IMG/VR virus record: IMGVR_UViG_3300032236_000645 | Location: 1 to 57,188 of that record | Source of the DNA: a virus | DNA length: 57,188 nt | Direction: 5' to 3' (one strand) | Shown here: one piece after another, positions 1-57,188 of the stretch | Numbering within the stretch: position 1 is the first letter of the stretch | How the letters are laid out: each line of letters begins with the position of its first letter | Notes under the pieces: generated by a model | The model's database searches: none | Seen by the model: only the letters and a program-made list of their open reading frames with translations | Told to the model about the DNA's origin: nothing | Program-made: the position numbers and the translations under genes

Positions 1-146
1 ATACCCATGTGCTAACTAATATGCAAATTTGTGCATTGCTAAGGATTAATAAATGGGGTAGTGTAATTTGTGGTTTGTCTATTGAATCGCATAGTGTCGT
101 GTATTTTGTCCAGCTAGTTACTAACTCTCTCACTTCTGTTCTACAC
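1..146. other. gene-free window edge upstream of the tRNA
   Basis: No convincing ORF, promoter or hairpin is visible here. It is probably the spacer, or the 3' end of a transcript, leading into the tRNA gene. Too little flanking sequence is available to say more. Confidence 0.4.
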
Positions 147-225
147 GGGCTTCAAGCTTAAACCTGGTATAAGCACTCGGCTCATAACCGAAAGACAGAG
201 GGTTCGAATCCCTCGGGGCCCACCA
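147..225 (+). tRNA. tRNA with CAT anticodon (Met, or Ile if lysidine-modified)
   Basis: A full cloverleaf can be drawn. The acceptor arms are 147-153 and 215-221 (seven pairs with two G-U). The D stem is GCTT/AAGC, the anticodon loop CTCATAA at 181-187, and the T arm GAGGG-TTCGAAT-CCCTC at 198-214. Discriminator A222 is followed by an encoded CCA (223-225). The outermost anticodon-stem pair (176/192) is a C-A mismatch. The anticodon CAT reads AUG as tRNA-Met; it could instead be a tRNA-Ile2 whose C34 becomes lysidine, which needs a covariance model to decide. It lies two bases from the stop codon of the convergent cyclase gene. Confidence 0.9.
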
Positions 226-227
226 AA

Positions 228-2264
228 TTATTTACTAGTTGCTCTGTAAGTGCCATCCCAATTTTCTGGTTTGCCTTCTTCCATACGCTCTATCATATTA
301 GCATAGTATTGGCGCATTTCTGGTGGTGATGTCTTAGTTAATTGTTTAGCTAAGAATATTGCGCCACCTTCGTCCCAATTACCATCATAATACGCTTTCA
401 AATATTTCTTATGTAGTTTGTAATGGTCTTCGTGATATGTTGCTAAAGTGAATATTTTAACACCTTCTTTTTTACCTTTAACAGCAATACAGTCTAATTC
501 TATAACAGGATATTCATCTTTTACTTGCTCTGCTGTGTCTGACCCGAGGACCATTTTGACACCGTATGGCTTACTTTGTCCTTCAAGGCGTGAGGCGAGA
601 TTAACCGAATCTCCGAGGCAGGTGTAGTCAAAACGCTGACTAGAACCCATATTACCAACCACAACAGTGCCTGTATTAATGCCGAGTCCCATACCAAACG
701 CAGGTATGCCCTCTTTCTCAATCTCCTTGTTAAACGCATCTAAACTCTCCATCATTTCTAAGGCAGTCTTTACCGCCATCTTGGCATGGTTTGGTTCATC
801 TAAAGGTGCGTTCCAAAATGCCATTTGTGCATCACCAATATACTTATCCAAAGTTCCATTATTTTCTATTATTTTTGCGGTCATTGCAGTCATATAACGG
901 TTCATAATTTGCGTTAGACCTTGAACATCTTTTCCATAGTGTTCCGAAATTGTAGTGAAACCACGAACATCGGTAAACATAATAGATAATTCTCTACTTT
1001 CACCACCAAGTTTAAGTAACTCTGGATTCTTTTGAAGTTTTTCAACCAAAGCAGGTGATAGATATGTGCCAAATTGTTTTTTAATTTGTAACTTTTGATT
1101 TAACTCTGTAATGAATTTTACGGTGTATGCGTGTGCATAAACCAATACAATAGAAAGAATAGGATAAGTGACATCCACCAAAATGTTTTGCTTATTAAAT
1201 AGAAATAAGCTAGCATAAATGCTACCAGCAACAATGCCAAATATGCCCAAATATCCATGTTTCCAACGTGTCAAATAAATCGCTAATATAGAAAGAACAA
1301 TAATACCTAAAATTTCTGCACCATCTGCCCAATCTGGACGTTGTATATTTATACCATTAGCAATTGTTCCAATAAGTGATGCTTGAATGTCTTGTGGATA
1401 AACAGCACCAACTGCAGTTGATAATGGATTACTGAGACCGGCAGCGGAAACTCCAACTATAACAATTGAACCACCAAAGTCTTTAGGTAAATCAACAGCG
1501 GAGACTGATTGTGATTTTTGTGACCAGTCAACCCACACACGACCAAGAGCATCTGTTGATATAGGACCAAATTTAGGAATACGCATCTTTTCTACACCAC
1601 CTTCAAATAGTTTTACTTGAATAGTGGAATCACCAGAAGCAACTCTTAATGTTTCTAATGCTAAGTTTGGATATACTTTACCGTTGTATGTTGAAACTAA
1701 TGGAATTCTACGATTAACACCATCTAGTTCTGGTAATGTATTAGTTGAACCAACACCAGCGGCCGCTTCTTCCAATTCGGGAATATTCGCAATTACACCA
1801 GTATACTGGATGATTTGATTCATGTAGTCTGAACCAATAATAGCAGAACCTGGACTCTTTGGTGTGTTTTTGGTTACATTAGAAGGTGTGTTAGCGATAA
1901 CAACTGGATGATTTTTGAATACGGATGTTAACGCTGAGTCACCACCAAGTCTATCTTTTTCAGGCATCAATACATTAAATACAACTAAACCGGCATTATG
2001 TTTGTATAGGTCTTCAATTAGATTGGCATAGACTTGACGATTGAAAGGCCATTGGCCATATTTGTCTAATGTCTTTTCATCAATATTGACTGTGTAGATA
2101 TTGTTTTGTGTTGGTGCTTTTTGTGTGATTAAGGTATCAAAGTACCGTAATTTGATTGACTCTACAAATGTTGGATCATTAAAACGGACAACTACTAGAA
2201 GTGATAGTGTTGCTAATGCTGTCCATGGATTGAGTAGAATCTTTGTTATTTTCTTCAAGTTCAT
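228..2264 (-). CDS. CHASE2-domain class III adenylate cyclase, membrane-bound
   Basis: Predicted to make cAMP from ATP in response to a periplasmic signal. Residue numbers count from the in-frame ATG at 2270. There is one N-terminal TM helix (about 12-30), a periplasmic CHASE2 sensor (about 35-310), three TM helices (about 318-386) and a C-terminal catalytic domain (about 425-610). All catalytic residues are visible: metal-binding D434 in FTDVRGFT and D480 in KYIGD, adenine-selecting K476 and T550, and transition-state N557 and R561. The K/T pair favours adenylate over guanylate cyclase. The start at 2264 is chosen because AAAGG sits 8 nt before it, but only 2 nt before the ATG at 2270. It is the last gene of the curli-like operon, 21 bp after the FecR gene. 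CHASE2 cyclases beside FecR proteins are known in bacteria; one in a phage late operon is unusual. Confidence 0.92.
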   Translation of the reverse strand: MNLKKITKILLNPWTALATLSLLVVVRFNDPTFVESIKLRYFDTLITQKAPTQNNIYTVNIDEKTLDKYGQWPFNRQVYANLIEDLYKHNAGLVVFNVLMPEKDRLGGDSALTSVFKNHPVVIANTPSNVTKNTPKSPGSAIIGSDYMNQIIQYTGVIANIPELEEAAAGVGSTNTLPELDGVNRRIPLVSTYNGKVYPNLALETLRVASGDSTIQVKLFEGGVEKMRIPKFGPISTDALGRVWVDWSQKSQSVSAVDLPKDFGGSIVIVGVSAAGLSNPLSTAVGAVYPQDIQASLIGTIANGINIQRPDWADGAEILGIIVLSILAIYLTRWKHGYLGIFGIVAGSIYASLFLFNKQNILVDVTYPILSIVLVYAHAYTVKFITELNQKLQIKKQFGTYLSPALVEKLQKNPELLKLGGESRELSIMFTDVRGFTTISEHYGKDVQGLTQIMNRYMTAMTAKIIENNGTLDKYIGDAQMAFWNAPLDEPNHAKMAVKTALEMMESLDAFNKEIEKEGIPAFGMGLGINTGTVVVGNMGSSQRFDYTCLGDSVNLASRLEGQSKPYGVKMVLGSDTAEQVKDEYPVIELDCIAVKGKKEGVKIFTLATYHEDHYKLHKKYLKAYYDGNWDEGGAIFLAKQLTKTSPPEMRQYYANMIERMEEGKPENWDGTYRATSK

Positions 2265-2285
2265 AACCATATCCTTTATGAGTTA

Positions 2286-3383
2286 TTATTTTATGTTTTG
2301 CCTTATTGTAATATAACCTTGTGGTTTATTTGCAAATTGAAATACATCCATAACCAAATCTTGTATTACCACAATTTGGACTAAAGAATCCTTTGGTAAT
2401 ATAATATTTGCTTCTTGACCTTTTGAGTCGGATACACCAAAATATTTCCAACCAGTTAAAACTTGTTTCTCATAAATTGGCGTAACTCGTGTGCTTTCTG
2501 CTGTTAATTCCTCTACTGATTTTTGTATAATTGGAACAACTTTAACTACTTGATTATCAACTTTATTTGTGCTTTGTTGAGCAATCTGTGATTCTTGTTC
2601 AGCATTTGCACCTGAAACACCAGTAGATGGTGTATTATTCTTTTCTGCCGACTTTTCTTGTGATGATTTTTGAGCATCTTTGATTGCATCACGTGCAGCT
2701 GTTACTAACGAAGCGCCACCTTCAGTTTTGGGTGGAACAACTTGCATATTATTACTAACTTGACGAGAATCGAATCTAATCAAAGTTGGCATTGGAGGTG
2801 AATTGCCTGAAGATTCTACAACCGTTGCTTGATATGGTTTATTCATAACAACTGCACCAGCTGGCGTTACTACTTCAATTTCACCAGATTTACAAGTTAA
2901 CGCCTCGATACTTAAATTAGTGTCATCACATTGAGGCATTAATACAATAATAGAACGACCAATTTCATCTACAGACATAACAAAGTCAGTACCTCGAACG
3001 GCAATAGTGGCTGTTGGAGTATTTATTTTAACATTATTGGGGTTTTCGTGAGCTACTGCACCTGAAGCGTACCGAACGGTACCGAGGGCGACTTTCATGG
3101 CTAATTTACCAGTACCCTTAGATTTTGGATCATATACAAAATCATCAATAACTAATTTAGAATTTTCAGTAACACTAACCTTAGTATCATCCACAAAAGT
3201 GATACTTGTTTTACCTTTACCGGTCACAACAATATCCAACATCTCTACCGAAGCACCTTTGGTACTAGGTAGAGAATTCTTTTGTCGTTGAATATTACTT
3301 GAACCTTCTTGTTCAGTTATTGTTCCAACAGCCGAATAAACAATAGTTGGAATAACCAATAACAATAACGCAAGATATTTCAT
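2286..3383 (-). CDS. secreted FecR-domain protein
   Basis: 365 aa with a signal peptide (about residues 1-18, ending VYSA), so it should be periplasmic. A FecR domain spans about 40-140, with the family signature TPTATIAVRGTDF near 125-138. A Ser/Gln/Asn-rich low-complexity stretch (about 230-280) links to a C-terminal region that ends in a small beta-rich segment. FecR domains act as periplasmic sensors or scaffolds and often sit beside CHASE2-containing kinases or cyclases. Here the gene overlaps the curlin-like stop codon by one base (TAATG), so translation is probably coupled. I infer that it links the state of the CsgG/curlin export machine to the CHASE2 cyclase encoded next. It could instead be a structural part of the secreted assembly. 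Confidence 0.82.
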   Translation of the reverse strand: MKYLALLLLVIPTIVYSAVGTITEQEGSSNIQRQKNSLPSTKGASVEMLDIVVTGKGKTSITFVDDTKVSVTENSKLVIDDFVYDPKSKGTGKLAMKVALGTVRYASGAVAHENPNNVKINTPTATIAVRGTDFVMSVDEIGRSIIVLMPQCDDTNLSIEALTCKSGEIEVVTPAGAVVMNKPYQATVVESSGNSPPMPTLIRFDSRQVSNNMQVVPPKTEGGASLVTAARDAIKDAQKSSQEKSAEKNNTPSTGVSGANAEQESQIAQQSTNKVDNQVVKVVPIIQKSVEELTAESTRVTPIYEKQVLTGWKYFGVSDSKGQEANIILPKDSLVQIVVIQDLVMDVFQFANKPQGYITIRQNIK

Positions 3384-4144
3384 TAGTTCGTTTGGCGAAC
3401 CACAAATGACCCGTTATTACTTACTGATTTAATATTAATCACATTGTCAACTGTACCAGTTTGTGACATAGTAAAATCATTATGTGTACCAATTAAATCA
3501 ACAGCAATAGAATGGCCAGATGCACCACCATTTAGTTGTGTTACATTGAATGTGTTATAATCACCAGTAACATTTAAGTTTTGTGTAGCTTTAGGTGCTT
3601 GTACATTGAAATTAAAATAGTTGTGGTCACCAGTTACATCAATACCTGAATTTTGATTTGTACCGCCACCATTGTAATACATTGTATTGTTATTACCTGT
3701 AAATCTCCAATTAAACACAGAACTATCACAGTTAGCATTAGTACCAGCGCCACAATTAAAGTCAAGGTAGTTTGAATTACCTAATTGTTGAATTGTTGTA
3801 TTGATACCAACGGTTGCACCATAGATGCTACCGTAAATAGAATTGTTATTACCAGTTTGGATTGATACTAATGTTTGGTTATCACCTCTTAATTTGAAGT
3901 AATTTGAACCAACACCCAATACATTAGAAGAACCTGTTTGAGTAATATTGATGTCTGGATTGCCACCAGATTGGTCAATATACACTTTATTGGTTGAAGT
4001 TTCCGCTGCTGATGTCACCTCATTTGGTGTATCTGCTGGAATTGCCGGTACTACCGGACTTGGTGGCAATACCACTGCTGGGTCTGCCGCAATCGCTTGT
4101 GTTGCTAATAACGAAAACATTACTATTGCTAGTAACTTTTTCAT
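3383..4144 (-). CDS. curlin-like (CsgA/CsgB-type) secreted repeat protein
   Basis: 253 aa with a signal peptide (about 1-20, ending AIAA) and a Pro/Ala-rich linker (about 20-45). The rest is rich in Asn, Gln, Gly, Thr and Ser. Repeats of about 20-24 residues match the curlin pattern in which a Q-x-G-x-x-N turn follows an alternating hydrophilic strand: ITQTGSSN, IQTGNNN, QQLGNSN, TGDHN, TGDYN, IGTHN, SQTGTVDN. Such repeats form the amyloid beta-solenoid of curli. It lies 3 bp from csgG and directly upstream of the FecR gene. The repeats are more degenerate than in E. coli CsgA, so it may form a different solenoid. Its linkage to CsgG and CsgF makes it their likely substrate. Confidence 0.82.
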   Translation of the reverse strand: MKKLLAIVMFSLLATQAIAADPAVVLPPSPVVPAIPADTPNEVTSAAETSTNKVYIDQSGGNPDINITQTGSSNVLGVGSNYFKLRGDNQTLVSIQTGNNNSIYGSIYGATVGINTTIQQLGNSNYLDFNCGAGTNANCDSSVFNWRFTGNNNTMYYNGGGTNQNSGIDVTGDHNYFNFNVQAPKATQNLNVTGDYNTFNVTQLNGGASGHSIAVDLIGTHNDFTMSQTGTVDNVINIKSVSNNGSFVVRQTN

Positions 4145-4147
4145 TTA

Positions 4148-4936
4148 CTACTCTCCTTTATGTTTAAACTTCCAAAGTTTTTTAGTTTCACCTTGTTTAA
4201 TTAATTCCACAATACCTTTTTCAATTGCAGCTCTTGTTGCATATTGAATTGGCTCATTGTAAGTCTGTGAAGCATCAATTTCTAATGCTTTTGTTCCTGT
4301 GTCGTAAAATTTCATAACAGTTGTTCCATCACCAGTTGACAGAATATTCTTTTCAATTGTTACTGAAGCTAAAACTTCACCAGTTTGTACAGACACTAAT
4401 CTCATATTAATAGTCACTTGGTCCTGGCTGTATTGAGTATAAGGACCAATTCCTAATAATCTAATACCTGCCCCACCCGTTCTTGTATTACTATCATACC
4501 CGATAATACCACCTTCTAAAATTATACCAGCAAATAATAGTGGAGGTAATTCTTGTTTGTCGCCAAATTGTTCTCTCATTTGGCGAATAATCTGTCTTTC
4601 TTTAATTAAGTTATCTAAACCACCACGTTCAGTAACTCTAAACCATTTACCATTTCCAACATCTTGTAATGCTTTAACAACATAAGCATCAGCACCTTGT
4701 GTTACGGCAGTTGAGAATAATGATAATGTTGTTGAAGGTTTTCTTTGTCCTGTTTTGTCAGTAAATGTATAAACAGCAATAGTAATTGGTTGACCTTCAG
4801 GTTCAGCAATATTATTAAACTCACTTACAACAGGTTTTGATATTTCTGAATCACTGCGAATATCAACATCTTGTAATGGTCTAACAGAAGAACATCCAGA
4901 TAATAATATAAAAATTAATATTAATAGTTTTTTCAT
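4148..4936 (-). CDS. csgG: CsgG-like outer-membrane curli secretion channel lipoprotein
   Basis: 262 aa from ATG 4936. A TTG six codons upstream is in frame but would spoil the signal peptide; an AGAGATGAT stretch precedes ATG 4936. A lipobox (LLSGC) ends the signal peptide, giving an acylated Cys for outer-membrane anchoring. Family motifs are clear: IAVYTFTDKTGQRKP near 55, STAVTQGADAYVVKAL near 82, then ERGGLDNLIKERQIIRQMR near 108, followed by the beta-barrel-forming regions. Length agrees with E. coli CsgG (277 aa precursor). The channel exports curlin subunits as an oligomeric pore. It lies between csgF and the curlin-like gene with gaps of 3-7 bp. CsgG homologues are, as I recall, known from some marine T4-like phages. 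Confidence 0.93.
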   Translation of the reverse strand: MKKLLILIFILLSGCSSVRPLQDVDIRSDSEISKPVVSEFNNIAEPEGQPITIAVYTFTDKTGQRKPSTTLSLFSTAVTQGADAYVVKALQDVGNGKWFRVTERGGLDNLIKERQIIRQMREQFGDKQELPPLLFAGIILEGGIIGYDSNTRTGGAGIRLLGIGPYTQYSQDQVTINMRLVSVQTGEVLASVTIEKNILSTGDGTTVMKFYDTGTKALEIDASQTYNEPIQYATRAAIEKGIVELIKQGETKKLWKFKHKGE

Positions 4937-4943
4937 ATCATCT

Positions 4944-5441
4944 CTAAAAAGCAAATTGAGCTATAGGCACTGAAACATATGTTTTATTACCAGCAGCATC
5001 TACCACTGTTAATTGAACATCTGTTGCGGTTTTTAACCAAGTAACCGTACTACCATCTAATGAAAAATTACCAGTAACGGGACCAGAACAACCAGAAATA
5101 GGTGCACCGTCCGTACCTTTACAATTATTTTGAAATAAATTATTACTTAATTGAGTAGCAAGTTGAGCGTACACTTGACTCGAAAATAATGACATGAATT
5201 TTGCCAATGGTGTATTTTGTGCTGCCGCGGCAGCTGCTGCGGCTCGTGCAGCTGCTTGATTTTCAAGAGCTTGTTTAGCTGATTGTTCAGCTTGATAAAC
5301 TGTTAATACTTGGGTTGTCCAACCGCCATTATTGTTGAAGGATGGATCTTTAAATTGTTGTTGAATTTCAGTTGCGGACGCAACACTATTCAGGCTCAGA
5401 ATTGCGATTACGCTTATTGACAGTCTTTTTATTTGGATCAT
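4944..5441 (-). CDS. csgF: CsgF-like curli assembly factor
   Basis: 165 aa, signal peptide about 1-23 (ends ASAT). The mature start contains FKDPSFNNNGGW, matching the CsgF hallmark F-x-N-P-x-F-G-G that plugs the CsgG channel and narrows its exit. A following helix includes VYAQLATQLSNNLF, and the C-terminus DVQLTVVDAAGNKTYV resembles the CsgF C-terminal strands. Unusual additions are a polyalanine-rich helix (about 66-76) and a pair of Cys (NNCKG, SGCSG) that may form a disulfide. It starts inside the preceding gene (56-bp overlap) behind GAGAG and ends 7 bp before csgG. The linkage to csgG supports the assignment. Confidence 0.85.
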   Translation of the reverse strand: MIQIKRLSISVIAILSLNSVASATEIQQQFKDPSFNNNGGWTTQVLTVYQAEQSAKQALENQAAARAAAAAAAAQNTPLAKFMSLFSSQVYAQLATQLSNNLFQNNCKGTDGAPISGCSGPVTGNFSLDGSTVTWLKTATDVQLTVVDAAGNKTYVSVPIAQFAF

Positions 5442-5673
5442 TTTCTTGCTCTCTCAACATCAATACGATGTTTATTTTCTGATTTAATCTTATCAAATCA
5501 TTATCTAACATACGTACACGGTCTATCAAAGCAATTAAAACGGTATTAGCTTCTGACAATACAGGTTTAATTTCCTGTGTTGCCCATTTCCAAACATAAA
5601 ATATAAGATATCCCATGCCACCGGCAGCAACAATTGGGAAACCGTACTTATTAACTAAATCTACTACATCCAT
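5386..5673 (-). CDS. small one-TM coiled-coil protein, holin-like topology (copy 2)
   Basis: 95 aa. A short amphipathic N-terminus precedes one TM helix (about 12-32), a helical region with ALIDRVRMLDNDLIRLNQK, and a basic/polar tail. It is a paralogue of the gene just upstream: both share the GFPI start, the TM position and the helix with D-R/N-R-V-x-x-(L/M)-(D/N). It overlaps that gene by one base (TAATG) and overlaps csgF by 56 bp, so the three are translationally coupled. The topology recalls BhlA/UviB holin-like proteins; similar small proteins occur in marine T4-like phages. Whether it makes holes, anchors the curli machine or does something else is unknown. Confidence 0.75.
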   Translation of the reverse strand: MDVVDLVNKYGFPIVAAGGMGYLIFYVWKWATQEIKPVLSEANTVLIALIDRVRMLDNDLIRLNQKINIVLMLREQENDPNKKTVNKRNRNSEPE

Positions 5674-5951
5674 TAATCTCTCCTCGCATCGTTTTTACCA
5701 TCAGCACGAGCAATACGGTCTACGTCAGGTTTAACACCCATTGCGTTAGACATTAATGTATCAATACGAATAACATCATGGTTCATGGTCTTGACACGGT
5801 TATCTAAAGCCGTTATAATCCCACTTAAACCTTTTACTGAACTCATTACTCCAGCAAGGATAAATTTTAATGTTAGAAACACAAAGTATCCACCAGCCAT
5901 TGCAGCAGCAATTGGAAAACCTAATTCAGCAACTAATTTAAAAAAGTCCAT
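5673..5951 (-). CDS. small one-TM coiled-coil protein, holin-like topology (copy 1)
   Basis: 92 aa and first gene of the curli-like operon. It has the same plan as its downstream paralogue: short N-terminus with LGFPIAAAMAGGYFVF leading into one TM helix (about 10-34), then a helix containing ALDNRVKTMNHDVIRID, then a charged tail. AAGG lies 8 nt before the ATG, and a T4-late-type CATAAATA element sits about 27 nt upstream (minus strand). Function is unknown. The position suggests the pair is made together with the CsgFG channel, perhaps as inner-membrane partner or as holin. Confidence 0.75.
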   Translation of the reverse strand: MDFFKLVAELGFPIAAAMAGGYFVFLTLKFILAGVMSSVKGLSGIITALDNRVKTMNHDVIRIDTLMSNAMGVKPDVDRIARADGKNDARRD

Positions 5952-5977
5952 GTTAATACCTTATCATATTACTAATG

Positions 5978-5985
5978 TATTTATG
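5978..5985 (-). promoter_or_regulatory. T4-type late promoter of the curli-like operon
   Basis: CATAAATA on the minus strand, seven of eight bases matching the T4 late consensus TATAAATA. It is placed so that transcription would start near 5971, about 20 nt before the first ATG. The same CATAAATA sequence precedes the late gene at 19754. Confidence 0.65.
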
Positions 5986-5986
5986 C

Positions 5987-6015
5987 TTGACAGTTGTTTA
6001 AAAATGATATATAAT
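5987..6015 (+). promoter_or_regulatory. sigma70-type early promoter of the replication operon
   Basis: TTGACA at 5987-5992, a 17-bp spacer, and TATAAT at 6010-6015: both consensus hexamers are perfect. It lies 28 bp before the ATG of the first replication-block gene. It is back to back with the late element of the opposite operon. Confidence 0.9.
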
Positions 6016-6043
6016 CTATTACTTGATAAAAAAGGAGTTGTAA

Positions 6044-6352
6044 ATGGATATTATTGCTTTAAAATTGATTACAGGTGAAGACATCTTAGGTGAAGTGGAA
6101 TCTCAGTCAGAAACAGAATTTGTGTTTGTAAATCCAGTGGGCATCTCAATTGTTCGTGGCCAAGATGGCAAACCTAATGTTGGTTTCATTCCTTTTCCAA
6201 TGCACGCAGAACAAAAGAGTGGTTCTACAGTTGCCATTAAGAAGAAACATGTAGTTTATGATTATGTACCAGCGGAAGACTTTATTACTAATTATAACCA
6301 AATCTTTGGTTCAGGCATCATCACACCTCCAAAACAAATCATTACAGGATAA
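6044..6352 (+). CDS. conserved T4-like phage protein, possibly Sm-like fold
   Basis: 102 aa, preceded by AAGGAG. The start (IALKLITGEDILGEVES) and the following alternating strands look like a small Sm/LSm-like beta barrel. The C-terminal PAEDFITNYNQIFG and final IITG resemble a protein found next to gp43 in aquatic T4-like phages, as I remember it. It is the first gene behind the consensus early promoter, two bases from gp43. A nucleic-acid-binding or replication-accessory role is inferred only from fold impression and position. Confidence 0.7.
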   Translation: MDIIALKLITGEDILGEVESQSETEFVFVNPVGISIVRGQDGKPNVGFIPFPMHAEQKSGSTVAIKKKHVVYDYVPAEDFITNYNQIFGSGIITPPKQIITG

Positions 6353-6354
6353 GA

Positions 6355-8898
6355 ATGTTTTATACAAACGTCCAAACAAGTGGTAATTATGTCTTATATC
6401 GAGGCGTAAAAGATGGGAAACGATTCAAACAAAAGATTGAATATCAACCAACATTATATGTACCGGCTAAGAAGGTTACAAGTTACACCAATCTAAAAGG
6501 TGAATACTTGGATACCATTAAGCCGGGTGGTTTGCGTGATAGCCGAGACTTTGTTAAGAAATATACAGATGTTGATGGTTTCTGTATCTATGGACAAACT
6601 CGTTATGAGTATGCGTTTATTGCCGACCAACATTCTGGTATGGTCGATTGGGACCAAGACCACATTTCAATTGCCGTAGTCGATATTGAAGTTGGTTCTG
6701 AGAATGGGTTTCCAGACCCATATCTTGCTAATGAACCAATCACTGCTATTGGTATTAAATACCTAAATGGTGCAATGTATGTGTTTGGATGTGGCGATTA
6801 CCAAACACAAGGTAAAGAAATATATGTTAAATGTAAAGATGAATATACCTTGTGTAAACGATTTATGGAACTGTGGAATAAACAATGTCCAGACATCATC
6901 ACTGGATGGAACATTAAGTTCTTTGATATTCCCTATTTGGTCAATCGTTTTCGTAAAATTCTAGGTGAAGAAGAAACTAAGAAACTATCACCATGGAATT
7001 ATATCTCGGAACGTAAAACCACAATCAATCAACGTGAAATGATTGCGTATGATATGGTTGGAGTGGCAACACTTGATTATATTGAACTATATAGATGGTA
7101 TGCTCCTGGTGGTAAGTCACAGGAGTCCTATCGTTTGGACCATATTGCTGAAGTTGAGTTGGGCAAGAACAAACTTTCGTATGATGAATATGATAGTTTA
7201 CATGCACTTTATCGTTTGAACTTCCAAAAGTTTATTGAATATAACATTGTTGACGTTGAACTTATCGTGGAATTAGAAGATAAGATTAAGTTACTTGAAT
7301 TGGCCATGACCTTGGCTTATGATACAAAATGTAATTATGAAGATGTATTTGCACAAACTCGTATGTGGGATGCACTGACTTATTCTTATCTATTGAATAA
7401 GAACATCATTATTCCACCGAGAGAAGTAAAAGAAAAAGACGGTATGTTTGAAGGTGCCTATGTTAAAGAAGTTCAAGCAGGTAAACATGATTGGGTTGCT
7501 TCGTTTGACTTGAACTCATTGTATCCTCACTTGATGATGCAGTATAACATTTCACCAGAAACTTTGATTGAACCTCAAGATTATACAGAACCAATGCGTA
7601 AGATTATATCTGACGGTGTTTCTGTGGATAAGATGTTGAAGAAAGAAATAGACCCAGACCTTTTGATGTCGCAAAATGCGACCTTAACACCTAACGGACA
7701 ATTCTTCAGAACAGACATACAGGGTTTCTTGCCTGCTATGATGGAAGAGATGTATGAAGACCGTAAGAAGTTCAAAAAGATGGCATTAAAAGCCAAACAG
7801 GAATATGAAAACGAAACAGACAAAAGTAAGAAGTTTGAAATTGAAAAACGTATTGCCAAGTTTGAAAATCTCCAACTGGCAAAGAAAGTTTCACTCAATT
7901 CAGCTTATGGTGCTTTGGGTAGTCAGTATTTCCGTTTCTACGACCTTCGTATGGCATTGGGTGTCACAACTGCTGGGCAATTAAGTATTCGTTGGATTGA
8001 AGCTAAACTCAACGAATTTATGAATAAACTCCTAAAAACGGAGAGCGATTATGTTATTGCGTCTGACACTGACTCGATTTACCTTAAACTTGGTCCTCTT
8101 GTTGACCAAGTATTCAAGGGAAAATCGGAGACTCCTGTACCTACAGAAAAGATTATCACATTCATGGATAAGGTCTGTGAAGATAAATTACAACCTTATA
8201 TTGATAAAAGTTATCAAGAGCTTGCTGATTATGTCTGTGCGTATTCTCAAAAAATGCAAATGAAACGTGAAGCCTTGGCTGACAAAGGTATCTGGACTGC
8301 CAAGAAACGTTACATTCTAAATGTATATAATAATGAGGGGGTACAATACGCTGAACCTAAGATGAAAGTCATGGGCCTTGAGATGATTAAGTCATCAACT
8401 CCAGCTGTTGTTCGTGGTAAGATGAAAGAGTCTATCAAAGTAATGTTGAATGGTAAAGAAGAAGATATGCACAAGTTTATTGCTGACTTCCGAAACGAAT
8501 TCAAAACATTACCAGTGGAAGATATATCATCTCCTCGTGGTTTGAGTGGTCTGAATGAGTATAAAGATTCGGTAACGATATATAGGAAAAGTACACCGAT
8601 TCATTCTAAAGGTGCATTAATCTTTAATCATTTTCTCAAACAATATAAATTGGATAAACAATATCAGTTAATTCAACAAGGCGAAAAGATTAAGTATATC
8701 TATCTTAAATTGCCTAACACATTCAATCAATCGGTAATTTCATTTACCTCTCGGATTCCAAAAGAGTTTGACATTGAGAAGTTTGTTGATTATGAATTAC
8801 AGTTCAATAAAGTATTCTTAGAACCAATTAAGATTATTTTGGATTGTATGAATTGGTCTACTGAGAAACAAAGTTCACTAGAGGATTTCTTCGGATGA
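6355..8898 (+). CDS. 43: family B DNA polymerase (T4 gp43-like)
   Basis: 847 aa replicative polymerase with 3'-5' proofreading. Exonuclease motifs: ExoI D110-I-E112, ExoII NIKFFD near 183, ExoIII Y-x-x-x-D near 297. Polymerase motifs: motif A DLNSLYP near 385, motif B K-x3-N-S-A-Y-G near 511-519, motif C DTDS near 571. All catalytic acidic residues are present, so it should be active. T4 gp43 is 898 aa, so this is a slightly compact version without inteins or splitting. It overlaps the next gene by 4 bp (ATGA) and leads a block with uvsX and gp41, as in related phages. Confidence 0.98.
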   Translation: MFYTNVQTSGNYVLYRGVKDGKRFKQKIEYQPTLYVPAKKVTSYTNLKGEYLDTIKPGGLRDSRDFVKKYTDVDGFCIYGQTRYEYAFIADQHSGMVDWDQDHISIAVVDIEVGSENGFPDPYLANEPITAIGIKYLNGAMYVFGCGDYQTQGKEIYVKCKDEYTLCKRFMELWNKQCPDIITGWNIKFFDIPYLVNRFRKILGEEETKKLSPWNYISERKTTINQREMIAYDMVGVATLDYIELYRWYAPGGKSQESYRLDHIAEVELGKNKLSYDEYDSLHALYRLNFQKFIEYNIVDVELIVELEDKIKLLELAMTLAYDTKCNYEDVFAQTRMWDALTYSYLLNKNIIIPPREVKEKDGMFEGAYVKEVQAGKHDWVASFDLNSLYPHLMMQYNISPETLIEPQDYTEPMRKIISDGVSVDKMLKKEIDPDLLMSQNATLTPNGQFFRTDIQGFLPAMMEEMYEDRKKFKKMALKAKQEYENETDKSKKFEIEKRIAKFENLQLAKKVSLNSAYGALGSQYFRFYDLRMALGVTTAGQLSIRWIEAKLNEFMNKLLKTESDYVIASDTDSIYLKLGPLVDQVFKGKSETPVPTEKIITFMDKVCEDKLQPYIDKSYQELADYVCAYSQKMQMKREALADKGIWTAKKRYILNVYNNEGVQYAEPKMKVMGLEMIKSSTPAVVRGKMKESIKVMLNGKEEDMHKFIADFRNEFKTLPVEDISSPRGLSGLNEYKDSVTIYRKSTPIHSKGALIFNHFLKQYKLDKQYQLIQQGEKIKYIYLKLPNTFNQSVISFTSRIPKEFDIEKFVDYELQFNKVFLEPIKIILDCMNWSTEKQSSLEDFFG

Positions 8899-9797
8899 TA
8901 CAAATTTTACTAACATTCCTTGCAGCATTTTTGTTGTCAGGTATTGCGGCCTACTATTCTGTAGTAGGTCTTACTTCAATATTTGTGGGTGCTTATTGGT
9001 CTGTTGTTATTATGGGTTCGTCATTGGAATTTGCCAAGTTGGTAACTGCTTCTTGGTTATATCGTAATTGGAAGACTGCACCTTGGACATTGAAATCATA
9101 TTTAACCACTGCTGTGTTATTACTAATGTTAATCACATCAATGGGTATATTTGGTTTCTTGTCTAAGTCTCATATCGATTCCACATTAAATGCTGGAGTT
9201 AATACTGTTGAGTTGAATACACTAACACAACAAGAAACAATCTTAAAAGATAAATTAGATTACTTGTTGAAACGAGCTAAAGACCCATCAACAGCGTCCA
9301 ATAAATTGGATAAACAAATCCAAACAACACAGAAACAACTATCTGATGTCAATGAAAAGAAGATGCCATTACTTAAAGAAAGTAATAAGTTATCGGCAGA
9401 CATTGGACCAATCAAATATGTTGCTGATATGTTTTATGGTAAAGATGAAAATGGTGTAGATAAAGCAGTAAGAATGGTAATAATGTTAATTATGCTTGTC
9501 TTCGACCCATTAGCTGTGTTATTATTGATAGCAGGTAATATCTCATTGGAGAAAAGGAATGATGAAACACAAAATGAGGAGTTGGTTATTCGAGGCAATA
9601 TGCAAACACCGCCACAGGAGAGAGCAGTGGCCACTTCAAGTATGGAGAAGGTTCAACGCCCAAGTGAAGAAACAAATGAGAACATGGAAAAAAGGACGAT
9701 TAGTATCAGTAAAGAGAACATCGCTGAGGTTTCCAACCCAGAGGTAGAAGAAACGCATCACGCTGAAGGATTATTTACAACACAACAAAAAGGATGA
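8895..9797 (+). CDS. membrane protein with central coiled coil
   Basis: 300 aa. Three or four N-terminal hydrophobic segments (about 1-20, 25-50, 65-88) precede a long helical, Gln/Lys-rich coiled coil (about 100-170). A further TM segment follows (about 198-218), then a charged, Glu-rich low-complexity tail. The start overlaps the gp43 stop (ATGA). Membrane proteins of this type occur beside replication genes in aquatic T4-like phages. The function is unknown; it could anchor replication complexes at the membrane, but nothing in the sequence proves that. Confidence 0.75.
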   Translation: MIQILLTFLAAFLLSGIAAYYSVVGLTSIFVGAYWSVVIMGSSLEFAKLVTASWLYRNWKTAPWTLKSYLTTAVLLLMLITSMGIFGFLSKSHIDSTLNAGVNTVELNTLTQQETILKDKLDYLLKRAKDPSTASNKLDKQIQTTQKQLSDVNEKKMPLLKESNKLSADIGPIKYVADMFYGKDENGVDKAVRMVIMLIMLVFDPLAVLLLIAGNISLEKRNDETQNEELVIRGNMQTPPQERAVATSSMEKVQRPSEETNENMEKRTISISKENIAEVSNPEVEETHHAEGLFTTQQKG

Positions 9798-9799
9798 TT

Positions 9800-10054
9800 A
9801 TGAAAGTATTGAAGTTTTATGCAACTTGGTGTGCACCTTGTAAAGGTTTATCAATGGTAGTTGAAGGCATCAAAGACCAAGTAGAAGTGCCATTTGAAGA
9901 TGTTAATATTGAAGAGCAAATGGAGTTAGCCGCCAAGTATGGTATTCGTTCTGTCCCTACTATGGTCATTGTCGATGAAGATGGAAAAGAAATCAAAAGA
10001 CAGTCCGGTATGTTAAATGAGGAACAACTATTAGCATTTATTGATGTGGAGTAA
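9800..10054 (+). CDS. thioredoxin-like protein
   Basis: 84 aa from ATG 9800; an ATG at 9794 overlapping the upstream stop is possible, but AAAAGG is better spaced for 9800. The active site WCAPC lies near residue 12, followed by the thioredoxin alpha/beta pattern with the cis-Pro motif RSVPT near 50. It would reduce disulfides using host thioredoxin reductase. A likely use is to recycle the phage ribonucleotide reductase encoded at 33222-36240. It is shorter than bacterial thioredoxin (about 105 aa), typical of phage glutaredoxin/thioredoxin mini-forms. Confidence 0.92.
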   Translation: MKVLKFYATWCAPCKGLSMVVEGIKDQVEVPFEDVNIEEQMELAAKYGIRSVPTMVIVDEDGKEIKRQSGMLNEEQLLAFIDVE

Positions 10055-10056
10055 TT

Positions 10057-11121
10057 ATGGGTATTTTAGATAAGATTAAGAAAAACAGTAGTATCAAAGA
10101 GTCAGCAGTATTGACCGACTCTAAATTCTTTACAGATAAGGATATGATTCCAACTTCTGTGCCAATCATCAACGTTGCTTTGTCAGGTCGCCTTGATGGC
10201 GGATTAACACCAGGACTTACCATGTGGGCAGGTCCTTCAAAGCACTTCAAGACAGCATTTAGTTTGTTAATGGCTAAGTCATATTTGGACCAATATCCAG
10301 AATCAGCATTGTTATTCTACGATTCAGAATTTGGTACTCCACAGGCTTATTTTGATTCATTTGGTATTGACACCGACCGTGTGTTACATACACCAATCAC
10401 AGACATTGAACAACTTAAGTTTGATGTTATGCAACAAATCACAAACCTCGAACGTAATGATAAATTGATTATCGTTATCGATTCTATTGGTAATTTGGCT
10501 TCTAAGAAAGAAGTTGATGATGCCTTGGAAGGTAAATCTGTTGCTGATATGTCAAGAGCAAAACAAATCAAGTCATTGTTCCGTATGGTAACTCCACACT
10601 TGACAATGAAAGATATTCCAATGGTTGTGGTTAATCATACTTACAAAACTATGGAAATGTATTCTAAAGATGTAGTTGGCGGAGGTACAGGTTCTTATTA
10701 TTCTGCTGACAATATCTTTATTCTAGGTCGTCAACAAGAGAAAGAAGGGACTGATGTTGTTGGATATAACTTTATCATCAACGTTGAAAAGTCAAGGTAT
10801 GTTAAAGAGAAGTCTAAGATTCCTGTTACAGTGTTGCAGAAGTCTGGTATTAGTAAGTGGTCTGGTTTGTTGGATATTGCTTTGGAATCTGGTCATGTTA
10901 TTAAGCCATCCAATGGTTGGTACCAACGAGTTGACACGACTACGGGTGAAATTGAAGAAAAGAAATGGCGAATTAAAGATACTGATAGCAAAGATTTTTG
11001 GACTCAAGTCCTAGATGATAAAACTTTCCAACAATTTATTATTAACAAATATTCTGTTGGTCTGGGTGACATTATCCAAGATGAAGAAATTGCCGAGGTA
11101 TTTGGAGATAAAGATGAGTAA
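10057..11121 (+). CDS. uvsX: UvsX RecA-like recombinase
   Basis: 354 aa strand-exchange ATPase for recombination-dependent replication and repair. The Walker A is AGPSKHFKT near 59-67, in the UvsX form (T4 has GESKHFKS). Next come LLFYDSEFG near 85-93, with the catalytic Glu, and a Walker B hydrophobic strand (LIIVIDSIG) near 145. The C-terminus is acidic, as in UvsX. Two bases separate it from the thioredoxin gene, and it overlaps the following small ORF. Order and length match the uvsX-gp41 block of T4-like phages. Confidence 0.96.
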   Translation: MGILDKIKKNSSIKESAVLTDSKFFTDKDMIPTSVPIINVALSGRLDGGLTPGLTMWAGPSKHFKTAFSLLMAKSYLDQYPESALLFYDSEFGTPQAYFDSFGIDTDRVLHTPITDIEQLKFDVMQQITNLERNDKLIIVIDSIGNLASKKEVDDALEGKSVADMSRAKQIKSLFRMVTPHLTMKDIPMVVVNHTYKTMEMYSKDVVGGGTGSYYSADNIFILGRQQEKEGTDVVGYNFIINVEKSRYVKEKSKIPVTVLQKSGISKWSGLLDIALESGHVIKPSNGWYQRVDTTTGEIEEKKWRIKDTDSKDFWTQVLDDKTFQQFIINKYSVGLGDIIQDEEIAEVFGDKDE

Positions 11122-11440
11122 GTTTGTTCAAGGTGTTGATTATGAATATGTTGTAGATGATAAAGATGTAAATTCTGTCCATATTAAATTGATGACTGGT
11201 GAATATGCCGGTACAACTTTTAAGTATGGAAAAGTAGGCATTGACGAAAGGGATGGAAAAGCCTATTTACAATTCAACTTTGATGTGATACAATCACCTA
11301 TCAAAAAGTTAGAAAAAATGTTGGAATTTAGAAATCACATCGGTGATTTATTAACCGAAATTATTAGCAGTCAACTTGATATTGAAGAGAGTTATATTGA
11401 TGAGAACCGAACAGACGATCCTGAAGAATCTGATATTTAA
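11114..11440 (+). CDS. small conserved protein between uvsX and gp41
   Basis: 108 aa from ATG 11114, overlapping the uvsX stop by 8 bp and the gp41 start by 41 bp. The N-terminal half looks beta-rich (VHIKLMTGEYAGTTFKYGKVG) and the C-terminal half is helical and acidic. Proteins in this exact position occur in related phages with no known function. Tight overlap on both sides suggests coordinated expression with recombination and replisome proteins. Confidence 0.72.
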   Translation: MSKFVQGVDYEYVVDDKDVNSVHIKLMTGEYAGTTFKYGKVGIDERDGKAYLQFNFDVIQSPIKKLEKMLEFRNHIGDLLTEIISSQLDIEESYIDENRTDDPEESDI

Positions 11441-12791
11441 TGAAGATTATTCCAGAAAAGTTCTGCCATTCGTAAAGCCTGAGTATTTTTCAGACAGAAC
11501 CGAAAGACTCATTTACAAAGAAGTTAACGACTTTATTTTAAAGTATAATGCGTTACCAACTTTTGAGTCTTTGGTTATTTCTGTCAAAGATAAGAACGGA
11601 CTACAAGAACAAGAGGTCAAGAATTATGTTGACTATCTTGGTGAAATTAACAAAGATAAATCTGAAACATCCAATATGGAATGGTTACTTGACACAACTG
11701 AAAAGTTCTGCCAAGAGAAAGCAATCTACAATGCTGTTTTGGATTCTATTCAAATCCTAGATGGGAAAGATAAACAAGGCCATGATAAAGGTGCAATCCC
11801 TCAAATATTATCTGATGCTCTTGCTGTTACCTTTGACACGAATGTTGGGCATGATTATCTACAGGATTCCGACTCACGTTATGATTTTTATCATCGTAAG
11901 GAAGAACGAATTCCCTTCGACTTGGACTATTTTAATAAAATTACTAAGGGTGGCCTCCCAGCAAAAACACTTAATATTGCGTTGGCTGGTACGGGAGTTG
12001 GTAAGAGTCTTTTTATGTGCCATGTTGCCGCTGGTGCTATGGTACAAGGTAAAAATGTATTGTACATCACATTGGAAATGGCTGAAGAAAAGATAGCAGA
12101 ACGTATTGATGCTAATTTGTTGAATGTTAACCTTGATGACTTGATGAACTTACCTAAAGACATCTATGACAAGAAAGTTGCCCGTGTCAAGGATATGTGT
12201 ACCGGTAAATTGATTATCAAAGAATATCCAACGGCATCTGCTTCAGTATCTCACTTTAGGGCTTTATTAAATGAACTTAATCTTAAACGTAATTTTCTGC
12301 CTGATATTATCTTTATTGATTATCTTAATATCTGTTCTTCATCTAGGCTTAAAGTTGGTTCGAATGTTAACACCTATTCGTACATTAAATCAATCGCTGA
12401 AGAAATTCGAGGACTCGCTGTTGAATTCAATGTTCCTATTGTTTCTGCTACACAAACAACCAGAAGCGGTTTTACGAGTTCCGATCCAGGACTTGAAGAC
12501 ACTAGTGAATCCTTTGGACTCCCAGCCACCGCAGACTTGATGTTTGCTTTGGTTTCTTCTGAGGAACTTGAAGCACTTGGTCAGATTATGGTTAAACAAT
12601 TGAAGAACCGATATAATGACCCAACATATCTAAAACGATTTGTTATGGGTGTTGACAGAGCTAAGATGAAGCTATATGATGTAGAACAATCAGCACAAAG
12701 TCTATCGGATTCTGGCCAAGATAAACCTCTGAACTCATTTGGTAATAACGAGAAGCACGATAAACAGAAGTTTTCTGGTTTCAAAGTATGA
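11400..12791 (+). CDS. 41: replicative DNA helicase (T4 gp41-like, DnaB superfamily)
   Basis: 463 aa from ATG 11400 (the longer frame has no plausible start). An N-terminal helical domain (about 1-150) precedes the RecA-like motor. Walker A is GTGVGKS near 197-203, and the helicase motif TLEMAEE lies near 228. The Walker B strand IIFIDYLN is near 305, and the arginine-finger/sensor stretch with SATQTTRSG lies near 345. It unwinds the fork as a hexameric 5'-3' helicase together with primase gp61 (31025). The start lies inside the preceding ORF. Confidence 0.96.
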   Translation: MRTEQTILKNLIFNEDYSRKVLPFVKPEYFSDRTERLIYKEVNDFILKYNALPTFESLVISVKDKNGLQEQEVKNYVDYLGEINKDKSETSNMEWLLDTTEKFCQEKAIYNAVLDSIQILDGKDKQGHDKGAIPQILSDALAVTFDTNVGHDYLQDSDSRYDFYHRKEERIPFDLDYFNKITKGGLPAKTLNIALAGTGVGKSLFMCHVAAGAMVQGKNVLYITLEMAEEKIAERIDANLLNVNLDDLMNLPKDIYDKKVARVKDMCTGKLIIKEYPTASASVSHFRALLNELNLKRNFLPDIIFIDYLNICSSSRLKVGSNVNTYSYIKSIAEEIRGLAVEFNVPIVSATQTTRSGFTSSDPGLEDTSESFGLPATADLMFALVSSEELEALGQIMVKQLKNRYNDPTYLKRFVMGVDRAKMKLYDVEQSAQSLSDSGQDKPLNSFGNNEKHDKQKFSGFKV

Positions 12792-13195
12792 TGATAAACA
12801 TAATTATTACAGGCACAAAGTCGGAGAAGTTAAAAACTATTCTGACTGAAGCCTGTATGTTTTATTTGAAGCAACTTGGATTTCGTAAACGAAAAAGAGT
12901 CTTGGAGATTTTCATAAACATAGGACACTTTGATGAATATGGTCTATGTGAATTTAATGATGACTTTTATTGGCCAGAAATTGCCATACAAATCAATAGA
13001 GATTATGGCCATGAAGAAATGTTAAAAACATTGGCACATGAAATAGTCCATGCTAAACAGTATTTAAGAAAAGAATTAAAACAAATTGGCAAACAGTTAT
13101 ATTGGATGGGTAAACCATCCGATAATGAAGAATGGGAAACTGAAGCTTACATCCGTGAAGAACGATTATATGGTGAATATTTAAAATGGAAATAA
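12788..13195 (+). CDS. SprT-like zinc metallopeptidase
   Basis: 135 aa, overlapping the gp41 stop by 4 bp. The zinc motif HEIVH is at residues 84-88, followed by AKQY; EEWETEAY near 118 supplies a candidate third ligand (Glu). SprT/Spartan-type proteases cleave DNA-protein crosslinks, and the position directly behind the helicase fits a role at replication forks. Substrate is not known, and it may be catalytically active or structural. The size is typical of a minimal SprT domain without the C-terminal zinc ribbon. Confidence 0.78.
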   Translation: MMINIIITGTKSEKLKTILTEACMFYLKQLGFRKRKRVLEIFINIGHFDEYGLCEFNDDFYWPEIAIQINRDYGHEEMLKTLAHEIVHAKQYLRKELKQIGKQLYWMGKPSDNEEWETEAYIREERLYGEYLKWK

Positions 13196-14295
13196 CAAAA
13201 GAAGATGCACTTTATGTATCTAAGGCTTTCGGTGATTACTTTAATGACTTTGAAAGCATTGAACAATACATGCGAGATGAAAAACTAAAGTCATTAGAGG
13301 ATTTACCTCAAACATTATTTCCATTGGAAGATGATTTGTTTTCAGATTTCTCAATGCACCCAAATGACATGGACTTAGAAGTGTGTGAGATTCCAGGTGA
13401 ACAATGGGAAACATTGATGAAGATTACCTCTTCACATATCAATAAAGCACCAGTTGGTCGTAATATCCAATTGGCAGTCCGAGAAAAGAACACTAAAAAG
13501 ATTGTTGGTTTTATCCGTCTAGGTTCTCCAGTCATTTACATGAAACCACGTAATGATATGATGGGCCAAGTTTGGATTCAGAATCCAATTTCAGCTAAAC
13601 GATTTAATGAATCTACTATTATGGGATTCGTTATCGTTCCATCACAACCATTTGGTTTCAATTATCTTGGTGGTAAATTGTTGGCTGCCATTTGCACTTC
13701 ACATGAAGTCCGTGAAATCTGTAATAAGAAATACGGAATGAATCTATGTCTATTTGAAACAACCAGTTTGTATGGTTCATCTAAGACAGTTTCCCAATAT
13801 GATGGCATGAAACCTTTAATTAGATTTAAAGGTCTAACCGACTCAGACTTTGTACCAATGATGCACGGTGACAGATATTGGGCTCTGAAGAAATACTTAG
13901 AAGATAGATATGGTGATTTGTTGGAAGGTGAAGATTCATCAACTAGTCGTAAACTGAGAACATTCACCAAGATGATGGCTTTGACAAAGGCTGCTTTAAA
14001 AGGTTCACCAGATGGTGTGGAATTCACCACAACGATTGAAAAGGCCAAATCACTAACAGAACAAAAGCGATACTTTGTTTCTGATTATGGATACAAAAAC
14101 ATGGTCGACTACATGATTGGTAAAGATGATGTTTTGGTGCCAGGTGAGAACTATGAGAAACATAAATTGGAAAATATTGTGGCATGGTGGAAAAACAAGG
14201 CATCTAATCGATATGATAGTCTAAAAGCGGATGGTCGATTGAGAAATGAATTGGAAGTTTGGAACAACAATAAAGACATCCAGATAATTAGATAA
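13186..14295 (+). CDS. conserved phage protein, possible DUF4338/GNAT-like fold
   Basis: 369 aa, overlapping the SprT-like gene by 10 bp. The middle contains strands with VREKNTKKIVGFIRLGSP near 98-115 and the motif QPFGFNYLGGKLLAAICTSHEVRE near 153-176. Such a GFNYLGGKLLA signature recalls DUF4338-type proteins and phage homologues in aquatic T4-like phages. The C-terminal third is Lys-rich and helical. I cannot assign an activity with confidence. It ends in a stop that overlaps the GATAAATA late element of the next gene. Confidence 0.6.
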   Translation: MEITKEDALYVSKAFGDYFNDFESIEQYMRDEKLKSLEDLPQTLFPLEDDLFSDFSMHPNDMDLEVCEIPGEQWETLMKITSSHINKAPVGRNIQLAVREKNTKKIVGFIRLGSPVIYMKPRNDMMGQVWIQNPISAKRFNESTIMGFVIVPSQPFGFNYLGGKLLAAICTSHEVREICNKKYGMNLCLFETTSLYGSSKTVSQYDGMKPLIRFKGLTDSDFVPMMHGDRYWALKKYLEDRYGDLLEGEDSSTSRKLRTFTKMMALTKAALKGSPDGVEFTTTIEKAKSLTEQKRYFVSDYGYKNMVDYMIGKDDVLVPGENYEKHKLENIVAWWKNKASNRYDSLKADGRLRNELEVWNNNKDIQIIR

Positions 14296-14298
14296 ATA
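14291..14298 (+). promoter_or_regulatory. T4-type late promoter element
   Basis: GATAAATA (seven of eight matches to TATAAATA), overlapping the stop codon of the preceding gene and 19 nt before the ATG at 14317. Confidence 0.5.
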
Positions 14299-14316
14299 CT
14301 TTTATTTGAGAATAAT

Positions 14317-15474
14317 ATGGCAACAAAACCTAGTGCTTCACAACTTACTGAAATGCAAGAAAAAACATCCGCCTGGATTTTCGACCAAGCTTTAAATTAC
14401 AATCGAAAATACAAAAGTGCTGAGGATATTATCAGTGATGATAAATTCAAAAAAGAAATTATAGGTACAACAAGCAAAAAAGGAATTTACCCTTACGTTG
14501 ATTTGTTGTGGATTAATAGTTTTTATAAACAGCAAAAACGATTCTTGGATGAATTCTCGGATGCTAAATTTAAAGAATTTAGCGTCAAAGGTGGGTTTAT
14601 GGATTTTGTATCTAAATTAGTAAATCAAAAGTATGGAATTTCTAAAAAAGATGCTTGGAATCCTGCGGATGTTTGGTGTGTGCAAAATGAGTCACAGGTT
14701 GTTAAACAGGTAAAAGATGCAATTGAGAATAACAATAATGTTGAAGAATTGAATGCTATATTACGAACTTTATTTAAAGAAAGAAAAGTTGTTGGCATTT
14801 CATTAAAATTAGTGGATAAACGAGTTGATGTGGCTAGATATCAGGAAGTTAACATTAAAGAAGGTATTTTATTTCCTAGTGGTAAACATCCATCATTTAT
14901 TATTTCAGAAACAACCTGTGATTTGAAAACTAGAAGTGATGGTTTATTCAAAGCCAATGATACTAGAATATATTTCACAGTTAATTATACAAAAGAAAAA
15001 GTACCTTACGCTCTAACTGTTCGAACTACTGGAAGAACTTATAGACCGGGTAATCTTCAATACAGTTTTAGTGAAGAAGGTGCAGCTGCTCAGATTGGTA
15101 AAGCGCCAGTTAATTTAGTAGAAAAAGCTGCTAAGAATTATAATATTAATTTGAATAATAAATGGCAGAATTATCCATCTTCTATTGTTGAATTTAATTC
15201 GCAAGAGAAAAAGTATAGAGATATGTTTGATAAAATTAAAACTAAAGTAGACACTAATGGTGTAACTGATAGTGATGACTTCGTTATGTCTATTTCTAAG
15301 ATGTTTTTAGATCCAATGAATTATGGAACAGCTAACTCAAAATTAATGCAAATTGAATTTTTATATCAATTAACTTCTTTATCTAAAAAAGATTTTGAAG
15401 GTTTTATAACAGATTTATTTTTCTTGGCTGAAAAACGTGGTAAAGGATTTGGTCCTTTTGGTAAATTATATTAA
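14317..15474 (+). CDS. putative PD-(D/E)XK-like nuclease, conserved phage protein
   Basis: 385 aa. The segment AWNPADVWCV (about 109-118) followed about 40 residues later by VVGISLKLVDK (about 152-162) fits the catalytic pattern of PD-(D/E)XK enzymes (N-P-A-D ... S-L-K), with S in place of the usual E/D. The C-terminal half has many Asn/Lys and no recognised motif. A late-type GATAAATA lies upstream, so late expression is likely, which would fit a virion or packaging-related nuclease. It is followed 11 bp later by a small helical gene. The call rests on motif impression only. Confidence 0.5.
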   Translation: MATKPSASQLTEMQEKTSAWIFDQALNYNRKYKSAEDIISDDKFKKEIIGTTSKKGIYPYVDLLWINSFYKQQKRFLDEFSDAKFKEFSVKGGFMDFVSKLVNQKYGISKKDAWNPADVWCVQNESQVVKQVKDAIENNNNVEELNAILRTLFKERKVVGISLKLVDKRVDVARYQEVNIKEGILFPSGKHPSFIISETTCDLKTRSDGLFKANDTRIYFTVNYTKEKVPYALTVRTTGRTYRPGNLQYSFSEEGAAAQIGKAPVNLVEKAAKNYNINLNNKWQNYPSSIVEFNSQEKKYRDMFDKIKTKVDTNGVTDSDDFVMSISKMFLDPMNYGTANSKLMQIEFLYQLTSLSKKDFEGFITDLFFLAEKRGKGFGPFGKLY

Positions 15475-15485
15475 GGTGAAATATT

Positions 15486-15770
15486 ATGGCACTAACACTT
15501 GACGCTCAAAACATATTAAAACAATATCAAAATGCTGAGGATGATTTTGGATTCTCAGCAGTATCAGAAGAAGAATACAATTCAGTTATCAGTAAAAGTG
15601 CTGAGACCGCTGATGATTATAAAACTAGATTGGAAGAAGTTGAGAAATTAATCATTCCATTTCTACAAAAACTTTATGCTACATCCGATAAAGAATACAT
15701 CTATTGGCCCAATCGTAAACCTGTTATAGAAAACCAACTAAATAAAATATTGAAATTGACACGTGGATAG
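15486..15770 (+). CDS. small helical protein
   Basis: 94 aa, acidic and almost entirely helical by composition, with no cysteine. AAGGTGAAATATT precedes the ATG. It sits between the putative nuclease and the glycosyltransferase cluster and is probably co-transcribed with both. Small proteins with a start like DAQNILKQYQNAEDDFGFS occur in related phages; no function is known to me. Confidence 0.65.
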   Translation: MALTLDAQNILKQYQNAEDDFGFSAVSEEEYNSVISKSAETADDYKTRLEEVEKLIIPFLQKLYATSDKEYIYWPNRKPVIENQLNKILKLTRG

Positions 15771-15773
15771 ATT

Positions 15774-16442
15774 ATGTATATTTTTGTTATTACTTCAACA
15801 CTCAATCCTAAGATTGGGCTGTTAAGTCCTGAAGTTCGATATGAACAAACTCTCAATACCATTAAGTCTATTAGAGAAAAGGCTAATGGGTCACTTATAT
15901 TATTAGTGGATTCTTCTCCACAACCTGTTGAACAAACATACATCGATGATATTAAATCTAAAGTGGATTACTTTATCACACTATCAAATCATACACATGC
16001 CATTGAATTGGGAAATGCAGGCCTAAAAAGTCCTGCTGAATGTTATGTGATGGTGATTGCTTTAGATATTATTCGTAATTTGGCTTTGCCAGATATTAAG
16101 AGGGTGTTTAAGATTACGGGTCGTGGTGAATTAACCGATAGGTTCAACATTGAAGATTATGACAATCCTGAAATGAACGGTAAATACGTTTTCAAAGCAA
16201 GTGTGGAATCTTGGATGGCAAGACAATTGAGATTGGTTGATACTAGACTTTGGTCGTTTGATTATAAGATGTTTGAAGAAGTGAATCAATTAGTTAGAGA
16301 TGCCTATTCTGATTGTATGGCAACTCGTATGGATTTAGAGCATACATATTATAAACTGATTGATAAACAGAAACTTTTTGAGAAAGATGTTATTGGTATG
16401 AAATGCCAGTTAGCATCTGATGGAGTAATTATTGATGAATAA
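15774..16442 (+). CDS. glycosyltransferase-like protein
   Basis: 222 aa, alpha/beta. It begins with a strand YIFVITSTLNP typical of a GT-A nucleotide-sugar binding fold, followed by a second strand SLILLVDSSPQP near 40. No classical DxD is obvious (VDSSP takes a similar place), so the activity is uncertain. It is the first gene of a five-gene glycan module and overlaps the next glycosyltransferase by 8 bp. It may modify host surface sugars or virion proteins. Confidence 0.6.
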   Translation: MYIFVITSTLNPKIGLLSPEVRYEQTLNTIKSIREKANGSLILLVDSSPQPVEQTYIDDIKSKVDYFITLSNHTHAIELGNAGLKSPAECYVMVIALDIIRNLALPDIKRVFKITGRGELTDRFNIEDYDNPEMNGKYVFKASVESWMARQLRLVDTRLWSFDYKMFEEVNQLVRDAYSDCMATRMDLEHTYYKLIDKQKLFEKDVIGMKCQLASDGVIIDE

Positions 16443-17157
16443 CCCGTTAGTCACTATTATCACACCGACAATCGGCACCAAACATCTACAACAAGTTGTG
16501 GATTCTGTAGCAAAACAAACTTATAAAAATGTTCAACATTTAGTTGTTGTTGATGGTAAAGAACACCGTAAAAAAGCAGAACAACAAATTCACCATAATG
16601 TTGATGTTATGGTTTTACCATACAACACTGGATTTGACCAATATAATGGTCATAGAATTTATGGCGCTTCTACTTTTTTAGCAAAAGGTGATTATATTAT
16701 TTTCTTAGATGAAGATAATTGGTTGGAACCAAGACACGTTGAATCTCTAGTAGATTCTATTGGAGATAATGCGTGGGCCTACTCCTTACGTAAGATAGTT
16801 GATTCAGAAGGCAAATATGTATGTAATGATGATTGTGAATCGCTAGGCAACTGGCCGTCAATTCTAAATGACTATTTTGTTGATGTTAATTGTTATATGC
16901 TTCGAAAAGATATGGCTCTAAACTTTGCGCCAGGTTGGTATCGTAGAGCTAGACATCCACAAGAGCAACCAGAAGTTGACCGTCTATTAAGTCAATGGTT
17001 AAGACAGAATAATTTCAAAGCAAATTGCACTGGATTGTATTCAGTGAATTATAGAGTGGCCAGCCGAGCGGACTCAGTAACAGGTGAGTTTTTCTTAAAA
17101 GGTAATGAATATATGAGTCAAAGAATGAACGGAGATTGTCCATGGCGAAAGATTTAA
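16435..17157 (+). CDS. family 2 (GT-A) glycosyltransferase
   Basis: 240 aa from ATG 16435. The N-terminal signature PLVTIITPTIGTKHLQQVVD, then SVAKQTYKNVQHLVVVDG and IIFLDEDNWLEP near 92-103 (the D-x-D-type metal site), is classical for GT2 enzymes that transfer a sugar from a nucleotide-sugar donor. The C-terminal region contains the RRARHPQEQPEVDR segment. It overlaps both neighbours (8 bp and 16 bp), so it is part of one translational unit with them. The acceptor is unknown. Confidence 0.85.
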   Translation: MNNPLVTIITPTIGTKHLQQVVDSVAKQTYKNVQHLVVVDGKEHRKKAEQQIHHNVDVMVLPYNTGFDQYNGHRIYGASTFLAKGDYIIFLDEDNWLEPRHVESLVDSIGDNAWAYSLRKIVDSEGKYVCNDDCESLGNWPSILNDYFVDVNCYMLRKDMALNFAPGWYRRARHPQEQPEVDRLLSQWLRQNNFKANCTGLYSVNYRVASRADSVTGEFFLKGNEYMSQRMNGDCPWRKI

Positions 17158-18020
17158 TTATTGGTGTATTTTCAAACTATGGTTATGATGATGTTAAACC
17201 GTGGGTAAAATCTGCTAAAGATTGTGGGTTTGAGGGTGATGTTGTTTTAATTGCTATCAATGCCTCAGAAGAAACATGTAAAAAAATTGAAGATGATGGT
17301 GTAATAGTTATTCAAGCCGACAAACGTGGAAACTCCATGATACATATGGAACGATTCATTCACATTTATAATTACCTATCAGAACATCAAGGTGAATATA
17401 ATTGGGTAATCTCAACTGATGTGCGGGATGTTGTGTTTCAAAAGAACCCATCTGAATGGTTAGAATTGATGCCAAGTGAAGTCATATCGTCAGGTGAAGC
17501 CATTCGTATTAAAGATGAACAATGGAATAGAGATAACATCATTAAGAACTTTGGTTGGACTTTCTATGAAGATATCAAAAATAATATTGTCCAATGTGTT
17601 GGTGTTTTAGCTGGTACATCAACCTACATGAAAGATTTAGCTTTTTACATTTATCAAATGTCATTGAATCGTCCAGATTGGGTTGCTGACCAAGCGGCAT
17701 ACAATATGATTATCCATAATTCTCCTTGGAAACAATTAACTCTACACACCGATTTAGCTCATGCTTGGGCTATCAATGGTCATGTTACTAACTATGAACC
17801 AGATATGGCCAAATTTGGACCTTACTTATTAGAAGGTCGGCCATATGTTGACAATAATCAAATTGTAAATGAAAATGGTGAACCATTCTATATTGTACAT
17901 CAATATGACCGAGTAAGAGAATGGAAAAAGATAGTGGAAGAAAAATATGGTGTGAAGATTAAATCTCAATATACACCAGATATAGATAATAGTATGATTA
18001 TAATTAATACAGGAGTTTAA
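17142..18020 (+). CDS. glycosyltransferase-like protein with D-x-x-D motif
   Basis: 292 aa from ATG 17142. It has a Rossmann-like N-terminus (LIIGVFSNYGYDDVKPWV) and the motif STDVRDVVFQKNPSEWL near 97-113, which resembles the donor-binding acidic site of nucleotide-diphospho-sugar transferases found in aquatic T4-like phages. GVLAGTSTYM near 154 and WVADQAAYNMI near 182 fit the same fold. It overlaps the GT2 gene and is followed one base later by the epimerase gene. Confidence 0.72.
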   Translation: MAKDLIIGVFSNYGYDDVKPWVKSAKDCGFEGDVVLIAINASEETCKKIEDDGVIVIQADKRGNSMIHMERFIHIYNYLSEHQGEYNWVISTDVRDVVFQKNPSEWLELMPSEVISSGEAIRIKDEQWNRDNIIKNFGWTFYEDIKNNIVQCVGVLAGTSTYMKDLAFYIYQMSLNRPDWVADQAAYNMIIHNSPWKQLTLHTDLAHAWAINGHVTNYEPDMAKFGPYLLEGRPYVDNNQIVNENGEPFYIVHQYDRVREWKKIVEEKYGVKIKSQYTPDIDNSMIIINTGV

Positions 18021-18021
18021 T

Positions 18022-18912
18022 ATGAAGTGTTTAGTTACCGGCGGTGCTGGTTTTATTGGTTCAAATCTAGTTGACAAGTTGGTTGAACTAGAGTATGATG
18101 TCTCTGTGATTGATGATGAATCGGCAACGGCTCACGAACATTTCTATTATAATCCAAAAGTAAAGTATTACAAATATAGTATTTGCGACTATACTAATAC
18201 TCGACCATTGTATGATGGTGTTGATTATGTTTTTCATTTGGCAGCCGAATCTCGTATTCAACCTTGTGTAGAAAACCCATTGATGGCGGTTCATACGAAT
18301 ACCATGGGAACTACACAAGTATTACAATGCTCACGTGAAGCTGGTGTTAAACGTGTTATGTATTCATCTACTTCATCTGCCTATGGATTGAGTAACACAC
18401 CGCCTTTGAAAGAGAATATGGTTGAAGATTGTTTGAATCCATATTCAGTATCTAAAGTGGCCGGTGAGAAAATGTGTAAGATGTATACAGACCTATTTGG
18501 CCTTGAAACAATTACATTCCGTTACTTTAACGTATATGGTCCAAGACAACCACTAAAGGGTCAGTATGCACCTGTTATCGGTCTATTCTTACGCCAATGG
18601 CATGATGGACAACCATTGACGATTGTAGGTGATGGTGGACAAAGACGAGATTTCACCCATGTTAATGATGTAGTTGAAGCTAACATTATGTGTATGACTA
18701 ATGGTGTTCCTGGTGAAGTATATAACGTTGGCACCGGTGTTAATCTATCAGTTAAAGAGTTGGCTCACATGATTTCAAATGAAATTCAATTCATTGAACC
18801 AAGACCAGGTGAAGCAAGAATCTCATTAGCAAATAGTGACAAGTTAAAATCATTAGGATGGAATCCTTCTGTTAAACTAGAAGATTATATTAAGGAACAA
18901 TTGAATGGGTAA
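18022..18912 (+). CDS. NAD-dependent nucleotide-sugar epimerase/dehydratase
   Basis: 296 aa extended short-chain dehydrogenase. The NAD-binding TGGAGFIGSN is at residues 6-15, with the Ser/Thr stretch SSTSSAYG near 115, the catalytic Y-S-V-S-K near 142 and the RYFNVYGPRQP segment near 169. It most resembles UDP-glucose 4-epimerase (GalE-like) or a related UDP-sugar epimerase, which would supply sugar donors for the neighbouring transferases. Length is typical (about 300-330 aa). AGGAG precedes the start. Confidence 0.92.
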   Translation: MKCLVTGGAGFIGSNLVDKLVELEYDVSVIDDESATAHEHFYYNPKVKYYKYSICDYTNTRPLYDGVDYVFHLAAESRIQPCVENPLMAVHTNTMGTTQVLQCSREAGVKRVMYSSTSSAYGLSNTPPLKENMVEDCLNPYSVSKVAGEKMCKMYTDLFGLETITFRYFNVYGPRQPLKGQYAPVIGLFLRQWHDGQPLTIVGDGGQRRDFTHVNDVVEANIMCMTNGVPGEVYNVGTGVNLSVKELAHMISNEIQFIEPRPGEARISLANSDKLKSLGWNPSVKLEDYIKEQLNG

Positions 18913-19717
18913 TATTTCTATTGTAACGGCTTTCTTTGATATTGGCCGTGAAACATGGACACAAGATAAAGGTCTACCACATTATTTGTATAGACCTCTT
19001 CAAACTTACTTTGACCGTTTTGCCAATATGGCACAACTTGATAATGAGATGACCATATTTACCACAAAAGACTTAGTGGATAAAGTATGGGAATACCGCA
19101 AAGGTAAAGAAGATAAGACTAATGTTGTTGAAGTGGATTATGTAGATGAATTCAAAGAATTACGTCTAGCTATTGCTTCAGTGCAAACTAATCCTGAATA
19201 TCAAAAACTGATTAATCCAAATCAAGTTCGTAATCCAGAATATTGGTCTCCGGATTATGTTTTGGTTAATACATTAAAATCTCATTTTGTTAATCGTGCT
19301 ATCACTAACAAATTTGCCACTAAAGATTTGGTATCATGGGTTGATTTTGGTTATTGTCGTAATGTGGAAGAGTTTATCAAAGGCACTGAATGGAACTATG
19401 ACTTTGATACTGATAAAATGACTATGTTTAGATTAAAAGAATTTGACCAATCTAAAACTATTTTAGACCTTATTGCTAATAATGATGTACATATGACTGG
19501 TGGTGCTATTGTTGGTGGTAAAACAGTATGGCCTTTATTCGACCAACTCATTCAACATTCATTCACAGAACTACATAAAAACAATTTAGTTGATGATGAC
19601 CAAACATTATTGTTAATGGCATCATTACTTAAACCTGAATTATTTAAAATATACGATGTTACACATGGAGAAGACTGGTTAAGACATAATTCGGTTTTTA
19701 ATAAATATAATACATAA
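18905..19717 (+). CDS. HtrL/YibB-type glycosyltransferase-like protein
   Basis: 270 aa, overlapping the epimerase by 8 bp. The start ISIVTAFFDIGRETW is the hallmark of the HtrL/YibB (WlaTC) family, which is linked to lipopolysaccharide or glycan biosynthesis. VSWVDFGYCRN near 141 is a likely donor-site segment. It closes the glycan module; its stop codon overlaps the CATAAATA late element of the next block. Confidence 0.8.
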   Translation: MGNISIVTAFFDIGRETWTQDKGLPHYLYRPLQTYFDRFANMAQLDNEMTIFTTKDLVDKVWEYRKGKEDKTNVVEVDYVDEFKELRLAIASVQTNPEYQKLINPNQVRNPEYWSPDYVLVNTLKSHFVNRAITNKFATKDLVSWVDFGYCRNVEEFIKGTEWNYDFDTDKMTMFRLKEFDQSKTILDLIANNDVHMTGGAIVGGKTVWPLFDQLIQHSFTELHKNNLVDDDQTLLLMASLLKPELFKIYDVTHGEDWLRHNSVFNKYNT

Positions 19718-19720
19718 ATA
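19713..19720 (+). promoter_or_regulatory. T4-type late promoter element
   Basis: CATAAATA, identical to the element of the curli-like operon. It overlaps the TAA of the previous gene and lies 34 bp before the ATG at 19754. Confidence 0.6.
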
Positions 19721-19753
19721 AGTAATATTACGACCACAGAGCGTTGTTAACCT

Positions 19754-20923
19754 ATGATAAACATTAAATATTTCCTAAAAGAAGCAGCCGAAGAAGGCGA
19801 GAAACTCAAGCACATTGAGCATCTTGAGGACCATCCAATTAATGATGGTGCTAAAGGATTCGAACACGCTGTTGGTGCTTTAGAAAAAGTAAAACACCAT
19901 ATCCAACAAAAGAAACAAAGTTCAGACTTGACTATGAAACACGATGGTTCTCCATCTATTGTTTACGGTCATCATCCAGAAAATGGTAAGTTCTTTGTTG
20001 CTTCTAAGTCTGCTTTCAACAAAACACCTAAGATTAATTACACAGATAAAGATATCGAAAAGAACCACGGTCATGCACCTGGTCTTGTTGAAAAGTTAAA
20101 AGCAGCATTACACCATATTCCTAAAATTGCACCTAAGAAAGGTGTATTTCAAGGTGACATGTTGTTCTCAGATAAAGATGTCAAGAATGAAAACGGCAAA
20201 GTTAAATTTAAACCTAACACTATTACATATTCCGCTAAAGAAGGTAGTGAAGAAGGTAAGAAGATTGCTAAAGCTAAAGTAGGTTTATACACACATACTG
20301 AATATCGTGGTAAAGATGCAACTGCCATGAACGCTCATTTTGATCCAGATTTATCTAAATTTAAACATCATCCAGATGTCTATCACAGAGAACCTGGCCA
20401 TGATACAAGTAAAACTCCTTTCACACCAGAAGAGAAAGCTAATTACGAACATCATTTAAAAGCGGCTGAAGAAATCCATGCTAAACATGGAGACCAAATT
20501 TATAGTCCTTTAGACAAGGTTCGTGACCATGTTAAGACTTATATCAATACTACTGTAAGGACTGGTGAGAAACCATCACCTGAAGGTTTACAACACCATC
20601 TAACACAACATTACGGTAAGATGATTGATAAACTCAAAACAGACAAATCTAAAAATGCTAAAGTTGAAGAATTAAAAGACAAGTTATCTCATGTCGAAGT
20701 TAACAAAGAACACTTCAACAACTTGTTTAAATTACATCACCATCTACAACAAGCTAAAGACCAATTAGTTCATGTGTTGGCTAAAAACACCGGTGGTTTA
20801 GAACATTCTGTTGGTGGTCAAAAAGTTAAACCAGAAGGTTTCGTTGTTAACCATGAAGGTAAACCAACCAAACTAAATGATAGAGCTGAATTCAATAGAC
20901 TTAATTTCTTGGCGAGAAAATAA
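19754..20923 (+). CDS. ligase-like nucleotidyltransferase with capsid-targeting-like N-terminus
   Basis: 389 aa, His- and Lys-rich. Motif I of covalent nucleotidyltransferases (K-x-D-G) is visible as K62-H-D-G-S, close to the T4 RNA ligase 1 form KEDGS. A motif III-like VFQGDMLF lies near 131-138, and motif IV/V-like EGFVV and TKL lie near 362-373. It resembles, as I recall, DUF6267 proteins of cyanophages. The N-terminus INIKYFLKE has the F7-L8-x-E10 pattern of the T4 internal-protein targeting peptide (MKTYQEFIAE). It shares one base (TAATG) with the HAD gene. RNA or DNA end-joining is inferred; the full motif set should be checked structurally. Confidence 0.7.
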   Translation: MINIKYFLKEAAEEGEKLKHIEHLEDHPINDGAKGFEHAVGALEKVKHHIQQKKQSSDLTMKHDGSPSIVYGHHPENGKFFVASKSAFNKTPKINYTDKDIEKNHGHAPGLVEKLKAALHHIPKIAPKKGVFQGDMLFSDKDVKNENGKVKFKPNTITYSAKEGSEEGKKIAKAKVGLYTHTEYRGKDATAMNAHFDPDLSKFKHHPDVYHREPGHDTSKTPFTPEEKANYEHHLKAAEEIHAKHGDQIYSPLDKVRDHVKTYINTTVRTGEKPSPEGLQHHLTQHYGKMIDKLKTDKSKNAKVEELKDKLSHVEVNKEHFNNLFKLHHHLQQAKDQLVHVLAKNTGGLEHSVGGQKVKPEGFVVNHEGKPTKLNDRAEFNRLNFLARK

Positions 20924-21558
20924 TGAAAACATTTTCAACTTTTTTAACAGAAGACACTAAAGAGCCAGCAACTGGCGGATTACACATGTTTGATGTGGAT
21001 GATACATTATTTCATACAACTGCTAAAATTCATGTTAAAGACAAATCGGGTAAAACTGTTCAGACTTTAGATAATAAAGAATTCAATACACATACTTTAA
21101 AGCCTGGTCATCATTATGATTTCCATGAATTTAGAAATGCTGAGAAATTTCATAGTGAATCTAAACCTATTCACAAGATGATTAATAAAATTAAAGCTAT
21201 TCATCAAAATGTTAAGAAGAAACCAGGCAGTAAAGTTATCCTAAATACTGCTAGAGCTGACTTCGATGATAAGAATAAGTTCTTGGATAAGTTCAAACAA
21301 CATGGTATTGATATTGATAATATCCATGTAGAACGTGCCGGTAATATTCCTGGCGATGAACATCCAGCTGAGAAGAAAGCGCAAGTTGTGAGAAATCATC
21401 TTGCTAGACAAAACTATAAGCATGTTAGTTTATATGATGATAGTAAGAGTAATTTAAATAGGTTGTTGAAAATGAAACAAGAGTATCCTCATGTTAAGTT
21501 TCACGCATATCATGTTCAACCAAATGGGACAGCAAAGAAATATAAAGATGGAAAATAA
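20923..21558 (+). CDS. HAD-superfamily phosphatase with capsid-targeting-like N-terminus
   Basis: 211 aa. The HAD motif I is D24-V-D26-D-T28, motif II is ILNTAR near 106-111, and motif IV is LYDDSKSNL near 169. These are the marks of a phosphohydrolase such as the 3'-phosphatase domain of T4 polynucleotide kinase. The leading MKTFSTFLTE matches the T4 internal-protein targeting sequence at M1-K2-T3, F7 and E10, with LxE as a gp21-type cleavage site. It overlaps the ligase-like gene by one base and the adenylyltransferase/kinase gene by 11 bp. Substrate is unproven. Confidence 0.82.
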   Translation: MKTFSTFLTEDTKEPATGGLHMFDVDDTLFHTTAKIHVKDKSGKTVQTLDNKEFNTHTLKPGHHYDFHEFRNAEKFHSESKPIHKMINKIKAIHQNVKKKPGSKVILNTARADFDDKNKFLDKFKQHGIDIDNIHVERAGNIPGDEHPAEKKAQVVRNHLARQNYKHVSLYDDSKSNLNRLLKMKQEYPHVKFHAYHVQPNGTAKKYKDGK

Positions 21559-23425
21559 ATTCAAATCATTCTTGGAACTTATGGAAGAAGAAACCAAATC
21601 AGTAGCGGTTTTATTCGGTCGTATGAACCCACCAACAAAGGGTCACGAGGAGAATGTTAACGGCTTAAAATCCTTGGCAGCTAAACACAATGCTGACCAT
21701 GTGGTCATTGCTTCACACTCACATGACCCTAAAAAGAATCCTCTTTCTCCAGAGGACAAACTTAAACATTTGAAACGTGCTTTCCCAGCGACCAATGTTA
21801 AAGTTGCTTCTAAAGAACAACCAACAATTCTACACCATGCTGCCGCTTTACACAATCAAGGATATACACACTTACATATTGTTGGTGGTGGTGACCGAGC
21901 TGATGAATACAAACGACTATTACATCAGTATAACGGCAAAGAAGGTAAACACGGCCTTTACAATTTCAAAAAGATTACTGTACATTCCACTGGTGAAAGA
22001 AAAGCTGGTGTTTCTGGTACAGATATGCGTAATCATGTAAAAAACAATAATTACACCGAATTCAAAAAGAACTTACCATCAAATATTCAAAAGAATGATA
22101 AACATTCACGTGAGTTGTTCCATGACACTAGAAAAGGTATGGGCATTACCGAAAGTACAGAACGTGGCATGTTCAAGGCATTATTCTTAGTTGGTGGTCC
22201 AGGTTCTGGAAAAGATGTTATTATCCATGAAGCTGTAGCTGAAAAGAATGCAGTAGAAATCAATGTCAATAAGGTTTTTGATTTCCTAATGGACAAAAAG
22301 AAATTATCAGAAGATACTAAAGATAATCAATTAAACGCTATTAAACGCCGTTCAGCTTTGATTATTAATGGTGCTTCAGATGATAGAGCCAAGATTAATT
22401 CAATCAAAGAAGAATTGAACGAACTTGGATATACTTCAATGATGGTGTTTGTTAATACTACTAATGAAGTATCTCAAAATAGAAATACGCAACACTCCAG
22501 AGTTATCTCAGAGCAAATCAGAAATGAAAAATGGTTACGCTCACAAGAGAACATAGACCACTTCTATGATTCTTTCGATTTCTTCTTGGAATTTGATAAT
22601 TCTATTAATTTGCAAAGCTCTGACCTTTTAATCAGAGAAGCAAAACAGAATGAAATAAGTGATATCTGTAATGAAATATCCTATTTCTTTAAGTCGAAAG
22701 CAATCAATGAAAATGCTAGTAATTGGTTGAATTCACATGGTAAATTTGATAAGGATGATATAAATGAAAACTATTCTAAACTGGTTAAACAACATGATGG
22801 CCAAGATTACACCCATCTCAAAAAGAAAACCGATAACCGAGGATACTCAAAGTTGTTGCAAAAGCGCAACCTCGTTGCCAAACACATGCTCAAAGACGGC
22901 AACGCCTACAAAGACAACTTCCTCAGAAAATCAGGTAAAATCGATGACGTCCGTGACGGCGACATCCAAAGAAACACCGGTTACTCCAATTGGGCAGCCG
23001 AAGAAAAAGAAGAAGTATTATCACAACAACAAGAACAGAGTCAACCAACACTCAAAATCAACCCAGCCCCAAAAGTCCGTAACTTCGACAAAGACAAAGA
23101 GTCCGCACAAACCAAACGTAAAGCAGGGGTAAGTCTATTACCTGGTAAAGTTCAAAACGGTGTTGGAGTTGGTGATACATTCGATAATAGAACTTCGGGT
23201 TCTGTATATCCAATGAGTGGTCTAGGCAACTCTACATATCGTGAGAGTTTTGATAAGTTTAGAAGTAAATTAAAAGCTGAATCTATTGATGAACCTGGCA
23301 CAACTGAAATGGGTACATTTGGTGGAATGGCTAACGGTACTAATAAAGAGCCAATGGTAACTCCTTCTGATAACGTGAAATCACGTGCAGAAAGTAAAAC
23401 AAGCAAAAAGAAAATCAATAAATAA
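21548..23425 (+). CDS. nucleotidylyltransferase plus P-loop kinase fusion
   Basis: 625 aa from ATG 21548 (the upstream in-frame extension lies inside the HAD gene). Domain 1 (about 17-190) is a nucleotidylyltransferase: GRMNPPTKGH at 24-33 ((H/T)xGH motif) and SGTDMR near 157 (ISxTxxR-like). Family members include NMN adenylyltransferase and phosphopantetheine adenylyltransferase. Domain 2 (about 205-380) is a P-loop kinase with GGPGSGKD near 214. The rest is Lys/Gln/Asn-rich. The N-terminus FKSFLELMEEE resembles the targeting peptide with a one-residue offset. Codons for about 435-520 (22855-23110) strongly prefer C-ending forms, unlike the flanks. The substrates could be NMN for domain 1 and a 5'-OH end for domain 2; neither is shown. 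Confidence 0.8.
   Translation: MENKFKSFLELMEEETKSVAVLFGRMNPPTKGHEENVNGLKSLAAKHNADHVVIASHSHDPKKNPLSPEDKLKHLKRAFPATNVKVASKEQPTILHHAAALHNQGYTHLHIVGGGDRADEYKRLLHQYNGKEGKHGLYNFKKITVHSTGERKAGVSGTDMRNHVKNNNYTEFKKNLPSNIQKNDKHSRELFHDTRKGMGITESTERGMFKALFLVGGPGSGKDVIIHEAVAEKNAVEINVNKVFDFLMDKKKLSEDTKDNQLNAIKRRSALIINGASDDRAKINSIKEELNELGYTSMMVFVNTTNEVSQNRNTQHSRVISEQIRNEKWLRSQENIDHFYDSFDFFLEFDNSINLQSSDLLIREAKQNEISDICNEISYFFKSKAINENASNWLNSHGKFDKDDINENYSKLVKQHDGQDYTHLKKKTDNRGYSKLLQKRNLVAKHMLKDGNAYKDNFLRKSGKIDDVRDGDIQRNTGYSNWAAEEKEEVLSQQQEQSQPTLKINPAPKVRNFDKDKESAQTKRKAGVSLLPGKVQNGVGVGDTFDNRTSGSVYPMSGLGNSTYRESFDKFRSKLKAESIDEPGTTEMGTFGGMANGTNKEPMVTPSDNVKSRAESKTSKKKINK
23417..23424 (+). promoter_or_regulatory. 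T4-type late promoter element
   Basis: AATAAATA (seven of eight matches), overlapping the stop of the adenylyltransferase/kinase gene, 38 bp before the ATG at 23462. Confidence 0.45.
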
Positions 23426-23461
23426 GCAATCATGTTCACAGAGAACTAACAGGAGATTAAG

Positions 23462-25543
23462 ATGTTTCAAAAATTTGGTAAAGAAATTCCCCAATCACTA
23501 GTAGATGCCGTTTCGGGTATCATGTATGAAGCTAAGGCCGATGAACCTGCCGCACCAGATGCAGATGCTATTGCTCGCCGTAAACGTCTACAAGCAATCA
23601 AAGATAAACAAGAAGATGATGCTGCGGAACGTGGTGCTGGCGAAAAGAAATCTTCTGGTGTTCGTCAAGTAGCTGGTAAAGCTTACGGTGGCGCTAAACA
23701 AAAAGATGACGATTTAGAAGAATCTAAAAAACATATGGATGAAGCAGATGTTGAAGAATCTGGACTCCGTATGGCTGCTCATGCTGCTCATAAAGCTGGT
23801 CAAAAGAACTTTGAATTTCAAGGTAAAACATATCCGGTTAAAGTTACAAAAGAAGATAAATCTTGTGTAACTAAACCTGAAGTAAAAAAGATTGCTGATA
23901 AAGAAGTTGGCAAACACGAAAAGAAAATGCACCATGAAGAAAAGCAATTAGATGAAAAGGCAGTAAGTATTGCTCAACAAAAATTCATGGGTATGGTTAA
24001 TGCCGTTAAAAAAGGCAAAATGAAAGCTCCAAGTAAAGAAGTAGGAAAAGCTGCTCATAGTATGACAAAGAAAGCTGCTCACGATTTTGCTGCTACTAAA
24101 CACAAAGGTTTACCTCAACATAAAGAAGAAGTTGAACAAGTAGTTGAATACAAAGGTCAACCTAAAGATGTTCCTTTTGATGCTGATAAACCACATGGCA
24201 AAATTGCTACTGCTGGTAAAAAAGGTTATGGTGTTTCAGCTGCTAAACATCTAGCTCGCCAAGGATTGAGAAAATTCTTAAAAAAAGAAACTCTGATGGG
24301 TAAAGCAGGTTGCACATCAGAGGAAGCCGACCTCGAAGAATCTCGTGGTCATAAAATCCTTGCAACAAAATTAAAACAATTGTCAATGCAAAGTCACGGT
24401 ATGGCACCAGAGTTATCTGTTAGTCCTCAAGATATCAAAGACAAATTAAAAGATGCAGCTAGTATCAATCAAGTTGAAATTGTTAAGCAAAAAGATTCTT
24501 CAATTAAAAAAGAGGCGGCTGGTAATCCTGGTCCTGTGAGAAAACATGTTCCATCGCCAATGGAAAAACCAAGTAAAGATGATATGGCGGCCTGGCATGC
24601 TAAACAAAAAGAGAAACATGCTTACAAAAAAGAAGAAGCATTAAGTGAAGAATTTCATCCAAATGTTCACGCTGAATTGAAAAAACATGCTGGTAAAATC
24701 GGCGCTGTTATGCACAATACAAAAGATAATGCTATTGCTGTTATTGTACATCATACTGATGACAAAGGTCTTTCTGGTCCTCACCATGTACATTTTTTCC
24801 ATAATGATAAAAAAGTACACTCAACTGTTCATCCAACATTTGGCGATGCTGAATCTCATGCTGTAGATACCATCACTTCTAAAAAAGGTTTGAAACATTT
24901 AGGTAAAATGCACACCTTGATGGAAGAGCAAATTGATGAAGGTTCTAGTACTGAATTTCAAGACAAACTACGTAGCAGCGTGCCAAAAGGTAAAGGTCTT
25001 AAAAATACTGAGTTCCAAAATATTGTAGCTCGCAAGAATAAAAAAGATCCACACTGTCCTGGTTGCGGATTACACGCAAGTGATGAAGCTAAAGGTGGCA
25101 AGCACGGTAAGTTCTGTAAGCAGGCAAATGAAGAAGTAGAACAAATTGATGAATTATCTAAAGATACATTAACATCATATAAAAATAAAGCTACTTCAGA
25201 TAAAGAAGGACATGATGATGTTAAATATGATGGCGACCAATCTTTCACTAATCGAATGAAAGCAAATTGGAAAGGTTCTTTACGCAAAAAAGGCATTGCT
25301 AATGCTAATAAGAAATTAGGTGAAGAAAATCAGATTGATGAAACTGCTACATTAGACCAATACATTAAGTCTATGGGCTATGACCCAGAGCATATGGAAA
25401 AGAACAAGAAAGTTATGTTCTCAAAAACTAATGCTTTCAAAACTTGGGCTTCTACAAGACAAGAAGGTCTTTATGATGCTGGCCAAAAAGGTACACAAGA
25501 CATCGATACTCACATGTCACCAGGCGCAACTGCTAGAGGATAA
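23462..25543 (+). CDS. large Lys/Glu/His-rich repeat protein, likely internal virion protein
   Basis: 693 aa, highly charged and low in complexity, with many Lys, Glu, His and Ala. Recurrent pieces such as EEVEQVVE, EEVEQIDELSKDTL and (E)EADxEES are spaced through it. EEVEQIDELSK-type repeats are common in large head-associated proteins of aquatic T4-like phages. Near residues 530-545 CPGCGLHASDEAKGGKHGKFC forms a possible zinc knuckle. The last 45 residues (DQYIKSMGYDPEHMEKN...KT..F) are similar to the start of the next protein. AGGAG precedes the ATG. A role as internal head or core protein is inferred from composition and context. Confidence 0.72.
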   Translation: MFQKFGKEIPQSLVDAVSGIMYEAKADEPAAPDADAIARRKRLQAIKDKQEDDAAERGAGEKKSSGVRQVAGKAYGGAKQKDDDLEESKKHMDEADVEESGLRMAAHAAHKAGQKNFEFQGKTYPVKVTKEDKSCVTKPEVKKIADKEVGKHEKKMHHEEKQLDEKAVSIAQQKFMGMVNAVKKGKMKAPSKEVGKAAHSMTKKAAHDFAATKHKGLPQHKEEVEQVVEYKGQPKDVPFDADKPHGKIATAGKKGYGVSAAKHLARQGLRKFLKKETLMGKAGCTSEEADLEESRGHKILATKLKQLSMQSHGMAPELSVSPQDIKDKLKDAASINQVEIVKQKDSSIKKEAAGNPGPVRKHVPSPMEKPSKDDMAAWHAKQKEKHAYKKEEALSEEFHPNVHAELKKHAGKIGAVMHNTKDNAIAVIVHHTDDKGLSGPHHVHFFHNDKKVHSTVHPTFGDAESHAVDTITSKKGLKHLGKMHTLMEEQIDEGSSTEFQDKLRSSVPKGKGLKNTEFQNIVARKNKKDPHCPGCGLHASDEAKGGKHGKFCKQANEEVEQIDELSKDTLTSYKNKATSDKEGHDDVKYDGDQSFTNRMKANWKGSLRKKGIANANKKLGEENQIDETATLDQYIKSMGYDPEHMEKNKKVMFSKTNAFKTWASTRQEGLYDAGQKGTQDIDTHMSPGATARG

Positions 25544-25544
25544 T

Positions 25545-26063
25545 ATGGATTACATTACAGAATTTGCTAAAGAAATTGTAGACCGTTATCTGAAAGCTAA
25601 AGGTTGGGATCCTAGACATGTGGATAGAAATAGACGCATGGCTATGACCAAGACCAAAGAGTTTCAGTTGTATGCTCAACGCATGGGTGAAGCGATGGAA
25701 TTTCCACAAGGTGATTTTGATGCTAAAGGCACCTCAGCTAAAGTTGTTGGTGAAAAGAATTTATCTAAATCAGCACAATTAGTTAAGTCAATCTATAAGA
25801 AACATAGAATTAAAGAAGAACTCTATGACCATGAAAAAGATGACAAAGACGGAACTACATACGGCAAGAAACCTAAACTATCAGCTAATAAACAAGAAAC
25901 AGACCAACAAGGTCAAAGTGATAGTAAGACCCAAGCAGCAGCTGTATTAAGTGGTGGTACAACATTAACTGGTCAAAAGAGAGATGTTGTTGAAATTGAT
26001 CCAGTGTTGAAAAAGAGTAAGCCAGGTTCGCCTAATGGTGAAGTAGGCGATACAAAACAATAA
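25545..26063 (+). CDS. small basic protein sharing a module with its upstream neighbour
   Basis: 172 aa from ATG 25545, the first in-frame ATG after the upstream stop; a longer frame overlaps the previous gene and is not credible. Residues about 10-45 (IVDRYLKAKGWDPRHVDRN, then KT-x-x-F) match the C-terminal module of the 693-aa protein. The N-terminus DYITEFAKE also shows F7 and E10 of the targeting-like motif. The second half is polar, Gln/Lys-rich and probably disordered. The late-type AATAAATA overlaps its stop. Confidence 0.72.
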   Translation: MDYITEFAKEIVDRYLKAKGWDPRHVDRNRRMAMTKTKEFQLYAQRMGEAMEFPQGDFDAKGTSAKVVGEKNLSKSAQLVKSIYKKHRIKEELYDHEKDDKDGTTYGKKPKLSANKQETDQQGQSDSKTQAAAVLSGGTTLTGQKRDVVEIDPVLKKSKPGSPNGEVGDTKQ

Positions 26064-26066
26064 ATA
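26059..26066 (+). promoter_or_regulatory. T4-type late promoter element
   Basis: AATAAATA overlapping the preceding stop, 37 bp before the ATG of the Ig-like virion protein at 26103. AAGGAG lies between. Confidence 0.45.
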
Positions 26067-26102
26067 GCAATATAATTCCGAAAGATTAAGGAGAAATACA
26101 AA

Positions 26103-26804
26103 ATGGCTTCAAACCAAGGTAATTACGATAACAGTGCTAATGTCCCATTGTGGTCAGCGACATCTGTTTTCAAGGCACCAACAGCAGTTAATGCTGCCGC
26201 TTTATACGAAGATACAACACCTAATGACCAAATTGCTGGTGTAACAATAGGTGTATTTGCCGTCGATGATGCTGAAAAGATTGTTGAAGGTAATTCTGGT
26301 TCACACGCTGGATGGGTACTAAGAAGAGTTGGTTCTGGTGGTCGTGCTGGTCGTGTACAAGAAGAAACTCTAGCAGTTGTTGCTAACTTCCGTTCAGATA
26401 ATAATGCAGATGATGCAGTATATGCAGACGCTTCTATCATTATCACTCAACCAGTATCATTACGCACAGTTAATTCTAATACATCAGCTGCTAATGTGGT
26501 AACATTCTCTGTTGCTGGTACAAAAGTTTCTCCTGCAAATGCAGTAGTGACATACCAATGGCAAGTTAATAATAACGCAGGTGGTACATGGGTTAACATC
26601 GATGCTGGTACTGATGTATCAACTGGTCAACCAGGTGGTTCACATAAAACAGGCGCTACAACAGATACATTCTCAATTGCTCCAACAGATACAACAGCAA
26701 ACAATTATGTATTCCGTGCCGCAATTACTGCTACTAACCCAAATATTACAAACTCAGCTTTAACTGTTTACTCATCAAACGGCAGAATCTATATTCCTGC
26801 TTAA
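26103..26804 (+). CDS. virion structural protein with Ig-like domain
   Basis: 233 aa. The N-terminal half includes SGSHAGWVLRRVGSGGRAGR near 62-81, a segment I associate with a conserved virion protein of aquatic T4-like phages. The C-terminal half (about 115-230) alternates T/V/N/A strands with YQWQVNNNAGGTWVNI, typical of bacterial Ig-like domains found in Hoc-like decoration or fibre proteins. It has no Cys and a late element plus strong AAGGAG upstream. A strong terminator directly downstream fits a highly expressed structural gene. Exact location in the virion is unknown. Confidence 0.78.
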   Translation: MASNQGNYDNSANVPLWSATSVFKAPTAVNAAALYEDTTPNDQIAGVTIGVFAVDDAEKIVEGNSGSHAGWVLRRVGSGGRAGRVQEETLAVVANFRSDNNADDAVYADASIIITQPVSLRTVNSNTSAANVVTFSVAGTKVSPANAVVTYQWQVNNNAGGTWVNIDAGTDVSTGQPGGSHKTGATTDTFSIAPTDTTANNYVFRAAITATNPNITNSALTVYSSNGRIYIPA

Positions 26805-26822
26805 TGTATGACAACTAAATAA

Positions 26823-26846
26823 GGGGGACTCCGGTCCCTCTTTTTT
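26823..26846 (+). terminator. rho-independent terminator
   Basis: Perfect stem GGGAC (26825-26829) / GTCCC (26834-26838) with a TCCG tetraloop (UNCG type), extended by a G-U and a G-C pair. Six T follow at 26841-26846. It ends the Ig-like virion gene. A weak late-like CTAAATA lies just before it. Confidence 0.93.
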
Positions 26847-26864
26847 GGCTATAAGAAAAATAAT

Positions 26865-27251
26865 ATGTTTGATGACTTAAATGATGACAACTTTTTGATT
26901 TACGCTATGAAGTCATATACTTCTCCGCATTGTATAATGTCGGAATTTGAAGGTGACTTAAAACGAACAAAATACTTAAAAAAGTTATTTCGTAGATATA
27001 AAATAAGTAATGACCTTAAAGAGAGGTTAATTCTCAATCATCTTATTTTATTATATAATGTATTTGAAGTGGAATCGGCAACAAGAATTTTATTTTATAA
27101 GATTGATGATAGGGATTATGATATCCTTAAAACCTTTTTATTATACTTAAACTATATGCCTAATCGAATTATTGGCATCAAAGGTAAAAACATAGAATCA
27201 TCAGATATTCTAATAAATATGGATATCGCAGAGATACTGAGGAAATTATGA
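26865..27251 (+). CDS. conserved T4-like phage protein of unknown function
   Basis: 128 aa, strongly helical. Starts with FDDLNDDNFLIYAMKSYTSP and continues with DLKRTKYLKKLFRRY, then hydrophobic helices containing LILNHLILLYNVFEVE. I recognise the pattern as a protein conserved among aquatic T4-like phages, but no activity is known to me. There is no clear SD before its ATG. It overlaps the next gene by 4 bp (ATGA), and the strong terminator separates it from the Ig-like virion gene. Confidence 0.78.
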   Translation: MFDDLNDDNFLIYAMKSYTSPHCIMSEFEGDLKRTKYLKKLFRRYKISNDLKERLILNHLILLYNVFEVESATRILFYKIDDRDYDILKTFLLYLNYMPNRIIGIKGKNIESSDILINMDIAEILRKL

Positions 27252-27871
27252 AAACATTCAAAGCCCATTTAGAAGAAGCCTGTTGGAAAGGTTACAAAGC
27301 CATTGGAGTAAAAGACAAAGGTGGTCGTAAAGTTCCAAATTGTGTTCCGGTCTCAAAAGAAGAAGTTGAACTGGATGAGACAAAAGACCATACTGAATAC
27401 GAAGACCCTCATATGGCAGTAAATCAATTAAGAAGTATCATTCACAATGCTCAAGAAATGCTAGATTTAATTGGTGATGATAGTGACTTACCTGAATGGA
27501 TTGAATCTAAGATTACATTAGCTGAAGATTATCTAATGACATCTTCAAACTATATGCGTAGCGAAATGAAAGAAAGCTACGAACACTTAGATGAAAAATC
27601 TCCAGCTTGGCAACGTAAAGCCGGTAAGAATCCAGAAGGCGGCTTGAATAAAAAAGGTGTTGCTTCTTATCGTAGAGAACATCCAGGTTCTAAATTAAAA
27701 ACAGCTGTCACAACAAAACCATCTAAGTTGGATCCAGATAGTAAATCTGCTAAACGTAGAAAATCATTTTGCGCTCGTATGAGTGGCATGAAGAAGAAGT
27801 TAACTTCATCAAAAACTGCTAGTGATCCTGATTCACGTATAAACAAATCTTTAAGAAAATGGAATTGTTAA
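27248..27871 (+). CDS. DUF6321-like protein with capsid-targeting-like N-terminus
   Basis: 207 aa. MKTFKAHLEEA aligns with the T4 internal-protein targeting peptide MKTYQEFIAEA at M1-K2-T3, aromatic 4, E10 and A11. Next comes the CWKGYKAIGVKDKGG..VPNCVP cassette common in aquatic T4-like phages. The C-terminal half (SPAWQRKAGKNPEGGLNKKG, then KRRKSFCARMSGMKKKL and a final RKWNC) is the DUF6321-type basic domain. Its high Lys/Arg content suggests nucleic-acid binding. It overlaps the upstream gene and is one base from the next. Confidence 0.78.
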   Translation: MKTFKAHLEEACWKGYKAIGVKDKGGRKVPNCVPVSKEEVELDETKDHTEYEDPHMAVNQLRSIIHNAQEMLDLIGDDSDLPEWIESKITLAEDYLMTSSNYMRSEMKESYEHLDEKSPAWQRKAGKNPEGGLNKKGVASYRREHPGSKLKTAVTTKPSKLDPDSKSAKRRKSFCARMSGMKKKLTSSKTASDPDSRINKSLRKWNC

Positions 27872-27872
27872 T

Positions 27873-28307
27873 ATGATATCGTTCAAATCATTTTTACTAG
27901 AACAACCTACACATCCGGAATCTAAACCTACACGTAAACGTAGCCATGATATTTCTAAGCACGTTAAGAGTTTGAAACCAGTTGGTTCTATTACAACTGA
28001 AATGGATAAATCACAAGAACCGCCTGGCCGTGACGACCCTTATGATTACAATAAAGGTAAATGGCACAAAGGCAAAGTATTATCAAAAGATAAAACAACA
28101 AGTCTTGCTACCGATATAATGAAAAAAGTTCTCAATGGACCTAAAAAGAAATCAATCAAAGAAGATGGTATGGGAGCAGGTAGTGCTGGGCCAACTAATG
28201 TAACTGGTCCACAATCTGGTACAGACCCAATCAGCGCTACGGCTGTTCATCCTAAAAAGAAAAAGAAATACCTAATGGGTATAAGACGTAACCCACCTAA
28301 AATGTAA
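27873..28307 (+). CDS. small basic protein with capsid-targeting-like N-terminus
   Basis: 144 aa. MISFKSFLLEQ carries F4, F7, L8 and E10 of the targeting-like motif. The body is polar and basic (many Lys, Pro, Thr, Ser). The C-terminal part AGSAGPTNVTGPQSGTDPIS followed by KKKKKYLM resembles tails of other aquatic T4-like phage proteins. Probably a packaged, DNA-binding internal protein; this is inferred from composition and neighbours. Confidence 0.7.
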   Translation: MISFKSFLLEQPTHPESKPTRKRSHDISKHVKSLKPVGSITTEMDKSQEPPGRDDPYDYNKGKWHKGKVLSKDKTTSLATDIMKKVLNGPKKKSIKEDGMGAGSAGPTNVTGPQSGTDPISATAVHPKKKKKYLMGIRRNPPKM

Positions 28308-28317
28308 TGGAGATACT

Positions 28318-28926
28318 ATGTTAACTGAACAAAACCTATCACAAATTTGCACTAAAAATAAAAATGTTGGTGAATTGTTAATCGCATTATTGGATGTATT
28401 ACCAAAATATGATATCAATACTAACAATCGTATTGCTGGTTTCTTGGCACAATGTGGCCATGAATCTGCTGACTTTACAGTATTAAAAGAAAACTTAAAC
28501 TACGGCGCTGCCGGTTTACGTGGAACATTTGGTAAATACTTTGCCGATGATGCTACTGCTAAAGCTTACGAACGTCAACCAGAAAAGATTGCTAACCGTG
28601 TATACGCTAGTCGTATGGGTAACGGTAATGAAGCATCTGGTGACGGATACAAATACCGTGGTCGTGGTGCAATCCAATTGACAGGCCATGACAACTATCA
28701 AGCATTTGCTACATCTATTGGTAAATCAATTGATGAAACTATTGCTTATTTGGAAACACTAGAAGGTGCTATTGAGTCAGCTGCTTGGTTCTGGAAGACA
28801 CATGGTCTTAATGCTACATGTGATGCTGATGATATTGTAGCTATGACTAAAAAAATTAACGGCGGCACTATCGGTTTAGATGACCGTAAGGCTCATTACG
28901 TTAAAGCTAAATCATTGTTGGTATAA
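28318..28926 (+). CDS. GH19-type endolysin (chitinase-like lysozyme)
   Basis: 202 aa muralytic enzyme. The catalytic region contains CGHESADF (H48-E49-S50), ENLNY near 57-61 with the second acid, and YKYRGRGAIQLTGHDNY near 117-133, all signatures of GH19. Length matches single-domain phage GH19 endolysins. No signal peptide, so it needs a holin; a holin-like gene lies 1.3 kb downstream. AGGAGA-like GGAG precedes the start. It opens the lysis cassette. Confidence 0.94.
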   Translation: MLTEQNLSQICTKNKNVGELLIALLDVLPKYDINTNNRIAGFLAQCGHESADFTVLKENLNYGAAGLRGTFGKYFADDATAKAYERQPEKIANRVYASRMGNGNEASGDGYKYRGRGAIQLTGHDNYQAFATSIGKSIDETIAYLETLEGAIESAAWFWKTHGLNATCDADDIVAMTKKINGGTIGLDDRKAHYVKAKSLLV

Positions 28927-28928
28927 TT

Positions 28929-29381
28929 ATGTTAGGTTTGATAATGTCTTTTATTCCTGATGCTTGGTTAGAATTGGCTGTCAATCTAACCTTAGTATCA
29001 GGTATTGTTGGAGTTATGAGTGGTGAAATATTACGTTTCATTCCTTCTTGGAATCCATACTTAAAATTACTAAGAACTTTGGGTTATATCCTATTAGTTT
29101 TTGGTGTATATTTCAAAGGCAGTTATGCCACCGAAATGGAGTGGAGAGCTAAAGTAGATGCTATGAAAGCTCAGGTTGCTATTGCGGAAGAAAAAGCCAA
29201 AACTGCTAATGCTGAAATACAAACCAAGATAGTTACTAAGATTAAAACAATACACGATACTAAAGTAGTTACAAAAAATGTAATACAAGAAAAAAGAGTA
29301 TTGATTGATAAAGATTGTGATGTACCACAAGTTGCAATTGACATTTTAAATGCTGCGGCAGAAGGTAAGGCAGCCAAATGA
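28929..29381 (+). CDS. i-spanin-like (Rz-like) membrane protein
   Basis: 150 aa. Two N-terminal hydrophobic segments (about 10-35 and 47-65) precede a long Lys/Ala/Glu coiled coil (about 75-130) and a short Cys-containing tail, the plan of an inner-membrane spanin. It overlaps by 4 bp a small lipoprotein gene, which fits an i-spanin/o-spanin pair that fuses inner and outer membranes in the last lysis step. A second ATG at 28944 could be the true start. Two TM segments rather than one are atypical. Confidence 0.68.
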   Translation: MLGLIMSFIPDAWLELAVNLTLVSGIVGVMSGEILRFIPSWNPYLKLLRTLGYILLVFGVYFKGSYATEMEWRAKVDAMKAQVAIAEEKAKTANAEIQTKIVTKIKTIHDTKVVTKNVIQEKRVLIDKDCDVPQVAIDILNAAAEGKAAK

Positions 29382-29641
29382 AAAAACTAATACTATTACT
29401 ACCTTTATTGTTAGTTGGATGTCTTGAAGATATACCAGTTAAACCAAATTGGCCAGAAGTACCAGAACAATTGAAAACAGTATGTCCTGATTTAGCAATG
29501 GTTAAACAAGGTGCTAAATTAAGTGAGATTATTGAGATTGTAGCGGACAACTATTACACATACCATGAGTGTCAAGTTAAAGTTGACGCTTGGAAAGAAT
29601 GGTATGATACACAAAAGAAAATATATGAGGATGTGAAATGA
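29378..29641 (+). CDS. o-spanin-like (Rz1-like) lipoprotein
   Basis: 87 aa with signal peptide and lipobox LLLVGC, giving an acylated Cys near residue 15. The mature part is Pro-rich at first (IPVKPNWPEVPEQ), then helical with YYTYHECQVKVDAWKEWY. Short Pro-containing outer-membrane lipoproteins directly after an Rz-like gene are classical o-spanins. The ATGA overlap with the upstream gene supports the pairing; it overlaps the next lipoprotein gene in the same way. Confidence 0.72.
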   Translation: MKKLILLLPLLLVGCLEDIPVKPNWPEVPEQLKTVCPDLAMVKQGAKLSEIIEIVADNYYTYHECQVKVDAWKEWYDTQKKIYEDVK

Positions 29642-30033
29642 AAAAAATCATATTAAGTTGTTTACTAACTTTATCGTTAAGTGGTTGTGTAGTATATGAT
29701 GCTTTCTTTATGGCCAAGTATGATAATAACGAATATGGTTTAATTACCAGAATTAAAACATTAGCTGAAACAGCTGAATGTTCTGATAAAGATAATATTG
29801 CTGAATCTGCTAAACAAATTTGGATTTACTCAGTTGAACTTAAAAACTTCACACAATATATTCCAAGAAATGAACAAGCCAATGATATGGCTACAAAGTT
29901 AGCAGAAGTAACAAAAGGTTTACACAATAAGCACGGCGAAATGAGTAATGTATACTGTGAAGAAAAACTAAAAGTAATTACTAAGACCTCCGATGTTATA
30001 CAAAAAGCTTTAGGGAGTAAACCAAGATGGTAG
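29638..30033 (+). CDS. small lipoprotein in the lysis cassette
   Basis: 131 aa with signal peptide and lipobox LSLSGC near residue 17. The mature part is helical with two Cys. Overlaps on both sides (4 bp and 7 bp) place it in the same translational unit as the spanins and holin. It might be a second outer-membrane lysis factor or a superinfection-exclusion lipoprotein; the sequence does not decide. Confidence 0.7.
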   Translation: MKKIILSCLLTLSLSGCVVYDAFFMAKYDNNEYGLITRIKTLAETAECSDKDNIAESAKQIWIYSVELKNFTQYIPRNEQANDMATKLAEVTKGLHNKHGEMSNVYCEEKLKVITKTSDVIQKALGSKPRW

Positions 30034-30236
30034 ATATTAAAACGATTACAATTATGGTAGAATCTGTAACACAGAAATATGAAAACGGTGATTTGACAAA
30101 AGAAGAGTATTTGGAATTAGTACAGGACATTAATACTTCTAATTTAGTTGCTAACACCGCTAAAGAAGTTGAAGACCTTGCTAATCTGAATAGAATGTTA
30201 AATAACATAGTTACCGGTTTATCATTGGTAGCATAA
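30027..30236 (+). CDS. small helical protein in the lysis cassette
   Basis: 69 aa, acidic, helical, no TM and no Cys. The start overlaps the lipoprotein stop by 7 bp. It could be a cytoplasmic partner or antiholin-like regulator, but there is no sequence evidence beyond position. Confidence 0.6.
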   Translation: MVDIKTITIMVESVTQKYENGDLTKEEYLELVQDINTSNLVANTAKEVEDLANLNRMLNNIVTGLSLVA

Positions 30237-30246
30237 GGAGATAGCA

Positions 30247-30570
30247 GTGCCTACAAAAATAGAAGAAAAAGAAGAATTATCAGTAACACCAATTGTAGAT
30301 AAAGACCAAGAAGATTGGATGACAAAAAAATGGCGTCCTATGATGGCTATGGTTTACATGGCTATTAATTTATTTGACTTTATCATTGGCCCAATTCTTT
30401 ATAATATTTTACAATATTTAAATCCAGGCCAACAAGTCGGTATGTGGCAACCATTAACACTACAAGGTGGTGGTTTAATTCATATCGCTTTTGGTGCTAT
30501 TCTAGGTATCTCTGCTTGGACTCGTGGCCAAGAGAAGATTAAGAAAATCGAAACTGGTGCGGATGAATAA
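30247..30570 (+). CDS. holin (3-TM holin family-like)
   Basis: 107 aa with a GTG start behind AAGGAG. The soluble N-terminus (about 1-28) is followed by WRPMMAMVYMAINLFDFIIG, a second hydrophobic helix and LIHIAFGAILGISAW before a charged tail. This pattern fits the 3-TM holins common in phages of Gram-negative bacteria. It would trigger release of the GH19 endolysin through the inner membrane. It overlaps the next gene by one base. Confidence 0.82.
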   Translation: MPTKIEEKEELSVTPIVDKDQEDWMTKKWRPMMAMVYMAINLFDFIIGPILYNILQYLNPGQQVGMWQPLTLQGGGLIHIAFGAILGISAWTRGQEKIKKIETGADE

Positions 30571-31004
30571 TGGCGGAGAGAGATACCGAAATAAAAGTGG
30601 ATGTTGAGGTGTTGAAAACACAAGTAGGCACCTTAACTAAACTTTGTGAAAAGATGGATACGGTTATTGAAAAACTAGTAGACCATCAAGGGGTTCTTAT
30701 TAATCAAATATACGATGACATGGATAAACGTAAAGACGCTATCTATGGAGACATTAAGGATTTATACAACCGAGTTAATACCATGGATAAAGAGTTGACT
30801 GAAAAGTTGGAGAAGAGTGAAGAGCGAATCACTCTTAAACTTGAAGCTTTAACTGAAAAAATCAAACAACATGCCGATAGCGAAGATAAACTTATAGCTC
30901 TTTTAGCTAAGTATAAGTGGCCATTGCTTATTGGTATTATCGTCATTTCATGGTTGACAAGTCATGTTGGTCCTGATACAATACTCAAACTTATTATGAA
31001 ATAG
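30570..31004 (+). CDS. coiled-coil protein with C-terminal TM anchor
   Basis: 144 aa. A long coiled coil (about 5-110, many Lys/Glu/Asp/Leu) ends in one TM helix (about 117-135, WPLLIGIIVISWL). It is tail-anchored in topology. It shares a TAATG overlap with the holin gene and ends the lysis cassette 21 bp before the primase gene. The role is probably linked to lysis timing or membrane association, by position only. Confidence 0.7.
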   Translation: MAERDTEIKVDVEVLKTQVGTLTKLCEKMDTVIEKLVDHQGVLINQIYDDMDKRKDAIYGDIKDLYNRVNTMDKELTEKLEKSEERITLKLEALTEKIKQHADSEDKLIALLAKYKWPLLIGIIVISWLTSHVGPDTILKLIMK

Positions 31005-31024
31005 TAAAGTTTTGAGATTATATT

Positions 31025-32026
31025 ATGAGCATTTACATTGATAGACAATTCCTGCTACGGGTTTCACCAAAATTACAAAGGTTCGTCCAGAAAAAGACGG
31101 ACCTTTATAATTTCCGTTGCCCATTCTGTGGCGACTCTCAGAAGAATAAATCTAAATGTCGTGGATTCGTTTTCCGTAAGAAGAACGATTACTACTTCAC
31201 ATGCCACAACTGTGGCGTAGGTCATACATTCTATAACTTCTTGGCTCATGTTGAACCATCAATGGTTAAAGAATATCAGTTAGAACGATACAAAGATGGA
31301 CAAACAGGTAATCATAATTACCCTAAACCAGAAACAATGGTTAATATCCCTAAGCCAGTATTCAAAGAACGAATTAAATTGGATAATATATACTCTTTAC
31401 CTGATGGACACTTTGCTAAAGAATATGTAAAGAACCGTAAGATTCCAGAAAGCAAGTGGACTGAGTTATATTTTGCACCAGACTTTGCTGAGTTTGTTGC
31501 CAGTTATGGTATTGAGAAACAACTCAATAAGGATGATGCAAGACTAATCATTCCATTCTATGACAAGGATAAGAATCTATTTGCTTTTCAAGGAAGAGCA
31601 TTAGGTGAGTCCAAACTTAAATATATAACTGTGAAGCTAGAAGAAGATGCTAAAAAGTTATATGGTCTTGACCTTGTAGATTTAAGTAAGAAGGTCTATG
31701 TAGTAGAAGGTCCAATTGATTCGATGTACCTAGACAACTGTATTGCGACCGCTGATGCTAATCTTGCATTTGCATCCGAAGTGTCTGATAATATTGTTTT
31801 GGTAAATGATAATGAACCTCGAAATAAAGAAATCGTAAGACAAATCAAAGATAATATCAAGGCTGGTTATTCCGTCTGTCTATGGCCTGATACTATTGTT
31901 GAAAAAGACATCAATGACATGATTATATCTGGATTGACAAAAGAGAAGATTATGACTATAATAGATGAGCATACATATTCAGGACTACGAGCTGAATTTG
32001 AATTTAATAATTGGAGAAAAGTATGA
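31025..32026 (+). CDS. 61: DNA primase (T4 gp61-like)
   Basis: 333 aa. An N-terminal zinc-binding domain has C32-x2-C35 and C60-x2-C63 (in RCPFCGDS and CHNCG). A TOPRIM-like catalytic domain follows, with VYVVEGPIDSMYL near 220-232 (catalytic Glu) and VNDNEPRN near 260. It makes RNA primers for lagging-strand synthesis with helicase gp41. Length matches gp61 (342 aa). It overlaps thyX by 4 bp (ATGA). Confidence 0.93.
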   Translation: MSIYIDRQFLLRVSPKLQRFVQKKTDLYNFRCPFCGDSQKNKSKCRGFVFRKKNDYYFTCHNCGVGHTFYNFLAHVEPSMVKEYQLERYKDGQTGNHNYPKPETMVNIPKPVFKERIKLDNIYSLPDGHFAKEYVKNRKIPESKWTELYFAPDFAEFVASYGIEKQLNKDDARLIIPFYDKDKNLFAFQGRALGESKLKYITVKLEEDAKKLYGLDLVDLSKKVYVVEGPIDSMYLDNCIATADANLAFASEVSDNIVLVNDNEPRNKEIVRQIKDNIKAGYSVCLWPDTIVEKDINDMIISGLTKEKIMTIIDEHTYSGLRAEFEFNNWRKV

Positions 32027-32700
32027 AAGTGAATTTAATCTCTTACTCACAGGGAACTGATGGTAAGAATCTATTGGATCAAGTGGCATATGCCGCTCGT
32101 GTATCTAATCCTGCCAACCAAAACAACACGGATACATCCGAGAAGTTAGTTCGTTACCTAATCAAGCACCAACACTGGTCTCCATTGGAAATGGTGTCGG
32201 TTTGTTTGGAGATTGATACAACACGTGATATTGCTCGCCAAATCTTACGCCATCGTTCATTCTCATTCCAAGAGTTCTCACAACGATATGCAGACCCAAC
32301 TAACGATTTGGGTTTTGTAACCCGTGATGCTCGATTGCAAGATACTAAGAACCGTCAAAATTCTATTGAAATTTCAGAAGAAGATATATACACATCTGAC
32401 CGTGCTGCCATTTTGGTTAATAATTGGGAAGATAAACAACAACAAGCAATCTCTTTTGCTCAACAAACATATAAATGGGCTATTGACAATGGGATTGCTA
32501 AAGAACAAGCCAGAGCCGTTTTACCTGAAGGTCTAACCACATCAAGATTGTATATGAACGGAACCTTGCGTTCTTGGGTTCACTATATACAATTAAGGTC
32601 TGCAAACGGAACACAGAAAGAACACCGTGAGATTGCTATCGCTTGTGCTGAAGCAATCAAACCTATTTTCCCTATGATTGAGGAGTTTCTAAGTGAGTGA
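32023..32700 (+). CDS. thyX: flavin-dependent thymidylate synthase ThyX
   Basis: 225 aa from ATG 32023 (a TTG 12 bp upstream is in frame but GGAG is spaced for 32023). The ThyX motif RHRxxSxxExSxRY is present as RHRSFSFQEFSQRY at 76-89. The C-terminal SRLYMNGTLRSWVHYIQLR helps form the FAD/dUMP site. It makes dTMP from dUMP using FAD and methylene-THF. The gene is part of a nucleotide-synthesis block with MazG and NrdA/B. Confidence 0.96.
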   Translation: MKVNLISYSQGTDGKNLLDQVAYAARVSNPANQNNTDTSEKLVRYLIKHQHWSPLEMVSVCLEIDTTRDIARQILRHRSFSFQEFSQRYADPTNDLGFVTRDARLQDTKNRQNSIEISEEDIYTSDRAAILVNNWEDKQQQAISFAQQTYKWAIDNGIAKEQARAVLPEGLTTSRLYMNGTLRSWVHYIQLRSANGTQKEHREIAIACAEAIKPIFPMIEEFLSE

Positions 32701-33205
32701 TAATGAATTGAATATGAAAGCCACACCGGCTTCAGACGTTGATACTATTAAATGGTTAATGGAACAGGTCAACAGAAGTAATGAGCAAGAAACTAAACTT
32801 ATGGCGAACATCAACAAACTGATGCGTCACATATTTGAGTTAAAATCAATTCCCAACATGTACGGTGACGTAAAGACCTTTATTGAGGCATGTGACCAAC
32901 CAAGAAGTGAAGAAAACGGCCAATTATACAGAGGATTGATGTCGGAAGAATATACCGAATTCATGGACGCTTACCATAATGTGGATAAGGTTGAAGAACT
33001 AGATGCATGTATGGATTTAATTTGGGTAACACTTGGATATTGTTATATGAACGGTTGGGATGTAGAAGGTGCATGGCATGAAGTCGCTCGTTCTAATCTG
33101 TCAAAGATTAATCCAGAAACGGGTAAAGTAATAAAAAGAGAAGATGGGAAAGTTTTGAAACCTGAAGGTTGGACTCCACCATCGTTAGAACAATTTACAA
33201 AATAA
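32693..33205 (+). CDS. MazG-like nucleotide pyrophosphohydrolase
   Basis: 170 aa, all-alpha. The metal-binding pattern of the MazG/NTP-PPase superfamily is visible: E-E-Y-x-E-F near 82-88 (MSEEYTEFMDAY) and E-L-D-A-C-M-D-L near 98-105 (Glu/Asp pair). It likely hydrolyses NTPs or (d)NTP analogues, or affects nucleotide pools during infection. It overlaps thyX by 8 bp and precedes nrdA by 16 bp. Confidence 0.82.
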   Translation: MSDNELNMKATPASDVDTIKWLMEQVNRSNEQETKLMANINKLMRHIFELKSIPNMYGDVKTFIEACDQPRSEENGQLYRGLMSEEYTEFMDAYHNVDKVEELDACMDLIWVTLGYCYMNGWDVEGAWHEVARSNLSKINPETGKVIKREDGKVLKPEGWTPPSLEQFTK

Positions 33206-33221
33206 TAATAAGGCATTAACT

Positions 33222-35024
33222 ATGGAATATCTTGGCATTAATATTGATTTGGAACGTGACAAACTGTTTGACGAACTAGGCCTCAAACGCCTACGAGAAT
33301 CGTATATGATGGAAGAAGAAACTTCTCCTCAACAACGATTTGCTTATGTGTCAAGTAAGTTTGGTAGTAATCCAGAACACGCTCAACGTTTGTATGATTA
33401 CTCCAGTCAACACTGGTTATCATATGCAACACCAATCTTAGCATTTGGCAAATCAAGTAAAGGAATGCCTATTTCATGTTTCCTTAACTTCATCAATGAT
33501 ACAGCTGAAGGCCTAGTTGAAAACCTATCAGAGACTAATTGGTTGTCAATGATGGGAGGCGGTGTTGGTATTGGTTTCGGTATTCGTGCTGCTGGTGAGA
33601 AGTCAACTGGTGTTATGCCTCACATGAAGATATATGATGCTTCCTCACTCGCCTATCGTCAAGGAAAGACTCGTAGAGGTTCTTATGCAGCCTATTTGAA
33701 TATCTCTCACCCGGACATCATCCCGTTCTTGGAGATGCGTAAACCAACTGGTGACCCTAATGTTCGTTGTTTGAATATGCACCATGGTATCAACATTACA
33801 GATGATTTCATGCAAATCATTGAAAGATGTATGTTGGATCCTAATGCTAATGATGATTGGGAATTAAAAGACCCACATTCTAATGAAGTACGTGAAGTAG
33901 TATCTGCTAAATTGTTATGGCAAGAAATCCTAGAACTACGTATGCACACAGGTGAACCTTATATTCACTTTATTGATACTAGTAATAGACACTTACCACA
34001 ATGGTTGAAAGATAAGGGTTTAGAAGTACATCAATCGAACCTATGTTCTGAAATCATTTTACCAACTAACAAAGATAGAACAGCTGTATGTTGTCTATCA
34101 TCACTTAACTTGGAACACTACGATGATTGGAAAGATAACGAATTATTCTTACGGGACGTTGCTGAGATGCTTGATAATGTCCTACAATTTTTTATTGACA
34201 ATGCTCCTGATGCTATCGCTCGTGCTCGTTACAGTGCCAGTCGTGAGCGCTCTATTGGTATCGGTGCTTTGGGATGGCACGCTCTATTGCAAAGAAAAAA
34301 TATTGCATGGGAAGGCGCCTTGGCGAAGGGGTTAAACAACCAAATCTTTAGTAAAGTGAGGGCTAGATTAGATGAAGCAAATCAGCAATTGGGTAAAGAA
34401 CGTGGAGAAGCACCTGACGCAGAAGGTACGGGTAATCGTTTTAGTCATCTTATGGCTATTGCTCCTAACGCTTCTTCATCCATTATCATGGGTAATACAT
34501 CACCATCTATAGAACCATACAGAGCTAACGCTTATCGCCAAGACACACTATCAGGTTCGTTTCTTAATAAGAACAAATACTTAGATAAAGTCATTGAAGA
34601 TTACCTATCAGATGATAGTGGTGCTGTTAATACTGATGATTATAATGAAATTTGGTCAAGTATTATTGCCAACGATGGTAGTGTACAACACTTGAAGTGG
34701 ATGGATGATTATACTAAAGATGTATTCAAAACATCTATGGAAATTGACCAACGTTGGATTATTGAACATGCTGCTGACCGTCAACAATATATTGACCAAG
34801 CACAATCATTGAATTTATTCTTTAGACCTGATTCCAACATTAAATACATACATGCTATACATTTTACGGCATGGAAAAAAGGTGTTAAGACTTTATACTA
34901 CTGCCGTTCTGAAAAGATTGGTAAAGCTGATAAAGTATCCAAGAAAATTGAACGTGAAGTGATTAAAGAAATTGATATGACTCAAATCGCTCAAGGTAAT
35001 GATTGTATCGCTTGTGAAGGTTAA
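33222..35024 (+). CDS. nrdA: ribonucleotide reductase class Ia alpha subunit
   Basis: 600 aa catalytic subunit that makes dNDPs. Redox-active Cys pair C86 (GMPISCFLN) and C290/C291, thiyl-radical Cys C275 (SNLCSEI), the YY-C radical-transfer pair near 568, and C-terminal CIACEG that is re-reduced by thioredoxin. It is shorter than E. coli NrdA (761 aa) and seems to lack the N-terminal ATP-cone, so allosteric dATP inhibition may be absent. A small membrane-protein gene overlaps its end, before nrdB. Confidence 0.96.
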   Translation: MEYLGINIDLERDKLFDELGLKRLRESYMMEEETSPQQRFAYVSSKFGSNPEHAQRLYDYSSQHWLSYATPILAFGKSSKGMPISCFLNFINDTAEGLVENLSETNWLSMMGGGVGIGFGIRAAGEKSTGVMPHMKIYDASSLAYRQGKTRRGSYAAYLNISHPDIIPFLEMRKPTGDPNVRCLNMHHGINITDDFMQIIERCMLDPNANDDWELKDPHSNEVREVVSAKLLWQEILELRMHTGEPYIHFIDTSNRHLPQWLKDKGLEVHQSNLCSEIILPTNKDRTAVCCLSSLNLEHYDDWKDNELFLRDVAEMLDNVLQFFIDNAPDAIARARYSASRERSIGIGALGWHALLQRKNIAWEGALAKGLNNQIFSKVRARLDEANQQLGKERGEAPDAEGTGNRFSHLMAIAPNASSSIIMGNTSPSIEPYRANAYRQDTLSGSFLNKNKYLDKVIEDYLSDDSGAVNTDDYNEIWSSIIANDGSVQHLKWMDDYTKDVFKTSMEIDQRWIIEHAADRQQYIDQAQSLNLFFRPDSNIKYIHAIHFTAWKKGVKTLYYCRSEKIGKADKVSKKIEREVIKEIDMTQIAQGNDCIACEG

Positions 35025-35247
35025 TTTCGATATTAAATGGATTTCCACTGCTTTTTTCATCTTTGGTGGAACTAGTTGTGCATTAAAAACTCCATGGATG
35101 GCATATGCTTTCCCATGTTTTGTGATTGCTCATATGATTCTATTGTATGACTTTCACAGAACACATAAAAATAAGGCGTTGATGTTCCAGAACTTGTATT
35201 TTTTGGTAATCAACATAATAGCAACATATATTTGGTTTGTAGGATAA
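34999..35247 (+). CDS. small membrane protein between nrdA and nrdB
   Basis: 82 aa with three hydrophobic segments (about 12-28, 30-47, 60-80) and a short HRTHKNK basic loop. It overlaps nrdA by 26 bp; a GTG at 35014 is an alternative start. It ends 3 bp before nrdB. No function is known. A membrane protein between the two RNR subunits is noteworthy because both subunits are cytosolic. Confidence 0.65.
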   Translation: MIVSLVKVNFDIKWISTAFFIFGGTSCALKTPWMAYAFPCFVIAHMILLYDFHRTHKNKALMFQNLYFLVINIIATYIWFVG

Positions 35248-35250
35248 AGA

Positions 35251-36240
35251 ATGATTAAGAAAATAGAACATAGATTAACAGAAGAACGCTCATACTTCAA
35301 ACCATTCAATTATCCGTGGGCTTATGATGCTTGGTTGAAACATGAACAATCTCATTGGTTACATACTGAAGTTCCAATGGCGGAAGATGTTAAAGATTGG
35401 AAGAAAAAGTTAACGGCTGGTGAAAAACAGTTTCTAACACATATCTTCCGTTTCTTTACTCAAGGTGACATTGATGTGGCGGGTGGATATGTTAAGAACT
35501 ATCTTCCATACTTCCCTCAACCTGAAGTTCGTATGATGTTGATGGGTTTCGCTGCTCGTGAAGCTTTACATATTGCCGCCTACTCACATCTCATTGAAAC
35601 ATTGGGTTTACCTGATGCCACATACAACGAATTCTTAGAATACGCAGAAATGAAAGAGAAACATGATTATGTCCTCGACATTAGCGCTAAGAACACAACA
35701 AAAGAAAATACGGCTACACATATTGCTGTATTCTCTGCCTTCACTGAGGGTATGCAGTTATTCAGTTCATTCATTATGTTGCTTAATTTCCCACGTATGG
35801 GTAAAATGAAAGGCATGGGCCAGATTGTTACTTGGTCTATTGTGGATGAAACACAACATGCTGAGAATATGATTAGACTATTCAGAACTTACATTGAAGA
35901 AAACCGTGAAATTTGGAATGACGATTTAAAATCACGTATTTACACTATTGCTGAAAGAATGGTAGAACTAGAAGACAAATTCATTGACCTAGCATTTAAT
36001 CTAGGACCAATGGAAGGCCTATCATCTGAAGATGTGAAGAAATACATTAGATACATTGCTGACCGTAGATTAATCTCTTTAGGTCTAAAAGGTATCTTCA
36101 AGGTTAAAAAGAATCCACTGCCATGGGTAGAGGAAATGATTAACGCACCAACACACACTAACTTCTTTGAGAATCGTGCAACAGATTACGCTAAAGGCGC
36201 TCTCTCAGGTAATTGGGGTGAAGTTTGGGCAACAGAATAA
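35251..36240 (+). CDS. nrdB: ribonucleotide reductase class Ia beta subunit
   Basis: 329 aa. The diiron/tyrosyl-radical site is visible: E104-x2-H107-x3-Y111 in AREALHIAAYSHL (equivalent to E115/H118/Y122 of E. coli). Later ligands lie in FTEGMQLF near 165 and DETQHAEN near 199. The tyrosine is kept, so a normal radical cofactor is expected. It pairs with the NrdA encoded upstream. Confidence 0.96.
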   Translation: MIKKIEHRLTEERSYFKPFNYPWAYDAWLKHEQSHWLHTEVPMAEDVKDWKKKLTAGEKQFLTHIFRFFTQGDIDVAGGYVKNYLPYFPQPEVRMMLMGFAAREALHIAAYSHLIETLGLPDATYNEFLEYAEMKEKHDYVLDISAKNTTKENTATHIAVFSAFTEGMQLFSSFIMLLNFPRMGKMKGMGQIVTWSIVDETQHAENMIRLFRTYIEENREIWNDDLKSRIYTIAERMVELEDKFIDLAFNLGPMEGLSSEDVKKYIRYIADRRLISLGLKGIFKVKKNPLPWVEEMINAPTHTNFFENRATDYAKGALSGNWGEVWATE

Positions 36241-36249
36241 GGGTAACAA

Positions 36250-36441
36250 ATGGCACAAAAACTAATAACAGCAGATTGTTCAAGCTGCGAATCTGGATTT
36301 GAAGTATCATACATGGAAGAATTAACATCCGAAGATTTACCACAATTTTGTCCGTTTTGTGGTGAAACCATCGAAGACATCCAAGAAGAATATATAGAGG
36401 ATGACGATGGTTATGAGGATGGTACGGAGTGGGACAACTAG
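36250..36441 (+). CDS. small zinc-ribbon-like acidic protein
   Basis: 63 aa. Two Cys pairs, C10-x2-C13 (CSSC) and C34-x2-C37 (CPFC), form a probable zinc ribbon. The C-terminal half is very acidic (EEYIEDDDGYEDG). AGGGTAAC precedes the ATG. It overlaps the GIY-YIG-like gene by 13 bp. Small zinc-ribbon proteins next to nrdB occur in related phages; role unknown. Confidence 0.7.
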   Translation: MAQKLITADCSSCESGFEVSYMEELTSEDLPQFCPFCGETIEDIQEEYIEDDDGYEDGTEWDN

Positions 36442-36884
36442 AATGGGTTTACAATAATAAAATATTCACTGAAAATGATATTGACAATAATATTGGTTTC
36501 GTGTATATTATCACAAATACGGTAACTAATAGAAAGTATATTGGTAAAAAATTGTTTTGGTCTTCTAAAACTAAACAAGTGAATAAGAAGAAGAAACGAT
36601 TTAAAGTGCCGTCAGACTGGCAAGACTATTATGGTTCTAATGATGCTCTTAAGAAGGATGTTGAATCCCTCGGTAAAGATAAATTCACTAGAACCATTTT
36701 ACACGTTTGTAGGTCAAAAGGTGAATGTTCTTACTTGGAAGCAAAAGAACAGTTTGTTAATGGTGTAATTGAGAGTGATGAATACTATAATGTATGGATT
36801 ATGGTCCGTGTTAGAGATTCCCACATTAAACAGTTGATTGAAAGTAAAAATGAATCCAACATTCAAAAAAATGAAAGAGGCTAA
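36429..36884 (+). CDS. GIY-YIG-like endonuclease
   Basis: 151 aa with a GTG start inside the preceding gene; no in-frame ATG lies before the catalytic core. The core reads GFVYIITNTVTNRKYIGKK near 23-41: a GIY-YIG variant (F/VYI...YIG) followed by a Lys-rich loop, with Glu in SYLEAKEQF as candidate metal ligand. Such single-domain nucleases are common in T4-like phages (Seg-like or DenA-like). It might cut host DNA or help recombination. Substrate is unknown. Confidence 0.72.
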   Translation: MGQLEWVYNNKIFTENDIDNNIGFVYIITNTVTNRKYIGKKLFWSSKTKQVNKKKKRFKVPSDWQDYYGSNDALKKDVESLGKDKFTRTILHVCRSKGECSYLEAKEQFVNGVIESDEYYNVWIMVRVRDSHIKQLIESKNESNIQKNERG

Positions 36885-37206
36885 TGTAGATGCCATCACA
36901 TTTGTTCCTGATCCAGATAATAATGAAGATACAATAATACATGGCTTGACATACAAAGATAAAGGTGAGACAATAGGTGCATCTTCAATGGGTGACTTAT
37001 TTGATATCATCCTTTTCCGTGAGAATGAAGAAACCTTTTATGATAACGAACAATTTGAAGCAATTTTAGTTTGTCCGTATACATATAGCGAGAAGATGAT
37101 GAATGATGGTCATTTTGGCATGATTGCTAGAAAAACCACTACATCAGCAGCCATTGTAGAACCATTTAGAACTAATATTAACAATTTGATAGGTCAACCA
37201 ATATAA
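36850..37206 (+). CDS. conserved hypothetical protein
   Basis: 118 aa from ATG 36850; a TTG four codons upstream is less likely. It overlaps the GIY-YIG-like gene by 35 bp and the next gene by one base. The composition is mixed alpha/beta with acidic N-terminal half and Met-rich stretch YSEKMMNDGHFGMIARK. I do not recognise the family. Confidence 0.65.
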   Translation: MNPTFKKMKEANVDAITFVPDPDNNEDTIIHGLTYKDKGETIGASSMGDLFDIILFRENEETFYDNEQFEAILVCPYTYSEKMMNDGHFGMIARKTTTSAAIVEPFRTNINNLIGQPI

Positions 37207-38288
37207 TGCGTATCACAAGTGTAAAAGAAGTCGAGCAAAAAATTGTTTCTGGTGGTGAACCAGATTTCACTAAGTCAAATGTCTCTATTGCTCAAGCTCT
37301 TAATTGGTATAGTTATTATAAAGATTATAAGGATAGTAAAAACTACCTTATATCTCATATGACTAAAAAGAACTATGCTAAAGAAGATATCCACAAAATA
37401 TCCACTAAAGTACCTGATAGTCTTGTTTCAAATACAGGATTTGTATGCCGTATACTTGAGCGTGGCGCAGGATTAGATGTCAAACAGTTAAATTGGATTG
37501 CCGACAAGATTCATTATCTTCTATCTATAGCAGATAAACCAAAAGATGAAGAAGAAGATGATAAACCTAAAGTTAATATCCAGGAACGCATCCAAGAACA
37601 ATCCTCAGAGTATATTGGTGAATTAGAGGGATTCTTAGATGAATATAAGACTGCGTTTAATCCATATGAATGGATGGCAACCAATGGTGTTAAGGCGGTT
37701 CATGCTCGTAAGATTGCATCACACTTTATACCAAAACTAACGGAACCAGTATTGGTCTTGTCTGGTAAAGGTGGAGAAGATTTAGAAGAAGCATATAGTT
37801 GTTTCACTAAAGCAAATATTAAAAAATATGTGGCATTTATTGAACAAATCATTGTTGATGCTAATCGGATTGTTAACAATTCTAAGGTTTCACGTAAACC
37901 TAGAAAAACTAAGAAACCAACGGCAGACAAGTTGACTGCTAAGATGCAATATAAGAAAGAGGATGTAGAGTTTAAAGTGGTGAGTATCAGTCCTATTGAG
38001 ATTGTTGGTGCTAAACAACTTTGGGTGTTTAATACTAAAACAAGAAAATTAGGGGTATATAATGCGGAATCTCCAAATGGTCTATCTGTTAAAGGAACTT
38101 CAATAAATGCCTATGAATCCAATTCGTCAAGCTCTAAGACACTCCGCAAGCCAAATGATGTATTACAGGCTCTCGTCAAAGGAACAGAACGCAAATACAA
38201 AACCACATTTGACGGAATCAAAGCGGCCGAACAGCCCTTGACAGGACGCATCAATACTGATACAATCCTTTTGAAAGTATTCAAATAA
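37206..38288 (+). CDS. conserved T4-like phage protein of unknown function
   Basis: 360 aa, coupled to the upstream gene by a TAATG overlap. The N-terminal helix-rich part has NWYSYYKDYKDSKNYL near 36-51, an acidic linker (KPKDEEEDDKPK near 115) and a Lys-rich segment (RKPRKTKKPTADK near 236). A C-terminal domain follows with strands EFKVVSISPIEIVGAKQLWV and ends with ILLKVFK. It lies directly before RNase H. A role in nucleic-acid metabolism is possible by context. Confidence 0.68.
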   Translation: MRITSVKEVEQKIVSGGEPDFTKSNVSIAQALNWYSYYKDYKDSKNYLISHMTKKNYAKEDIHKISTKVPDSLVSNTGFVCRILERGAGLDVKQLNWIADKIHYLLSIADKPKDEEEDDKPKVNIQERIQEQSSEYIGELEGFLDEYKTAFNPYEWMATNGVKAVHARKIASHFIPKLTEPVLVLSGKGGEDLEEAYSCFTKANIKKYVAFIEQIIVDANRIVNNSKVSRKPRKTKKPTADKLTAKMQYKKEDVEFKVVSISPIEIVGAKQLWVFNTKTRKLGVYNAESPNGLSVKGTSINAYESNSSSSKTLRKPNDVLQALVKGTERKYKTTFDGIKAAEQPLTGRINTDTILLKVFK

Positions 38289-38298
38289 GGTATATAAA

Positions 38299-39144
38299 AT
38301 GGTTTTAATTGACTTAAATCAAGTATTGTTATCAGGACTCATGGCTCAAATTTCTGGCCAAAAGAACACCAAACTGGAAGAAAGTTTAGTACGACATTTA
38401 GTTCTAAATATTCTCCGTATGCACATTAAAAACTTCAAATCTGAGTATGGTGAAGTTATCCTTTGTTGTGATAACCGTACATACTGGAGAAAAGAAGTAT
38501 TTCCATTCTATAAAGCTGGCCGTAAGAAATCCAGAGAGAAATCTGACTTGGATTGGCATCTTATCTTCGATATTCTAGGAAATATCAAAAATGAACTGAA
38601 AGAATACTTCCCATACAAGGTTATTGATGTGGAAAATGCTGAAGCTGACGATATTATCGGTACTTTGGTGCCACGTTACGCTCCGCATGAGAAAATTCTC
38701 ATTCTTTCGTCTGATGGAGACTTTTTACAGTTACAATCACATGAAAGTGTGAAGCAATACAATCCGGTATTGAAGAAATTCTTAAAATCTCACAATCCGG
38801 CGCTAGAATTAAAAGAGAAAATCATTAGAGGTGATAAAGGTGACGGAATTCCTAACATTTTATCAGCTTCGAACTGTTTTGTCACAGAAACTAAGCAAAA
38901 ATCTATCACAAAAGGCAAATTAGCAGATTTTCTGAATGAAAGTCCAGAGAACTATGATGAAAACTCAAAGATTGGTTACAGTCGTAACAAAACATTGATT
39001 GATTTGACATGTATACCTGAAGAGGTTAAGCAAAGAATCATCAAAGCCTACGAGGAAACACCTGTGGCACCTCGGAACAAACTTTTAAACTACTTCATAT
39101 CAAAGAAACTAACAAATTTGATTGACGTAATCGGAGATTTTTAA
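38299..39144 (+). CDS. rnh: RNase H / 5'-3' exonuclease (T4 rnh-like)
   Basis: 281 aa FEN-family nuclease that removes RNA primers. Acidic metal ligands: DLN near 5-7, CDNRTYWRKE near 55, EAEADDIIG near 113-121, SSDGDFLQL near 136-144 and RGDKGDGIPN near 175-184 (helix-hairpin-helix with catalytic Asp). Length is close to T4 RNase H (305 aa). It overlaps the next gene by one base. Confidence 0.92.
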   Translation: MVLIDLNQVLLSGLMAQISGQKNTKLEESLVRHLVLNILRMHIKNFKSEYGEVILCCDNRTYWRKEVFPFYKAGRKKSREKSDLDWHLIFDILGNIKNELKEYFPYKVIDVENAEADDIIGTLVPRYAPHEKILILSSDGDFLQLQSHESVKQYNPVLKKFLKSHNPALELKEKIIRGDKGDGIPNILSASNCFVTETKQKSITKGKLADFLNESPENYDENSKIGYSRNKTLIDLTCIPEEVKQRIIKAYEETPVAPRNKLLNYFISKKLTNLIDVIGDF

Positions 39145-39566
39145 TGAACAGAATATGGGAAATATTGGAAGAGTGTAAATTGTGTGAAACAGTACCTCAA
39201 ATCCAACAAATTTTGGCTAGGAATGACACACCGGCACTAAGAGAGGTGTTATTGTGTGCTTATCACCCTAACGCAAAGTGGTATTTTACTGATTTTCCTC
39301 AAGGTTATCGTAAACAAGACACACTTCCAGGCGTTTCACACATGAACTTGTATACGGAAGTCAAAAAACTATACATGTTTTCAGTTGGCAACCCAACGGC
39401 AGATGCCTTAACACAAGACCGTAGACATGTCTTACTAGTAAATCTACTAGAAGGATTAGAAAATGAAGAAGCACAGTTGGTAATTGATATTTTTAAAGGT
39501 GATTTACAGATTGATGGTCTAAACAAAGACACAATCAATCAAGTATTTCCAGGTTTAATCTCATAA
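39144..39566 (+). CDS. DUF6433-like conserved phage protein
   Basis: 140 aa, coupled to rnh by TAATG. It begins with an all-helical domain (NRIWEILEECKLCETVPQIQ), then contains LLCAYHPNAKWYFTDFPQGY near 36-55 and a C-terminal QVFPGLIS. The pattern fits the DUF6433 family that follows rnh in aquatic T4-like phages, as I recall it. No activity is known. Confidence 0.75.
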   Translation: MNRIWEILEECKLCETVPQIQQILARNDTPALREVLLCAYHPNAKWYFTDFPQGYRKQDTLPGVSHMNLYTEVKKLYMFSVGNPTADALTQDRRHVLLVNLLEGLENEEAQLVIDIFKGDLQIDGLNKDTINQVFPGLIS

Positions 39567-39576
39567 GGAGTGAGAA

Positions 39577-39756
39577 GTGACTAAGTTTGTAGGTAAGTTT
39601 CGTAAAAATCAAGAATATTCCGATGATTATAAGACTATGAATAGAAAAGAGAAACCACGAAACGAACACGGTGAAATAAAGAAAGTATTAACCCGTGATA
39701 TGCAAGAGGGTTATGAGTATGACGAGATGGATGATTTCGAAACAAGCTATAATTAG
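39577..39756 (+). CDS. small acidic/basic protein with GTG start
   Basis: 59 aa read from GTG 39577, with AAGGAG ideally placed 7 nt upstream. The sequence starts V(M)TKFVGKFRKNQEYSDDY and ends DEMDDFETSYN. It has a Lys/Arg-rich first half and acidic last third. It follows the DUF6433-like gene by 10 bp and ends just before the promoter of the metallopeptidase/VWA gene. Confidence 0.72.
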   Translation: MTKFVGKFRKNQEYSDDYKTMNRKEKPRNEHGEIKKVLTRDMQEGYEYDEMDDFETSYN

Positions 39757-39759
39757 TGC

Positions 39760-39788
39760 TTGACAAATCGCAATTATTGTGAGATAAT
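39760..39788 (+). promoter_or_regulatory. sigma70-type promoter of the metallopeptidase/VWA gene
   Basis: TTGACA (39760-39765), 17-bp spacer, GATAAT (39783-39788); 38 bp before the ATG at 39827. The -35 matches consensus and the -10 differs by one base. Confidence 0.82.
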
Positions 39789-39826
39789 ACATCATACTTT
39801 AAAAAAAGTGATGGAAATATTATATT

Positions 39827-41863
39827 ATGTTAATTGAATCTAAATCAAATCTTGCTAAATTAATGGCAACTGAGAACATTATTGTTGAACAACGTAATGT
39901 TCCTACTGCTTACTTTAACTTGGGTTCTCGCACCTTAGTTATCCCTACTCTTAAAAATGAATTAAGCAGTACATTGTATGACTTATTCATTGGTCACGAA
40001 GTAGGACACGCCTTAAACACTCCAGAAGACGGTTGGCACGACTCTATCAAAGAGATGGGTGTCAACCGCTCTATCCTCAATGTCTGTGAAGATGTTCGTA
40101 TTGAAAAACTTATTCGCCGTAAATTCCCAGGCCTCAAGATGTCTTTCATCAAGGCATACCGTGAACTATTAGACCAAGACTTCTTTGATGTCAAAGGTAA
40201 AGACCTTAATGTCCTTAAGTTTATTGACCGTGTAAACCTACATACTAAATGTGGTGCTTCTTTAGGCATCAAGTTTGACATGGCAGAAACTCCATTGCTT
40301 CGTTTAGCTGAAGATGCTGAAACATTTGAACAGACCGTGGAAGCGGCTAAGAAAATCCAAGCGTTTATGAAAGAACAAATGGAAGAACGTCAAGCCAAAT
40401 CTGGCGGTGACGGAGATACTCCTGAAGATGAAGGTGAGTCTGGTCCATCTACTGATATTGGTGATGAAGATGGTGATGACATGGACTTCGGTGATAATGA
40501 TGATGCCACACCTAATGGTGAAATGGCAGACCAACAATTAGAATCTGACACCGACAAAGCATTCCGTGAAAAAGAAAAGGACTTATACCAAAATGACCCA
40601 CGAGGCGATTCTTCTTACGCAAATCTTCCTATTTTTGATGCTAGTAAACTTATCGTAGATTACAAAGAAATATATTCTGAAATCCGTAGAGTATCTAATA
40701 CTTTGGATCCTAAAGATTTGTATGAGTATGAGAAACATGCTAAGATTGATACATCCTTGTTTGCTAAGTTCCGACAAGAGTCCAACAAAGTAGTTGGCTA
40801 CCTTACTAAAGAGTTTGAACTCCGTAAAAACGCTGACCAAATGAAGAAGGCTTCTGTTGCCAAGACTGGTGATTTGAATATGAACCGTATTTTCTCATAT
40901 CAATTTTCAGAGGACATCTTTAAGAAGATTTCTGTGGTACCTAACGGCAAGTCACATGGTCTTGTATTGTTCTTGGATTGGTCTGGTTCGATGCACAACG
41001 TGATGCACGATACAATCAAACAATTACTATCATTGGTCTTATTCTGTAAGAAGGTTTCTATTCCATTTGAAGTGTATGCCTTCTCAGATGCTTATTCTAA
41101 AGGTGGTGATAATCCATATTGGGATAATGACTTACCGATTGTATATAAAGATGGTGACTTATTGCTTCGTAATGTAACTTTGATGAATATCTTATCCTCA
41201 CGTATGAACTCAGTTGATTTGTCATTTGCTGGTTCCGCTTTACTTTCTAAAGTATATGATGTTGGATATTATGGTTCGATGCGCCTTGGTGGTACTCCAT
41301 TGAATGAGACCATCACTGCTGCTATGGATTTGATTCCTAAGTTCCAGAAGAAATACAAACTACAAGTGGTTAATACTGTATTCTTAACTGATGGTGAAGG
41401 ACATGGTCTCAATAGAATACAAAACGCAGCTGAGGTTAAACGTATCTCTAATATTGTCCTACGTGATCCAGTTACATCAGCTTCAATGAGATATAACCTT
41501 AATGCTACAGATAACTCTAAGGCGTTCCTATTCTTATTGAAACAACGTACTGGATGCAATATCATTGGGTTCCGTATTATCTCTGCTAGAAATGCAAAAG
41601 AGTACCTTTATAAGGCATACAATGGTGCAGATATTGAACCAATCTTAAATGAGTTCCGTAAGACAAAATCAACCGTGATTAAGTCTGCCGGTTTTGATGA
41701 GTATTACCTACTCCGTGAGGACAAGATGAGTACCGATGAGGATGATGAGTTACAAGTTAAATCAACCACCACTAGAGGTTTAGTATCGGCTTTCAAGAAT
41801 TACACCAAAGGCCATATCCAAAACCGAGTAATTCTCAACCGCTTCATTGGCCTCATTTCTTAA
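39827..41863 (+). CDS. zinc metallopeptidase-like and VWA-domain protein
   Basis: 678 aa. HEVGH at 57-61 is a zincin motif with second-shell DGWHD at 68-72. A long Glu/Asp/Gly-rich acidic linker (about 185-260) separates this from a helical middle region and a C-terminal von Willebrand A domain. That domain's MIDAS motif is D-W-S-G-S near 384-388, with TDGEG near 523. The combination recalls CobT-like VWA proteins that work with MoxR/AAA chaperones. It has its own near-consensus promoter and is conserved in aquatic T4-like phages. The function in infection is unknown. Confidence 0.78.
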   Translation: MLIESKSNLAKLMATENIIVEQRNVPTAYFNLGSRTLVIPTLKNELSSTLYDLFIGHEVGHALNTPEDGWHDSIKEMGVNRSILNVCEDVRIEKLIRRKFPGLKMSFIKAYRELLDQDFFDVKGKDLNVLKFIDRVNLHTKCGASLGIKFDMAETPLLRLAEDAETFEQTVEAAKKIQAFMKEQMEERQAKSGGDGDTPEDEGESGPSTDIGDEDGDDMDFGDNDDATPNGEMADQQLESDTDKAFREKEKDLYQNDPRGDSSYANLPIFDASKLIVDYKEIYSEIRRVSNTLDPKDLYEYEKHAKIDTSLFAKFRQESNKVVGYLTKEFELRKNADQMKKASVAKTGDLNMNRIFSYQFSEDIFKKISVVPNGKSHGLVLFLDWSGSMHNVMHDTIKQLLSLVLFCKKVSIPFEVYAFSDAYSKGGDNPYWDNDLPIVYKDGDLLLRNVTLMNILSSRMNSVDLSFAGSALLSKVYDVGYYGSMRLGGTPLNETITAAMDLIPKFQKKYKLQVVNTVFLTDGEGHGLNRIQNAAEVKRISNIVLRDPVTSASMRYNLNATDNSKAFLFLLKQRTGCNIIGFRIISARNAKEYLYKAYNGADIEPILNEFRKTKSTVIKSAGFDEYYLLREDKMSTDEDDELQVKSTTTRGLVSAFKNYTKGHIQNRVILNRFIGLIS

Positions 41864-41895
41864 ATCAAACATATTTTTTTAGCAAGGATTTTTCC

Positions 41896-42318
41896 ATGGC
41901 AGTTATGAAACCCAATGACCCATTTCAACCACTCACTGGCGGTGCCGCTGATATTTCCCACGCATACGACCATGATATCAGTATCTCCGCTGCGGTTCCG
42001 TCATCTTACGTAGATATTGGCAATATGTCAACACCTTACACCTTGAACGAAACGTATATCTTAGATAAGGCGAAGCCACATCTTTACCAGTCTTCGGAAA
42101 TCGTAGATATGGTTATGTACGAAAAAGTAACAGACGAAAGTATATTAAAGGAAAATATTCGAGCTGGGCTACGCCTTCAGATGGCACAGAACCTAACCGA
42201 GAACATGACCTTTACACGTGTCAATGACTACGCAAACGACAACATGATTATACATGGAAGGTGTTATGCTTTTACTAGAGAGCAACTGTTAGATTTTGTA
42301 AGAGAAATCAATAAATAA
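41896..42318 (+). CDS. conserved hypothetical protein
   Basis: 140 aa, 32 bp after the VWA gene with AAGGA upstream. The N-terminus is Asp/His/Ser-rich (PLTGGAADISHAYDHDISIS) and the C-terminal half is mixed helical (LRLQMAQNLTENMTFTRVND). I do not recognise a family. It is probably co-transcribed with the VWA gene. Confidence 0.65.
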   Translation: MAVMKPNDPFQPLTGGAADISHAYDHDISISAAVPSSYVDIGNMSTPYTLNETYILDKAKPHLYQSSEIVDMVMYEKVTDESILKENIRAGLRLQMAQNLTENMTFTRVNDYANDNMIIHGRCYAFTREQLLDFVREINK

Positions 42319-42351
42319 TTCCTTTTCACACCCATCCCAAAAGGAAACGCA

Positions 42352-42546
42352 ATGCAATCAACCCATGACAAAATCACGGATGCTATAGTATTACTGTATG
42401 AAATCGCCACTGATATGAAAACATCTCCATTATCTCCTAGAGTAGAGATGCTCGCCTTAGAGTTAAACAAAGTATCCAAAGAGTACCATGAAGAATTATC
42501 TAATAAGAAAATGTATGATACATCGAAGATTGTTATAGGACTGTAG
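42352..42546 (+). CDS. small helical hypothetical protein
   Basis: 64 aa, helical, behind AAAAGGAAAC. No cysteines or TM. It starts a run of three short genes that closes the rightward block before the strand switch. No family recognised. Confidence 0.6.
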   Translation: MQSTHDKITDAIVLLYEIATDMKTSPLSPRVEMLALELNKVSKEYHEELSNKKMYDTSKIVIGL

Positions 42547-42550
42547 GCCT

Positions 42551-42739
42551 ATGAAATCACTCTCTCACGGTAAGGTTGGGAATATCAAGATGCGTGGACG
42601 GAAGACTTGCTCTGCCGGTTGTACCTGTTGTGACGTTCAAAACTTTAAAGACAGAGAACGTGAGAGAGAGTTACTCAAAGAGATACTGGAATGGAATAGT
42701 ACCAAGTACGGTACAGGTCCTTTGTTAGGAGAGTATTAA
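42551..42739 (+). CDS. small Cys-rich protein, possible zinc binder
   Basis: 62 aa. CSAGCTCCD near 21-28 clusters four Cys that could bind a metal. A charged helix (FKDRERERELLKEI) follows. It overlaps the next gene by one base (TAATG). The function is unknown. Confidence 0.62.
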   Translation: MKSLSHGKVGNIKMRGRKTCSAGCTCCDVQNFKDRERERELLKEILEWNSTKYGTGPLLGEY

Positions 42740-42954
42740 TGCCTCTTAGAATAACCAATGAATGTCCTCTGTGTATGTTAGAGATACACCAATACTCTAT
42801 GGGTTGTGATGGGTGTGATACTCGAAGGTTGATTAATGAATTTGCTCAGATGGTTGTAGCGGATACTAATAGACGCTTTGAGGAAGAAAGAGTTAAGTTT
42901 TACAACGAGGTCCTGGCGGATTCCCGGCCGGCAAAAAATTCTGAAATCACGTAG
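42739..42954 (+). CDS. small zinc-finger-like protein
   Basis: 71 aa. C9-x2-C12 (CPLC) and C23-x2-C26 (CDGC) make a compact zinc-ribbon candidate, followed by a helical C-terminal half. It is coupled to the upstream gene and is the last rightward gene before the leftward early cluster. Confidence 0.65.
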   Translation: MPLRITNECPLCMLEIHQYSMGCDGCDTRRLINEFAQMVVADTNRRFEEERVKFYNEVLADSRPAKNSEIT

Positions 42955-43020
42955 AGTTGGGTAGCGGTGGCAGTTACGTCACCCATCGTTTCGCCATGGC
43001 ACGCAATCCAATACTATACG

Positions 43021-43052
43021 GGGGCTGCCGCCTTACACTTGACGGCAACCCC
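43021..43052 (-). terminator. possible hairpin terminator of the leftward cluster
   Basis: GGGGCTGCCG and CGGCAACCCC form a 10-bp stem with one wobble-type mismatch directly after the last leftward gene. No T run follows on the minus strand, so it is either a weak terminator or an mRNA 3'-end stabilising hairpin. Confidence 0.45.
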
Positions 43053-43067
43053 TAATCGTGTTATAAT
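43039..43067 (+). promoter_or_regulatory. promoter pointing antisense into the leftward cluster
   Basis: TTGACG (43039-43044), 17-bp spacer, perfect TATAAT (43062-43067). It overlaps the stop of the minus-strand gene 43061-43246 and would transcribe its antisense strand. The -35 lies within a hairpin formed by GGGGCTGCCG (43021-43030) and CGGCAACCCC (43043-43052). Confidence 0.6.
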
Positions 43068-43246
43068 CCAAAGCTTGCTGCTTTAACGCTGCTTGGCCGA
43101 CTACCACCAACCACGTAACCGCCGCTGCTCTTACTGCGCATTTTCTGCCTTGGTGCTTTAACGCTCTTGCATATAGTGACCTTGACTCCGCTAATTGCCA
43201 AGTCTGCTAGTGATGCTAATGCTATTCTTTGCTCTTGCTTAGTCAT
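43061..43246 (-). CDS. small basic protein
   Basis: 61 aa, starting behind AAGGAC. N-terminal helix (TKQEQRIALASLADLA), then a basic Ser/Gly-rich tail (KAPRQKMRSKSSGG). No family recognised. It is the last gene of the leftward cassette that starts at 43807. Confidence 0.6.
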   Translation of the reverse strand: MTKQEQRIALASLADLAISGVKVTICKSVKAPRQKMRSKSSGGYVVGGSRPSSVKAASFGL

Positions 43247-43255
43247 ATATTGTCC

Positions 43256-43450
43256 TTATTGATATGGGTTAGGGTTACGTGCTTCGTATTGGTTAGAGGG
43301 ATATACCATGGATGGCTTATATGCCTCTGCCTCGCCGCCGTTATTAGGCACTATATGGATCATAGTGCGACCTATACGCTTAACGGTGCCAAAGCGTGTG
43401 GTGTAGGCATTCAATTGGATGGCTACGTGTTGTCCGATGCTTAGTTCCAT
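43256..43450 (-). CDS. small beta-rich (SH3-like) protein
   Basis: 64 aa, behind GGAGA. Strand pattern IGQHVAIQLNAYTTRFGTV followed by RTMIHIVPNN looks like a small SH3/KOW-type barrel. The C-terminus is disordered. It lies one base after the 46-aa membrane protein. The function is unknown. Confidence 0.6.
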   Translation of the reverse strand: MELSIGQHVAIQLNAYTTRFGTVKRIGRTMIHIVPNNGGEAEAYKPSMVYPSNQYEARNPNPYQ

Positions 43451-43451
43451 A

Positions 43452-43592
43452 TTAGTCTCCTATTAGCATGCCTACGAATATCATGCCTGAGGCGACTAAC
43501 ATACCATAACCGACACCTGCCATTTGACCTGAAGCACAACCTACTAGAAAGGCGACTATAGCGCCTGCTGTTGCTATTAGTGTGATTTTCAT
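43452..43592 (-). CDS. very small membrane protein
   Basis: 46 aa. Two hydrophobic, Gly/Ala-rich segments with VAFLVGCASG at about 13-22 resembling a lipobox-like Cys. AAGGAGG lies about 7 nt before the ATG, a very strong SD. It is coupled to the upstream gene by TAATG. It could be a small lipoprotein or a two-helix membrane peptide. Confidence 0.65.
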   Translation of the reverse strand: MKITLIATAGAIVAFLVGCASGQMAGVGYGMLVASGMIFVGMLIGD

Positions 43593-43807
43593 TATACTGC
43601 CTCCTTAGTGTAGAGGATAATAGCTTTAACACCGATGATGGCATTTAGTTCGGCACCGTCACGGTCATGGTATGCCATAAACTCACGGACCTTAGCATTG
43701 TCAAATTTTGATTTTTGTAGCTCGTCTCTGATAGCGATTGACCATGCTGTGCAGCTGTTGATTAAGCCTGCCATTAGTGTTGCTTGTTTTTTAGATAATT
43801 TTGCCAT
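43592..43807 (-). CDS. small hypothetical protein, first of a leftward cassette
   Basis: 71 aa, AGGAGAG upstream. Helical N-terminus (KLSKKQATLMAGLINSC), then a basic/acidic segment DRDGAELNAIIGVK. Driven by the repeated early promoter at 43837-43864. Four genes follow each other in this cassette (43807 down to 43061). Confidence 0.62.
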   Translation of the reverse strand: MAKLSKKQATLMAGLINSCTAWSIAIRDELQKSKFDNAKVREFMAYHDRDGAELNAIIGVKAIILYTKEAV

Positions 43808-43836
43808 TTGTTTCTCTCCTGATTAAGTATGGGTCC

Positions 43837-43864
43837 ATCCTACACTAACTGGAGGGAAAGTCAA
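43837..43864 (-). promoter_or_regulatory. repeated early promoter (leftward)
   Basis: Minus strand GCTTGACTTTCC, 16-bp spacer, TAGGATGG (-10 at 43837-43842, -35 TTGACT at 43859-43864). One of the dispersed near-identical promoter copies; the -10 is weaker than in the others. Confidence 0.7.
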
Positions 43865-43878
43865 GCACTTTCGAGCCT

Positions 43879-44169
43879 TTATCGGCCTGTACCGAAGCCA
43901 TTCCAAACGCTACCATCTCGACCATCATAAGAAGTCACACCGCTGTCATGGTTATAACCAATCAATTCCCAAACATGGTTTTTCCATATTTTGAAGAATA
44001 CAAGCGGAGTAACCTTAGCTGGTTTGTCACTCTTCCGATTAATACTAATAAGCCACAATGTTACATCAAAAGACAATAACATGCCTCGAAGTATATGGTA
44101 AGCGATATAAGCAAGGATTAAACTTAATACACCTAAAGCGACAATACCAGTAATTTCTAACCAATTCAT
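43879..44169 (-). CDS. small membrane protein
   Basis: 96 aa, AAAGGAAAC upstream. One or two N-terminal TM segments (about 5-32), then a basic region with FFKIWKNHVWELIGYNHDSG. It has its own promoter copy at 44203-44230. No function known. Confidence 0.68.
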   Translation of the reverse strand: MNWLEITGIVALGVLSLILAYIAYHILRGMLLSFDVTLWLISINRKSDKPAKVTPLVFFKIWKNHVWELIGYNHDSGVTSYDGRDGSVWNGFGTGR

Positions 44170-44202
44170 TTTGTTTCCTTTGTTTCGTTAATCAATGGTT
44201 GG

Positions 44203-44230
44203 ATTATACAGAAACTGGAGGGAAAGTCAA
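44203..44230 (-). promoter_or_regulatory. repeated early promoter (leftward)
   Basis: TTGACT (44225-44230), 16-bp spacer, perfect TATAAT (44203-44208) on the minus strand. Confidence 0.88.
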
Positions 44231-44244
44231 GCACTAAATTGGTA

Positions 44245-44547
44245 TTAATAGCGGTGGCGGTAGCGAAAAGGAACAGGTTGGCCATGGTAGCTCGTATTGT
44301 AGACCGTTGTGCGGTCACCAGCTAAAATTGAGCCTACCACAATACCGCCAAGGGCACCAATAACCATGCCTTCGGTGCTTGACATTTGGCTCTGGGCCTG
44401 ATATACTGGCTGGCTTTGTTGGACTACCACTGGTTGGTCACAGCGATAGAGCTGGATGCCATTCTGGTCAAGGCCTACTGGCTGACAATCGGCCATGGCA
44501 CTGAATGAAAGGGAGGCTACTAGAGCGCCTGCAATTATTCTTTTCAT
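44245..44547 (-). CDS. secreted glycine-zipper protein
   Basis: 100 aa from ATG 44547, which has GGAG upstream; the longer frame is not credible. A signal peptide (about 1-19, ending AMA) is followed by a Gln/Val-rich segment and the glycine-zipper GALGGIVVGSILAG (about 65-78), typical of 2TM-glycine-zipper envelope proteins. Two Cys may pair. It may insert in the host outer membrane or periplasm early in infection, for example in superinfection exclusion; that is inference. Confidence 0.75.
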   Translation of the reverse strand: MKRIIAGALVASLSFSAMADCQPVGLDQNGIQLYRCDQPVVVQQSQPVYQAQSQMSSTEGMVIGALGGIVVGSILAGDRTTVYNTSYHGQPVPFRYRHRY

Positions 44548-44548
44548 A

Positions 44549-44704
44549 TTATACTCCACAAGCTTGATAAAATCTGGCAAAGTCAAAGCGAGGGTTGCTC
44601 TGACGGCAAACCTCTGCCATTTGGATCGCCATTGTTTTGCGCTCTACTAGATTGCTGATAGCGGCGATTTGGTCGGCGATAGCCTTAAAATCTTTTCTGG
44701 TCAT
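44549..44704 (-). CDS. small helical phage protein
   Basis: 51 aa starting at ATG 44704. The sequence TRKDFKAIADQIAAISNLVE leads to the C-terminal SNPRFDFARFYQACGV, a tail common to many small phage proteins of this kind. It ends one base before the glycine-zipper gene. A conserved hypothetical protein often seen in phages. Confidence 0.75.
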   Translation of the reverse strand: MTRKDFKAIADQIAAISNLVERKTMAIQMAEVCRQSNPRFDFARFYQACGV

Positions 44705-44705
44705 A

Positions 44706-44990
44706 TTATAAAACCTTTCCTGTAACATTATACTTATTTTTTAAGAATGCCAAGGCACTCTCTACGGTTGGTCGAGCAGCCTCTGTACGGCCATCACCAT
44801 TTACTGCCATAAACTTGCCACGTGCTTCTTTATAGAATACTGTAAATGGTTCAAGTTTGGCTTTTGGTGCTTTTGCCACTTTCACTGCCTTTGGTGCTTT
44901 CGCTTCTACTTTTACAGTAGCCTTAGCTTTCGCTGGCACTTTGACTGGTTTTGGTGCTACCACTTGGTTTACTAGATTTGATAAGTTCAT
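44706..44990 (-). CDS. small protein with C-terminal EAARPT domain (paralogue A)
   Basis: 94 aa from ATG 44990 (AGGAGAC upstream); the longer frame overlaps the promoter and is not real. A Lys/Ala/Val/Pro-rich linker (about 12-50) precedes a folded C-terminal domain with KFMAVNGDGRTEAARPT and ALAFLKNKYNVTGKV. This domain is closely similar to the C-terminus of the rightward gene at 47841. The linker could be disordered and basic, perhaps binding nucleic acid. Confidence 0.75.
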   Translation of the reverse strand: MNLSNLVNQVVAPKPVKVPAKAKATVKVEAKAPKAVKVAKAPKAKLEPFTVFYKEARGKFMAVNGDGRTEAARPTVESALAFLKNKYNVTGKVL

Positions 44991-45018
44991 TTTTTGTCTC
45001 CTGTTTAAGTATGTGTCC

Positions 45019-45046
45019 ATTATACATGGATTCCAGAAAAAGTCAA
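45019..45046 (-). promoter_or_regulatory. repeated early promoter (leftward)
   Basis: TTGACT (45041-45046), 16-bp spacer, TATAAT (45019-45024) on the minus strand. It drives the EAARPT-domain gene at 44990. Confidence 0.9.
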
Positions 45047-45049
45047 GCA

Positions 45050-45241
45050 TTATTTGGTTGCCATAATTGAAACATCAACCAAATCTAAGCCCACAAATTT
45101 AAGCATGGTTTCAATCTCGGCTTTGTTCATATGATCCAGAGCCACGGCCATCATATGGATCAAATCGTCATGCTCAATATGCTTTAGAGCCAGCTCTGTA
45201 TTTCTTCTGGCTTCGTATAGTTCGGTACTGGCTTGGCTCAT
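45050..45241 (-). CDS. small helical hypothetical protein
   Basis: 63 aa with AAAGAGAAAATC upstream. Helices SQASTELYEARRNTELALKH, then HMMAVALDHMNKAEIETML, and a short C-terminal strand. Single-gene cassette with its own promoter at 45271-45298. Confidence 0.62.
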   Translation of the reverse strand: MSQASTELYEARRNTELALKHIEHDDLIHMMAVALDHMNKAEIETMLKFVGLDLVDVSIMATK

Positions 45242-45270
45242 GATTTTCTCTTTCGTTTTAGTATGGTGCC

Positions 45271-45298
45271 ATTATACATGGATTCCAGAAAAAGTCAA
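45271..45298 (-). promoter_or_regulatory. repeated early promoter (leftward)
   Basis: TTGACT (45293-45298), 16-bp spacer, TATAAT (45271-45276) on the minus strand. The 16-bp spacer is identical to that of the copy at 45019-45046. Confidence 0.9.
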
Positions 45299-45321
45299 GC
45301 ACTTTATTGGTTTATTTTCGC

Positions 45322-45350
45322 TTGACTTTTCGAGCTGGCTGTGTTATACT
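45322..45350 (+). promoter_or_regulatory. promoter pointing antisense into gene 45349-45693
   Basis: TTGACT (45322-45327), 17-bp spacer, TATACT (45345-45350). It sits exactly at the 3' end of the leftward gene and faces into it, so it would make antisense RNA. Confidence 0.6.
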
Positions 45351-45693
45351 ATAAGGCTCTATTGACTACAAATTTAATATCTTCAAGAGCAGTCTGTAAG
45401 TCATTGATTCTGCACTCTTTTTCTTCTAGCTCTACTTCTAGTTCGGCCACTTGAAACTCTGTGCGACTGAGGACTAGCTGTAACTCATTGATTTCACTCT
45501 CTTTTTCTTCGTTATCTAAAGTGATGAGCCCGAAGTCTTTATCAAAAGCTTCTTGTAAGTCATTGATTTCTTTATCTTTTTGTTTGATAATGTCATCTAA
45601 TAATGCTAATTGATTAAGATAGTATAAGTCACTGTTTTGACTAGTTTTTTCAACATACTCTAAGCCGTTGATTACAATAGATAATTTTTTCAT
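45349..45693 (-). CDS. coiled-coil protein
   Basis: 114 aa from ATG 45693; the longer open frame runs through promoters and is spurious. It starts KKLSIVINGLEYVEKT, then a continuous Glu/Lys/Leu coiled coil (about 35-105) with three related units of the type K(E/D)x-INDLQ / SEINELQ / CRINDLQ. Two single-base-related repeats give it internal periodicity. Driven by the promoter at 45731-45758; an antisense promoter lies at its end. Confidence 0.7.
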   Translation of the reverse strand: MKKLSIVINGLEYVEKTSQNSDLYYLNQLALLDDIIKQKDKEINDLQEAFDKDFGLITLDNEEKESEINELQLVLSRTEFQVAELEVELEEKECRINDLQTALEDIKFVVNRAL

Positions 45694-45730
45694 AGTGTTT
45701 TCTCTTTCTGTTTCGTTATTCAATGATGCT

Positions 45731-45758
45731 ATTATACACTGATCCATAGAAAAGTCAA
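45731..45758 (-). promoter_or_regulatory. repeated early promoter (leftward)
   Basis: TTGACT (45753-45758), 16-bp spacer, TATAAT (45731-45736) on the minus strand, for the coiled-coil gene. Confidence 0.9.
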
Positions 45759-45791
45759 GCATTATTTCGGATTTTATTTGCAAAAAAGTGC

Positions 45792-45819
45792 TTGACTTTT
45801 TGGCCGGTTGTGATATAAT
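45792..45819 (+). promoter_or_regulatory. repeated early promoter (rightward, non-coding unit 1)
   Basis: TTGACT (45792-45797), 16-bp spacer, TATAAT (45814-45819). No ORF with an SD follows before the next promoter. Confidence 0.9.
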
Positions 45820-45898
45820 GGAACCACGCCACCCCTGCGTGCGGCTTCCACGATAAGTAAAACTTATTGATCCGTCGCAATCAATAAGAAAATAATGC
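45820..45898 (+). ncRNA. candidate structured small RNA 1
   Basis: Begins at the predicted transcript start. A hairpin pairs GGAA (45820-45823) with TTCC (45846-45849) and CACGC (45825-45829) with GCGTG (45837-45841), loop CACCCCT. Next come ATAAGT-AAA-ACTTAT and CTTATTGAT/ATCAATAAG inverted repeats (about 45853-45888). No gene is possible here. Confidence 0.5.
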
Positions 45899-45926
45899 TT
45901 GACTTTTGGTGTGGTTGTGTTATAAT
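45899..45926 (+). promoter_or_regulatory. repeated early promoter (rightward, non-coding unit 2)
   Basis: TTGACT (45899-45904), 16-bp spacer, TATAAT (45921-45926). Again no ORF with SD follows before the third promoter. Confidence 0.9.
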
Positions 45927-46034
45927 GGTTCCACAGTGAGAAAACAAAGAAACCCATGAGCCCACCCCCTGCGTGACGCTTTCGTAGCCCGCTAAGCTCT
46001 TGATTATAAAGAGAAAAATAAACCAAAATAATGC
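45927..46034 (+). ncRNA. candidate structured small RNA 2
   Basis: The segment shares CCACCCC-CTGCGTG-x-CG-CTT with unit 1 and has a GCGT-G-ACGC palindrome (45971-45979) and a CTCTT/AAGAG pair. No gene is visible; it ends at the third promoter. Confidence 0.45.
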
Positions 46035-46062
46035 TTGACTTTTTGGCCAATTGTGATAGAAT
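46035..46062 (+). promoter_or_regulatory. repeated early promoter (rightward, before the tandem repeat)
   Basis: TTGACT (46035-46040), 16-bp spacer, TAGAAT (46057-46062). It would transcribe the 28-bp tandem repeat region. Confidence 0.8.
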
Positions 46063-46094
46063 GGTGGTATTGTTGCGTATCTCAAAAACGCTCA

Positions 46095-46244
46095 GAAAAA
46101 ACTCAATGGAATCAAGAGCTTATGGGAGTGAGAAAAAACTCAATGGAATCAAGAGCTTACAAAAATCTCAATGAAATCAATGGGATAGATGAATTGCTAG
46201 TGAAATCAATGGGTTGGAGAAAACTGAATGAAATCAACGGCTTA
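46095..46244 (+). repeat. tandem 28-bp repeat with decayed copies
   Basis: Two exact 28-bp copies (46095-46122 and 46132-46159), each of the form GAAAAAACTCAATGGAATCA then AGAGCTTA, 37 bp apart. Degenerate copies follow up to about 46244 with AATGAAATCAA(T/C)GG as core. The 37-bp period is not a multiple of three, so this is not a protein repeat. Confidence 0.8.
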
Positions 46245-46395
46245 CAGAATATCGTTGTGGATCAATGAGTTGCGTTGAGTTGCTCTGGATCTGGTTGAGG
46301 AGCCGGCGGCAACCCGTTGAAAGAAAATAAAAAAATCTCGGCAACGAGTTTAACTCCACACGCTAACACACAATGCGACGCAGTTCCCGAGGTCA

Positions 46396-46410
46396 TAAGT
46401 AAAACTTATC
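46396..46410. repeat. ATAAGT-AAA-ACTTAT inverted repeat, second copy
   Basis: A perfect 6-bp inverted repeat with AAA loop, identical to the copy near 45853-45867. Both are followed by (T/C)(G/A)AT-rich sequence, so they may be one protein-binding site present twice. Confidence 0.55.
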
Positions 46411-46556
46411 AATCCAACGGTATTGATATCGCTTGGTATTGTATGGATTCTGTAAGGACGCTGTGGTACACTATGGACACTATCGGTGCTTACTAAGGCA
46501 TTGATTATAATAAGGTTTATATCTACTGTCCTTATACTATCAGGTAGCATATACGT

Positions 46557-46681
46557 TAACCTATTGATTATTATACTCTTATCCTCTACTGTATGGTAAG
46601 GTATTGATATCATTAAGGTAAGCATGAGGTAAACTTTTAGGTAATTATTTTTATTTTTATTGTTTTATAATCAATAGGTTA
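46557..46681. repeat. perfect 15-bp inverted repeat, 95 bp apart
   Basis: TAACCTATTGATTAT (46557-46571) and ATAATCAATAGGTTA (46667-46681) are exact inverses; adjacent bases extend the match to about 17 of 18. The loop contains GGTATTGATATC (also near 46418-46429), and AGGTAA motifs recur through 46595-46691. An origin or regulatory cruciform is possible. Confidence 0.75.
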
Positions 46682-46710
46682 GCGTCAGGTAAAAAATATG
46701 GTGATAATGC

Positions 46711-46738
46711 TTGACTTTCTCCGTGGATTCTGTATAAT
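46711..46738 (+). promoter_or_regulatory. repeated early promoter (rightward)
   Basis: TTGACT (46711-46716), 16-bp spacer, TATAAT (46733-46738), 28 bp before the ATG of the Gp88-like gene with GAGGAG in between. Confidence 0.92.
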
Positions 46739-46765
46739 GGACACATAAATTGATGAGGAGTTATT

Positions 46766-47515
46766 ATGAAGTTATTATCTACAGGCAACCCGAAAGTATT
46801 AAAGGGTATGAAGCAAGGTTATAATACCTATATTCTGCATCTTGCACCTGCTGATTTATCTGGTTATGAAACTTGTCCTAAACGGACTAAGGGATGCACT
46901 GGTGCTTGTTTGAATATGGCAGGACGTGGTGGTATTTTCAAAGTAGGCACTAACACCAATGTTATTCAGGAAGCACGTAAGCGCAAGACTCGTATGTTTT
47001 TTGAGGATCGTGGTCGTTTTATGACTGAATTGGTTGCCGATATTGAATTGGCCATCAAACAATCTGCTAAGTTAGGATTGGTGCCTGTGTTCCGCTTGAA
47101 TGGTACTTCGGACTTATCGTTTGAAAAGTATGAGGTGGTTCGTGGTGGTGTTGGTTATAAGAATATCTTTGAGGCATTCAGTGAGGTACAATTCTATGAT
47201 TATACCAAGGTACTAGGTCGCAAAGTTTCAGGTATCAAAAATTATCACCTAACCTTCTCAGCAGCAGACGGTAACGATAAGGACGTATTGAAAGCAATAG
47301 CACAAGGTTATAATATCGCTATGGTTTTCGGTATCAATAAAAAGTTACCATTGCCTACTGATTATCTCGGTTTACCTGTTTTTAATGGTGATGAAAGCGA
47401 TTTGAGATTTTTAGATCCACGTGGTGTTATCGTTGGTTTGTATGCCAAAGGTAAGGCTACTAAAGATACTAGTGGTTTTGTAAAATATCCAACAATTATG
47501 TTAAAGGCAGCCTAA
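46766..47515 (+). CDS. Gp88-like conserved phage protein
   Basis: 249 aa behind GAGGAG. It begins LLSTGNPKVLKGMKQGYNTY and has a Cys cluster CPKRTKGCTGACLN near 38-51, then mixed alpha/beta regions with VFRLNGTSDLSFE near 110-122. The pattern (start with GNxK, Cys cluster, RLNGTSD) fits the Gp88/DUF7227-like family of phage and plasmid proteins, which I recall being linked to rolling-circle replication. It is the first gene of the rightward early array. Activity unknown. Confidence 0.75.
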   Translation: MKLLSTGNPKVLKGMKQGYNTYILHLAPADLSGYETCPKRTKGCTGACLNMAGRGGIFKVGTNTNVIQEARKRKTRMFFEDRGRFMTELVADIELAIKQSAKLGLVPVFRLNGTSDLSFEKYEVVRGGVGYKNIFEAFSEVQFYDYTKVLGRKVSGIKNYHLTFSAADGNDKDVLKAIAQGYNIAMVFGINKKLPLPTDYLGLPVFNGDESDLRFLDPRGVIVGLYAKGKATKDTSGFVKYPTIMLKAA

Positions 47516-47516
47516 T

Positions 47517-47777
47517 ATGTTTTTATTAAAAGATTATATCAGCAGAGGTACTACCAATCGTGGTTTGAATTTCCCACGAGCATCTATGTATCATGGCATA
47601 CCAATGGATAAGCTCGAGGTAACAAAAGTGGTACTTGCCAATCTATATCCAGAAGGTAAATTCCGTATTAGGTATCGTGGTAAGCGTGCTGGCTATCGTG
47701 ATGGTAGGACTCGGACTCAACACCAACAGGATTGCTTGAAACAATACGCAGAATCCTTTGCTGTTTACTATAGATAA
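47517..47777 (+). CDS. small basic protein
   Basis: 86 aa, one base after the Gp88-like gene. Very basic, with FRIRYRGKRAGYRDGRTRTQ near 48-67, suggesting nucleic-acid binding. No family recognised. It shares the promoter at 46711. Confidence 0.65.
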   Translation: MFLLKDYISRGTTNRGLNFPRASMYHGIPMDKLEVTKVVLANLYPEGKFRIRYRGKRAGYRDGRTRTQHQQDCLKQYAESFAVYYR

Positions 47778-47780
47778 TGC

Positions 47781-47808
47781 TTGACTTATTCCGTGGTTGT
47801 GTTACCAT
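47781..47808 (+). promoter_or_regulatory. repeated early promoter (rightward), decayed -10
   Basis: TTGACT (47781-47786), 16-bp spacer, TACCAT (47803-47808). Conserved flanks show it is a family member; the -10 is likely weak. A GGAG-type SD follows before the ATG at 47841. Confidence 0.65.
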
Positions 47809-47840
47809 GGTTACACTAAATTGATGACGGAGATTATATT

Positions 47841-48290
47841 ATGAATACCCAATTATTAGAAAAGTATGAGGTTCAACCGTTTGCCAACCCAGCGGAGACT
47901 GAGTATTTTATCAAGTACCTAGAGCAAGGCGAGCGCAAAGGCCTCGAAGGTTTGGCCAATGTGGTGTATGCTCGGACTTCTACTACCGAACTATTCAAAA
48001 CCTTACCTCACCTCAAAACCAAGTATGATACAGAACCAGTGCCTAAAGCATTGAAAGCTATCAAACCTCAGGTAACAAAGTCAGTAGTCACTAAGGTAGC
48101 AAAAGTAAAAGCACCTAAGGTACAGATTTTCGGTGATGGTGCCGTATACTTCCGACCAGACCGTAACAAGTGGATGGCAGTATACAATGGCAAGGCAGAA
48201 GCAGCACGACCAACCTCAGCTGCTGCCTTGGCATTCTTAAAGAAAAAGTATGATATTGATGGTTATGTTGTTGATAAAATTGAGGACTAA
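47841..48290 (+). CDS. protein with C-terminal EAARPT domain (paralogue B)
   Basis: 149 aa. The N-terminal region (about 1-70) is unique, then a Lys/Val/Pro-rich linker (about 70-93). The C-terminal domain has KWMAVYNGKAEAARPT and ALAFLKKKYDIDGYV, closely similar to the leftward gene at 44706-44990. The shared domain on both sides of the hub suggests duplication or exchange. The function is unknown. Confidence 0.75.
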   Translation: MNTQLLEKYEVQPFANPAETEYFIKYLEQGERKGLEGLANVVYARTSTTELFKTLPHLKTKYDTEPVPKALKAIKPQVTKSVVTKVAKVKAPKVQIFGDGAVYFRPDRNKWMAVYNGKAEAARPTSAAALAFLKKKYDIDGYVVDKIED

Positions 48291-48292
48291 TT

Positions 48293-48520
48293 ATGACCAA
48301 AGAAATTAAATTGCCGTTTGATTGCACGGTGTATGATGACGAACCACAATTGGTACAAAACCCTTTTAGTGGTGAGACCGTGATGTTGGAACCAATGGCT
48401 ATTGCCGTGTATGATACGGTGATGGGTGCCAATATGATTGGTGACTATAAGACCGTGCAAAAAGGCGTGACATGGTTCCGTAAGTATTTCCCTAAAGAAT
48501 ACATGGTATTATTAGATTAA
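48293..48520 (+). CDS. small hypothetical protein
   Basis: 75 aa, two bases after the previous gene. Mixed alpha/beta, with LPFDCTVYDDEPQLVQNPFSG at the start and a final KYFPKEYMVLLD. No family recognised; part of a run of six short genes (47841-49320). Confidence 0.62.
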   Translation: MTKEIKLPFDCTVYDDEPQLVQNPFSGETVMLEPMAIAVYDTVMGANMIGDYKTVQKGVTWFRKYFPKEYMVLLD

Positions 48521-48530
48521 GGTAAAAATT

Positions 48531-48746
48531 ATGAGATTTGCTCAATTTGAAACAGTAAGTGGTAGTCAGGTAACTATTTTCTTCACTGATAAGGTAACGG
48601 TACACCAATACTACCGAAACCGTGATGGTGGGGATGCCGTATGTGTTATGGATGGTCTACACAATAACGGTGGTTGGGAAGTCAAAGGTACATACCAAGA
48701 GGTAGTGGATAAAATTATGTATGCAAATGAAATGGGAGTGAAATAA
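48531..48746 (+). CDS. small hypothetical protein
   Basis: 71 aa. Starts FAQFETVSGSQVTIFFTDKV, with strands leading to VKGTYQEVVDKI; it looks like a small beta-sandwich or Trp-containing domain. It overlaps the next gene by one base (TAATG). Confidence 0.62.
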   Translation: MRFAQFETVSGSQVTIFFTDKVTVHQYYRNRDGGDAVCVMDGLHNNGGWEVKGTYQEVVDKIMYANEMGVK

Positions 48747-48928
48747 TGAGAGCTGTGGTATATTTGGCAGTAGAATTGGAATATGATAGTTCAGTTTTGG
48801 AAGGTGAGGTAGACCAATACGCCTATGAATTGATGGGAACATTGGCTAGTAACTTCCCAACACCTCCAGCTGGTGTGACGGTAGAGCAAGTAAGATTTGA
48901 TAGCAATGGTGTTGTGGTTTTTGATTGA
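48746..48928 (+). CDS. small acidic protein
   Basis: 60 aa, coupled to the upstream gene by TAATG. Acidic, with VYLAVELEYDSSVLEGEVDQ at the start and a hydrophobic C-terminus. No family recognised. Confidence 0.6.
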   Translation: MRAVVYLAVELEYDSSVLEGEVDQYAYELMGTLASNFPTPPAGVTVEQVRFDSNGVVVFD

Positions 48929-48936
48929 GGTAAAAA

Positions 48937-49113
48937 ATGGCTAAAGGTGATATGGTATACTTGGTGACCAGTTATGGCCGCCATTCTGGTGATGTTGAAA
49001 ACCTTAGGATATATGAGAGTTTGGTTGAGGCTCAATCATTCAAGGATATATTACAAGAGCAGATTGGTATTGATAATTGCATCATTAGTGTTGATAGCTT
49101 TACATTGGAGTAA
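48937..49113 (+). CDS. small hypothetical protein
   Basis: 58 aa read from ATG 48937, with GAGGTAAAAA upstream. Sequence begins AKGDMVYLVTSYGRHSGDVE and ends ISVDSFTLE, mixed alpha/beta. It fills the gap between two annotated genes without overlap and is in the same short-gene run. Confidence 0.65.
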   Translation: MAKGDMVYLVTSYGRHSGDVENLRIYESLVEAQSFKDILQEQIGIDNCIISVDSFTLE

Positions 49114-49116
49114 TAT

Positions 49117-49320
49117 ATGGAAATGTCCGAATATATCAATGAGCAAAACCTCAAGGCGAAACATGACCTTGAAAAGGATATTGCCTATAAGATGGCCAGT
49201 GTAGTGGCCAATCATATCATTAGCCATTATGTGGATGACAAGTTTTATTCGGATGCTCACAATAGTTGGCCTGCTAGGTTTGAGGAAGCTTATAATAGAA
49301 TGTATGGCGAAAGTGCTTGA
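49117..49320 (+). CDS. small hypothetical protein
   Basis: 67 aa, 3 bp after the previous stop with GGAG upstream. Helical with Lys/Glu-rich start, then VVANHIISHYVDDKFYSDAH. The 3' end overlaps the -35 of the next promoter copy. Confidence 0.62.
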   Translation: MEMSEYINEQNLKAKHDLEKDIAYKMASVVANHIISHYVDDKFYSDAHNSWPARFEEAYNRMYGESA

Positions 49321-49344
49321 CTTTTGCCTTGGTTGTGATACAAT
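49317..49344 (+). promoter_or_regulatory. repeated early promoter (rightward)
   Basis: TTGACT (49317-49322), 16-bp spacer, TACAAT (49339-49344), 29 bp before the ATG at 49373. The flanks follow the family consensus. Confidence 0.82.
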
Positions 49345-49372
49345 GGCCACATATTGATACGGAGATTATATT

Positions 49373-49600
49373 ATGTTTATTGATACAAATGTTTTTGATT
49401 ATGGTTTTGAAGGCCGTTGCCCATCTAAGGCACAAGTGACCAAAGTGGCACGAGCTGGTATGCAGTCAGGTGCCACTAACATTGAGATTTGGTGGGGTGA
49501 AAACATGATTGAGATCCAGAAGGCATACAATGGCTCTTGGTTCGGTCGTGGTTGGATCCGTTCAATTAGTGGCCAAGATTTGGCAGAGGAGTTATCCTAG
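49373..49600 (+). CDS. small hypothetical protein
   Basis: 75 aa with CGGAGATTATATT upstream. Starts FIDTNVFDYGFEGRCPSKAQ; the middle has GATNIEIWWGENMIEIQK and the end RSISGQDLAEELS. Alpha/beta, one Cys. Single-gene cassette followed by the homing-endonuclease insertion. Confidence 0.62.
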   Translation: MFIDTNVFDYGFEGRCPSKAQVTKVARAGMQSGATNIEIWWGENMIEIQKAYNGSWFGRGWIRSISGQDLAEELS

Positions 49601-49630
49601 GTGGTGTTTATTAGGTTAGTGAGTTAGGAT

Positions 49631-49638
49631 TATAAATA
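49631..49638 (+). promoter_or_regulatory. T4-type late promoter (perfect TATAAATA)
   Basis: TATAAATA, eight of eight matches to the T4 late consensus, but only 4 bp before the ATG of the homing endonuclease at 49643. Transcription starting normally, about 6 nt downstream, would give a leaderless or internally started message. Its placement inside an early array is unusual. Confidence 0.6.
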
Positions 49639-49642
49639 AGGC

Positions 49643-50356
49643 ATGATATACACAATTTATAAAGCCTATAACACAATCAATGGTAAATCCTATATTGGAT
49701 TTGATTCCTCTTGGCCTAATAGAATGAAAGACCATGGTAATAGATGTATGACTATGGATTCAGCATTCTATTCAGCTATCCGAAAACATGGTTGGATGAA
49801 TTTTGTTTGGACAGTATTATATCAATCAAAAGACAAAGACCATACCAAAAATATCATGGAAGAATACTTTATCCGTGATTACAATAGCCATGTGAATGAT
49901 AACGGATACAATATGACCTATGGTGGTGATGGTGTATCAGGACAAAGTGATGAAACAAAATGGAAACAAGGGTCATCTAATAGAGGCAAGATAAAGGGGC
50001 CAATGAGTGATGAAACCAAACAAAAGATTGGTTTGGCCAATAGTCAAAAGAAAAGAACCGAAGCTGAAAAAGAGCACTTAAGGCAGTTGAATATAGGCAA
50101 AAAACAAAGTGATGAAACTAAACTAAAAAAGAGTTTGGTATTGAAAGGAAGAAAATCCAATCCACAAGCTGTTCGTGCCTTAGTTGAAAAAATCAGCCTT
50201 GACTGGATTGTGACAACACCTAATGGCCAAACCTTAGAGGTTAGGAATTTGGCTAAATTTTGTATTGAAAATGATTTGAATTATAAGAAAATGCAATCAG
50301 TCGGAAATGGGAAATACAAACAACACAAAGGTTATAAAGTTTCAAAAAGTGCTTGA
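49643..50356 (+). CDS. GIY-YIG homing endonuclease with NUMOD3-type repeats
   Basis: 237 aa. GIY-YIG core near 1-40: YTIYKAYNTINGKSYIGFDS with the second Y-I-G at 17-19 and the Arg of the family at about 26, and a Glu near 72 in MEEYFIRDY as metal ligand. C-terminal DNA-binding region with repeated (Q/S)SDETKxK-type NUMOD3 motifs near 110-185 and a last helix-turn-helix-like part. It is a free-standing mobile endonuclease. A perfect late element lies just upstream, as with T4 homing enzymes. Confidence 0.88.
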   Translation: MIYTIYKAYNTINGKSYIGFDSSWPNRMKDHGNRCMTMDSAFYSAIRKHGWMNFVWTVLYQSKDKDHTKNIMEEYFIRDYNSHVNDNGYNMTYGGDGVSGQSDETKWKQGSSNRGKIKGPMSDETKQKIGLANSQKKRTEAEKEHLRQLNIGKKQSDETKLKKSLVLKGRKSNPQAVRALVEKISLDWIVTTPNGQTLEVRNLAKFCIENDLNYKKMQSVGNGKYKQHKGYKVSKSA

Positions 50357-50380
50357 CTTTTACCACAATTAGTGTATAAT
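50353..50380 (+). promoter_or_regulatory. repeated early promoter (rightward)
   Basis: TTGACT (50353-50358), 16-bp spacer, TATAAT (50375-50380). It drives the gene starting at 50408. Confidence 0.92.
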
Positions 50381-50407
50381 GGTTACATAATTTGATTGGA
50401 GATGTAT

Positions 50408-50821
50408 ATGAGTGAAAAATTTGTAATGAAGGCAGGAACATACTACCTTGGCGATTTATGTTACTGTATGCACGCTGAATGGAAAGAGGTCTGTGGCCTA
50501 TTGTTTGCAGGCCGTGATGACCATGGTTGTAATGAAGGTGTATTCAATCTAAAAGACGGCCGTACCTTTGCCATATACAATACGGCCTTTGGTGATGGTG
50601 TGTACCTAGATAATTTTGGTGCTGAGTATATGGTTGACGCTGGTTGCATTGGTTGTATCAAAGTAAGTGACATTGACCTTGATAATCCAGACAATTTCCT
50701 AACAGGCGGACAGATTGTCGGCTTTGATAATGATTTTAATGTTGATACGGACGGTGCCTTGTTGACCTTTGGCCATATCCGTATTGACACCGACCCTTAT
50801 TATGAGGATGATGAGGAATAA
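50408..50821 (+). CDS. acidic hypothetical protein
   Basis: 137 aa from ATG 50408 with GGAG upstream; the upstream in-frame ATG at 50396 is inside the promoter leader. The middle contains DGRTFAIYNTAFGDGVYLDN and the tail is very acidic (DTDPYYEDDEE). Several Cys (LCYCMHAEW, AGCIGCIK) may bind metal. It overlaps the next gene by one base. Confidence 0.68.
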   Translation: MSEKFVMKAGTYYLGDLCYCMHAEWKEVCGLLFAGRDDHGCNEGVFNLKDGRTFAIYNTAFGDGVYLDNFGAEYMVDAGCIGCIKVSDIDLDNPDNFLTGGQIVGFDNDFNVDTDGALLTFGHIRIDTDPYYEDDEE

Positions 50822-51051
50822 TGTTTGAATTATACATTACAAGGTTTTTGCAATTAGTCACGTTAGGCCTGCTTGGTGTATGTTGGTATAAGGCATATGA
50901 TGCCTTTACATTACACCAGTATGGTTTGACTGGCACATACCTATGCCTTTCATTCAGCTGTTTCATGCTATTGCTTATGAGCCGTATCATTGTTGAAATG
51001 GAAAAACAAATGATTGAGATTAGGGAAAAAAATGGCACTTCAAGTTATTAA
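50821..51051 (+). CDS. small membrane protein
   Basis: 76 aa with two hydrophobic helices (about 5-24 and 36-60) and a charged C-terminus. Coupled by one base to the upstream gene and overlapping the next by 20 bp. Function unknown. Confidence 0.68.
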   Translation: MFELYITRFLQLVTLGLLGVCWYKAYDAFTLHQYGLTGTYLCLSFSCFMLLLMSRIIVEMEKQMIEIREKNGTSSY

Positions 51052-51241
51052 AGAGATTACAGAATGGAAGGTTGACTATCGGCAACCTAACCATGTGTAC
51101 CTGATGGATGGTGACAAGGTTGTGGCCTATCAAAAATGGGGTGAGGGTGAACCAATCTATTTTGATACCAAACGTAAACTTGACAAGCGATACCGTAAAT
51201 TTGAACCTGTGAAAGTATCACCATTTAAGGAACTACAATGA
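51032..51241 (+). CDS. small hypothetical protein
   Basis: 69 aa from ATG 51032 (AGGGA upstream). Starts ALQVIKEITEWKVDYRQPNH and is Lys-rich in the C-terminal half (DTKRKLDKRYRKFEPVKV). It overlaps the next gene by 4 bp (ATGA). Confidence 0.66.
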   Translation: MALQVIKEITEWKVDYRQPNHVYLMDGDKVVAYQKWGEGEPIYFDTKRKLDKRYRKFEPVKVSPFKELQ

Positions 51242-51408
51242 CATATAAAGACCTATTGCTACGCCTGAGTGCCATGAGCAACGAGGAACTAGAGATGACA
51301 GCAACGGTATGGGTATCAGATACGGACGAGTTTTGGAGTGTCCGTTATGTGTTGGAAAATCCAGAGGCTGATGTGCTTGATTTAGGCCATCCATATATGG
51401 CCATTTAG
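51238..51408 (+). CDS. small acidic protein
   Basis: 56 aa read from ATG 51238 (ATGA overlap). TYKDLLLRLSAMSNEELEMT, then a Trp-rich stretch TVWVSDTDEFWSVRYV, ending GHPYMAI. Helical acidic character. It ends just before the next promoter copy. Confidence 0.66.
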   Translation: MTYKDLLLRLSAMSNEELEMTATVWVSDTDEFWSVRYVLENPEADVLDLGHPYMAI

Positions 51409-51411
51409 TGC

Positions 51412-51439
51412 TTGACTTTTGCCACCATTGTGATATAAT
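51412..51439 (+). promoter_or_regulatory. repeated early promoter (rightward)
   Basis: TTGACT (51412-51417), 16-bp spacer, TATAAT (51434-51439). Confidence 0.92.
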
Positions 51440-51466
51440 GGTTACTTAATTGATACGGAGATTATT

Positions 51467-51715
51467 ATGAAAATTGAACAAACAGGCAAACGAGTATTCC
51501 AACCAATCACCATTACAATACAGACTGAGAGAGAGGCTGAGATTGTAATGGCTATCATGTCACGCATTGGTGGTGATATGTATGAGTCCCCACGTTATAT
51601 CGCTGATGTGATATACAATGAGTTATTAAAATTTGGTATTGATTATCGGAATGATAAATTCAAAGAAAAATTCCCAGCACGTGGTTCAGTCCAGTTTGAG
51701 AATTTTCAATACTAG
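51467..51715 (+). CDS. small hypothetical protein
   Basis: 82 aa with CGGAGATTATT upstream. Starts KIEQTGKRVFQPITITIQTE, a beta-rich N-terminus, followed by helix EIVMAIMSRIGGDMYESPRY. Single-gene cassette. No family recognised. Confidence 0.65.
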   Translation: MKIEQTGKRVFQPITITIQTEREAEIVMAIMSRIGGDMYESPRYIADVIYNELLKFGIDYRNDKFKEKFPARGSVQFENFQY

Positions 51716-51718
51716 TGC

Positions 51719-51746
51719 TTGACTTTTACCATGGTTCATGTATAAT
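51719..51746 (+). promoter_or_regulatory. repeated early promoter (rightward)
   Basis: TTGACT (51719-51724), 16-bp spacer, TATAAT (51741-51746). It drives the DUF1281-like gene. Confidence 0.92.
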
Positions 51747-51775
51747 GGCCACATACTAACACAGGAGATAATGAT

Positions 51776-52330
51776 ATGCCAAATTGGTGCTCAAACGGTT
51801 TAACCCTTTCACATGATGACCCAGCGATGATTACAAAAGCTGCTGAGGCTCTCAAAGCAGGCAATTTCCTTGATACATTTATTCCAATTCCTGCTGAGTT
51901 GAAAGAGACCACATCACCAGCTAAAGAGGGTTCACCAAGTGTGGAGTTTAATGGTACACAATATAGTGACTGGTATTCATTCTGTGTAAATGAATGGGGC
52001 ACCAAGTGGGATATTGAGTCCTACAATGATCCAGAAATATCGGAGAGTGGTCTTTCATTAGATGCCTCCTTTGATACGGCATGGTCACCACCTATCGAAG
52101 CGTACCGTAAGTTGGACGAGATGGGGTTTACAGTCAAGGCCGTATACTATGAGCCTGGCATGGGTTTCTGTGGTGATTATTCCACTGATGGTGATGAGCA
52201 ATTCTATGATTACAGTGGCCTAAGTGCTGATGAAGCAGAGGCAGAGATTCCTGAATACATTAACGAGTATTTTAACATCACAGAGTTTATGCGTGAATGG
52301 GAAGAGGAACAGATTGGAGATGATGAATAA
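51776..52330 (+). CDS. DUF1281-like (Api92/ferredoxin-like fold) protein
   Basis: 184 aa. The start MPNWCSNGLTL is the signature of the DUF1281/Api92-like group found in phages and plasmids, followed by an alpha/beta domain. AFDTAWSPPIEAYRKL-type segment (DTAWSPP near 102) and acidic C-terminus (MREWEEEQIGDDE) are also typical. No enzymatic activity is established; related proteins occur among early host-takeover genes. It overlaps the next gene by one base. Confidence 0.8.
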   Translation: MPNWCSNGLTLSHDDPAMITKAAEALKAGNFLDTFIPIPAELKETTSPAKEGSPSVEFNGTQYSDWYSFCVNEWGTKWDIESYNDPEISESGLSLDASFDTAWSPPIEAYRKLDEMGFTVKAVYYEPGMGFCGDYSTDGDEQFYDYSGLSADEAEAEIPEYINEYFNITEFMREWEEEQIGDDE

Positions 52331-52482
52331 TGGGTTTCTTTACGGCTCTTGGCTTAATCTTTATAACCCTTAAATTGATGGGGTTTATTACATGGTCATG
52401 GTGGTTGGTTCTATTGCCGCTCTATGCTGATATTCTAATTTTATTGACTATTGTTATTGGTGCCATTGTTTCGCTGGTATAA
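52330..52482 (+). CDS. very small membrane protein
   Basis: 50 aa read from ATG 52330, sharing one base (TAATG) with the upstream stop. Almost entirely hydrophobic with two Trp (MGFFTALGLIFITLKLMGF, then WWLVLLPLYADILILL), so one or two TM helices. A common type of phage small membrane protein. Confidence 0.68.
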   Translation: MGFFTALGLIFITLKLMGFITWSWWLVLLPLYADILILLTIVIGAIVSLV

Positions 52483-52490
52483 AATAATGC

Positions 52491-52518
52491 TTGACTTTTG
52501 CCATGGTTGGTGTATAAT
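52491..52518 (+). promoter_or_regulatory. repeated early promoter (rightward)
   Basis: TTGACT (52491-52496), 16-bp spacer, TATAAT (52513-52518). Confidence 0.92.
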
Positions 52519-52547
52519 GGACACATACTGAATAAGGAGACAAAAAG

Positions 52548-52739
52548 ATGGATATCAAAACAGCGTGTGACTATGTATCAAAATTGGCAAATAAGCATGA
52601 TACAGGCATCCTTGAAGTGTTGATTGATTATAAGAATGGTATTGACGAGTCTGGTTTTAACCATGACTTGACTATTGATGAAAATTTGGCTTGCCGTGTG
52701 TTTATGGCAGCTGGTGCTCAAATGTTTGCGGAGGTGTAA
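52548..52739 (+). CDS. small hypothetical protein
   Basis: 63 aa behind AAGGAG. Starts DIKTACDYVSKLANKHDTGI, acidic and mixed; the last part ENLACRVFMAAGAQMFAEV looks helical. It is one base from the next gene. Confidence 0.65.
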   Translation: MDIKTACDYVSKLANKHDTGILEVLIDYKNGIDESGFNHDLTIDENLACRVFMAAGAQMFAEV

Positions 52740-52740
52740 T

Positions 52741-53430
52741 ATGGGAACACGTAGCTTAACTTATGTGTATGATAGTTATAAAAATGAACAAGGCAATAAG
52801 GTAAACGTACCGATTGTATGCCTATACCGCCAATATGATGGTTATGTTGATGGCCATGGTGCTGAATTAGCTGATTTTCTTGCCAATGGTAAAATTGTCA
52901 ATGGTATTGGTATTGATGAGGCTGAAGGTGTATGGAATGGCATGGGGTGCCTTGCGGCTAGTCTAGTTGCTTACTTCAAAAAAGAGCCAGGTAACTTCTA
53001 CCTTCATGCACCAATCCTTAATCGTGATGACTGGCAAGAGTTTGAGTACCATGTATTTGCTGACAAGGTGATTGTGTATGCTATTGGTTCAAACAATGAT
53101 AATGTATTGTTTGAAGGCGACTATCGAGCCTTTGCTAAGTTCTGTTGGGGCTCAAATGATAATGTAGATGGTTCAAAGAGCATTGAGGTAGATGACCAAG
53201 ATGCTGTTAAGGAAGCACTACAAGCAGGTGAAGTGGTGGTGACTTTTGTTAAGAAAGATGGTAACAACCGTGTAATGCGTGGCACTACACATCCAGGTAT
53301 CATTCCTGAGCAGTTCACACCTAAAGGTACACGAGCTCATTCAGGTGATGTTCAACCAATTTTTGACCTAGACGAACAACACTGGAAGTCTTTCCGTTGG
53401 GATAGTCTAGTATCAGTAAAGGCGGCATAA
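52741..53430 (+). CDS. two-domain phage protein with C-terminal SH3-like barrel
   Basis: 229 aa from ATG 52741; the longer frame lies inside the upstream gene. N-terminal domain starts GTRSLTYVYDSYKN and has CLYRQYDGYVDGHG near 27-40, then NGMGCLAASLVAYFK. The C-terminal part VVVTFVKKDGNNRVMRGTT and DLDEQHWKSFRWDSL (about 180-226) has the pattern of phage SH3-like beta-barrel proteins. Common in T4-like early regions. It overlaps the next gene by one base. Confidence 0.75.
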   Translation: MGTRSLTYVYDSYKNEQGNKVNVPIVCLYRQYDGYVDGHGAELADFLANGKIVNGIGIDEAEGVWNGMGCLAASLVAYFKKEPGNFYLHAPILNRDDWQEFEYHVFADKVIVYAIGSNNDNVLFEGDYRAFAKFCWGSNDNVDGSKSIEVDDQDAVKEALQAGEVVVTFVKKDGNNRVMRGTTHPGIIPEQFTPKGTRAHSGDVQPIFDLDEQHWKSFRWDSLVSVKAA

Positions 53431-53588
53431 TGTGGTACTTTATTAGATTTATTCTGTTATGGTGTGCCATGCTAACTGTATTGGCACACTATAATGTACC
53501 ACCTATTGGTATGTGGATTGCTTACATAATCTATATCCTACATGGTTGGAATGAAATTTTCGATTGTTATAGAAAGTGGTTAAAATAA
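53430..53588 (+). CDS. very small membrane protein
   Basis: 52 aa from ATG 53430, coupled by TAATG on both sides. Two hydrophobic helices (about 5-20, 27-40) and a short basic tail (DCYRKWLK). Function unknown. Confidence 0.66.
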   Translation: MWYFIRFILLWCAMLTVLAHYNVPPIGMWIAYIIYILHGWNEIFDCYRKWLK

Positions 53589-54166
53589 TGGGATATCAAT
53601 ACGCTATTGACACTACACAACCACACCTTGGTGGTAACTTGGTTGAAGGTGATTATAACACCTTCTCACCGAGTGTGTGGGATTATGTGACTGACAGGTT
53701 TGCTCTTAAGAGCGTCCTTGATTTGGGTTGCGGTCTAGGTTACTCTAGCCATTACTTTCATAAAAAAGGATTGAATGTTGTTGCGGTTGATGGTATGTTG
53801 GAAAATGTAACCAATTCGGTATATCCATCATTGTTGGTTGACCTGACAAAGGATAAGATTACAACCAAAGTGGATTTGGTGTATTGTGTTGAAGTTGTTG
53901 AGCACATTGAGGAACAATACCTTGACAACCTATTAGCATCCCTTGCTTGTGGTAAGTTCATACTAATGACTAATGCTTTGCCAGGTCAAGGCGGTCACCA
54001 TCATGTGAATGAGCAACACACCGACTATTGGATTGAGCATCTTAAACGATATAATTGTGAATACTTGCCTGGCGACTCGGATAAGATTAAGAAGTTGGCA
54101 GACATTGATGGTGCTTGGTGGATTAGACAGACCGGCTCTATATTTGTGAACAGAAACTTTGATTAA
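53588..54166 (+). CDS. class I SAM-dependent methyltransferase
   Basis: 192 aa from ATG 53588 (TAATG overlap). SAM-binding motif I VLDLGCGLGYSS at 43-54, the acidic residue VAVDGMLEN near 66, and YCVEVVEHIEE near 99, all in the Rossmann-methyltransferase order. The target could be DNA, protein or a small molecule. It is the only clear enzyme of its run; the neighbours are small hypotheticals. Confidence 0.85.
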   Translation: MGYQYAIDTTQPHLGGNLVEGDYNTFSPSVWDYVTDRFALKSVLDLGCGLGYSSHYFHKKGLNVVAVDGMLENVTNSVYPSLLVDLTKDKITTKVDLVYCVEVVEHIEEQYLDNLLASLACGKFILMTNALPGQGGHHHVNEQHTDYWIEHLKRYNCEYLPGDSDKIKKLADIDGAWWIRQTGSIFVNRNFD

Positions 54167-54175
54167 AGGATTTAT

Positions 54176-54340
54176 ATGAGTTATATGAAAAATCTATACG
54201 AGGATATTTGGGAGATGCACTGCTCTGACCCAATGATGGATAACTTAAGGATCGCTGAGATGCTTGATTGTCCACTTGATTGGGTTGAGAGTGCATTGAA
54301 AGACCACTACGATAATTTAGCCGAACGGAACGGTCACTAA
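54176..54340 (+). CDS. small acidic helical protein
   Basis: 54 aa read from ATG 54176 with AAAGGA upstream. SYMKNLYEDIWEMHCSDPMM followed by LRIAEMLDCPLDWVESALKD looks like a helix-turn-helix-type module. It ends immediately before the next ATG. Confidence 0.66.
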   Translation: MSYMKNLYEDIWEMHCSDPMMDNLRIAEMLDCPLDWVESALKDHYDNLAERNGH

Positions 54341-54544
54341 ATGGAAAACATTGAGTTGAGGTGGGTTGAGAGACCATTTATTATACCGAACGGCCAATTT
54401 GGTGCCGGTATGACTGATACAATCAAAGTATTACAATACCGTAAGTATTATGATAGTAGTGCCTATGCGGGTCTTTATGATGTGCATTTCCCTAATAGCT
54501 TACAATGGTCGGAATGGACTGATGTACCTACAACAATAGAATAA
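54341..54544 (+). CDS. small hypothetical protein
   Basis: 67 aa starting directly after the upstream stop. Pattern ENIELRWVERPFIIPNGQFG then VLQYRKYYDSSAYAG and WSEWTDVPT suggests a small beta-rich, Trp-containing domain. No family recognised. Confidence 0.62.
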   Translation: MENIELRWVERPFIIPNGQFGAGMTDTIKVLQYRKYYDSSAYAGLYDVHFPNSLQWSEWTDVPTTIE

Positions 54545-54556
54545 TAAGGATAATAT

Positions 54557-54793
54557 ATGACTGAACCATTAGTATTCATTGGGAAACCTAATGTAAACAA
54601 TATGTTGCATGCAAAAGAGTTTGATACTCCCAAGAAAGCCGTTGACTATATCAACAGCCTATTGCCTGATGACTACCCCACAATACCATTGGAAGATGCC
54701 TTCTTGATTGGTAAAGTGTATGAAAAGTCTGGCAATACAGATTGGTTAGCAAAAAAGAAACCCGTTGGTAGACCTAAGAAAGTGAGAAAATAA
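54557..54793 (+). CDS. small hypothetical protein
   Basis: 78 aa behind AAGGATAATAT. Starts TEPLVFIGKPNVNNMLHAKE; the basic tail AKKKPVGRPKKVRK has an AT-hook-like core (VGRPKK) that may contact DNA. One-base overlap with the next gene. Confidence 0.66.
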   Translation: MTEPLVFIGKPNVNNMLHAKEFDTPKKAVDYINSLLPDDYPTIPLEDAFLIGKVYEKSGNTDWLAKKKPVGRPKKVRK

Positions 54794-54942
54794 TGTTTAA
54801 TAATGTATATTTTAGAGTGTTTGTTGGTATTGTTAGTATTGGCCTATTGGCTAGTTCTTTCTATTGGGGTGTATACAAACATGACTATGCTCAAGCGTGT
54901 TATGATATCCTATTGGTCATGTTGATGGACAAAGGTGACTGA
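54793..54942 (+). CDS. very small membrane protein
   Basis: 49 aa from ATG 54793. One TM helix (about 8-25) with FRVFVGIVSIGLLASSFYW, then a short polar and hydrophobic tail. Coupled by TGATG to the next gene. Confidence 0.64.
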   Translation: MFNNVYFRVFVGIVSIGLLASSFYWGVYKHDYAQACYDILLVMLMDKGD

Positions 54943-55334
54943 TGCCTTGGTATGCAGTATTAAAAATGTTACCCGCTGGTTACGATAATAGAGTCCAGCA
55001 GGTTTGGTATCTTGATAAGACATACAGAGTGTCCTCACATAATCAAGAGACCACGGCAGTCCACACACCTCACCTTGAAACTAAAGTGTGGTACTTAAAC
55101 AAAAACATGGCAAGGCGCCTGTTTGATAAGCCTTACTATGTGTTTGAGCAAGATGATGTTGCCCAAGAGGATGAATTCGTGATGCAACCGTACCATAAAC
55201 AGGCCATTGCTGCTTATAAGCAATACAAGCAGGAAGAATTGGATCAAAGGTTGAAATATAACCAAGAAATTGGCGACATCAAACGAGAAGTTGAGAAACT
55301 TCGTAGCGGTGGTTGGTCATACGATAATATCTAA
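54942..55334 (+). CDS. hypothetical protein
   Basis: 130 aa. Starts PWYAVLKMLPAGYDNRVQQV, beta-rich with several Trp/Tyr, then a C-terminal coiled-coil (YKQYKQEELDQRLKYN). TGATG coupling to the upstream membrane protein. It precedes the 200-bp non-coding RNA region. Confidence 0.65.
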   Translation: MPWYAVLKMLPAGYDNRVQQVWYLDKTYRVSSHNQETTAVHTPHLETKVWYLNKNMARRLFDKPYYVFEQDDVAQEDEFVMQPYHKQAIAAYKQYKQEELDQRLKYNQEIGDIKREVEKLRSGGWSYDNI

Positions 55335-55341
55335 ATGGCTC

Positions 55342-55369
55342 TTGACAAGAGTGCCAATTAGTGTATAAT
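55342..55369 (+). promoter_or_regulatory. early promoter driving a non-coding unit
   Basis: TTGACA (55342-55347), 16-bp spacer, TATAAT (55364-55369): best -35 of the family. The downstream 120 bp hold hairpins and no ORF. Confidence 0.9.
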
Positions 55370-55489
55370 CCACTATGCTTCCCAATGATATGAATACCTA
55401 GGGGCTCCAAAGCCCCAATACCCCTATTGGTTTAGATATATCACCAAAACTAAACTCATGGTTTAGTTCCAATCACAATAATAAACTGC
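55370..55489 (+). ncRNA. candidate structured small RNA
   Basis: Three hairpin pairs fit in a row: GGGGCT-CCAA-AGCCCC (55401-55416), CCAATA-CCCC-TATTGG (55415-55430, alternative to the first at two bases), and AACTAAAC-TCATG-GTTTAGTT (55448-55468). All are perfect. No gene can be placed here, and the next promoter begins at 55490. Confidence 0.6.
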
Positions 55490-55517
55490 TTGACTTTTGC
55501 CATTATTCGTGTATAAT
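55490..55517 (+). promoter_or_regulatory. repeated early promoter (rightward)
   Basis: TTGACT (55490-55495), 16-bp spacer, TATAAT (55512-55517), 27 bp before the ATG at 55544. Confidence 0.92.
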
Positions 55518-55543
55518 GGTTACATAATTTGAAAGGACATAGT

Positions 55544-55996
55544 ATGGCGGATCCAGTAACACCAAGCACATTAGATAAGATGATTACATTGGCTGTCAAG
55601 GCTCACAGAGGACAAGTGGACAAAGGCGGGATGCCATATATTCTACACCCATTGGCCGTGATGGGCATGATTAGTTCTACTGATGACATTGAATTGCTTT
55701 GTATTGCAGTAGGCCATGACCTATTAGAGGACACAGAAGTTACCGAGAAAACTCTCGGTGAATGGGGTTTCACTGACCGTGTGATTGATGGTATTATAGC
55801 ACTGACAAAGATGGATGGTGAACCTTACGAGTTATACAAATACAGAGTGAAGGCAAACCCCGATGCTGTTAGAGTTAAGATATGTGACCTATCACACAAC
55901 ATGGACTTATCACGATTAGGTCGTAAGCCTACTGATGCTGAAGTTGAACGATATGAGCGATATGCAAAATTTAAGTTGGAGTTGTTAGAATTATGA
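55544..55996 (+). CDS. SpoT/MESH1-like HD hydrolase
   Basis: 150 aa from ATG 55544 with AAAGGA upstream; a TTG 15 nt earlier is less likely. HD-domain motifs: H21 in AHRGQVDKGGMPYILHP (H35), H58-D59 with E62-D63 in GHDLLEDT, and KICDLSHNMDLSRL near 111, matching the order in SpoT-type (p)ppGpp 3'-hydrolases. It would lower alarmone levels in the infected cell. A broad nucleotide-hydrolase role is an alternative. It overlaps the PTP-like gene by 4 bp. Confidence 0.85.
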   Translation: MADPVTPSTLDKMITLAVKAHRGQVDKGGMPYILHPLAVMGMISSTDDIELLCIAVGHDLLEDTEVTEKTLGEWGFTDRVIDGIIALTKMDGEPYELYKYRVKANPDAVRVKICDLSHNMDLSRLGRKPTDAEVERYERYAKFKLELLEL

Positions 55997-56415
55997 TAAA
56001 AAGAAACCAATTAGGAGTGTTGTTTAATTCATTCCAAGGGAAATACAAGAAAGTATTATGTGTATGCTCGGCTGGGTGCCTACGAAGTCCAACAGCGGCA
56101 CATATACTATCGAGTCCACCTTGGAACTTTAACACTAGGGCAGTTGGATTGTCTAAAGAGTATGCTATTGTGCCTATTACAGATGCCTTAATTGCATGGG
56201 CTGATATTATTATTGTAATGGATAGTGATATGGTTAAACAGGTCAATGATATGCAAGTTGCATTGGCAAGTAACTACGACAGTACCTTTGAGATGGATTA
56301 TAAGCAAGTATTTAACCTTGAGATTGAGGATGATTATGACTATAGGCATCCAGACTTGGTTAAGATTATGACTGCTAAATTTACAGAGATGTTTGGAGAT
56401 GGAAATGAAGCGTAG
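55993..56415 (+). CDS. low-molecular-weight protein tyrosine phosphatase-like protein
   Basis: 140 aa. The P-loop C25-SAGCL-R31-S (C-x5-R-S) and a later acidic DDYDYRHPDL region near 114-123 fit LMW-PTP. Position of the catalytic Cys after a strand VLCVC is right. It is ATGA-coupled to the HD hydrolase, so the two may act together on host signalling. Substrate unknown. Confidence 0.8.
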   Translation: MIKRNQLGVLFNSFQGKYKKVLCVCSAGCLRSPTAAHILSSPPWNFNTRAVGLSKEYAIVPITDALIAWADIIIVMDSDMVKQVNDMQVALASNYDSTFEMDYKQVFNLEIEDDYDYRHPDLVKIMTAKFTEMFGDGNEA

Positions 56416-56578
56416 CGAGTTGTTACAGGTGTTGGAGTTTTATGCTAACCAGAAAAATTGGCAATCACCTTCAACCGGTTTTGCGGCACAATATGATCCA
56501 GAGCCATCACCTATTGATAAAGACAAGGGATTGATGGCACGTTTGGCTATTAAAAGTTTGGAAGACGGTGAAGTATGA
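56405..56578 (+). CDS. small hypothetical phage protein
   Basis: 57 aa from ATG 56405 (GGAG upstream; two further in-frame upstream starts are possible). Starts KRSELLQVLEFYANQKNWQS and contains a Pro/Asp-rich middle. It overlaps both neighbours (11 bp and 4 bp). Similar small proteins occur in many phages. Confidence 0.66.
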   Translation: MKRSELLQVLEFYANQKNWQSPSTGFAAQYDPEPSPIDKDKGLMARLAIKSLEDGEV

Positions 56579-56808
56579 GCATTATCATTCACAATATATC
56601 AGGCGATGACTTTGATGTCACTGGTCTAAACAAGTACCAAGTCCGTATCAATCAAAAGGTTATTGCTGAGTTTGAGCATACACGCTCAGATGGTTTGGCA
56701 GAGTGCCTACGAAAGGCCGCTATTGCTGTTGAACAACCAGACCGACTTGAGAATACAAACGATAAGGAATTGTTAGAATTTATCATAAAAACAGCTCATG
56801 CTTTTTGA
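56575..56808 (+). CDS. small hypothetical protein
   Basis: 77 aa, ATGA-coupled to the upstream gene. Starts SIIIHNISGDDFDVTGLNKY, then ECLRKAAIAVEQPDRLEN and an acidic/helical end. Alpha/beta, one Cys. No family recognised. Confidence 0.65.
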   Translation: MSIIIHNISGDDFDVTGLNKYQVRINQKVIAEFEHTRSDGLAECLRKAAIAVEQPDRLENTNDKELLEFIIKTAHAF

Positions 56809-56817
56809 AAATAATGC

Positions 56818-56845
56818 TTGACTTTTGCCACTATTAGTGTATAAT
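56818..56845 (+). promoter_or_regulatory. repeated early promoter (rightward)
   Basis: TTGACT (56818-56823), 16-bp spacer, TATAAT (56840-56845), 27 bp before the ATG at 56872. Confidence 0.92.
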
Positions 56846-56871
56846 GGTCACATAGTTGATTAGGAGATAGT

Positions 56872-56994
56872 ATGAAACAAACAAAATTTCAAGTAGGCAA
56901 TATGGTATGTAATGGTTTCAATGAGGCAGTATCATATGCCAATTTTATGTATCAAATTAGTGGTATCATTCTAGGCATCGTGGAGATTAAATAA
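56872..56994 (+). CDS. very small protein
   Basis: 40 aa from ATG 56872 behind AGGAG. KQTKFQVGNMVCNGFNEAVS then a hydrophobic end (YQISGIILGIVEIK). Shares one base with the next start (TAATG). No family recognised. Confidence 0.6.
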   Translation: MKQTKFQVGNMVCNGFNEAVSYANFMYQISGIILGIVEIK

Positions 56995-57164
56995 TGTTTG
57001 TATTACGCAAAGTTGGTGAGTATTACCGTGTATACTATGGCCAAGTTCGTATGAATGGTGCCGTTGTTAAGATGGATGAAGTTGAGGACTTCGAAGGCAC
57101 ATTGGCGGAATGTGAGAAATACATTGAAGAGCAATGTGCCGGTGATAATGTGGATCCAGCATAA
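56994..57164 (+). CDS. small hypothetical protein
   Basis: 56 aa from ATG 56994 (TAATG). FVLRKVGEYYRVYYGQVRMN then acidic helix ECEKYIEEQCAGD. Two Cys. One-base overlap with the next gene. Confidence 0.62.
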   Translation: MFVLRKVGEYYRVYYGQVRMNGAVVKMDEVEDFEGTLAECEKYIEEQCAGDNVDPA

Positions 57165-57188
57165 TGGATCAATTATCTTATTTGGTTG
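57164..57188 (+). CDS. partial gene, start only
   Basis: ATG at 57164 overlapping the previous stop (TAATG); the frame reads MDQLSYLV and continues past the window end. Too short to identify. Confidence 0.45.

Follow-up and report, generated by a model that had tools for sequence, protein, structure and literature searches.

Curli-type genes are not confined to bacteria, and ocean phages with the gene set described here have been on record since 2020-2022. In 2022, a phage type VIII secretion (T8SS) module with the order 'HK(1-2)-CsgF-CsgG-CsgA/B-FecR-(CsgA/B)-AC' was described for Pelagiphages (PMC9599517); phage curli modules were reported at all 65 GOV2.0 stations, and module genes were found to be expressed in ocean metatranscriptomes. 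The cultured phages HTVC008M (I899_gp011-019) and Melnitz (gp97-104) both encode two small proteins, followed by CsgF, CsgG, a curlin, a FecR-domain protein, in some cases a second curlin, and a CHASE2 cyclase. The function of these abundant modules has so far only been proposed: suggestions include aggregation and sibling capture (PMC7029224), the blocking of superinfection (PMC9599517), the import of cofactors or siderophores (PMC9599517, PMC7029224) and the control of lysis by a pore in Melnitz, whose infections showed no clumping (PMC9004378). The evidence presented below narrows these options. It adds a dedicated pair of small membrane proteins, termed HolXa and HolXb, adhesin-type heads on second curlins, a late element at the start of the unit, and counts of cyclases and cyclic-nucleotide receptors in Pelagibacter-family hosts.

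The window, i.e., the whole stretch of 57,188 nucleotides analysed here, is a fragment of a T4-like phage. Next to its DNA polymerase gene lies a predicted operon of seven genes, all on the minus strand, at positions 228-5951. In the order of transcription, the features are:

5978..5985, minus strand: T4-type late promoter element CATAAATA, recognised by its sequence
5673..5951, minus strand: HolXa, small protein of 92 aa with one transmembrane segment, paralogue of HolXb (phrog_18771, 4.3e-34)
5386..5673, minus strand: HolXb, small membrane protein of 95 aa (phrog_18771, 1.5e-34)
4944..5441, minus strand: CsgF, 165 aa (Pfam CsgF, 2.2e-7, above the curated cut-off)
4148..4936, minus strand: CsgG, outer-membrane secretion channel lipoprotein, 262 aa from the ATG at 4936 (Pfam CsgG, 1.7e-56; lipobox LLSGC)
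3383..4144, minus strand: curlin, CsgA/B-type substrate, 253 aa (Pfam Curlin_rpt, 2.8e-4; matches to CsgA structures)
2286..3383, minus strand: secreted FecR-domain protein with a C-terminal five-strand domain, 365 aa (Pfam FecR, 1e-9)
228..2270, minus strand: CHASE2 adenylate cyclase, class III and CyaB-like, 680 aa (Pfam CHASE2, 3e-41; Guanylate_cyc, 4e-21)

The genes are closely packed, with gaps of 15 bp between the cyclase and FecR, 3 bp between the curlin and CsgG and 7 bp between CsgG and CsgF, and overlaps of 1 bp between FecR and the curlin, 56 bp between CsgF and HolXb and 1 bp between HolXb and HolXa. The 7 bp gap applies to the CsgG start at ATG 4936, from which the protein begins with MKKLLILIFILLSGC containing the lipobox; the alternative start chosen by the gene caller, TTG 4954, results in an 11 bp overlap with CsgF. 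A previous sequence-only reading had described seven close-packed minus-strand genes and had named the families CHASE2 cyclase, FecR, curlin, CsgG and CsgF; every one of its coordinates was matched by the measured open reading frames, which confirms the predicted operon, and all five families are supported by Pfam or profile matches. It had further interpreted the combination as a signalling secretion system. Its assignment of the genes and its late operon hold, as do the catalytic residues of the cyclase, whereas the combination itself is not new, as it had already been described in PMC9599517.

A search for the same arrangement elsewhere led to HTVC008M and Melnitz, whose proteins are approximately 27-64% identical to their counterparts in the window, and the order small gene(s)-CsgF-CsgG-CsgA/B-FecR-AC of the published module is present as well. 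In contrast to the Pelagiphage modules, the window has no second curlin, and its operon adjoins the polymerase gene, whereas the module of HTVC008M has the tape measure gene on one side and the ssDNA-binding-protein region on the other. Among the CsgG loci flanked by 7 kb or more on each side, all 33 retain CsgF, FecR and the cyclase, and 31 retain both HolX genes; a 1.5-kb 'Salmonella phage' CsgG match on an unannotated low-coverage contig was left out. The bacterial curli systems (csgBAC/csgDEFG) of E. coli and Alphaproteobacteria share the CsgG channel, CsgF and the curlin repeats with the phage unit; however, five alphaproteobacterial loci with curlins and CsgF/CsgG contain no FecR, cyclase or HolX gene within around 10 kb.

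The predicted products comprise a CsgG-family lipoprotein channel, CsgF and a curlin-repeat substrate, as in type VIII secretion systems. CsgF matches of relatives reach 4.7e-16 in Pfam, and a conserved F-K-x-P-A-F-S-G motif aligns with the N-terminus of E. coli CsgF, a weak match (E 0.016). No CsgE was detected by Pfam among the seven products, and neither CsgC nor CsgD was found in the phage unit. Since CsgE was not found in the modules of PMC9599517 either, the gating of the channel is unexplained; the gate may be host-encoded or analogous. The Pfam match of the curlin only just passes the curated cut-off, and the family profile matches the CsgA structures 8c50 (2.5e-15) and 8enq (2.6e-6), which makes the curlin assignment firm at the profile level. 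The GxxN spacing peaks at 22/23/11, and the predicted structure is all-beta, with pLDDT values mostly between 80 and 97 from residue 51 on. The structure search suggested with the sequence-only reading had a divided outcome: the profile placed the curlin on CsgA structures, whereas a Foldseek comparison of the model with the PDB gave no significant match (best E 0.28; CsgA 8enq 0.99) and is uninformative. The curlin is retained across loci, and it keeps the curlin spacing and invariant positions for Gln and Gly. A PA14 or F5/8-C head of the sugar-binding type is fused to a second curlin in many relatives (PA14 in 7 and F5/8-C in 6 of 79 proteins), and several of these proteins have Curlin_rpt in the same chain; no such headed curlin lies between FecR and the cyclase in the window. 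The FecR-AC bay of relatives often holds glycosyltransferase and RimK-type genes.

HolXa contains a single hydrophobic segment near residues 14-32. The two small proteins had been regarded as holin-like; a small membrane pair is indeed present, but its likeness to holins is weak. Like holins and YvrJ-type proteins, HolX proteins have a single hydrophobic segment at the N-terminus and contain a G-F-P-I motif, with matches to the holin family phrog_4898 (4.5e-4 to 9e-4; for HolXa/HolXb 9e-4 over around 20 residues) and to YvrJ (0.05), and the HolX profile retrieved nothing but coiled-coil-type chance matches from the PDB. Unlike holins, HolX occurs only with the T8SS module: the linkage was seen at every locus open to checking, and among 50,697 phage records searched by tblastn, homologues were found only in the CsgG-bearing HTVC008M and Melnitz, which argues against a generic T4-like holin. 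PMC9599517 places histidine kinases upstream of CsgF, where the window has genes of 92-95 aa. This label was rejected for HolX, as no kinase domain was found by Pfam up to E=1 in 16 members. The 'HK' of PMC9599517 probably is a mislabel of the HolX genes, which were matched by position and not by sequence, and on this ground the operon is still assigned to that module. HolXa and HolXb would be better described as a T8SS-dedicated pair, and their strict linkage merits a name of their own.

A T4-type late element ahead of the operon, as noted earlier from the sequence, is borne out: CATAAATA is located at 5985-5978 on the minus strand, 26 nt 5' of the HolXa ATG at 5951. Among relatives, ATAAATA is found upstream of 95 of 166 HolXa genes against a background of 10%, upstream of none of 145 CsgG and none of 136 FecR genes, and it is also enriched at CsgF where CsgF leads the unit. 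The element marks the predicted start of the unit, without copies before the internal CsgG, FecR and HolXb genes.

The FecR protein has a hydrophobic, signal-peptide-like N-terminal segment. Its AlphaFold model (pLDDT 79) matches the PupR signalling domain 6ovk (1.2e-4) and the adhesin anchoring domain 5ix9 (6.9e-4) in Foldseek; its profile matched no PDB sequence. It shares the FecR domain with anti-sigma regulators, which have a cytoplasmic anti-sigma part and a transmembrane segment, but it begins with the signal-peptide-like segment, and neither sequence nor model contains a separate N-terminal anti-sigma domain. The cyclase profile matches cyclase structures such as CyaB 3r5g (6e-40). The two metal-binding Asp residues, the base-contacting Lys and the transition-state Asn and Arg of class III enzymes are all present in the window (D434, K476, D480, T550, N557, R561), consistent with the catalytically intact cyclase postulated before. 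In phage homologues, Asp434, Asp480 and Lys476 are invariant (49/49) and Arg561 is kept in all 48 that cover the position; many phage cyclases have an Asn-to-Ser exchange paired with Asp at the Thr/Ser position. Thr550 of the window cyclase presumably indicates class IIIb adenylate specificity.

It is proposed, with a probability of roughly 55%, that the operon is a late-expressed phage type VIII module through which an adhesive amyloid is secreted to the surface of the infected cell. CsgG and CsgF would form an outer-membrane channel late in infection and export the curlin, thereby giving rise to an amyloid fibre on the cell surface. This fibre would act as an adhesin and change the adhesion of the infected cell or of its debris: it might bind neighbouring hosts, as in sibling capture, or form a coat against rival phages. 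FecR, the cyclase and HolXa/HolXb would together serve as a conserved unit for control or assembly that only the phage version has; as a working guess, the periplasmic FecR and CHASE2 domains could report on secretion or fibre status, which the cyclase would convert into a cyclic-nucleotide signal. As five phage records contain no PF00027 cyclic-nucleotide receptor, this signalling step is without a target. Also counting against the proposal are the absence of clumping in Melnitz infections, the lack of a CsgE, the Foldseek result for the curlin model and the missing headed second curlin in the window. The adhesin role appears most likely because many relatives bear a sugar-binding-type head on their second curlin.

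Of the three purposes previously envisaged, surface amyloid, lysis pore and control of host cAMP, the first is thus best supported, as a real substrate and adhesin-type heads point to a surface fibre. A lysis-timing pore is unlikely: in this reading, CsgG, alone or together with CsgF, and the small pair would open or depolarise the envelope in the manner of pinholins or secretins, with the curlin being vestigial. The late element, the resemblance to phrog_4898 and the proposal made for Melnitz speak for this role, but it leaves the conserved curlin substrates unexplained, the varied heads of the second curlins favour an adhesive fibre, and, among the phage records searched, the small genes occur only with this module and not in further T4-like phages, for which holins are equally necessary. 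Moreover, CsgG is an outer-membrane protein and cannot depolarise the inner membrane on its own. Somewhat less doubtful is an amyloid coat that masks the receptors of the infected cell instead of catching new hosts, for which the anatomy would be the same and to which the glycosyltransferase and RimK-type genes would fit as surface remodelling enzymes; however, heads of the sugar-binding type point to binding and not to masking, and late expression leaves little time to profit from exclusion. An import pore formed by CsgG for cofactors or siderophores used in phage production is the least probable of all, since it does not account for the curlin, CsgF and the adhesin-type heads, and FecR has neither a sigma-factor nor a TonB partner in the operon.

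A cyclase that lifts host cAMP and reprograms host transcription through CRP is very improbable. The intact catalytic residues would allow it, and csgD of E. coli is controlled by cAMP-CRP according to literature cited in PMC9599517. However, among 60 Pelagibacter-family genomes, a family that may not include the host of the window phage, a PF00027 CRP-type receptor was found in two and a class I cyclase in none; class III cyclases occurred in two, both on phage modules, leaving no genome with a cyclase of its own. Hijacking of a cAMP-CRP regulon is therefore unlikely at least in SAR11 hosts, and the phage enzyme appears to bring a messenger which such hosts neither make nor, mostly, read. A more elaborate version of the adhesive fibre is put forward tentatively: a self-contained amyloid adhesin with sugar-binding heads could be regulated by the phage's own second messenger in hosts otherwise devoid of cyclic-AMP signalling, with FecR and CHASE2 sensing secretion in the periplasm and HolXa/b, rather than a histidine kinase, being the effector or inner-membrane component that a phage-specific T8SS variant has so far been missing.

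An origin of the complete module in a single bacterial operon is unsupported, as the arrangement is absent from the five alphaproteobacterial curli loci. The phage module is also present on the MAG contigs L085, L086, L088 and L091, which were rejected as bacterial operons and most likely represent phage DNA in bins. Bacterial CHASE2 class III cyclases of the CyaB type share domain order and catalytic domain with the phage enzymes, but many phage copies differ by the Ser/Asp pair mentioned above, and the bacterial genes are not found beside curli genes in the curli loci examined. In three of 30 alphaproteobacterial loci, a phage-type FecR gene adjoins the cyclase, and in two of these it lies upstream on the same strand.

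The window, an IMG/VR virus record of 57,188 bases, belongs to a T4-like phage; its DNA polymerase is of family B and shares about 51% identity with the polymerases of T4-like cyanophages. The seven-gene minus-strand operon and its protein families, as assigned by the sequence-only reading, were confirmed by the ORF positions, the Pfam domains and a late element. Pfam identifies CsgF, CsgG, a curlin repeat, FecR and CHASE2 with a class III adenylate cyclase (AC), and the two small membrane-protein genes heading the operon, here labelled HolXa and HolXb, were both assigned to one PHROG family, phrog_18771.

147-222, plus strand: tRNA gene (Rfam family RF00005, score 52.3 bits), anticodon read by eye as CAT
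228-5951, minus strand: operon of seven consecutive ORFs, gaps of at most 15 bp, overlaps of at most 56 bp
5985-5978, minus strand: T4-type late element CATAAATA, a sequence motif

The tRNA gene, which was detected by Rfam but not by ARAGORN, sits on the strand opposite to the cyclase gene, directly past its stop.

The interpretation is supported in part. The gene identities stand, but their combination is not new: a search for the same gene order revealed it in the cultured Pelagiphages HTVC008M and Melnitz, which carry an additional second curlin ahead of the cyclase, whereas the window is devoid of a second curlin of the PA14 or F5/8-C type. The order HK (sometimes two)-CsgF-CsgG-CsgA/B-FecR-second CsgA/B-AC has been described for podo- and myo-Pelagiphages, where it occurs worldwide and is transcribed (PMC9599517), and the window operon is a further example of this system. 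Superinfection defence, sibling capture and import were proposed as functions (PMC9599517); sibling capture was also put forward in PMC7029224, and lysis control in PMC9004378, where clumping was not observed. The latter study describes Melnitz as lacking csgA/csgB; contrary to this, a FecR protein and two proteins with curlin repeats are annotated in the Melnitz record. The best reading of the putative role is that an adhesive amyloid is secreted late, under a phage-specific control unit.

Pfam alone recognizes the window curlin only marginally (2.8e-4); however, a profile search with an alignment of relatives matched two structures, a curlin-repeat protein (8c50, 2.5e-15) and CsgA of E. coli (8enq, 2.6e-6). 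GxxN motifs occur 8.3 times per protein, compared to 3.3 in shuffled sequence, and are spaced by 22, 23 or 11 residues. Based on profile comparison, the curlin assignment is firm. The AlphaFold model is a confident all-beta chain (pLDDT mostly 80-97 from residue 51 onward), but Foldseek found no significant match in the PDB, and the structure thus neither proves nor refutes the curlin identity.

Among the new arguments, the one that most strongly favours an adhesive fibre comes from domains predicted in the interval between FecR and AC, the cargo bay, where the second curlin of relatives is located and which in these relatives holds 0 to 6 additional ORFs. Among 79 bay proteins, Pfam identified Curlin_rpt (16), PA14 (7), F5/8 type C (6) and GLEYA (3); it also recognized glycosyltransferases, metallophosphoesterases and RimK-type ligases. 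PA14 and F5/8-C domains are often carbohydrate-binding, and such heads would equip the fibre for adhesion. PA14 and Curlin_rpt are found on a single chain in HTVC008M gp018 and in the relative locus L009, and L184 combines F5/8-C with a sub-threshold curlin repeat. PA14 is absent from PMC9599517, and a literature search of limited coverage found no link between PA14 and phage curlin. Glycosyltransferase, calcineurin-like phosphoesterase and RimK-type ATP-grasp genes recur in the bay (L154, L173, L264, L268). In L270 (15477-17825, minus strand), the second-position protein combines an F5/8-C domain and an autotransporter beta-barrel domain, which suggests an alternative export route within the bay.

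Late expression was assessed by counting ATAAATA within -120 to +10 of gene starts, with a background of 10.3% of 2,862 other ORFs. The motif precedes HolXa in 95/166 cases, HolXb in 1/163, CsgG in 0/145, FecR in 0/136 and AC in 23/126. It is found before CsgF in 34/69 cases when CsgF leads the unit, but in 11/76 with HolX just upstream.

A CsgG scan of viral contigs revealed at least 584 relatives, the best 80 of which were kept. Of these, 33 loci extend 7 kb or more to both sides of CsgG; CsgF, FecR and AC are present in all 33, and both HolX genes in 31. Because selection was by similarity to the window and some of the phages are nearly identical, the counts do not represent independent events. 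The two remaining loci, L055 and L057, agree in all gene coordinates; in both, AC is found some 7 kb downstream of CsgG, so that the HolX genes may fall outside the fetched edge.

Using tblastn, HolXa and HolXb matched only HTVC008M and four Melnitz isolates among 50,697 phage records. HolX-anchored scans (best 80 matches each) yielded 69 loci that reach 7 kb or further in both directions, 56 of which contain CsgG and the remaining 13 the cyclase; CsgG was present in each of nine records searched from among those behind these 13. A third scan with the HTVC008M HolX query found CsgG in 50/50 loci with downstream room (best 80 matches). This linkage describes the best 80 matches per scan, and more distant module-free relatives are possible. 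In many loci, the pair is located beyond the cyclase, convergent to the operon, and HolX thus travels with the module even outside its transcript. No kinase domain was found by Pfam up to E=1, and the holin match is weak and confined to about 20 residues. The pair is therefore read as a dedicated membrane component of the module. From gene position, we infer that HolX corresponds to the "HK" of PMC9599517.

In the cyclase, the metal-binding Asp434 and Asp480 as well as Lys476 are invariant in 49/49 phage homologues, and Arg561 in all 48 covering that position. Positions 550/557 are T-N (14), S-N (10), D-S (22) or D-N (2); the window cyclase has T-N, the class IIIb pattern, and the Melnitz enzyme carries D-S, a variant of uncertain activity. 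Ser replaces the transition-state Asn in 22/24 copies with Asp at the adenine position, and all Thr/Ser-bearing copies retain Asn; the co-occurring exchange possibly reflects altered substrate or activity. Among 60 Pelagibacter-family genomes, many of which may be incomplete and whose family may not be that of the window's host, none encodes a class I cyclase, two encode a class III cyclase and two a PF00027 receptor. Of the two class III cases, L091/L095 is a phage contig; the second is part of a HolX-CsgF-CsgG-FecR-AC module. Five viral records, those of HTVC008M and Melnitz plus three others, are free of PF00027. In the Pelagibacter family, the phage thus appears to supply a messenger not otherwise made, mostly without a CRP-type reader.

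The FecR model consists of an N-terminal FecR domain and a separate C-terminal five-strand unit closing with an invariant Gln. As a whole, it is similar to two known domains, one for cell-surface signalling in PupR (6ovk, 1.2e-4) and one for cell-surface anchoring in an adhesin (5ix9, 6.9e-4); the protein may plausibly act as a sensor in the periplasm or as an anchor of the fibre. The C-terminus is an I-x-I-x-Q strand (Gln362 in the window), like that of curlin, and might join or cap the fibre. In five alphaproteobacterial CsgF loci, curlin genes accompany CsgF/CsgG, but FecR, AC and HolX are all missing within about 10 kb, in accordance with PMC9599517, and phage-type FecR adjoins a CHASE2 cyclase in 3/30 alphaproteobacterial loci. 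These data fit an origin in which a curli unit merged with a FecR-cyclase pair, although the three adjoining cases are a small number. Phage-type T8SS (curli secretion) modules also occur in bacterial MAG bins assigned to Rhodobacteraceae, Flavobacteriaceae and Pelagibacter (L085, L086, L088, L091, L361) and are a source of falsely "bacterial" curli operons.

Follow-up and report, generated by a model that had tools for sequence, protein, structure and literature searches.

A Divergent Phage Curli Operon with a CHASE2 Adenylate Cyclase and a Probable Built-In cAMP Signalling Arm

Introduction

Curli genes were reported in pelagimyophages in 2020, in a study whose putative freshwater SAR11 myophages were devoid of the curli operon (PMC7029224). 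In 2022, curli genes were described in the phage Melnitz (PMC9004378), and a full module including FecR, histidine kinase and adenylate cyclase genes was reported (PMC9599517); the latter work already argues for an alphaproteobacterial origin of the module and for monophyly of the phage versions.

On the bacterial side, a study of Sinorhizobium meliloti describes the receptor cyclase CyaD1, which produces cAMP constitutively when deprived of its CHASE2 domain and whose signal is received by Clr (PMC5498481). The same study reports that a FecR-domain gene, smc02177 (SMc02177), is dispensable for plant-signal perception.

The present analysis concerns a stretch of viral DNA of 57,188 nucleotides (the whole of IMG/VR record IMGVR_UViG_3300032236_000645, positions 1 to 57,188), hereafter the window. 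Its operon is a new, divergent member of the published marine-phage curli module, cyclase included, and is not the first of its kind.

The Cyclase Gene and Its Sensor Domain

The minus strand of positions 228 to 2270 encodes a protein assigned as a CHASE2-TM3-class IIIb nucleotidyl cyclase (AC) from its reading frame, Pfam domains, key residues, an AlphaFold model and structure matches. The frame is unbroken, giving 680 amino acids from the ATG at 2270 or 678 from the ATG at 2264, and the plus strand of the same interval is closed by many stops. The sole ribosome-binding-like motif, AAAGGA, lies 1 nt before the first of these codons and 7 nt before the second, a spacing that makes 2264 the likelier start. 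The original prediction had placed the gene at 228 to 2264 without giving a strand, which agrees with this start; its residue numbering, kept here, counts from the ATG at 2270. This frame is far beyond chance: homologues in cultured phages are 39–40% identical to it across 85% or more of its length, and those in viral contigs 60–80%.

Pfam CHASE2 matches residues 23–331 (E 3e-41, profile positions 4–256 of 257), well over the cut-off. Hydropathy predicts one N-terminal transmembrane segment (TM; residues 10–28), then CHASE2, then three TMs (315–333, 340–358 and 363–381), and a further weak peak inside CHASE2 (269–287) has no helix in the AlphaFold model. Hydropathy and the model helices agree in setting CHASE2 between one N-terminal and three following TMs, so that the full periplasmic sensor and TM set foreseen for this protein are borne out.

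Catalytic Domain, Substrate and Activity

The catalytic region is matched by Pfam Guanylate_cyc over residues 426–609 (E 4e-21), also well over the cut-off. A profile built from 46 phage sequences was aligned with Pseudomonas aeruginosa CyaB (3r5g) at 1e-44. In this class IIIb alignment, the metal-binding aspartates D434 and D480, the adenine-selecting pair K476/T550 and the transition-state pair N557/R561, all of which had been predicted to be kept, occupy the same columns as in CyaB, with no gaps nearby and none out of place. Across 83 phage cyclases, D434, K476, D480 and R561 are invariant, T550 is found in 81 (the others having D once and S once) and N557 in 82 (S once).

The AlphaFold model, computed from an alignment of 54 rows (window, viral-contig and bacterial), has a mean pLDDT of 91.3 and a pTM of 0.65. 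Its list of solved-fold matches is occupied by the cyclase domain, so the matches concern that domain. By VIA-align, the model superposes on CyaB 3r5g with Z 23.8 and rmsd 2.1 over 188 aligned residues, and on CyaC 1wc1, solved with an ATP analogue, with Z 23.2 and rmsd 1.8 over 186. Judged by predicted fold, metal aspartates, adenine pair and Asn/Arg pair, the window protein looks fully able to act as a class III (IIIb) adenylate cyclase.

In class IIIb adenylate cyclases, the adenine pair consists of Lys with Thr or Ser instead of Asp, Thr being the mark of IIIb. K476 and T550 thus point to ATP as the substrate; in the guanylyl cyclase Cya2 (2w01), by contrast, these columns are occupied by E and G. 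Production of cGMP rather than cAMP might be suggested by the frequent annotation of such proteins as adenylate/guanylate cyclases and by Cya2 itself, which is also a close structural match to the model; however, with an adenine-type pair at the two positions where Cya2 differs, this product is very improbable.

Selection on the gene can be gauged from dN/dS against near relatives, which is about 0.03–0.10 in the linker and catalytic domain (pairs with unsaturated dS) and 0.11–0.19 in CHASE2. That the cyclase might be an inactive relic carried along with its operon could be entertained because the literature yielded neither an enzyme assay nor any other biochemical test of a phage member of this group, but it is barely credible given catalytic residues that are essentially invariant in 83 phage sequences and purifying selection that is strongest exactly in the catalytic part. 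The near-invariant residues, the structure matches and the purifying selection argue that the phage cyclase has very probably been kept active, with cAMP as its presumed product.

The Curli Operon and Its Carrier Phage

The cyclase is the last of seven minus-strand genes, in the order p92, p95, CsgF, CsgG, curlin-repeat, FecR-domain and cyclase. Directly upstream of it, at 2286–3383, lies a gene for a FecR-domain protein with an N-terminal signal-like stretch (Pfam FecR 1e-9; phrog_37870). A putatively secreted curlin-repeat (CsgA/B-like) protein is encoded at 3383–4144 (Pfam Curlin_rpt 2.8e-4, which passes the curated cut-off), followed by the outer-membrane curli pore lipoprotein CsgG at 4148–4936 (Pfam CsgG 1.6e-56; NCBIfam CsgG 2e-51, under the equivalog cut-off), whose frame reaches 4954 if begun at a TTG. 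CsgF occupies 4944–5441 (Pfam 2e-7; phrog_35372). The operon begins with p92 at 5673–5951 (phrog_18771) and p95 at 5386–5673, two small single-TM proteins that appear paralogous by alignment.

On the other side of the cyclase lies a T4-like PolB (phrog_262), with DNA primase and ribonucleotide reductase subunits further on. These neighbours indicate a T4-like tailed phage as the carrier and uphold the view that the cyclase is phage-encoded. The T4-like late promoter motif TATAAATA was considered as the operon's promoter and set aside: the window contains two copies where 7.3 would be expected, and neither precedes the operon.

Two further features of the window were recorded. Just past the cyclase stop codon, on the opposite (plus) strand, positions 147–222 hold a tRNA gene with a CAU anticodon read by eye (Rfam RF00005, 52.3 bits; missed by ARAGORN). 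Positions 42300–57188 have a G+C content of about 0.37–0.45, higher than the rest of the window, and fewer long reading frames.

Phage Relatives and Conservation of the Module

A tblastn search of the cyclase against 50,697 phage records gave nine matches, six of which are records of HTVC008M and of Melnitz variants, two phages in culture (39–40% identity over 85–96% of the length), the other three being partial and weaker. In IMG/VR, at least 598 viral-contig relatives were found, and BFVD holds a predicted full-length viral homologue, A0A6J5RWB7. Phage genes for making cAMP had been thought rare, a notion contradicted by these numbers, by the annotated cyclases of HTVC008M and Melnitz and by the discussion in PMC9599517. 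The original prediction thus stands, on sequence grounds, as to a catalytically complete, phage-encoded cyclase; it falls as to rarity and lack of earlier reports, and it had missed the curli/FecR operon around the gene. Phage cyclases of this kind are not isolated curiosities.

The surroundings of the gene are strongly conserved. CsgF, CsgG, FecR, p92 and p95 are present in all 52 phage loci with enough upstream flank, and a curlin relative, whose repeats diverge, in at least 42 of them; CsgF, CsgG, FecR and AC follow one another in order on one strand in 44 of the 52. As separate observations, p95 and p92 lie inverted just after the cyclase, not before CsgF, in many phage loci (L019, L020, L026, L028 and others), and in some loci the cyclase is oriented opposite to the curli genes. 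The phage curli module is therefore rearranged yet kept together.

In a quick maximum-likelihood tree, a branch of support 100 separates 24 phage cyclases from 22 bacterial rows, in agreement with a single phage clade distinct from the alphaproteobacterial cyclases, which are about 36–40% identical; no root was inferred. Within this clade, the window cyclase groups with two other phage loci (L003 and L005), and HTVC008M and Melnitz sit together on another branch.

The Small Proteins p92 and p95

In the published module, one or two histidine kinases are placed before CsgF (PMC9599517). If the same genes are meant, p92 (92 aa) and p95 (95 aa) stand at that place, a correspondence by position only that is best taken as a lead; no kinase domain was found in either by Pfam. 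A search for a named family gave only YvrJ, matched below threshold by six of the 26 members with E 0.005 at best, and this assignment was rejected.

These two proteins bear on another function for the operon, namely a lysis, egress or envelope-permeability device in which the CsgGF pore acts with holin-like p92/p95 and the cyclase, instead of governing fibre production, sets the timing of the event or signals it. A role of CsgGF in lysis timing was proposed by Buchholz et al. (PMC9004378), and short single-TM proteins present at every fully flanked locus, with a weak YvrJ match, would suit such a device. However, their holin resemblance lies below any threshold, and a pure pore would have no need of the curlin-repeat protein found in at least 42 of 52 loci, which makes this function unlikely.

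Bacterial Relatives and Ancestry

The bacterial relatives of the cyclase come nearly all from Alphaproteobacteria and are 34–38% identical over their best segment. A FecR-domain gene lies directly upstream of the bacterial homologue at 25 of 67 loci, and CsgG is missing from 13 of the 14 searched genomes with such relatives. Among 385 alphaproteobacterial genomes sampled, CsgF was matched in six, five of them over the cut-off. Alphaproteobacterial curli operons were also considered as the source of the whole module and discarded: within 19.5 kb around five operons, no FecR or cyclase relative was detected at E 0.01. Relatives that are FecR-paired and poor in curli, together with curli operons containing neither FecR nor cyclase, suggest, in this sample and for these five operons only, that curli and FecR-cyclase were separate bacterial modules joined in phage. 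The ancestry of the cyclase is thereby narrowed to the FecR-cyclase pair, and an alphaproteobacterial module uniting FecR with a CHASE2-cyclase, like that of CyaD1 in Sinorhizobium, may be the source of the phage cyclase and FecR.

Four alphaproteobacteria with small genomes of 1.1–1.4 Mb (L117, L118, L140 and L141) carry a CHASE2-cyclase relative; in these, FecR lies some kilobases off on the other strand and gives the top bacterial scores against the phage FecR profile.

A Presumed cAMP Receiver and a Proposed Mechanism

A receptor encoded by the phage itself was sought as a cNMP-binding domain, and none was present in the window record or in the 18 other carrier records, the complete HTVC008M and Melnitz included, many of the remainder being possible fragments. 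The idea of a phage-encoded receptor was rejected for these 19 records, which means that any cAMP receptor of the searched carrier phages must be the host's. All seven searched bacterial genomes carrying a cyclase homologue have cNMP-binding domains. A literature search on cAMP and CRP in SAR11 yielded nothing useful.

The missing phage receptor also accords with a cyclase that shifts the host's global regulation of carbon use or stress through host CRP for the benefit of phage replication, independently of curli and placed in the operon for co-transcription only. The bacterial relatives, mostly curli-free as judged from CsgG, fit this as well; nevertheless, every one of the 52 phage loci with full flanks has curli genes near the cyclase, which speaks against this alternative, and it is distinctly unlikely.

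Building on the domains and catalytic residues observed, on the operon, on the conservation and selection seen, on the ancestry group and on the want of a cNMP-binding domain in the searched phage records, the favoured reading is that the phage carries a curli operon, for type VIII secretion, into which a cAMP signalling arm is built; this scheme is probable as a whole. During infection, the phage would make a CsgG/CsgF pore and a curlin-repeat protein in the host envelope, along with a FecR-domain protein for the periplasm and, in the inner membrane, a CHASE2 adenylate cyclase. A periplasmic cue may be sensed by CHASE2, whose state would be passed through the three TM helices and a juxtamembrane helix (386–420) to the catalytic domain, which, presumably as a homodimer, would turn ATP into cAMP. 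The cAMP might then act on a host protein of the CRP/Clr type, retuning host transcription while curli are made; in this way the cyclase would be coupled to curli. Infection by Melnitz showed no clumping (PMC9004378), an observation that tempers the case for curli formation.

A stronger version proposes a closed loop from periplasm to cytoplasm, in which FecR/CHASE2 reads the state of the phage-built curli pore or the traffic of fibres and, by way of cAMP, informs a CRP-type regulator of the host. Such a loop is doubtful, if still worth entertaining. A simple ligand role of FecR for the sensor is itself questionable given the dispensability of smc02177 for plant-signal perception (PMC5498481). 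If the loop were true, it would represent a phage-made signalling circuit across two membranes, in which curli and FecR-cyclase, separate modules in bacteria, are brought together. Phage-made cAMP under a periplasmic sensor would by itself, if real, give the virus a direct grip on a global regulator of its host. The catalytic site is near-invariant over a large phage clade in which the cyclase is always accompanied by curli, and the receiver is to be sought in the host.

Comparison with Known Systems

Beyond the earlier papers, this work adds the pairing of the bacterial relatives with FecR and not with curli, the absence of a phage receptor from the searched records, p92/p95 devoid of a kinase domain, and the placement of the window cyclase in a tree. 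As for the catalytic domain, CyaB shares the fold and, by alignment, the six key residues, and CyaC (Spirulina) shares the fold; both are 33–34% identical to the window cyclase in this domain and differ from it in their sensor domains.

By its FecR-domain neighbour and CHASE2 receptor architecture, CyaD1 is the nearest studied case for the window cyclase found so far (PMC5498481). That system is bacterial and has its own CRP-type receptor, Clr, nearby, and no link to curli appears in the passages of that study consulted here.

The closest operons are those of phages. The pelagiphage T8SS modules of PMC9599517 have CsgF, CsgG, CsgA/B, FecR and AC co-located in the same order as in the window; that set comprises marine podo- and myophages, whereas the phage subclade of the window is a distinct one. 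Pelagibacter phage HTVC008M (NC_020484), whose cyclase I899_gp019 is annotated as adenylate/guanylyl, shares the order p92-p95-CsgF-CsgG-curlin-FecR-AC, with a cyclase 40% identical to that of the window over 85%, but has an extra gene between FecR and AC that the window lacks. The same order is found in Methylophilales phage Melnitz (MZ577097), whose cyclase is 39% identical over 96%; in Melnitz, a second curlin-repeat gene stands between FecR and AC, whereas in the window FecR is followed directly by the cyclase.

Follow-up and report, generated by a model that had tools for sequence, protein, structure and literature searches.

Why should a series of enzyme genes, lying between the helicase and primase genes of a T4-like virus, begin with a ten-residue N-terminus resembling the one that directs T4 internal proteins into the head? 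The question is raised by a 57,188-base virus record (the window, by which we mean the whole stretch analysed) from an aquatic T4-like phage related to Kyanoviridae. Its genes include those for DNA polymerase, UvsX, a DnaB-like helicase, primase and ribonucleotide reductase, together with others of T4 type. Portal, major capsid and gp21 genes were not recognised among the window genes; a PF03420 search of the fragment gave no match, nor did the control of the same search, and BLAST of the window DNA directly against phage records produced no match. Packaging directed by a capsid-targeting sequence (CTS) is a known feature of T4, and T4-like phages have already been suggested to use it for a variety of proteins (PMC9026906).

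Helicase gene 41 (11376) lies on one side of the block of interest and primase gene 61 (31025) on the other. The order helicase - X - DUF6267 - nucleotidyltransferase - basic proteins - head protein - DUF7207 - primase recurs, whole or for the most part, in HTVC008M, P-RSM6, Melnitz and S-SZBM1. A sequence-only reading of this DNA had assigned T4-like capsid-targeting N-termini to six proteins of the block, and the open reading frames it named are all in place. The genes discussed below are the following (a slash marks the junction at the end of the tag):

19754..20923, plus strand: DUF6267 protein, 389 aa, Pfam PF19782 (E 9e-101), tag MINIKYFLKE/A, 18.2 bits
20923..21558, plus strand: HAD-superfamily phosphatase-like protein, 211 aa, tag MKTFSTFLTE/D, 23.2 bits
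21548..23425, plus strand: fusion of a NadD-like nucleotidyltransferase and a polynucleotide-kinase-like P-loop domain, 625 aa, degenerate tag MENKFKSFLELMEEE
23462..25543, plus strand: basic protein, 693 aa, possible core protein, without an N-terminal tag
25545..26063, plus strand: basic protein, 172 aa, whose N-terminus belongs to a conserved domain that the preceding protein also has
26103..26804, plus strand: member of head-protein family PHROG 613
27248..27871, plus strand: DUF6321 protein, 207 aa, basic, Pfam PF19846, tag MKTFKAHLEE/A, 12.3 bits
27873..28307, plus strand: 61.1-like protein, 144 aa, pI 10, tag MISFKSFLLE/Q, 20.2 bits

The tag was scored with a weight matrix trained on 35 distinct decamers from the N-termini of DUF6267 and HAD homologues. 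These came from metagenomic viral contigs, and neither the window nor T4 contributed a sequence. Four of the 96 called window genes, at 19754, 20923, 27248 and 27873, score 12–23 bits and the next-best gene scores -2.0, while composition-preserving shuffling of N-termini leads to an expectation of 0.05 window genes at 8 bits or more. The T4-like decamers proposed for these four proteins are thereby borne out, with columns 4, 7, 8 and 10 conserved, and the check suggested at the time, whether unrelated genes of the phage show the pattern as often, did not refute them. Since the proteins at 19754 and 20923 are themselves members of the two training families, homology accounts for part of their scores; those at 27248 and 27873 lie outside these families and their scores are independent of them. 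The consensus here is MKSFxxFL[KT]E, and deviations from an aromatic residue at positions 4 and 7 occur at 19754 (I4) and 27248 (H7). The homologues of control families (UvsX, helicase, primase, HtrL, endolysin and DUF7207) carry no tag.

The conserved positions are those that matter in T4. Mutational work on T4 IPIII assigned targeting to residues 4 and 7 and processing to residues 8 and 10 (PMC9026906), and exactly these columns are conserved in the homologues, with entropies of 0.89, 1.02, 0.25 and 0.0 bits at positions 4, 7, 8 and 10 compared with 2.0–2.8 at the variable positions 2, 3, 5, 6 and 9. Between the decamer and the conserved domain the homologues have a gapped linker of varying length, and the decamer pattern is kept. 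When the metagenome-trained matrix was applied to T4, IPIII, IPII and IPI ranked third to fifth among 272 called genes with about 2.5 bits; these scores are low owing to Y4 in IPII and IPIII and to the lack of L8 and E10 in IPI. The likeness to the CTS of IPI–IPIII extends over the ten residues themselves (MKT[YF].EFIAE), the conserved positions, the L/I-x-E cut site and the basic mature protein; the mature window cargo, with a pI of 9.2–10.1, is basic like the T4 internal proteins. In contrast to IPI–IPIII, the mature parts in the window are unrelated, larger and mostly enzyme-like, and the genes of the carriers are grouped in the interval from gene 41 to gene 61, not next to the ip loci. A PHROGs search matched none of the window proteins to internal-head-protein families, and the claim is thus one of shared targeting and not of membership among the internal proteins.

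Two of the remaining assignments needed revision. The fusion protein at 21548 had been read as carrying the tag with a one-residue shift. The pattern fits only at a shift of four, since a four-residue N-terminal extension precedes it, and what then emerges is plausible and degenerate (F8, L11, M12, E14). As homologues of this protein start with MKSFLELIEE, and members of the same nucleotidyltransferase family elsewhere start with MKTFNKFLTEA or MKNFSSFLTEA, a degenerate tag on it is likely. The protein at 25545 (MDYITEFAKE), which had also been counted as a carrier, was dropped: in its homologues E10 varies and conservation continues across the presumed cleavage site, MDQLDEFAKD, MEQINEYSKE and MEQLQEFAKE all running unbroken into VVDRYIKSMGY. 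A similar stretch lies internally in the 693-aa protein encoded upstream, which again identifies a conserved domain and not a tag. The relatives of the DUF6321 protein at 27248 begin with MKTFKSHLTES and MKTFKQFVESAAWQRKEG, and the association of the DUF6321 tag with a T4-like context is weak (p 0.016).

The untagged 693-aa protein (23462–25543) contains several [LIV]xE sites (EEKQLDE, EEQIDE, ENQIDE). Its repeated E[EQ]xIDE, LDE and LEES sequences are like those of a polyprotein for multiple prohead-protease cuts, and its C-terminal stretch resembles the protein at 25545. The homologue of the window head protein (26103–26804) in S-SZBM1, S-SZBM1_136, was found in virions though its gene is far from the structural block.

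The sequence-only reading had also recognised in LxE at positions 8–10 the cleavage pattern of the gp21 prohead protease, and the same recognition core indeed closes the propeptide of the major capsid protein gp23. The junctions read FGSFLTE/AEIGG in T4, AFLSE/AAPT in Melnitz, AFLGE/IANV in HTVC008M and GLLTE/APT in S-CREM2, with a less similar QQLNE/TAV in the relative G041; the cut is experimentally known for T4 and predicted from sequence for the other four. The start of T4 gp24, MAKINELLRE/S, has the same shape as the tag. In G041 a single contig encodes gp21 (PF03420, E 1e-32), gp23 and a DUF6267 protein starting with MLSFKTFLTE, and the PF03420 family was found directly among the proteins of G041, S-CREM2 and T4.

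That T4-type capsid-targeting N-termini sit on enzymes, as had been suggested, is supported by the published virion proteomes of relatives (PMC10665884, PMC9146016). Among S-CREM2 genes, using the virion proteins of Table 3 of PMC10665884, the core occurs in the first 30 aa of 6 of 48 virion proteins and of 1 of 194 others (Fisher p 2.8e-4). This value comes from a regular expression that was picked once the data had been seen; two other expressions gave 0.004–0.006, and the sliding matrix gave 0.03 at 8 bits and 0.10 at 10 bits. The core-bearing virion proteins include all four non-lysis enzymes of the proteome: a SAM hydrolase (MKDFDSFLEE), a cytidylyltransferase (MKNFSSFLTE), an APH/ChoK-like kinase ((V)KRFDAFLTE, read as MKRFDAFLTE from the start at 12846 in the published table) and a Cas9-like nuclease (LRFASFMAE, with RFASFMAE/AA at residues 18–25). 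The authors of that study stated that carry-over of abundant proteins could not be excluded (PMC10665884). The last of these virion enzymes (L177:7704-10313, minus strand), annotated as a CRISPR-Cas9 nuclease, has no Pfam match, and S-CRM01 g128 has a similar N-terminus.

Other cyanophages add to these examples. The S-CRM01 kinase, which is reported to occur in virions, starts with MISFDQFLSE, and its gene is inside the DUF6267-nucleotidyltransferase block beside genes whose products begin with MKLFNQFFKE and MKKLDQFLTE. The virion cytidylyltransferase of S-SZBM1 starts with MRFRQFIIEA; the fixed-position matrix missed it, the tag being one residue short, and the sliding test recovered it. The cyanophage core family T4-GC190 was found in S-SM1 virions (PMC3037559). 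Its tags read MKKFSTFISE in S-ShM2, MKSFSQFLTE in P-SSM2 and MKRYTNFLSE in S-CREM1, and the P-RSM6 homologue has MITFHVFITE. The untagged DUF6267 protein of S-SZBM1 was undetected in the proteome of that phage, as was S-SZBM1_191, though tagged (MKSFKSFLSES). These cyanophage cytidylyltransferases (T4-GC190), kinases and SAM hydrolase resemble the window carriers in being tagged and in belonging to the same module or to the family of the window nucleotidyltransferase; they differ in having been reported as virion proteins of uncertain status. In the literature searched, none of these proteins was described as bearing a targeting sequence, and no paper linked cyanophages with capsid targeting apart from one review mentioning both. 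The putative enzyme cargo is unusual, and the proteomes of relatives lend it independent support.

Taken with the T4 work, these observations give us high confidence that the decamers serve as capsid-targeting sequences in the manner of T4. The residues at positions 4 (F) and 7 (F/Y) would bind the prohead core during assembly, so that the protein becomes enclosed; gp21 would cut after L-x-E at residue 10, at the same core as in the gp23 junction; and the mature basic protein freed within the head would be ejected with the DNA. The virion proteomics belongs to relatives and the window virus is known as a 57-kb fragment without structural genes, and for this virus we infer packaging, cleavage and injection. 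T4 Alt ADP-ribosyltransferase, likened here by description, sets a precedent as a head-enclosed enzyme that is processed and injected (PMC9026906), although the enzyme types in the window differ from it.

Three other explanations of the decamers were weighed. They could be an assembly or scaffold-binding tag, neither cleaved nor injected, on proteins that only help to build the head; T4 IPIII does affect head morphogenesis (PMC9026906), and several tagged proteins are without a recognisable enzyme domain. The processing residues E10 and L8 are nevertheless the most conserved columns, and a SAM hydrolase, kinases, a nucleotidyltransferase and an RNA-ligase-like fold have no plausible structural role, which makes this explanation improbable. 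That the tag marks some other shared partner, such as the replisome or the membrane, is brought to mind by the location of the module in a neighbourhood of replication genes, bounded by genes 41 (helicase) and 61 (primase). We consider it highly improbable, as the core of the tag is that of the gp23 junction, and the tagged genes of S-CREM2 are scattered over several places of the genome and yet have their virion location in common.

MKxF starts are common among AT-rich phage genes, and some short control ORFs do match the pattern, so chance or a composition bias at start codons (MK.F-like phage N-termini) had to be set against the counts. With four window genes observed where a twentieth of one is expected, every untagged window gene at least 14 bits lower, and the tag conserved across homologues while the linker changes in length, such an origin is scarcely credible. 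Targeting to the capsid remains our preferred reading of the decamers.

How widely the tag is spread was surveyed by scanning viral contigs for the back-translated decamer preceded by a ribosome-binding site. The scan returned 71 distinct ORFs, many of them in coherent families, including DUF6267 proteins, nucleotidyltransferases, PNK/zeta-like kinases, DUF6321 proteins and a HiPIP-like protein. DUF6267 itself occurs in 469 phage records. The DUF6267 proteins of S-SZBM1, P-RSM6 and S-CRM01 are without a tag, so packaging of that cargo is not universal, and in HTVC008M, which has the same module, neither the matrix nor the regular expressions found a significant tag.

One family that the scan returned, of 185 aa and beginning MKSFxEFLTESKKTYPFKIGVAGELPE (L240:12322-12879 and about 11 similar loci), matches virion structural and internal head proteins in PHROG. 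DUF6267 and the nucleotidyltransferase occur as tagged fusions at L152:3275-5539 (MNFKSFLVES), L163:6347-8458 (MFSFKNFLIES) and L149:3642-5405 (MNFREFLSEA), in agreement with PHROG 455. The Melnitz phage encodes a RimK-like ATP-grasp ligase starting with MTQKFSQFITEE (L003:82-1131), another candidate packaged enzyme.

The last gene listed above points to T4 in a different way. T4 61.1 (NC_000866 18966-19130), which adjoins primase gene 61, aligns without gaps with T4 gp23 from the protease junction on (FKEFIKE/DMVAGDSGGNPENISIGTTSGAVV compared with FGSFLTE/AEIGGDHGYNATNIAAGQTSGAVT). The S-CREM2 virion protein gp160 (L004:28342-29235) mimics the arm of its own gp23 with a score of 95 against a shuffled maximum of 39, and a like gene of P-RSM6 (L002:19394-19771) reaches a gp23-arm score of 107. 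In T4, S-CREM2 and P-RSM6 the best match of the mimic is the phage's own gp23 arm, and a lysine-rich stretch then follows. The C-terminal part of the window protein at 27873 resembles the mature gp23 N-arms of relatives (48–52) and is followed by KKKKK. The genes of this protein, T4 61.1 and S-CREM2 gp160 lie at equivalent places upstream of the primase gene, and such arm mimicry ties the window block to that of T4. The window protein thus shares with the T4 gp23 junction and gp61.1 the F..FLxE core, combining a tag with arm mimicry; it differs from gp61.1 in length (144 aa compared with 54 aa) and in having the arm mimic near its C-terminus. One guess is that the mimic anchors cargo or DNA at the inner capsid surface.

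What would the enzymes do once delivered? The protein at 19754 consists of the tag, a disordered linker and an RNA-ligase-like adenylyltransferase domain into which a long helical segment is inserted, and its structural model has a mean pLDDT of 88, with residues 1–20 low. VIA-align rows 1–31 for this model are all nucleic-acid ligases, the best being the Naegleria RNA ligase NgrRnl (Z 9.7; 187 residues aligned, rmsd 3.7), with the RNA editing ligase (Z 8.7), T4 Rnl2 (Z 8.1), Trl1 (Z 7.2) and T4 Rnl1 (Z 7.0) among the others. Foldseek alone gave a weak signal (best E 0.71, a tRNA ligase), hhalign against T4 Rnl2 gave no match, and searches of PDB sequences returned no match with the DUF6267 profile and nothing useful with the HAD and nucleotidyltransferase-kinase profiles. 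Across 24 rows, K62xDG65, G134D135, E361G362 and K373 are invariant, and the features of the ligase superfamily, namely a nucleotidyltransferase fold, motif I KxDG, motif IV EG and motif V K, are present. The modelled structure thus indicates that DUF6267 probably has an RNA-ligase-like fold.

The neighbouring proteins may act on nucleic-acid ends as well. The protein at 20923 has the invariant HAD catalytic motifs DxDDT, TAR, K and DDS..N and a weak match to PHROG 415 polynucleotide kinase (E 2e-4). The fusion protein at 21548 matches PHROG 3041 and 395 cytidyltransferase and Pfam zeta toxin/AAA_33; in Foldseek its kinase domain is closest to the bacterial Pnkp kinase 4mde (E 9e-6, TMt 0.59), with other P-loop kinases close behind, and its nucleotidyltransferase domain matches NadD 3mla (E 4e-4). 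Since a ligase-like fold, HAD motifs and a PNK-like kinase are encoded adjacently, a set for healing and sealing ends is suggested. The same three elements lie together in known RNA end-repair sets (Pnkp with Rnl; T4 Pnkp with Rnl1/Rnl2), which differ from the window in that the latter has separate genes, the helical insertion in the ligase domain, an extra nucleotidyltransferase and the tags. We tentatively propose that the cargo could be an injected nucleic-acid end-repair set of RNA-ligase-like DUF6267, HAD phosphatase, PNK-like kinase and nucleotidyltransferase, at somewhat less than even odds. Such a cargo would immediately counter defences that cut RNA or DNA, or act on nicks in the entering genome.

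A serious alternative concerns the function of the cargo and leaves its targeting aside. The nucleotidyltransferase and kinase might work like NadR (NMNAT plus nicotinamide riboside kinase) and restore NAD early in infection. Defences that deplete NAD are known, the nucleotidyltransferase domain does match NadD, and cyanophage authors name the protein NMNAT or NadR-like. The kinase domain is nevertheless nearest to the bacterial Pnkp polynucleotide kinase, and the RNA-ligase-like fold of the module and the HAD protein with its weak polynucleotide-kinase match fit end repair better, so that a NAD-restoring role is possible but rather unlikely.

Cyanophage virion proteomes repeatedly list enzymes, and their authors could not settle whether these were true cargo or contamination. 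A sequence tag of known mechanism separates the two, and it predicts the cargo of viruses known only from metagenomes; DUF6267 gains in this way a probable fold and role. The tagged enzymes of the window, together with the tagged enzymes in purified particles of relatives, make it probable that very common T4-like viruses inject ready-made enzymes with their DNA. Whether marine and freshwater T4-like phages share a general delivery code, in which a ten-residue copy of the gp23 junction loads exchangeable enzymes, the end-repair set included, seems to us evenly balanced. If they do, the injected proteome of abundant viruses would be readable from sequence.

Follow-up and report, generated by a model that had tools for sequence, protein, structure and literature searches.

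A dispersed family of early-type promoters, mostly without stem-loops, among the small genes of an uncultured T4-like phage

The DNA analysed here, all 57,188 nucleotides of it and hereafter the window, comes from an IMG/VR virus record (IMGVR_UViG_3300032236_000645, positions 1 to 57,188). It encodes a family-B DNA polymerase, a DnaB-like helicase, a T4-type RNase H and a ribonucleotide reductase; its polymerase, helicase and RNase H are of T4 type and identify the phage as T4-like. The polymerase is ~52% identical to those of cyanophages, and a megablast search of the early region against phage records returned no match to any annotated phage at the DNA level. The closest useful relative is G002 (IMGVR_UViG_3300006104_000016), a 71-kb record that is colinear with the window across most of 5-42 kb, has a DNA polymerase 72% identical to that of the window and carries a promoter array at the same place. 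A scan for relatives of window 50396-50821 confirmed none, and a peptidase scan yielded a single distant locus. Four small early genes gave weak family matches, namely to an Api92-like DUF1281 protein (51776-52330), a WYL_2 protein (52678-53430), a methyltransferase (53588-54166) and an HD-type phosphohydrolase (55544-55996, phrog_990). At the other end of the window lie a tRNA found by Rfam (147-222, plus strand, 52 bits) and missed by ARAGORN, and a protein of the phage that combines a CHASE2 sensor domain with an adenylate/guanylate cyclase domain (231-2270, minus strand; PF05226, PF00211; phrog_35576).

The small-gene region between 43,835 and 56,847 holds every one of 17 copies of a promoter family, with zero in the rest of the window. 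Copies were defined with an iterated position-weight matrix, on which they score 38-62 bits against a null maximum of ~6; 12 lie on the plus and five on the minus strand, in agreement with the count of at least 16 copies on both strands made in an earlier sequence-only reading. The exact motif TTGACTTT-N14-TATAAT occurs at 13 sites in the window against 0.02 expected from shuffles. The copies, each named by the first base of its -35, and one related promoter are as follows.

43835..43867, minus strand: copy 43864, by matrix; degenerate -10 TAGGAT; followed by gene 43592-43807
44201..44233, minus strand: copy 44230, by exact motif and matrix; followed by gene 43879-44169
45017..45049, minus strand: copy 45046, by exact motif and matrix; upstream stop TAA within the conserved flank
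45269..45301, minus strand: copy 45298, by exact motif and matrix; followed by gene 45050-45241
45729..45761, minus strand: copy 45758, by exact motif and matrix; back-to-back with plus-strand copy 45792
45789..45821, plus strand: copy 45792, by exact motif and matrix; no downstream ribosome-binding site or gene
45896..45928, plus strand: copy 45899, by exact motif and matrix; upstream hairpins
46032..46064, plus strand: copy 46035, by matrix; -10 TAGAAT; no clear downstream gene
46708..46740, plus strand: copy 46711, by exact motif and matrix; gp88-family gene 46766-47515
47778..47810, plus strand: copy 47781, by matrix; degenerate -10 TACCAT; upstream stop TAA within the conserved flank
49314..49346, plus strand: copy 49317, by matrix; -10 TACAAT; upstream stop TGA within TTGAC
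50350..50382, plus strand: copy 50353, by exact motif and matrix; stop TGA of the upstream gene within TTGAC
51409..51441, plus strand: copy 51412, by exact motif and matrix; upstream stop TAG within the conserved flank
51716..51748, plus strand: copy 51719, by exact motif and matrix; upstream stop TAG within the conserved flank
52488..52520, plus strand: copy 52491, by exact motif and matrix
55487..55519, plus strand: copy 55490, by exact motif and matrix; 150-nt upstream gap with two hairpins
56815..56847, plus strand: copy 56818, by exact motif and matrix
55342..55369, plus strand: related promoter TTGACAAGAGTGCCAATTAGTGTATAAT, without the TGC flank

Two related promoters were left uncounted, that at 55,342 (TTGACA-16-TATAAT) and another at 45,322 with 17-nt spacing. 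All 17 copies share TGCTTGACTT, followed by a spacer and then TATAATGG. The -10 is a perfect TATAAT in 13 copies, with one mismatch in two and two mismatches in two, and GG stands directly 3' of it in 15. The spacer, counted from TTGACT, is 16 nt long, as had been proposed; its reported TTxxTG ending is the commonest one, while six copies end instead in TGTGA or TGTGT (TGn-TATAAT). The start site is usually CA; numbering the last base of the -10 as -7 puts this conserved dinucleotide at -1/+1. The ACATA and GGAGA Shine-Dalgarno described as frequent are present as ACATA in eight copies and a GGAG-type sequence in ten, and in copies that have a gene the Shine-Dalgarno is followed by an ATG 49-65 nt from the -35. 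Three copies (45792, 45899 and 46035) have no obvious gene downstream, and the gene upstream of copy 50353 encodes a GIY-YIG/NUMOD3 homing endonuclease (49643-50356).

Column identity over the 17 aligned copies bears out the claim that their similarity extends beyond the hexamers. From a background of ~0.27 it rises to 0.49 at -10 to -6 and to 0.88-1.0 over TGCTTGAC, falls back to 0.37 within the spacer, recovers to ~0.9 at the -10 and ~0.5 over the start site, and is again at background (~0.3) some 55 nt after the start of the -35. The likeness thus has a sharp onset ~9-10 nt before the -35 and extends as far as the ribosome-binding site. The copies had been called near-identical; this holds for the core, whereas over 50 nt the mean pairwise identity is 0.66. 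In 10 of the 17 copies the stop codon of the upstream reading frame lies at most 15 nt from the -35, a gap without room for a stem-loop terminator, and in six the conserved block includes the stop itself (TAA, TAG or the TGA of TTGAC), so that the unit is a compact joint of stop, promoter, ribosome-binding site and start. Such a joint, of ~65 bp, runs from an A-rich flank, often with a stop, through the -35 TTGACT, a 16-nt spacer with TG before the -10, TATAAT, a GG discriminator and a CA start site to the Shine-Dalgarno and the ATG.

These are host-type promoters heading small operons of a T4-like phage, as in a T4-type early-promoter array, and host sigma-70 RNA polymerase would be expected to transcribe each small operon strongly right after infection; the early timing is presumed by analogy with T4. 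The early promoters (Pe) of T4 likewise comprise many strong promoters for the host polymerase placed before small early operons. They differ in their consensus GTTTAC and longer spacing, and they are less alike, with a mean identity of 0.43 for 13 early-promoter-like sites handled in the same way against 0.66 in the window. The T4 consensus, too, reaches beyond the -35 and -10 (Pe; PMC2988021). A weak blastn match (E value ~2) between a single cassette and intergenic sites in T4-like coliphages was ignored.

Why the copies resemble one another is a separate question from whether genes move between them. Core identity within genomes differs from that between the window and G002 by only 0.011 (p=0.06), so contacts with RNA polymerase explain the core, and the core lends no support to recent mobility. 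It may be, then, that constraint accounts for everything, each copy having independently kept an optimal sigma-70 promoter with zero copying or recombination, and the conserved positions do agree with known polymerase contacts: the A-tract of a proximal UP element, the -35, the extended -10, the GG discriminator and the pyrimidine-purine start. Yet the variation outside these positions is correlated. At spacer positions 9-15, 18 and 19, which are non-contact positions, the most similar pair in the window reaches 1.00 against a null of 0.75 (p=0.009), and the variance at such positions is in excess in both the window and G002 (p<0.001). Leader positions 37-50 show a similar excess of structure, and similarity of spacer correlates with similarity of leader (r=0.28, p=0.004). 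Copies 45046 and 45298, 252 bp apart, have identical 28-nt cores, while the leader of 45046 is of the type found in 43864 and 52491, which suggests, without proving, a chimeric origin for 45046. We therefore regard constraint by itself as unlikely: the spacer-leader link speaks against it, and the non-contact statistics have already weakened it. Because the subfamily structure falls at positions that the polymerase does not read, it suggests some copying between promoters, although the spacer subfamilies could instead be functional classes or reflect binding of a regulator. The start-site region is clearly genome-specific (difference 0.111, p=0.0002, window versus G002). Similarity of the upstream flanks of window copies does not follow that of spacer and leader, and distance between copies bears no relation to their similarity. 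For the promoter of gp88, copies from the same genome exceeded non-orthologous ones (p=8e-5) and did not exceed orthologous ones (p=0.84), and hence there is no clear sign of genome-wide concerted evolution.

The regulator just mentioned, from phage or host, would be a MotA-like activator or a repressor that reads the conserved spacer and TGC flank and switches the early set. The TGC upstream of the -35 is invariant and is not known to be a polymerase contact. In T4 middle promoters, which go with motA and asiA genes, a MotA box centred at -30 replaces the -35; the window copies have an intact -35. Their AATGCTT resembles the T4 MotA box, wwTGCTTta (PMC2988021), but the TGCTT sits ~4 bp further upstream than a MotA box would. 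A distinct spacer family characterises every phage lineage examined: the other lineages in which gene 51776-52330 has a homologue (L302, L308-L313, L318, L320 and L327) each carry a separate family of near-identical promoters whose spacers are conserved, for example TGCTTGACAGGTTGTCCAAAATGTGCTATAATTGAGGCATAG. Against this, most spacer positions are weakly conserved, and a MotA/AsiA search of the window and eight relatives gave zero matches, which, as it was run without a positive control, we do not count as absence. On balance a regulator site is highly improbable.

The array had also been likened to the PeSL cassettes described for T4-type phages (Arbiol 2010; Comeau 2014; both as cited in PMC4503421). 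The comparison is apt in that this is a dispersed early-promoter family of a T4-like phage: as in PeSL cassettes, the promoters look like strong sigma-70-type early promoters, as far as sequence can tell, and many copies lie within a region of variable small genes, where they could serve as short homology. It fails on the defining stem-loop terminator joined to the promoter, which most copies lack, the unit here running from stop codon to start codon. Of 20 window promoters, 4 have a perfect stem of at least 6 bp in the 45 nt before them, and 4 of 20 control segments contain such a stem; the region has 8 terminator-like sites against 9.8 expected, and the upstream flanks of the window copies are not alike at all. 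A few single copies do have hairpins upstream, among them 55490, 51412 (6 bp, just upstream) and 45899, which has a 9-bp hairpin directly before the -35 and a second, ATAAGT-AAA-ACTTAT, starting 46 nt upstream of it. The ATAAGTAAAACTTAT found 46 nt upstream of 45899 also stands 47 nt upstream of a promoter of the L028/L035 group.

Relatives present a different picture. A TGTTGY...RCAACA hairpin lies directly 5' of early promoters in L121, L131, L152, L071, L148, L147, L136 and others, and 107 of 244 such hairpins fall at most 70 nt upstream of a promoter, against ~2% at random positions. These units share with the window the type of early promoter and the region adjoining gp88, and differ from it in the conserved hairpin directly upstream, absent from the window and G002. 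They are PeSL-like, although any role in termination is putative, since the hairpins have no T-run; with hairpin and promoter joined and the stem conserved in uncultured T4-like phages, the PeSL model can be tested well beyond the phages for which it was proposed. It is nevertheless very unlikely that PeSL cassettes proper, mobile units of promoter and stem-loop terminator, account for most of the gene shuffling here, given the hairpin counts in the window and the placement of indels described below. By its sequence, the window array belongs with the T4-type early-promoter arrays, as a variant that lacks stem-loops, and is not PeSL by definition.

Shuffling of small genes by recombination, the last element of the sequence-only reading, is seen in part, and directly in relatives only. 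The order of early-gene homologues around gp88 differs among the window, G002 and many relatives, with the homologues of 47517 and 50396 swapped between the window and G002. The position of copy 46711 is kept in relatives, and in 46 of 81 loci a promoter lies 27-37 nt upstream of the gp88 start codon. Promoter-to-promoter deletion or insertion is directly visible in two pairs of related contigs. Where L102 has promoter, gene and promoter, L123 has one promoter, whose left half is that of the first L102 promoter and whose right half, with its gene, is that of the second; L283 and L286 differ by a one-gene indel with a chimeric promoter and a shared joint of ~65 bp. Enrichment at promoters did not emerge, however. 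Among T4-like relatives, indel ends fell at promoters in 16% of cases at gp88 loci (gene-junction control 14-20%) and in 10% at polymerase-region loci (control 11-13%), no preference in either; of 49 clean indels, only 1 was bounded by promoters on both sides, and an indel in L064, a sister of G002, lay away from any promoter. Another phage group showed a weak preference (51% against 35-45% in the gene-junction control); the enrichment of 46% against 12% at random positions that a first test, run with no gene-junction control, had suggested for this group was rejected. Recombination between promoter copies can drop a gene, as related phages show, yet nothing suggests that this is what the copies are chiefly for: early promoters can move genes and leave chimeras behind, but in the T4-like relatives tested breaks do not favour them. 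As a search for contigs close to the window in the early region found no close sister, movement of genes in this genome, and recombination between its own copies, we infer from relatives, a difference from PeSL cassettes.

Taken together, the array probably consists of early promoters set among the variable small genes of an uncultured T4-like phage, with some copying or recombination between joints. Polymerase contacts would keep the near-identical core in every copy, whereas in the less constrained spacer and leader some copies may have descended from one another or exchanged pieces. Being short repeats, two such joints could undergo homologous recombination and thereby delete or insert the intervening gene, leaving a chimeric promoter. 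More tentatively, the stop-to-start joint without a stem-loop might itself be a unit of gene exchange, with lineages keeping their own promoter set; recombination inside the shared 50-65 bp would then swap genes complete with stop codon, promoter and ribosome-binding site. If this is true, PeSL-type shuffling would also take in phages that lack stem-loops.

Downstream of the three plus-strand promoters without a gene, window 45820-46710 is mostly non-coding, and the short non-coding segment after copy 45792 contains CCACCCCTGCGTG. The block holds two copies of a CC-CCCCTGCGTG motif that also occurs in G002 between tandem promoters before gp88. An Rfam search of the block gave no match; its segment 45824-45895 folds better than shuffles (z -2.9), and the block is a candidate source of small RNAs. 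A repeat of ATAAGTAAAACTTAT plus a second hairpin lies at 45853-45886 and again at 46395-46428, where it is followed by an apparent decayed promoter, CGCTTGGTATTGTATGGATTCTGTAAGGACG. Between 55342 and 55480, a promoter is followed by ~120 nt without a gene and with two hairpins, up to promoter 55490, and may give rise to a short transcript. Finally, the element AATGRAATCAAnRGCTTA has three copies in the window (46105, 46142 and 46227), and in L071, L238, L239 and L121 it stands directly 5' of hairpin-promoter units or promoters.
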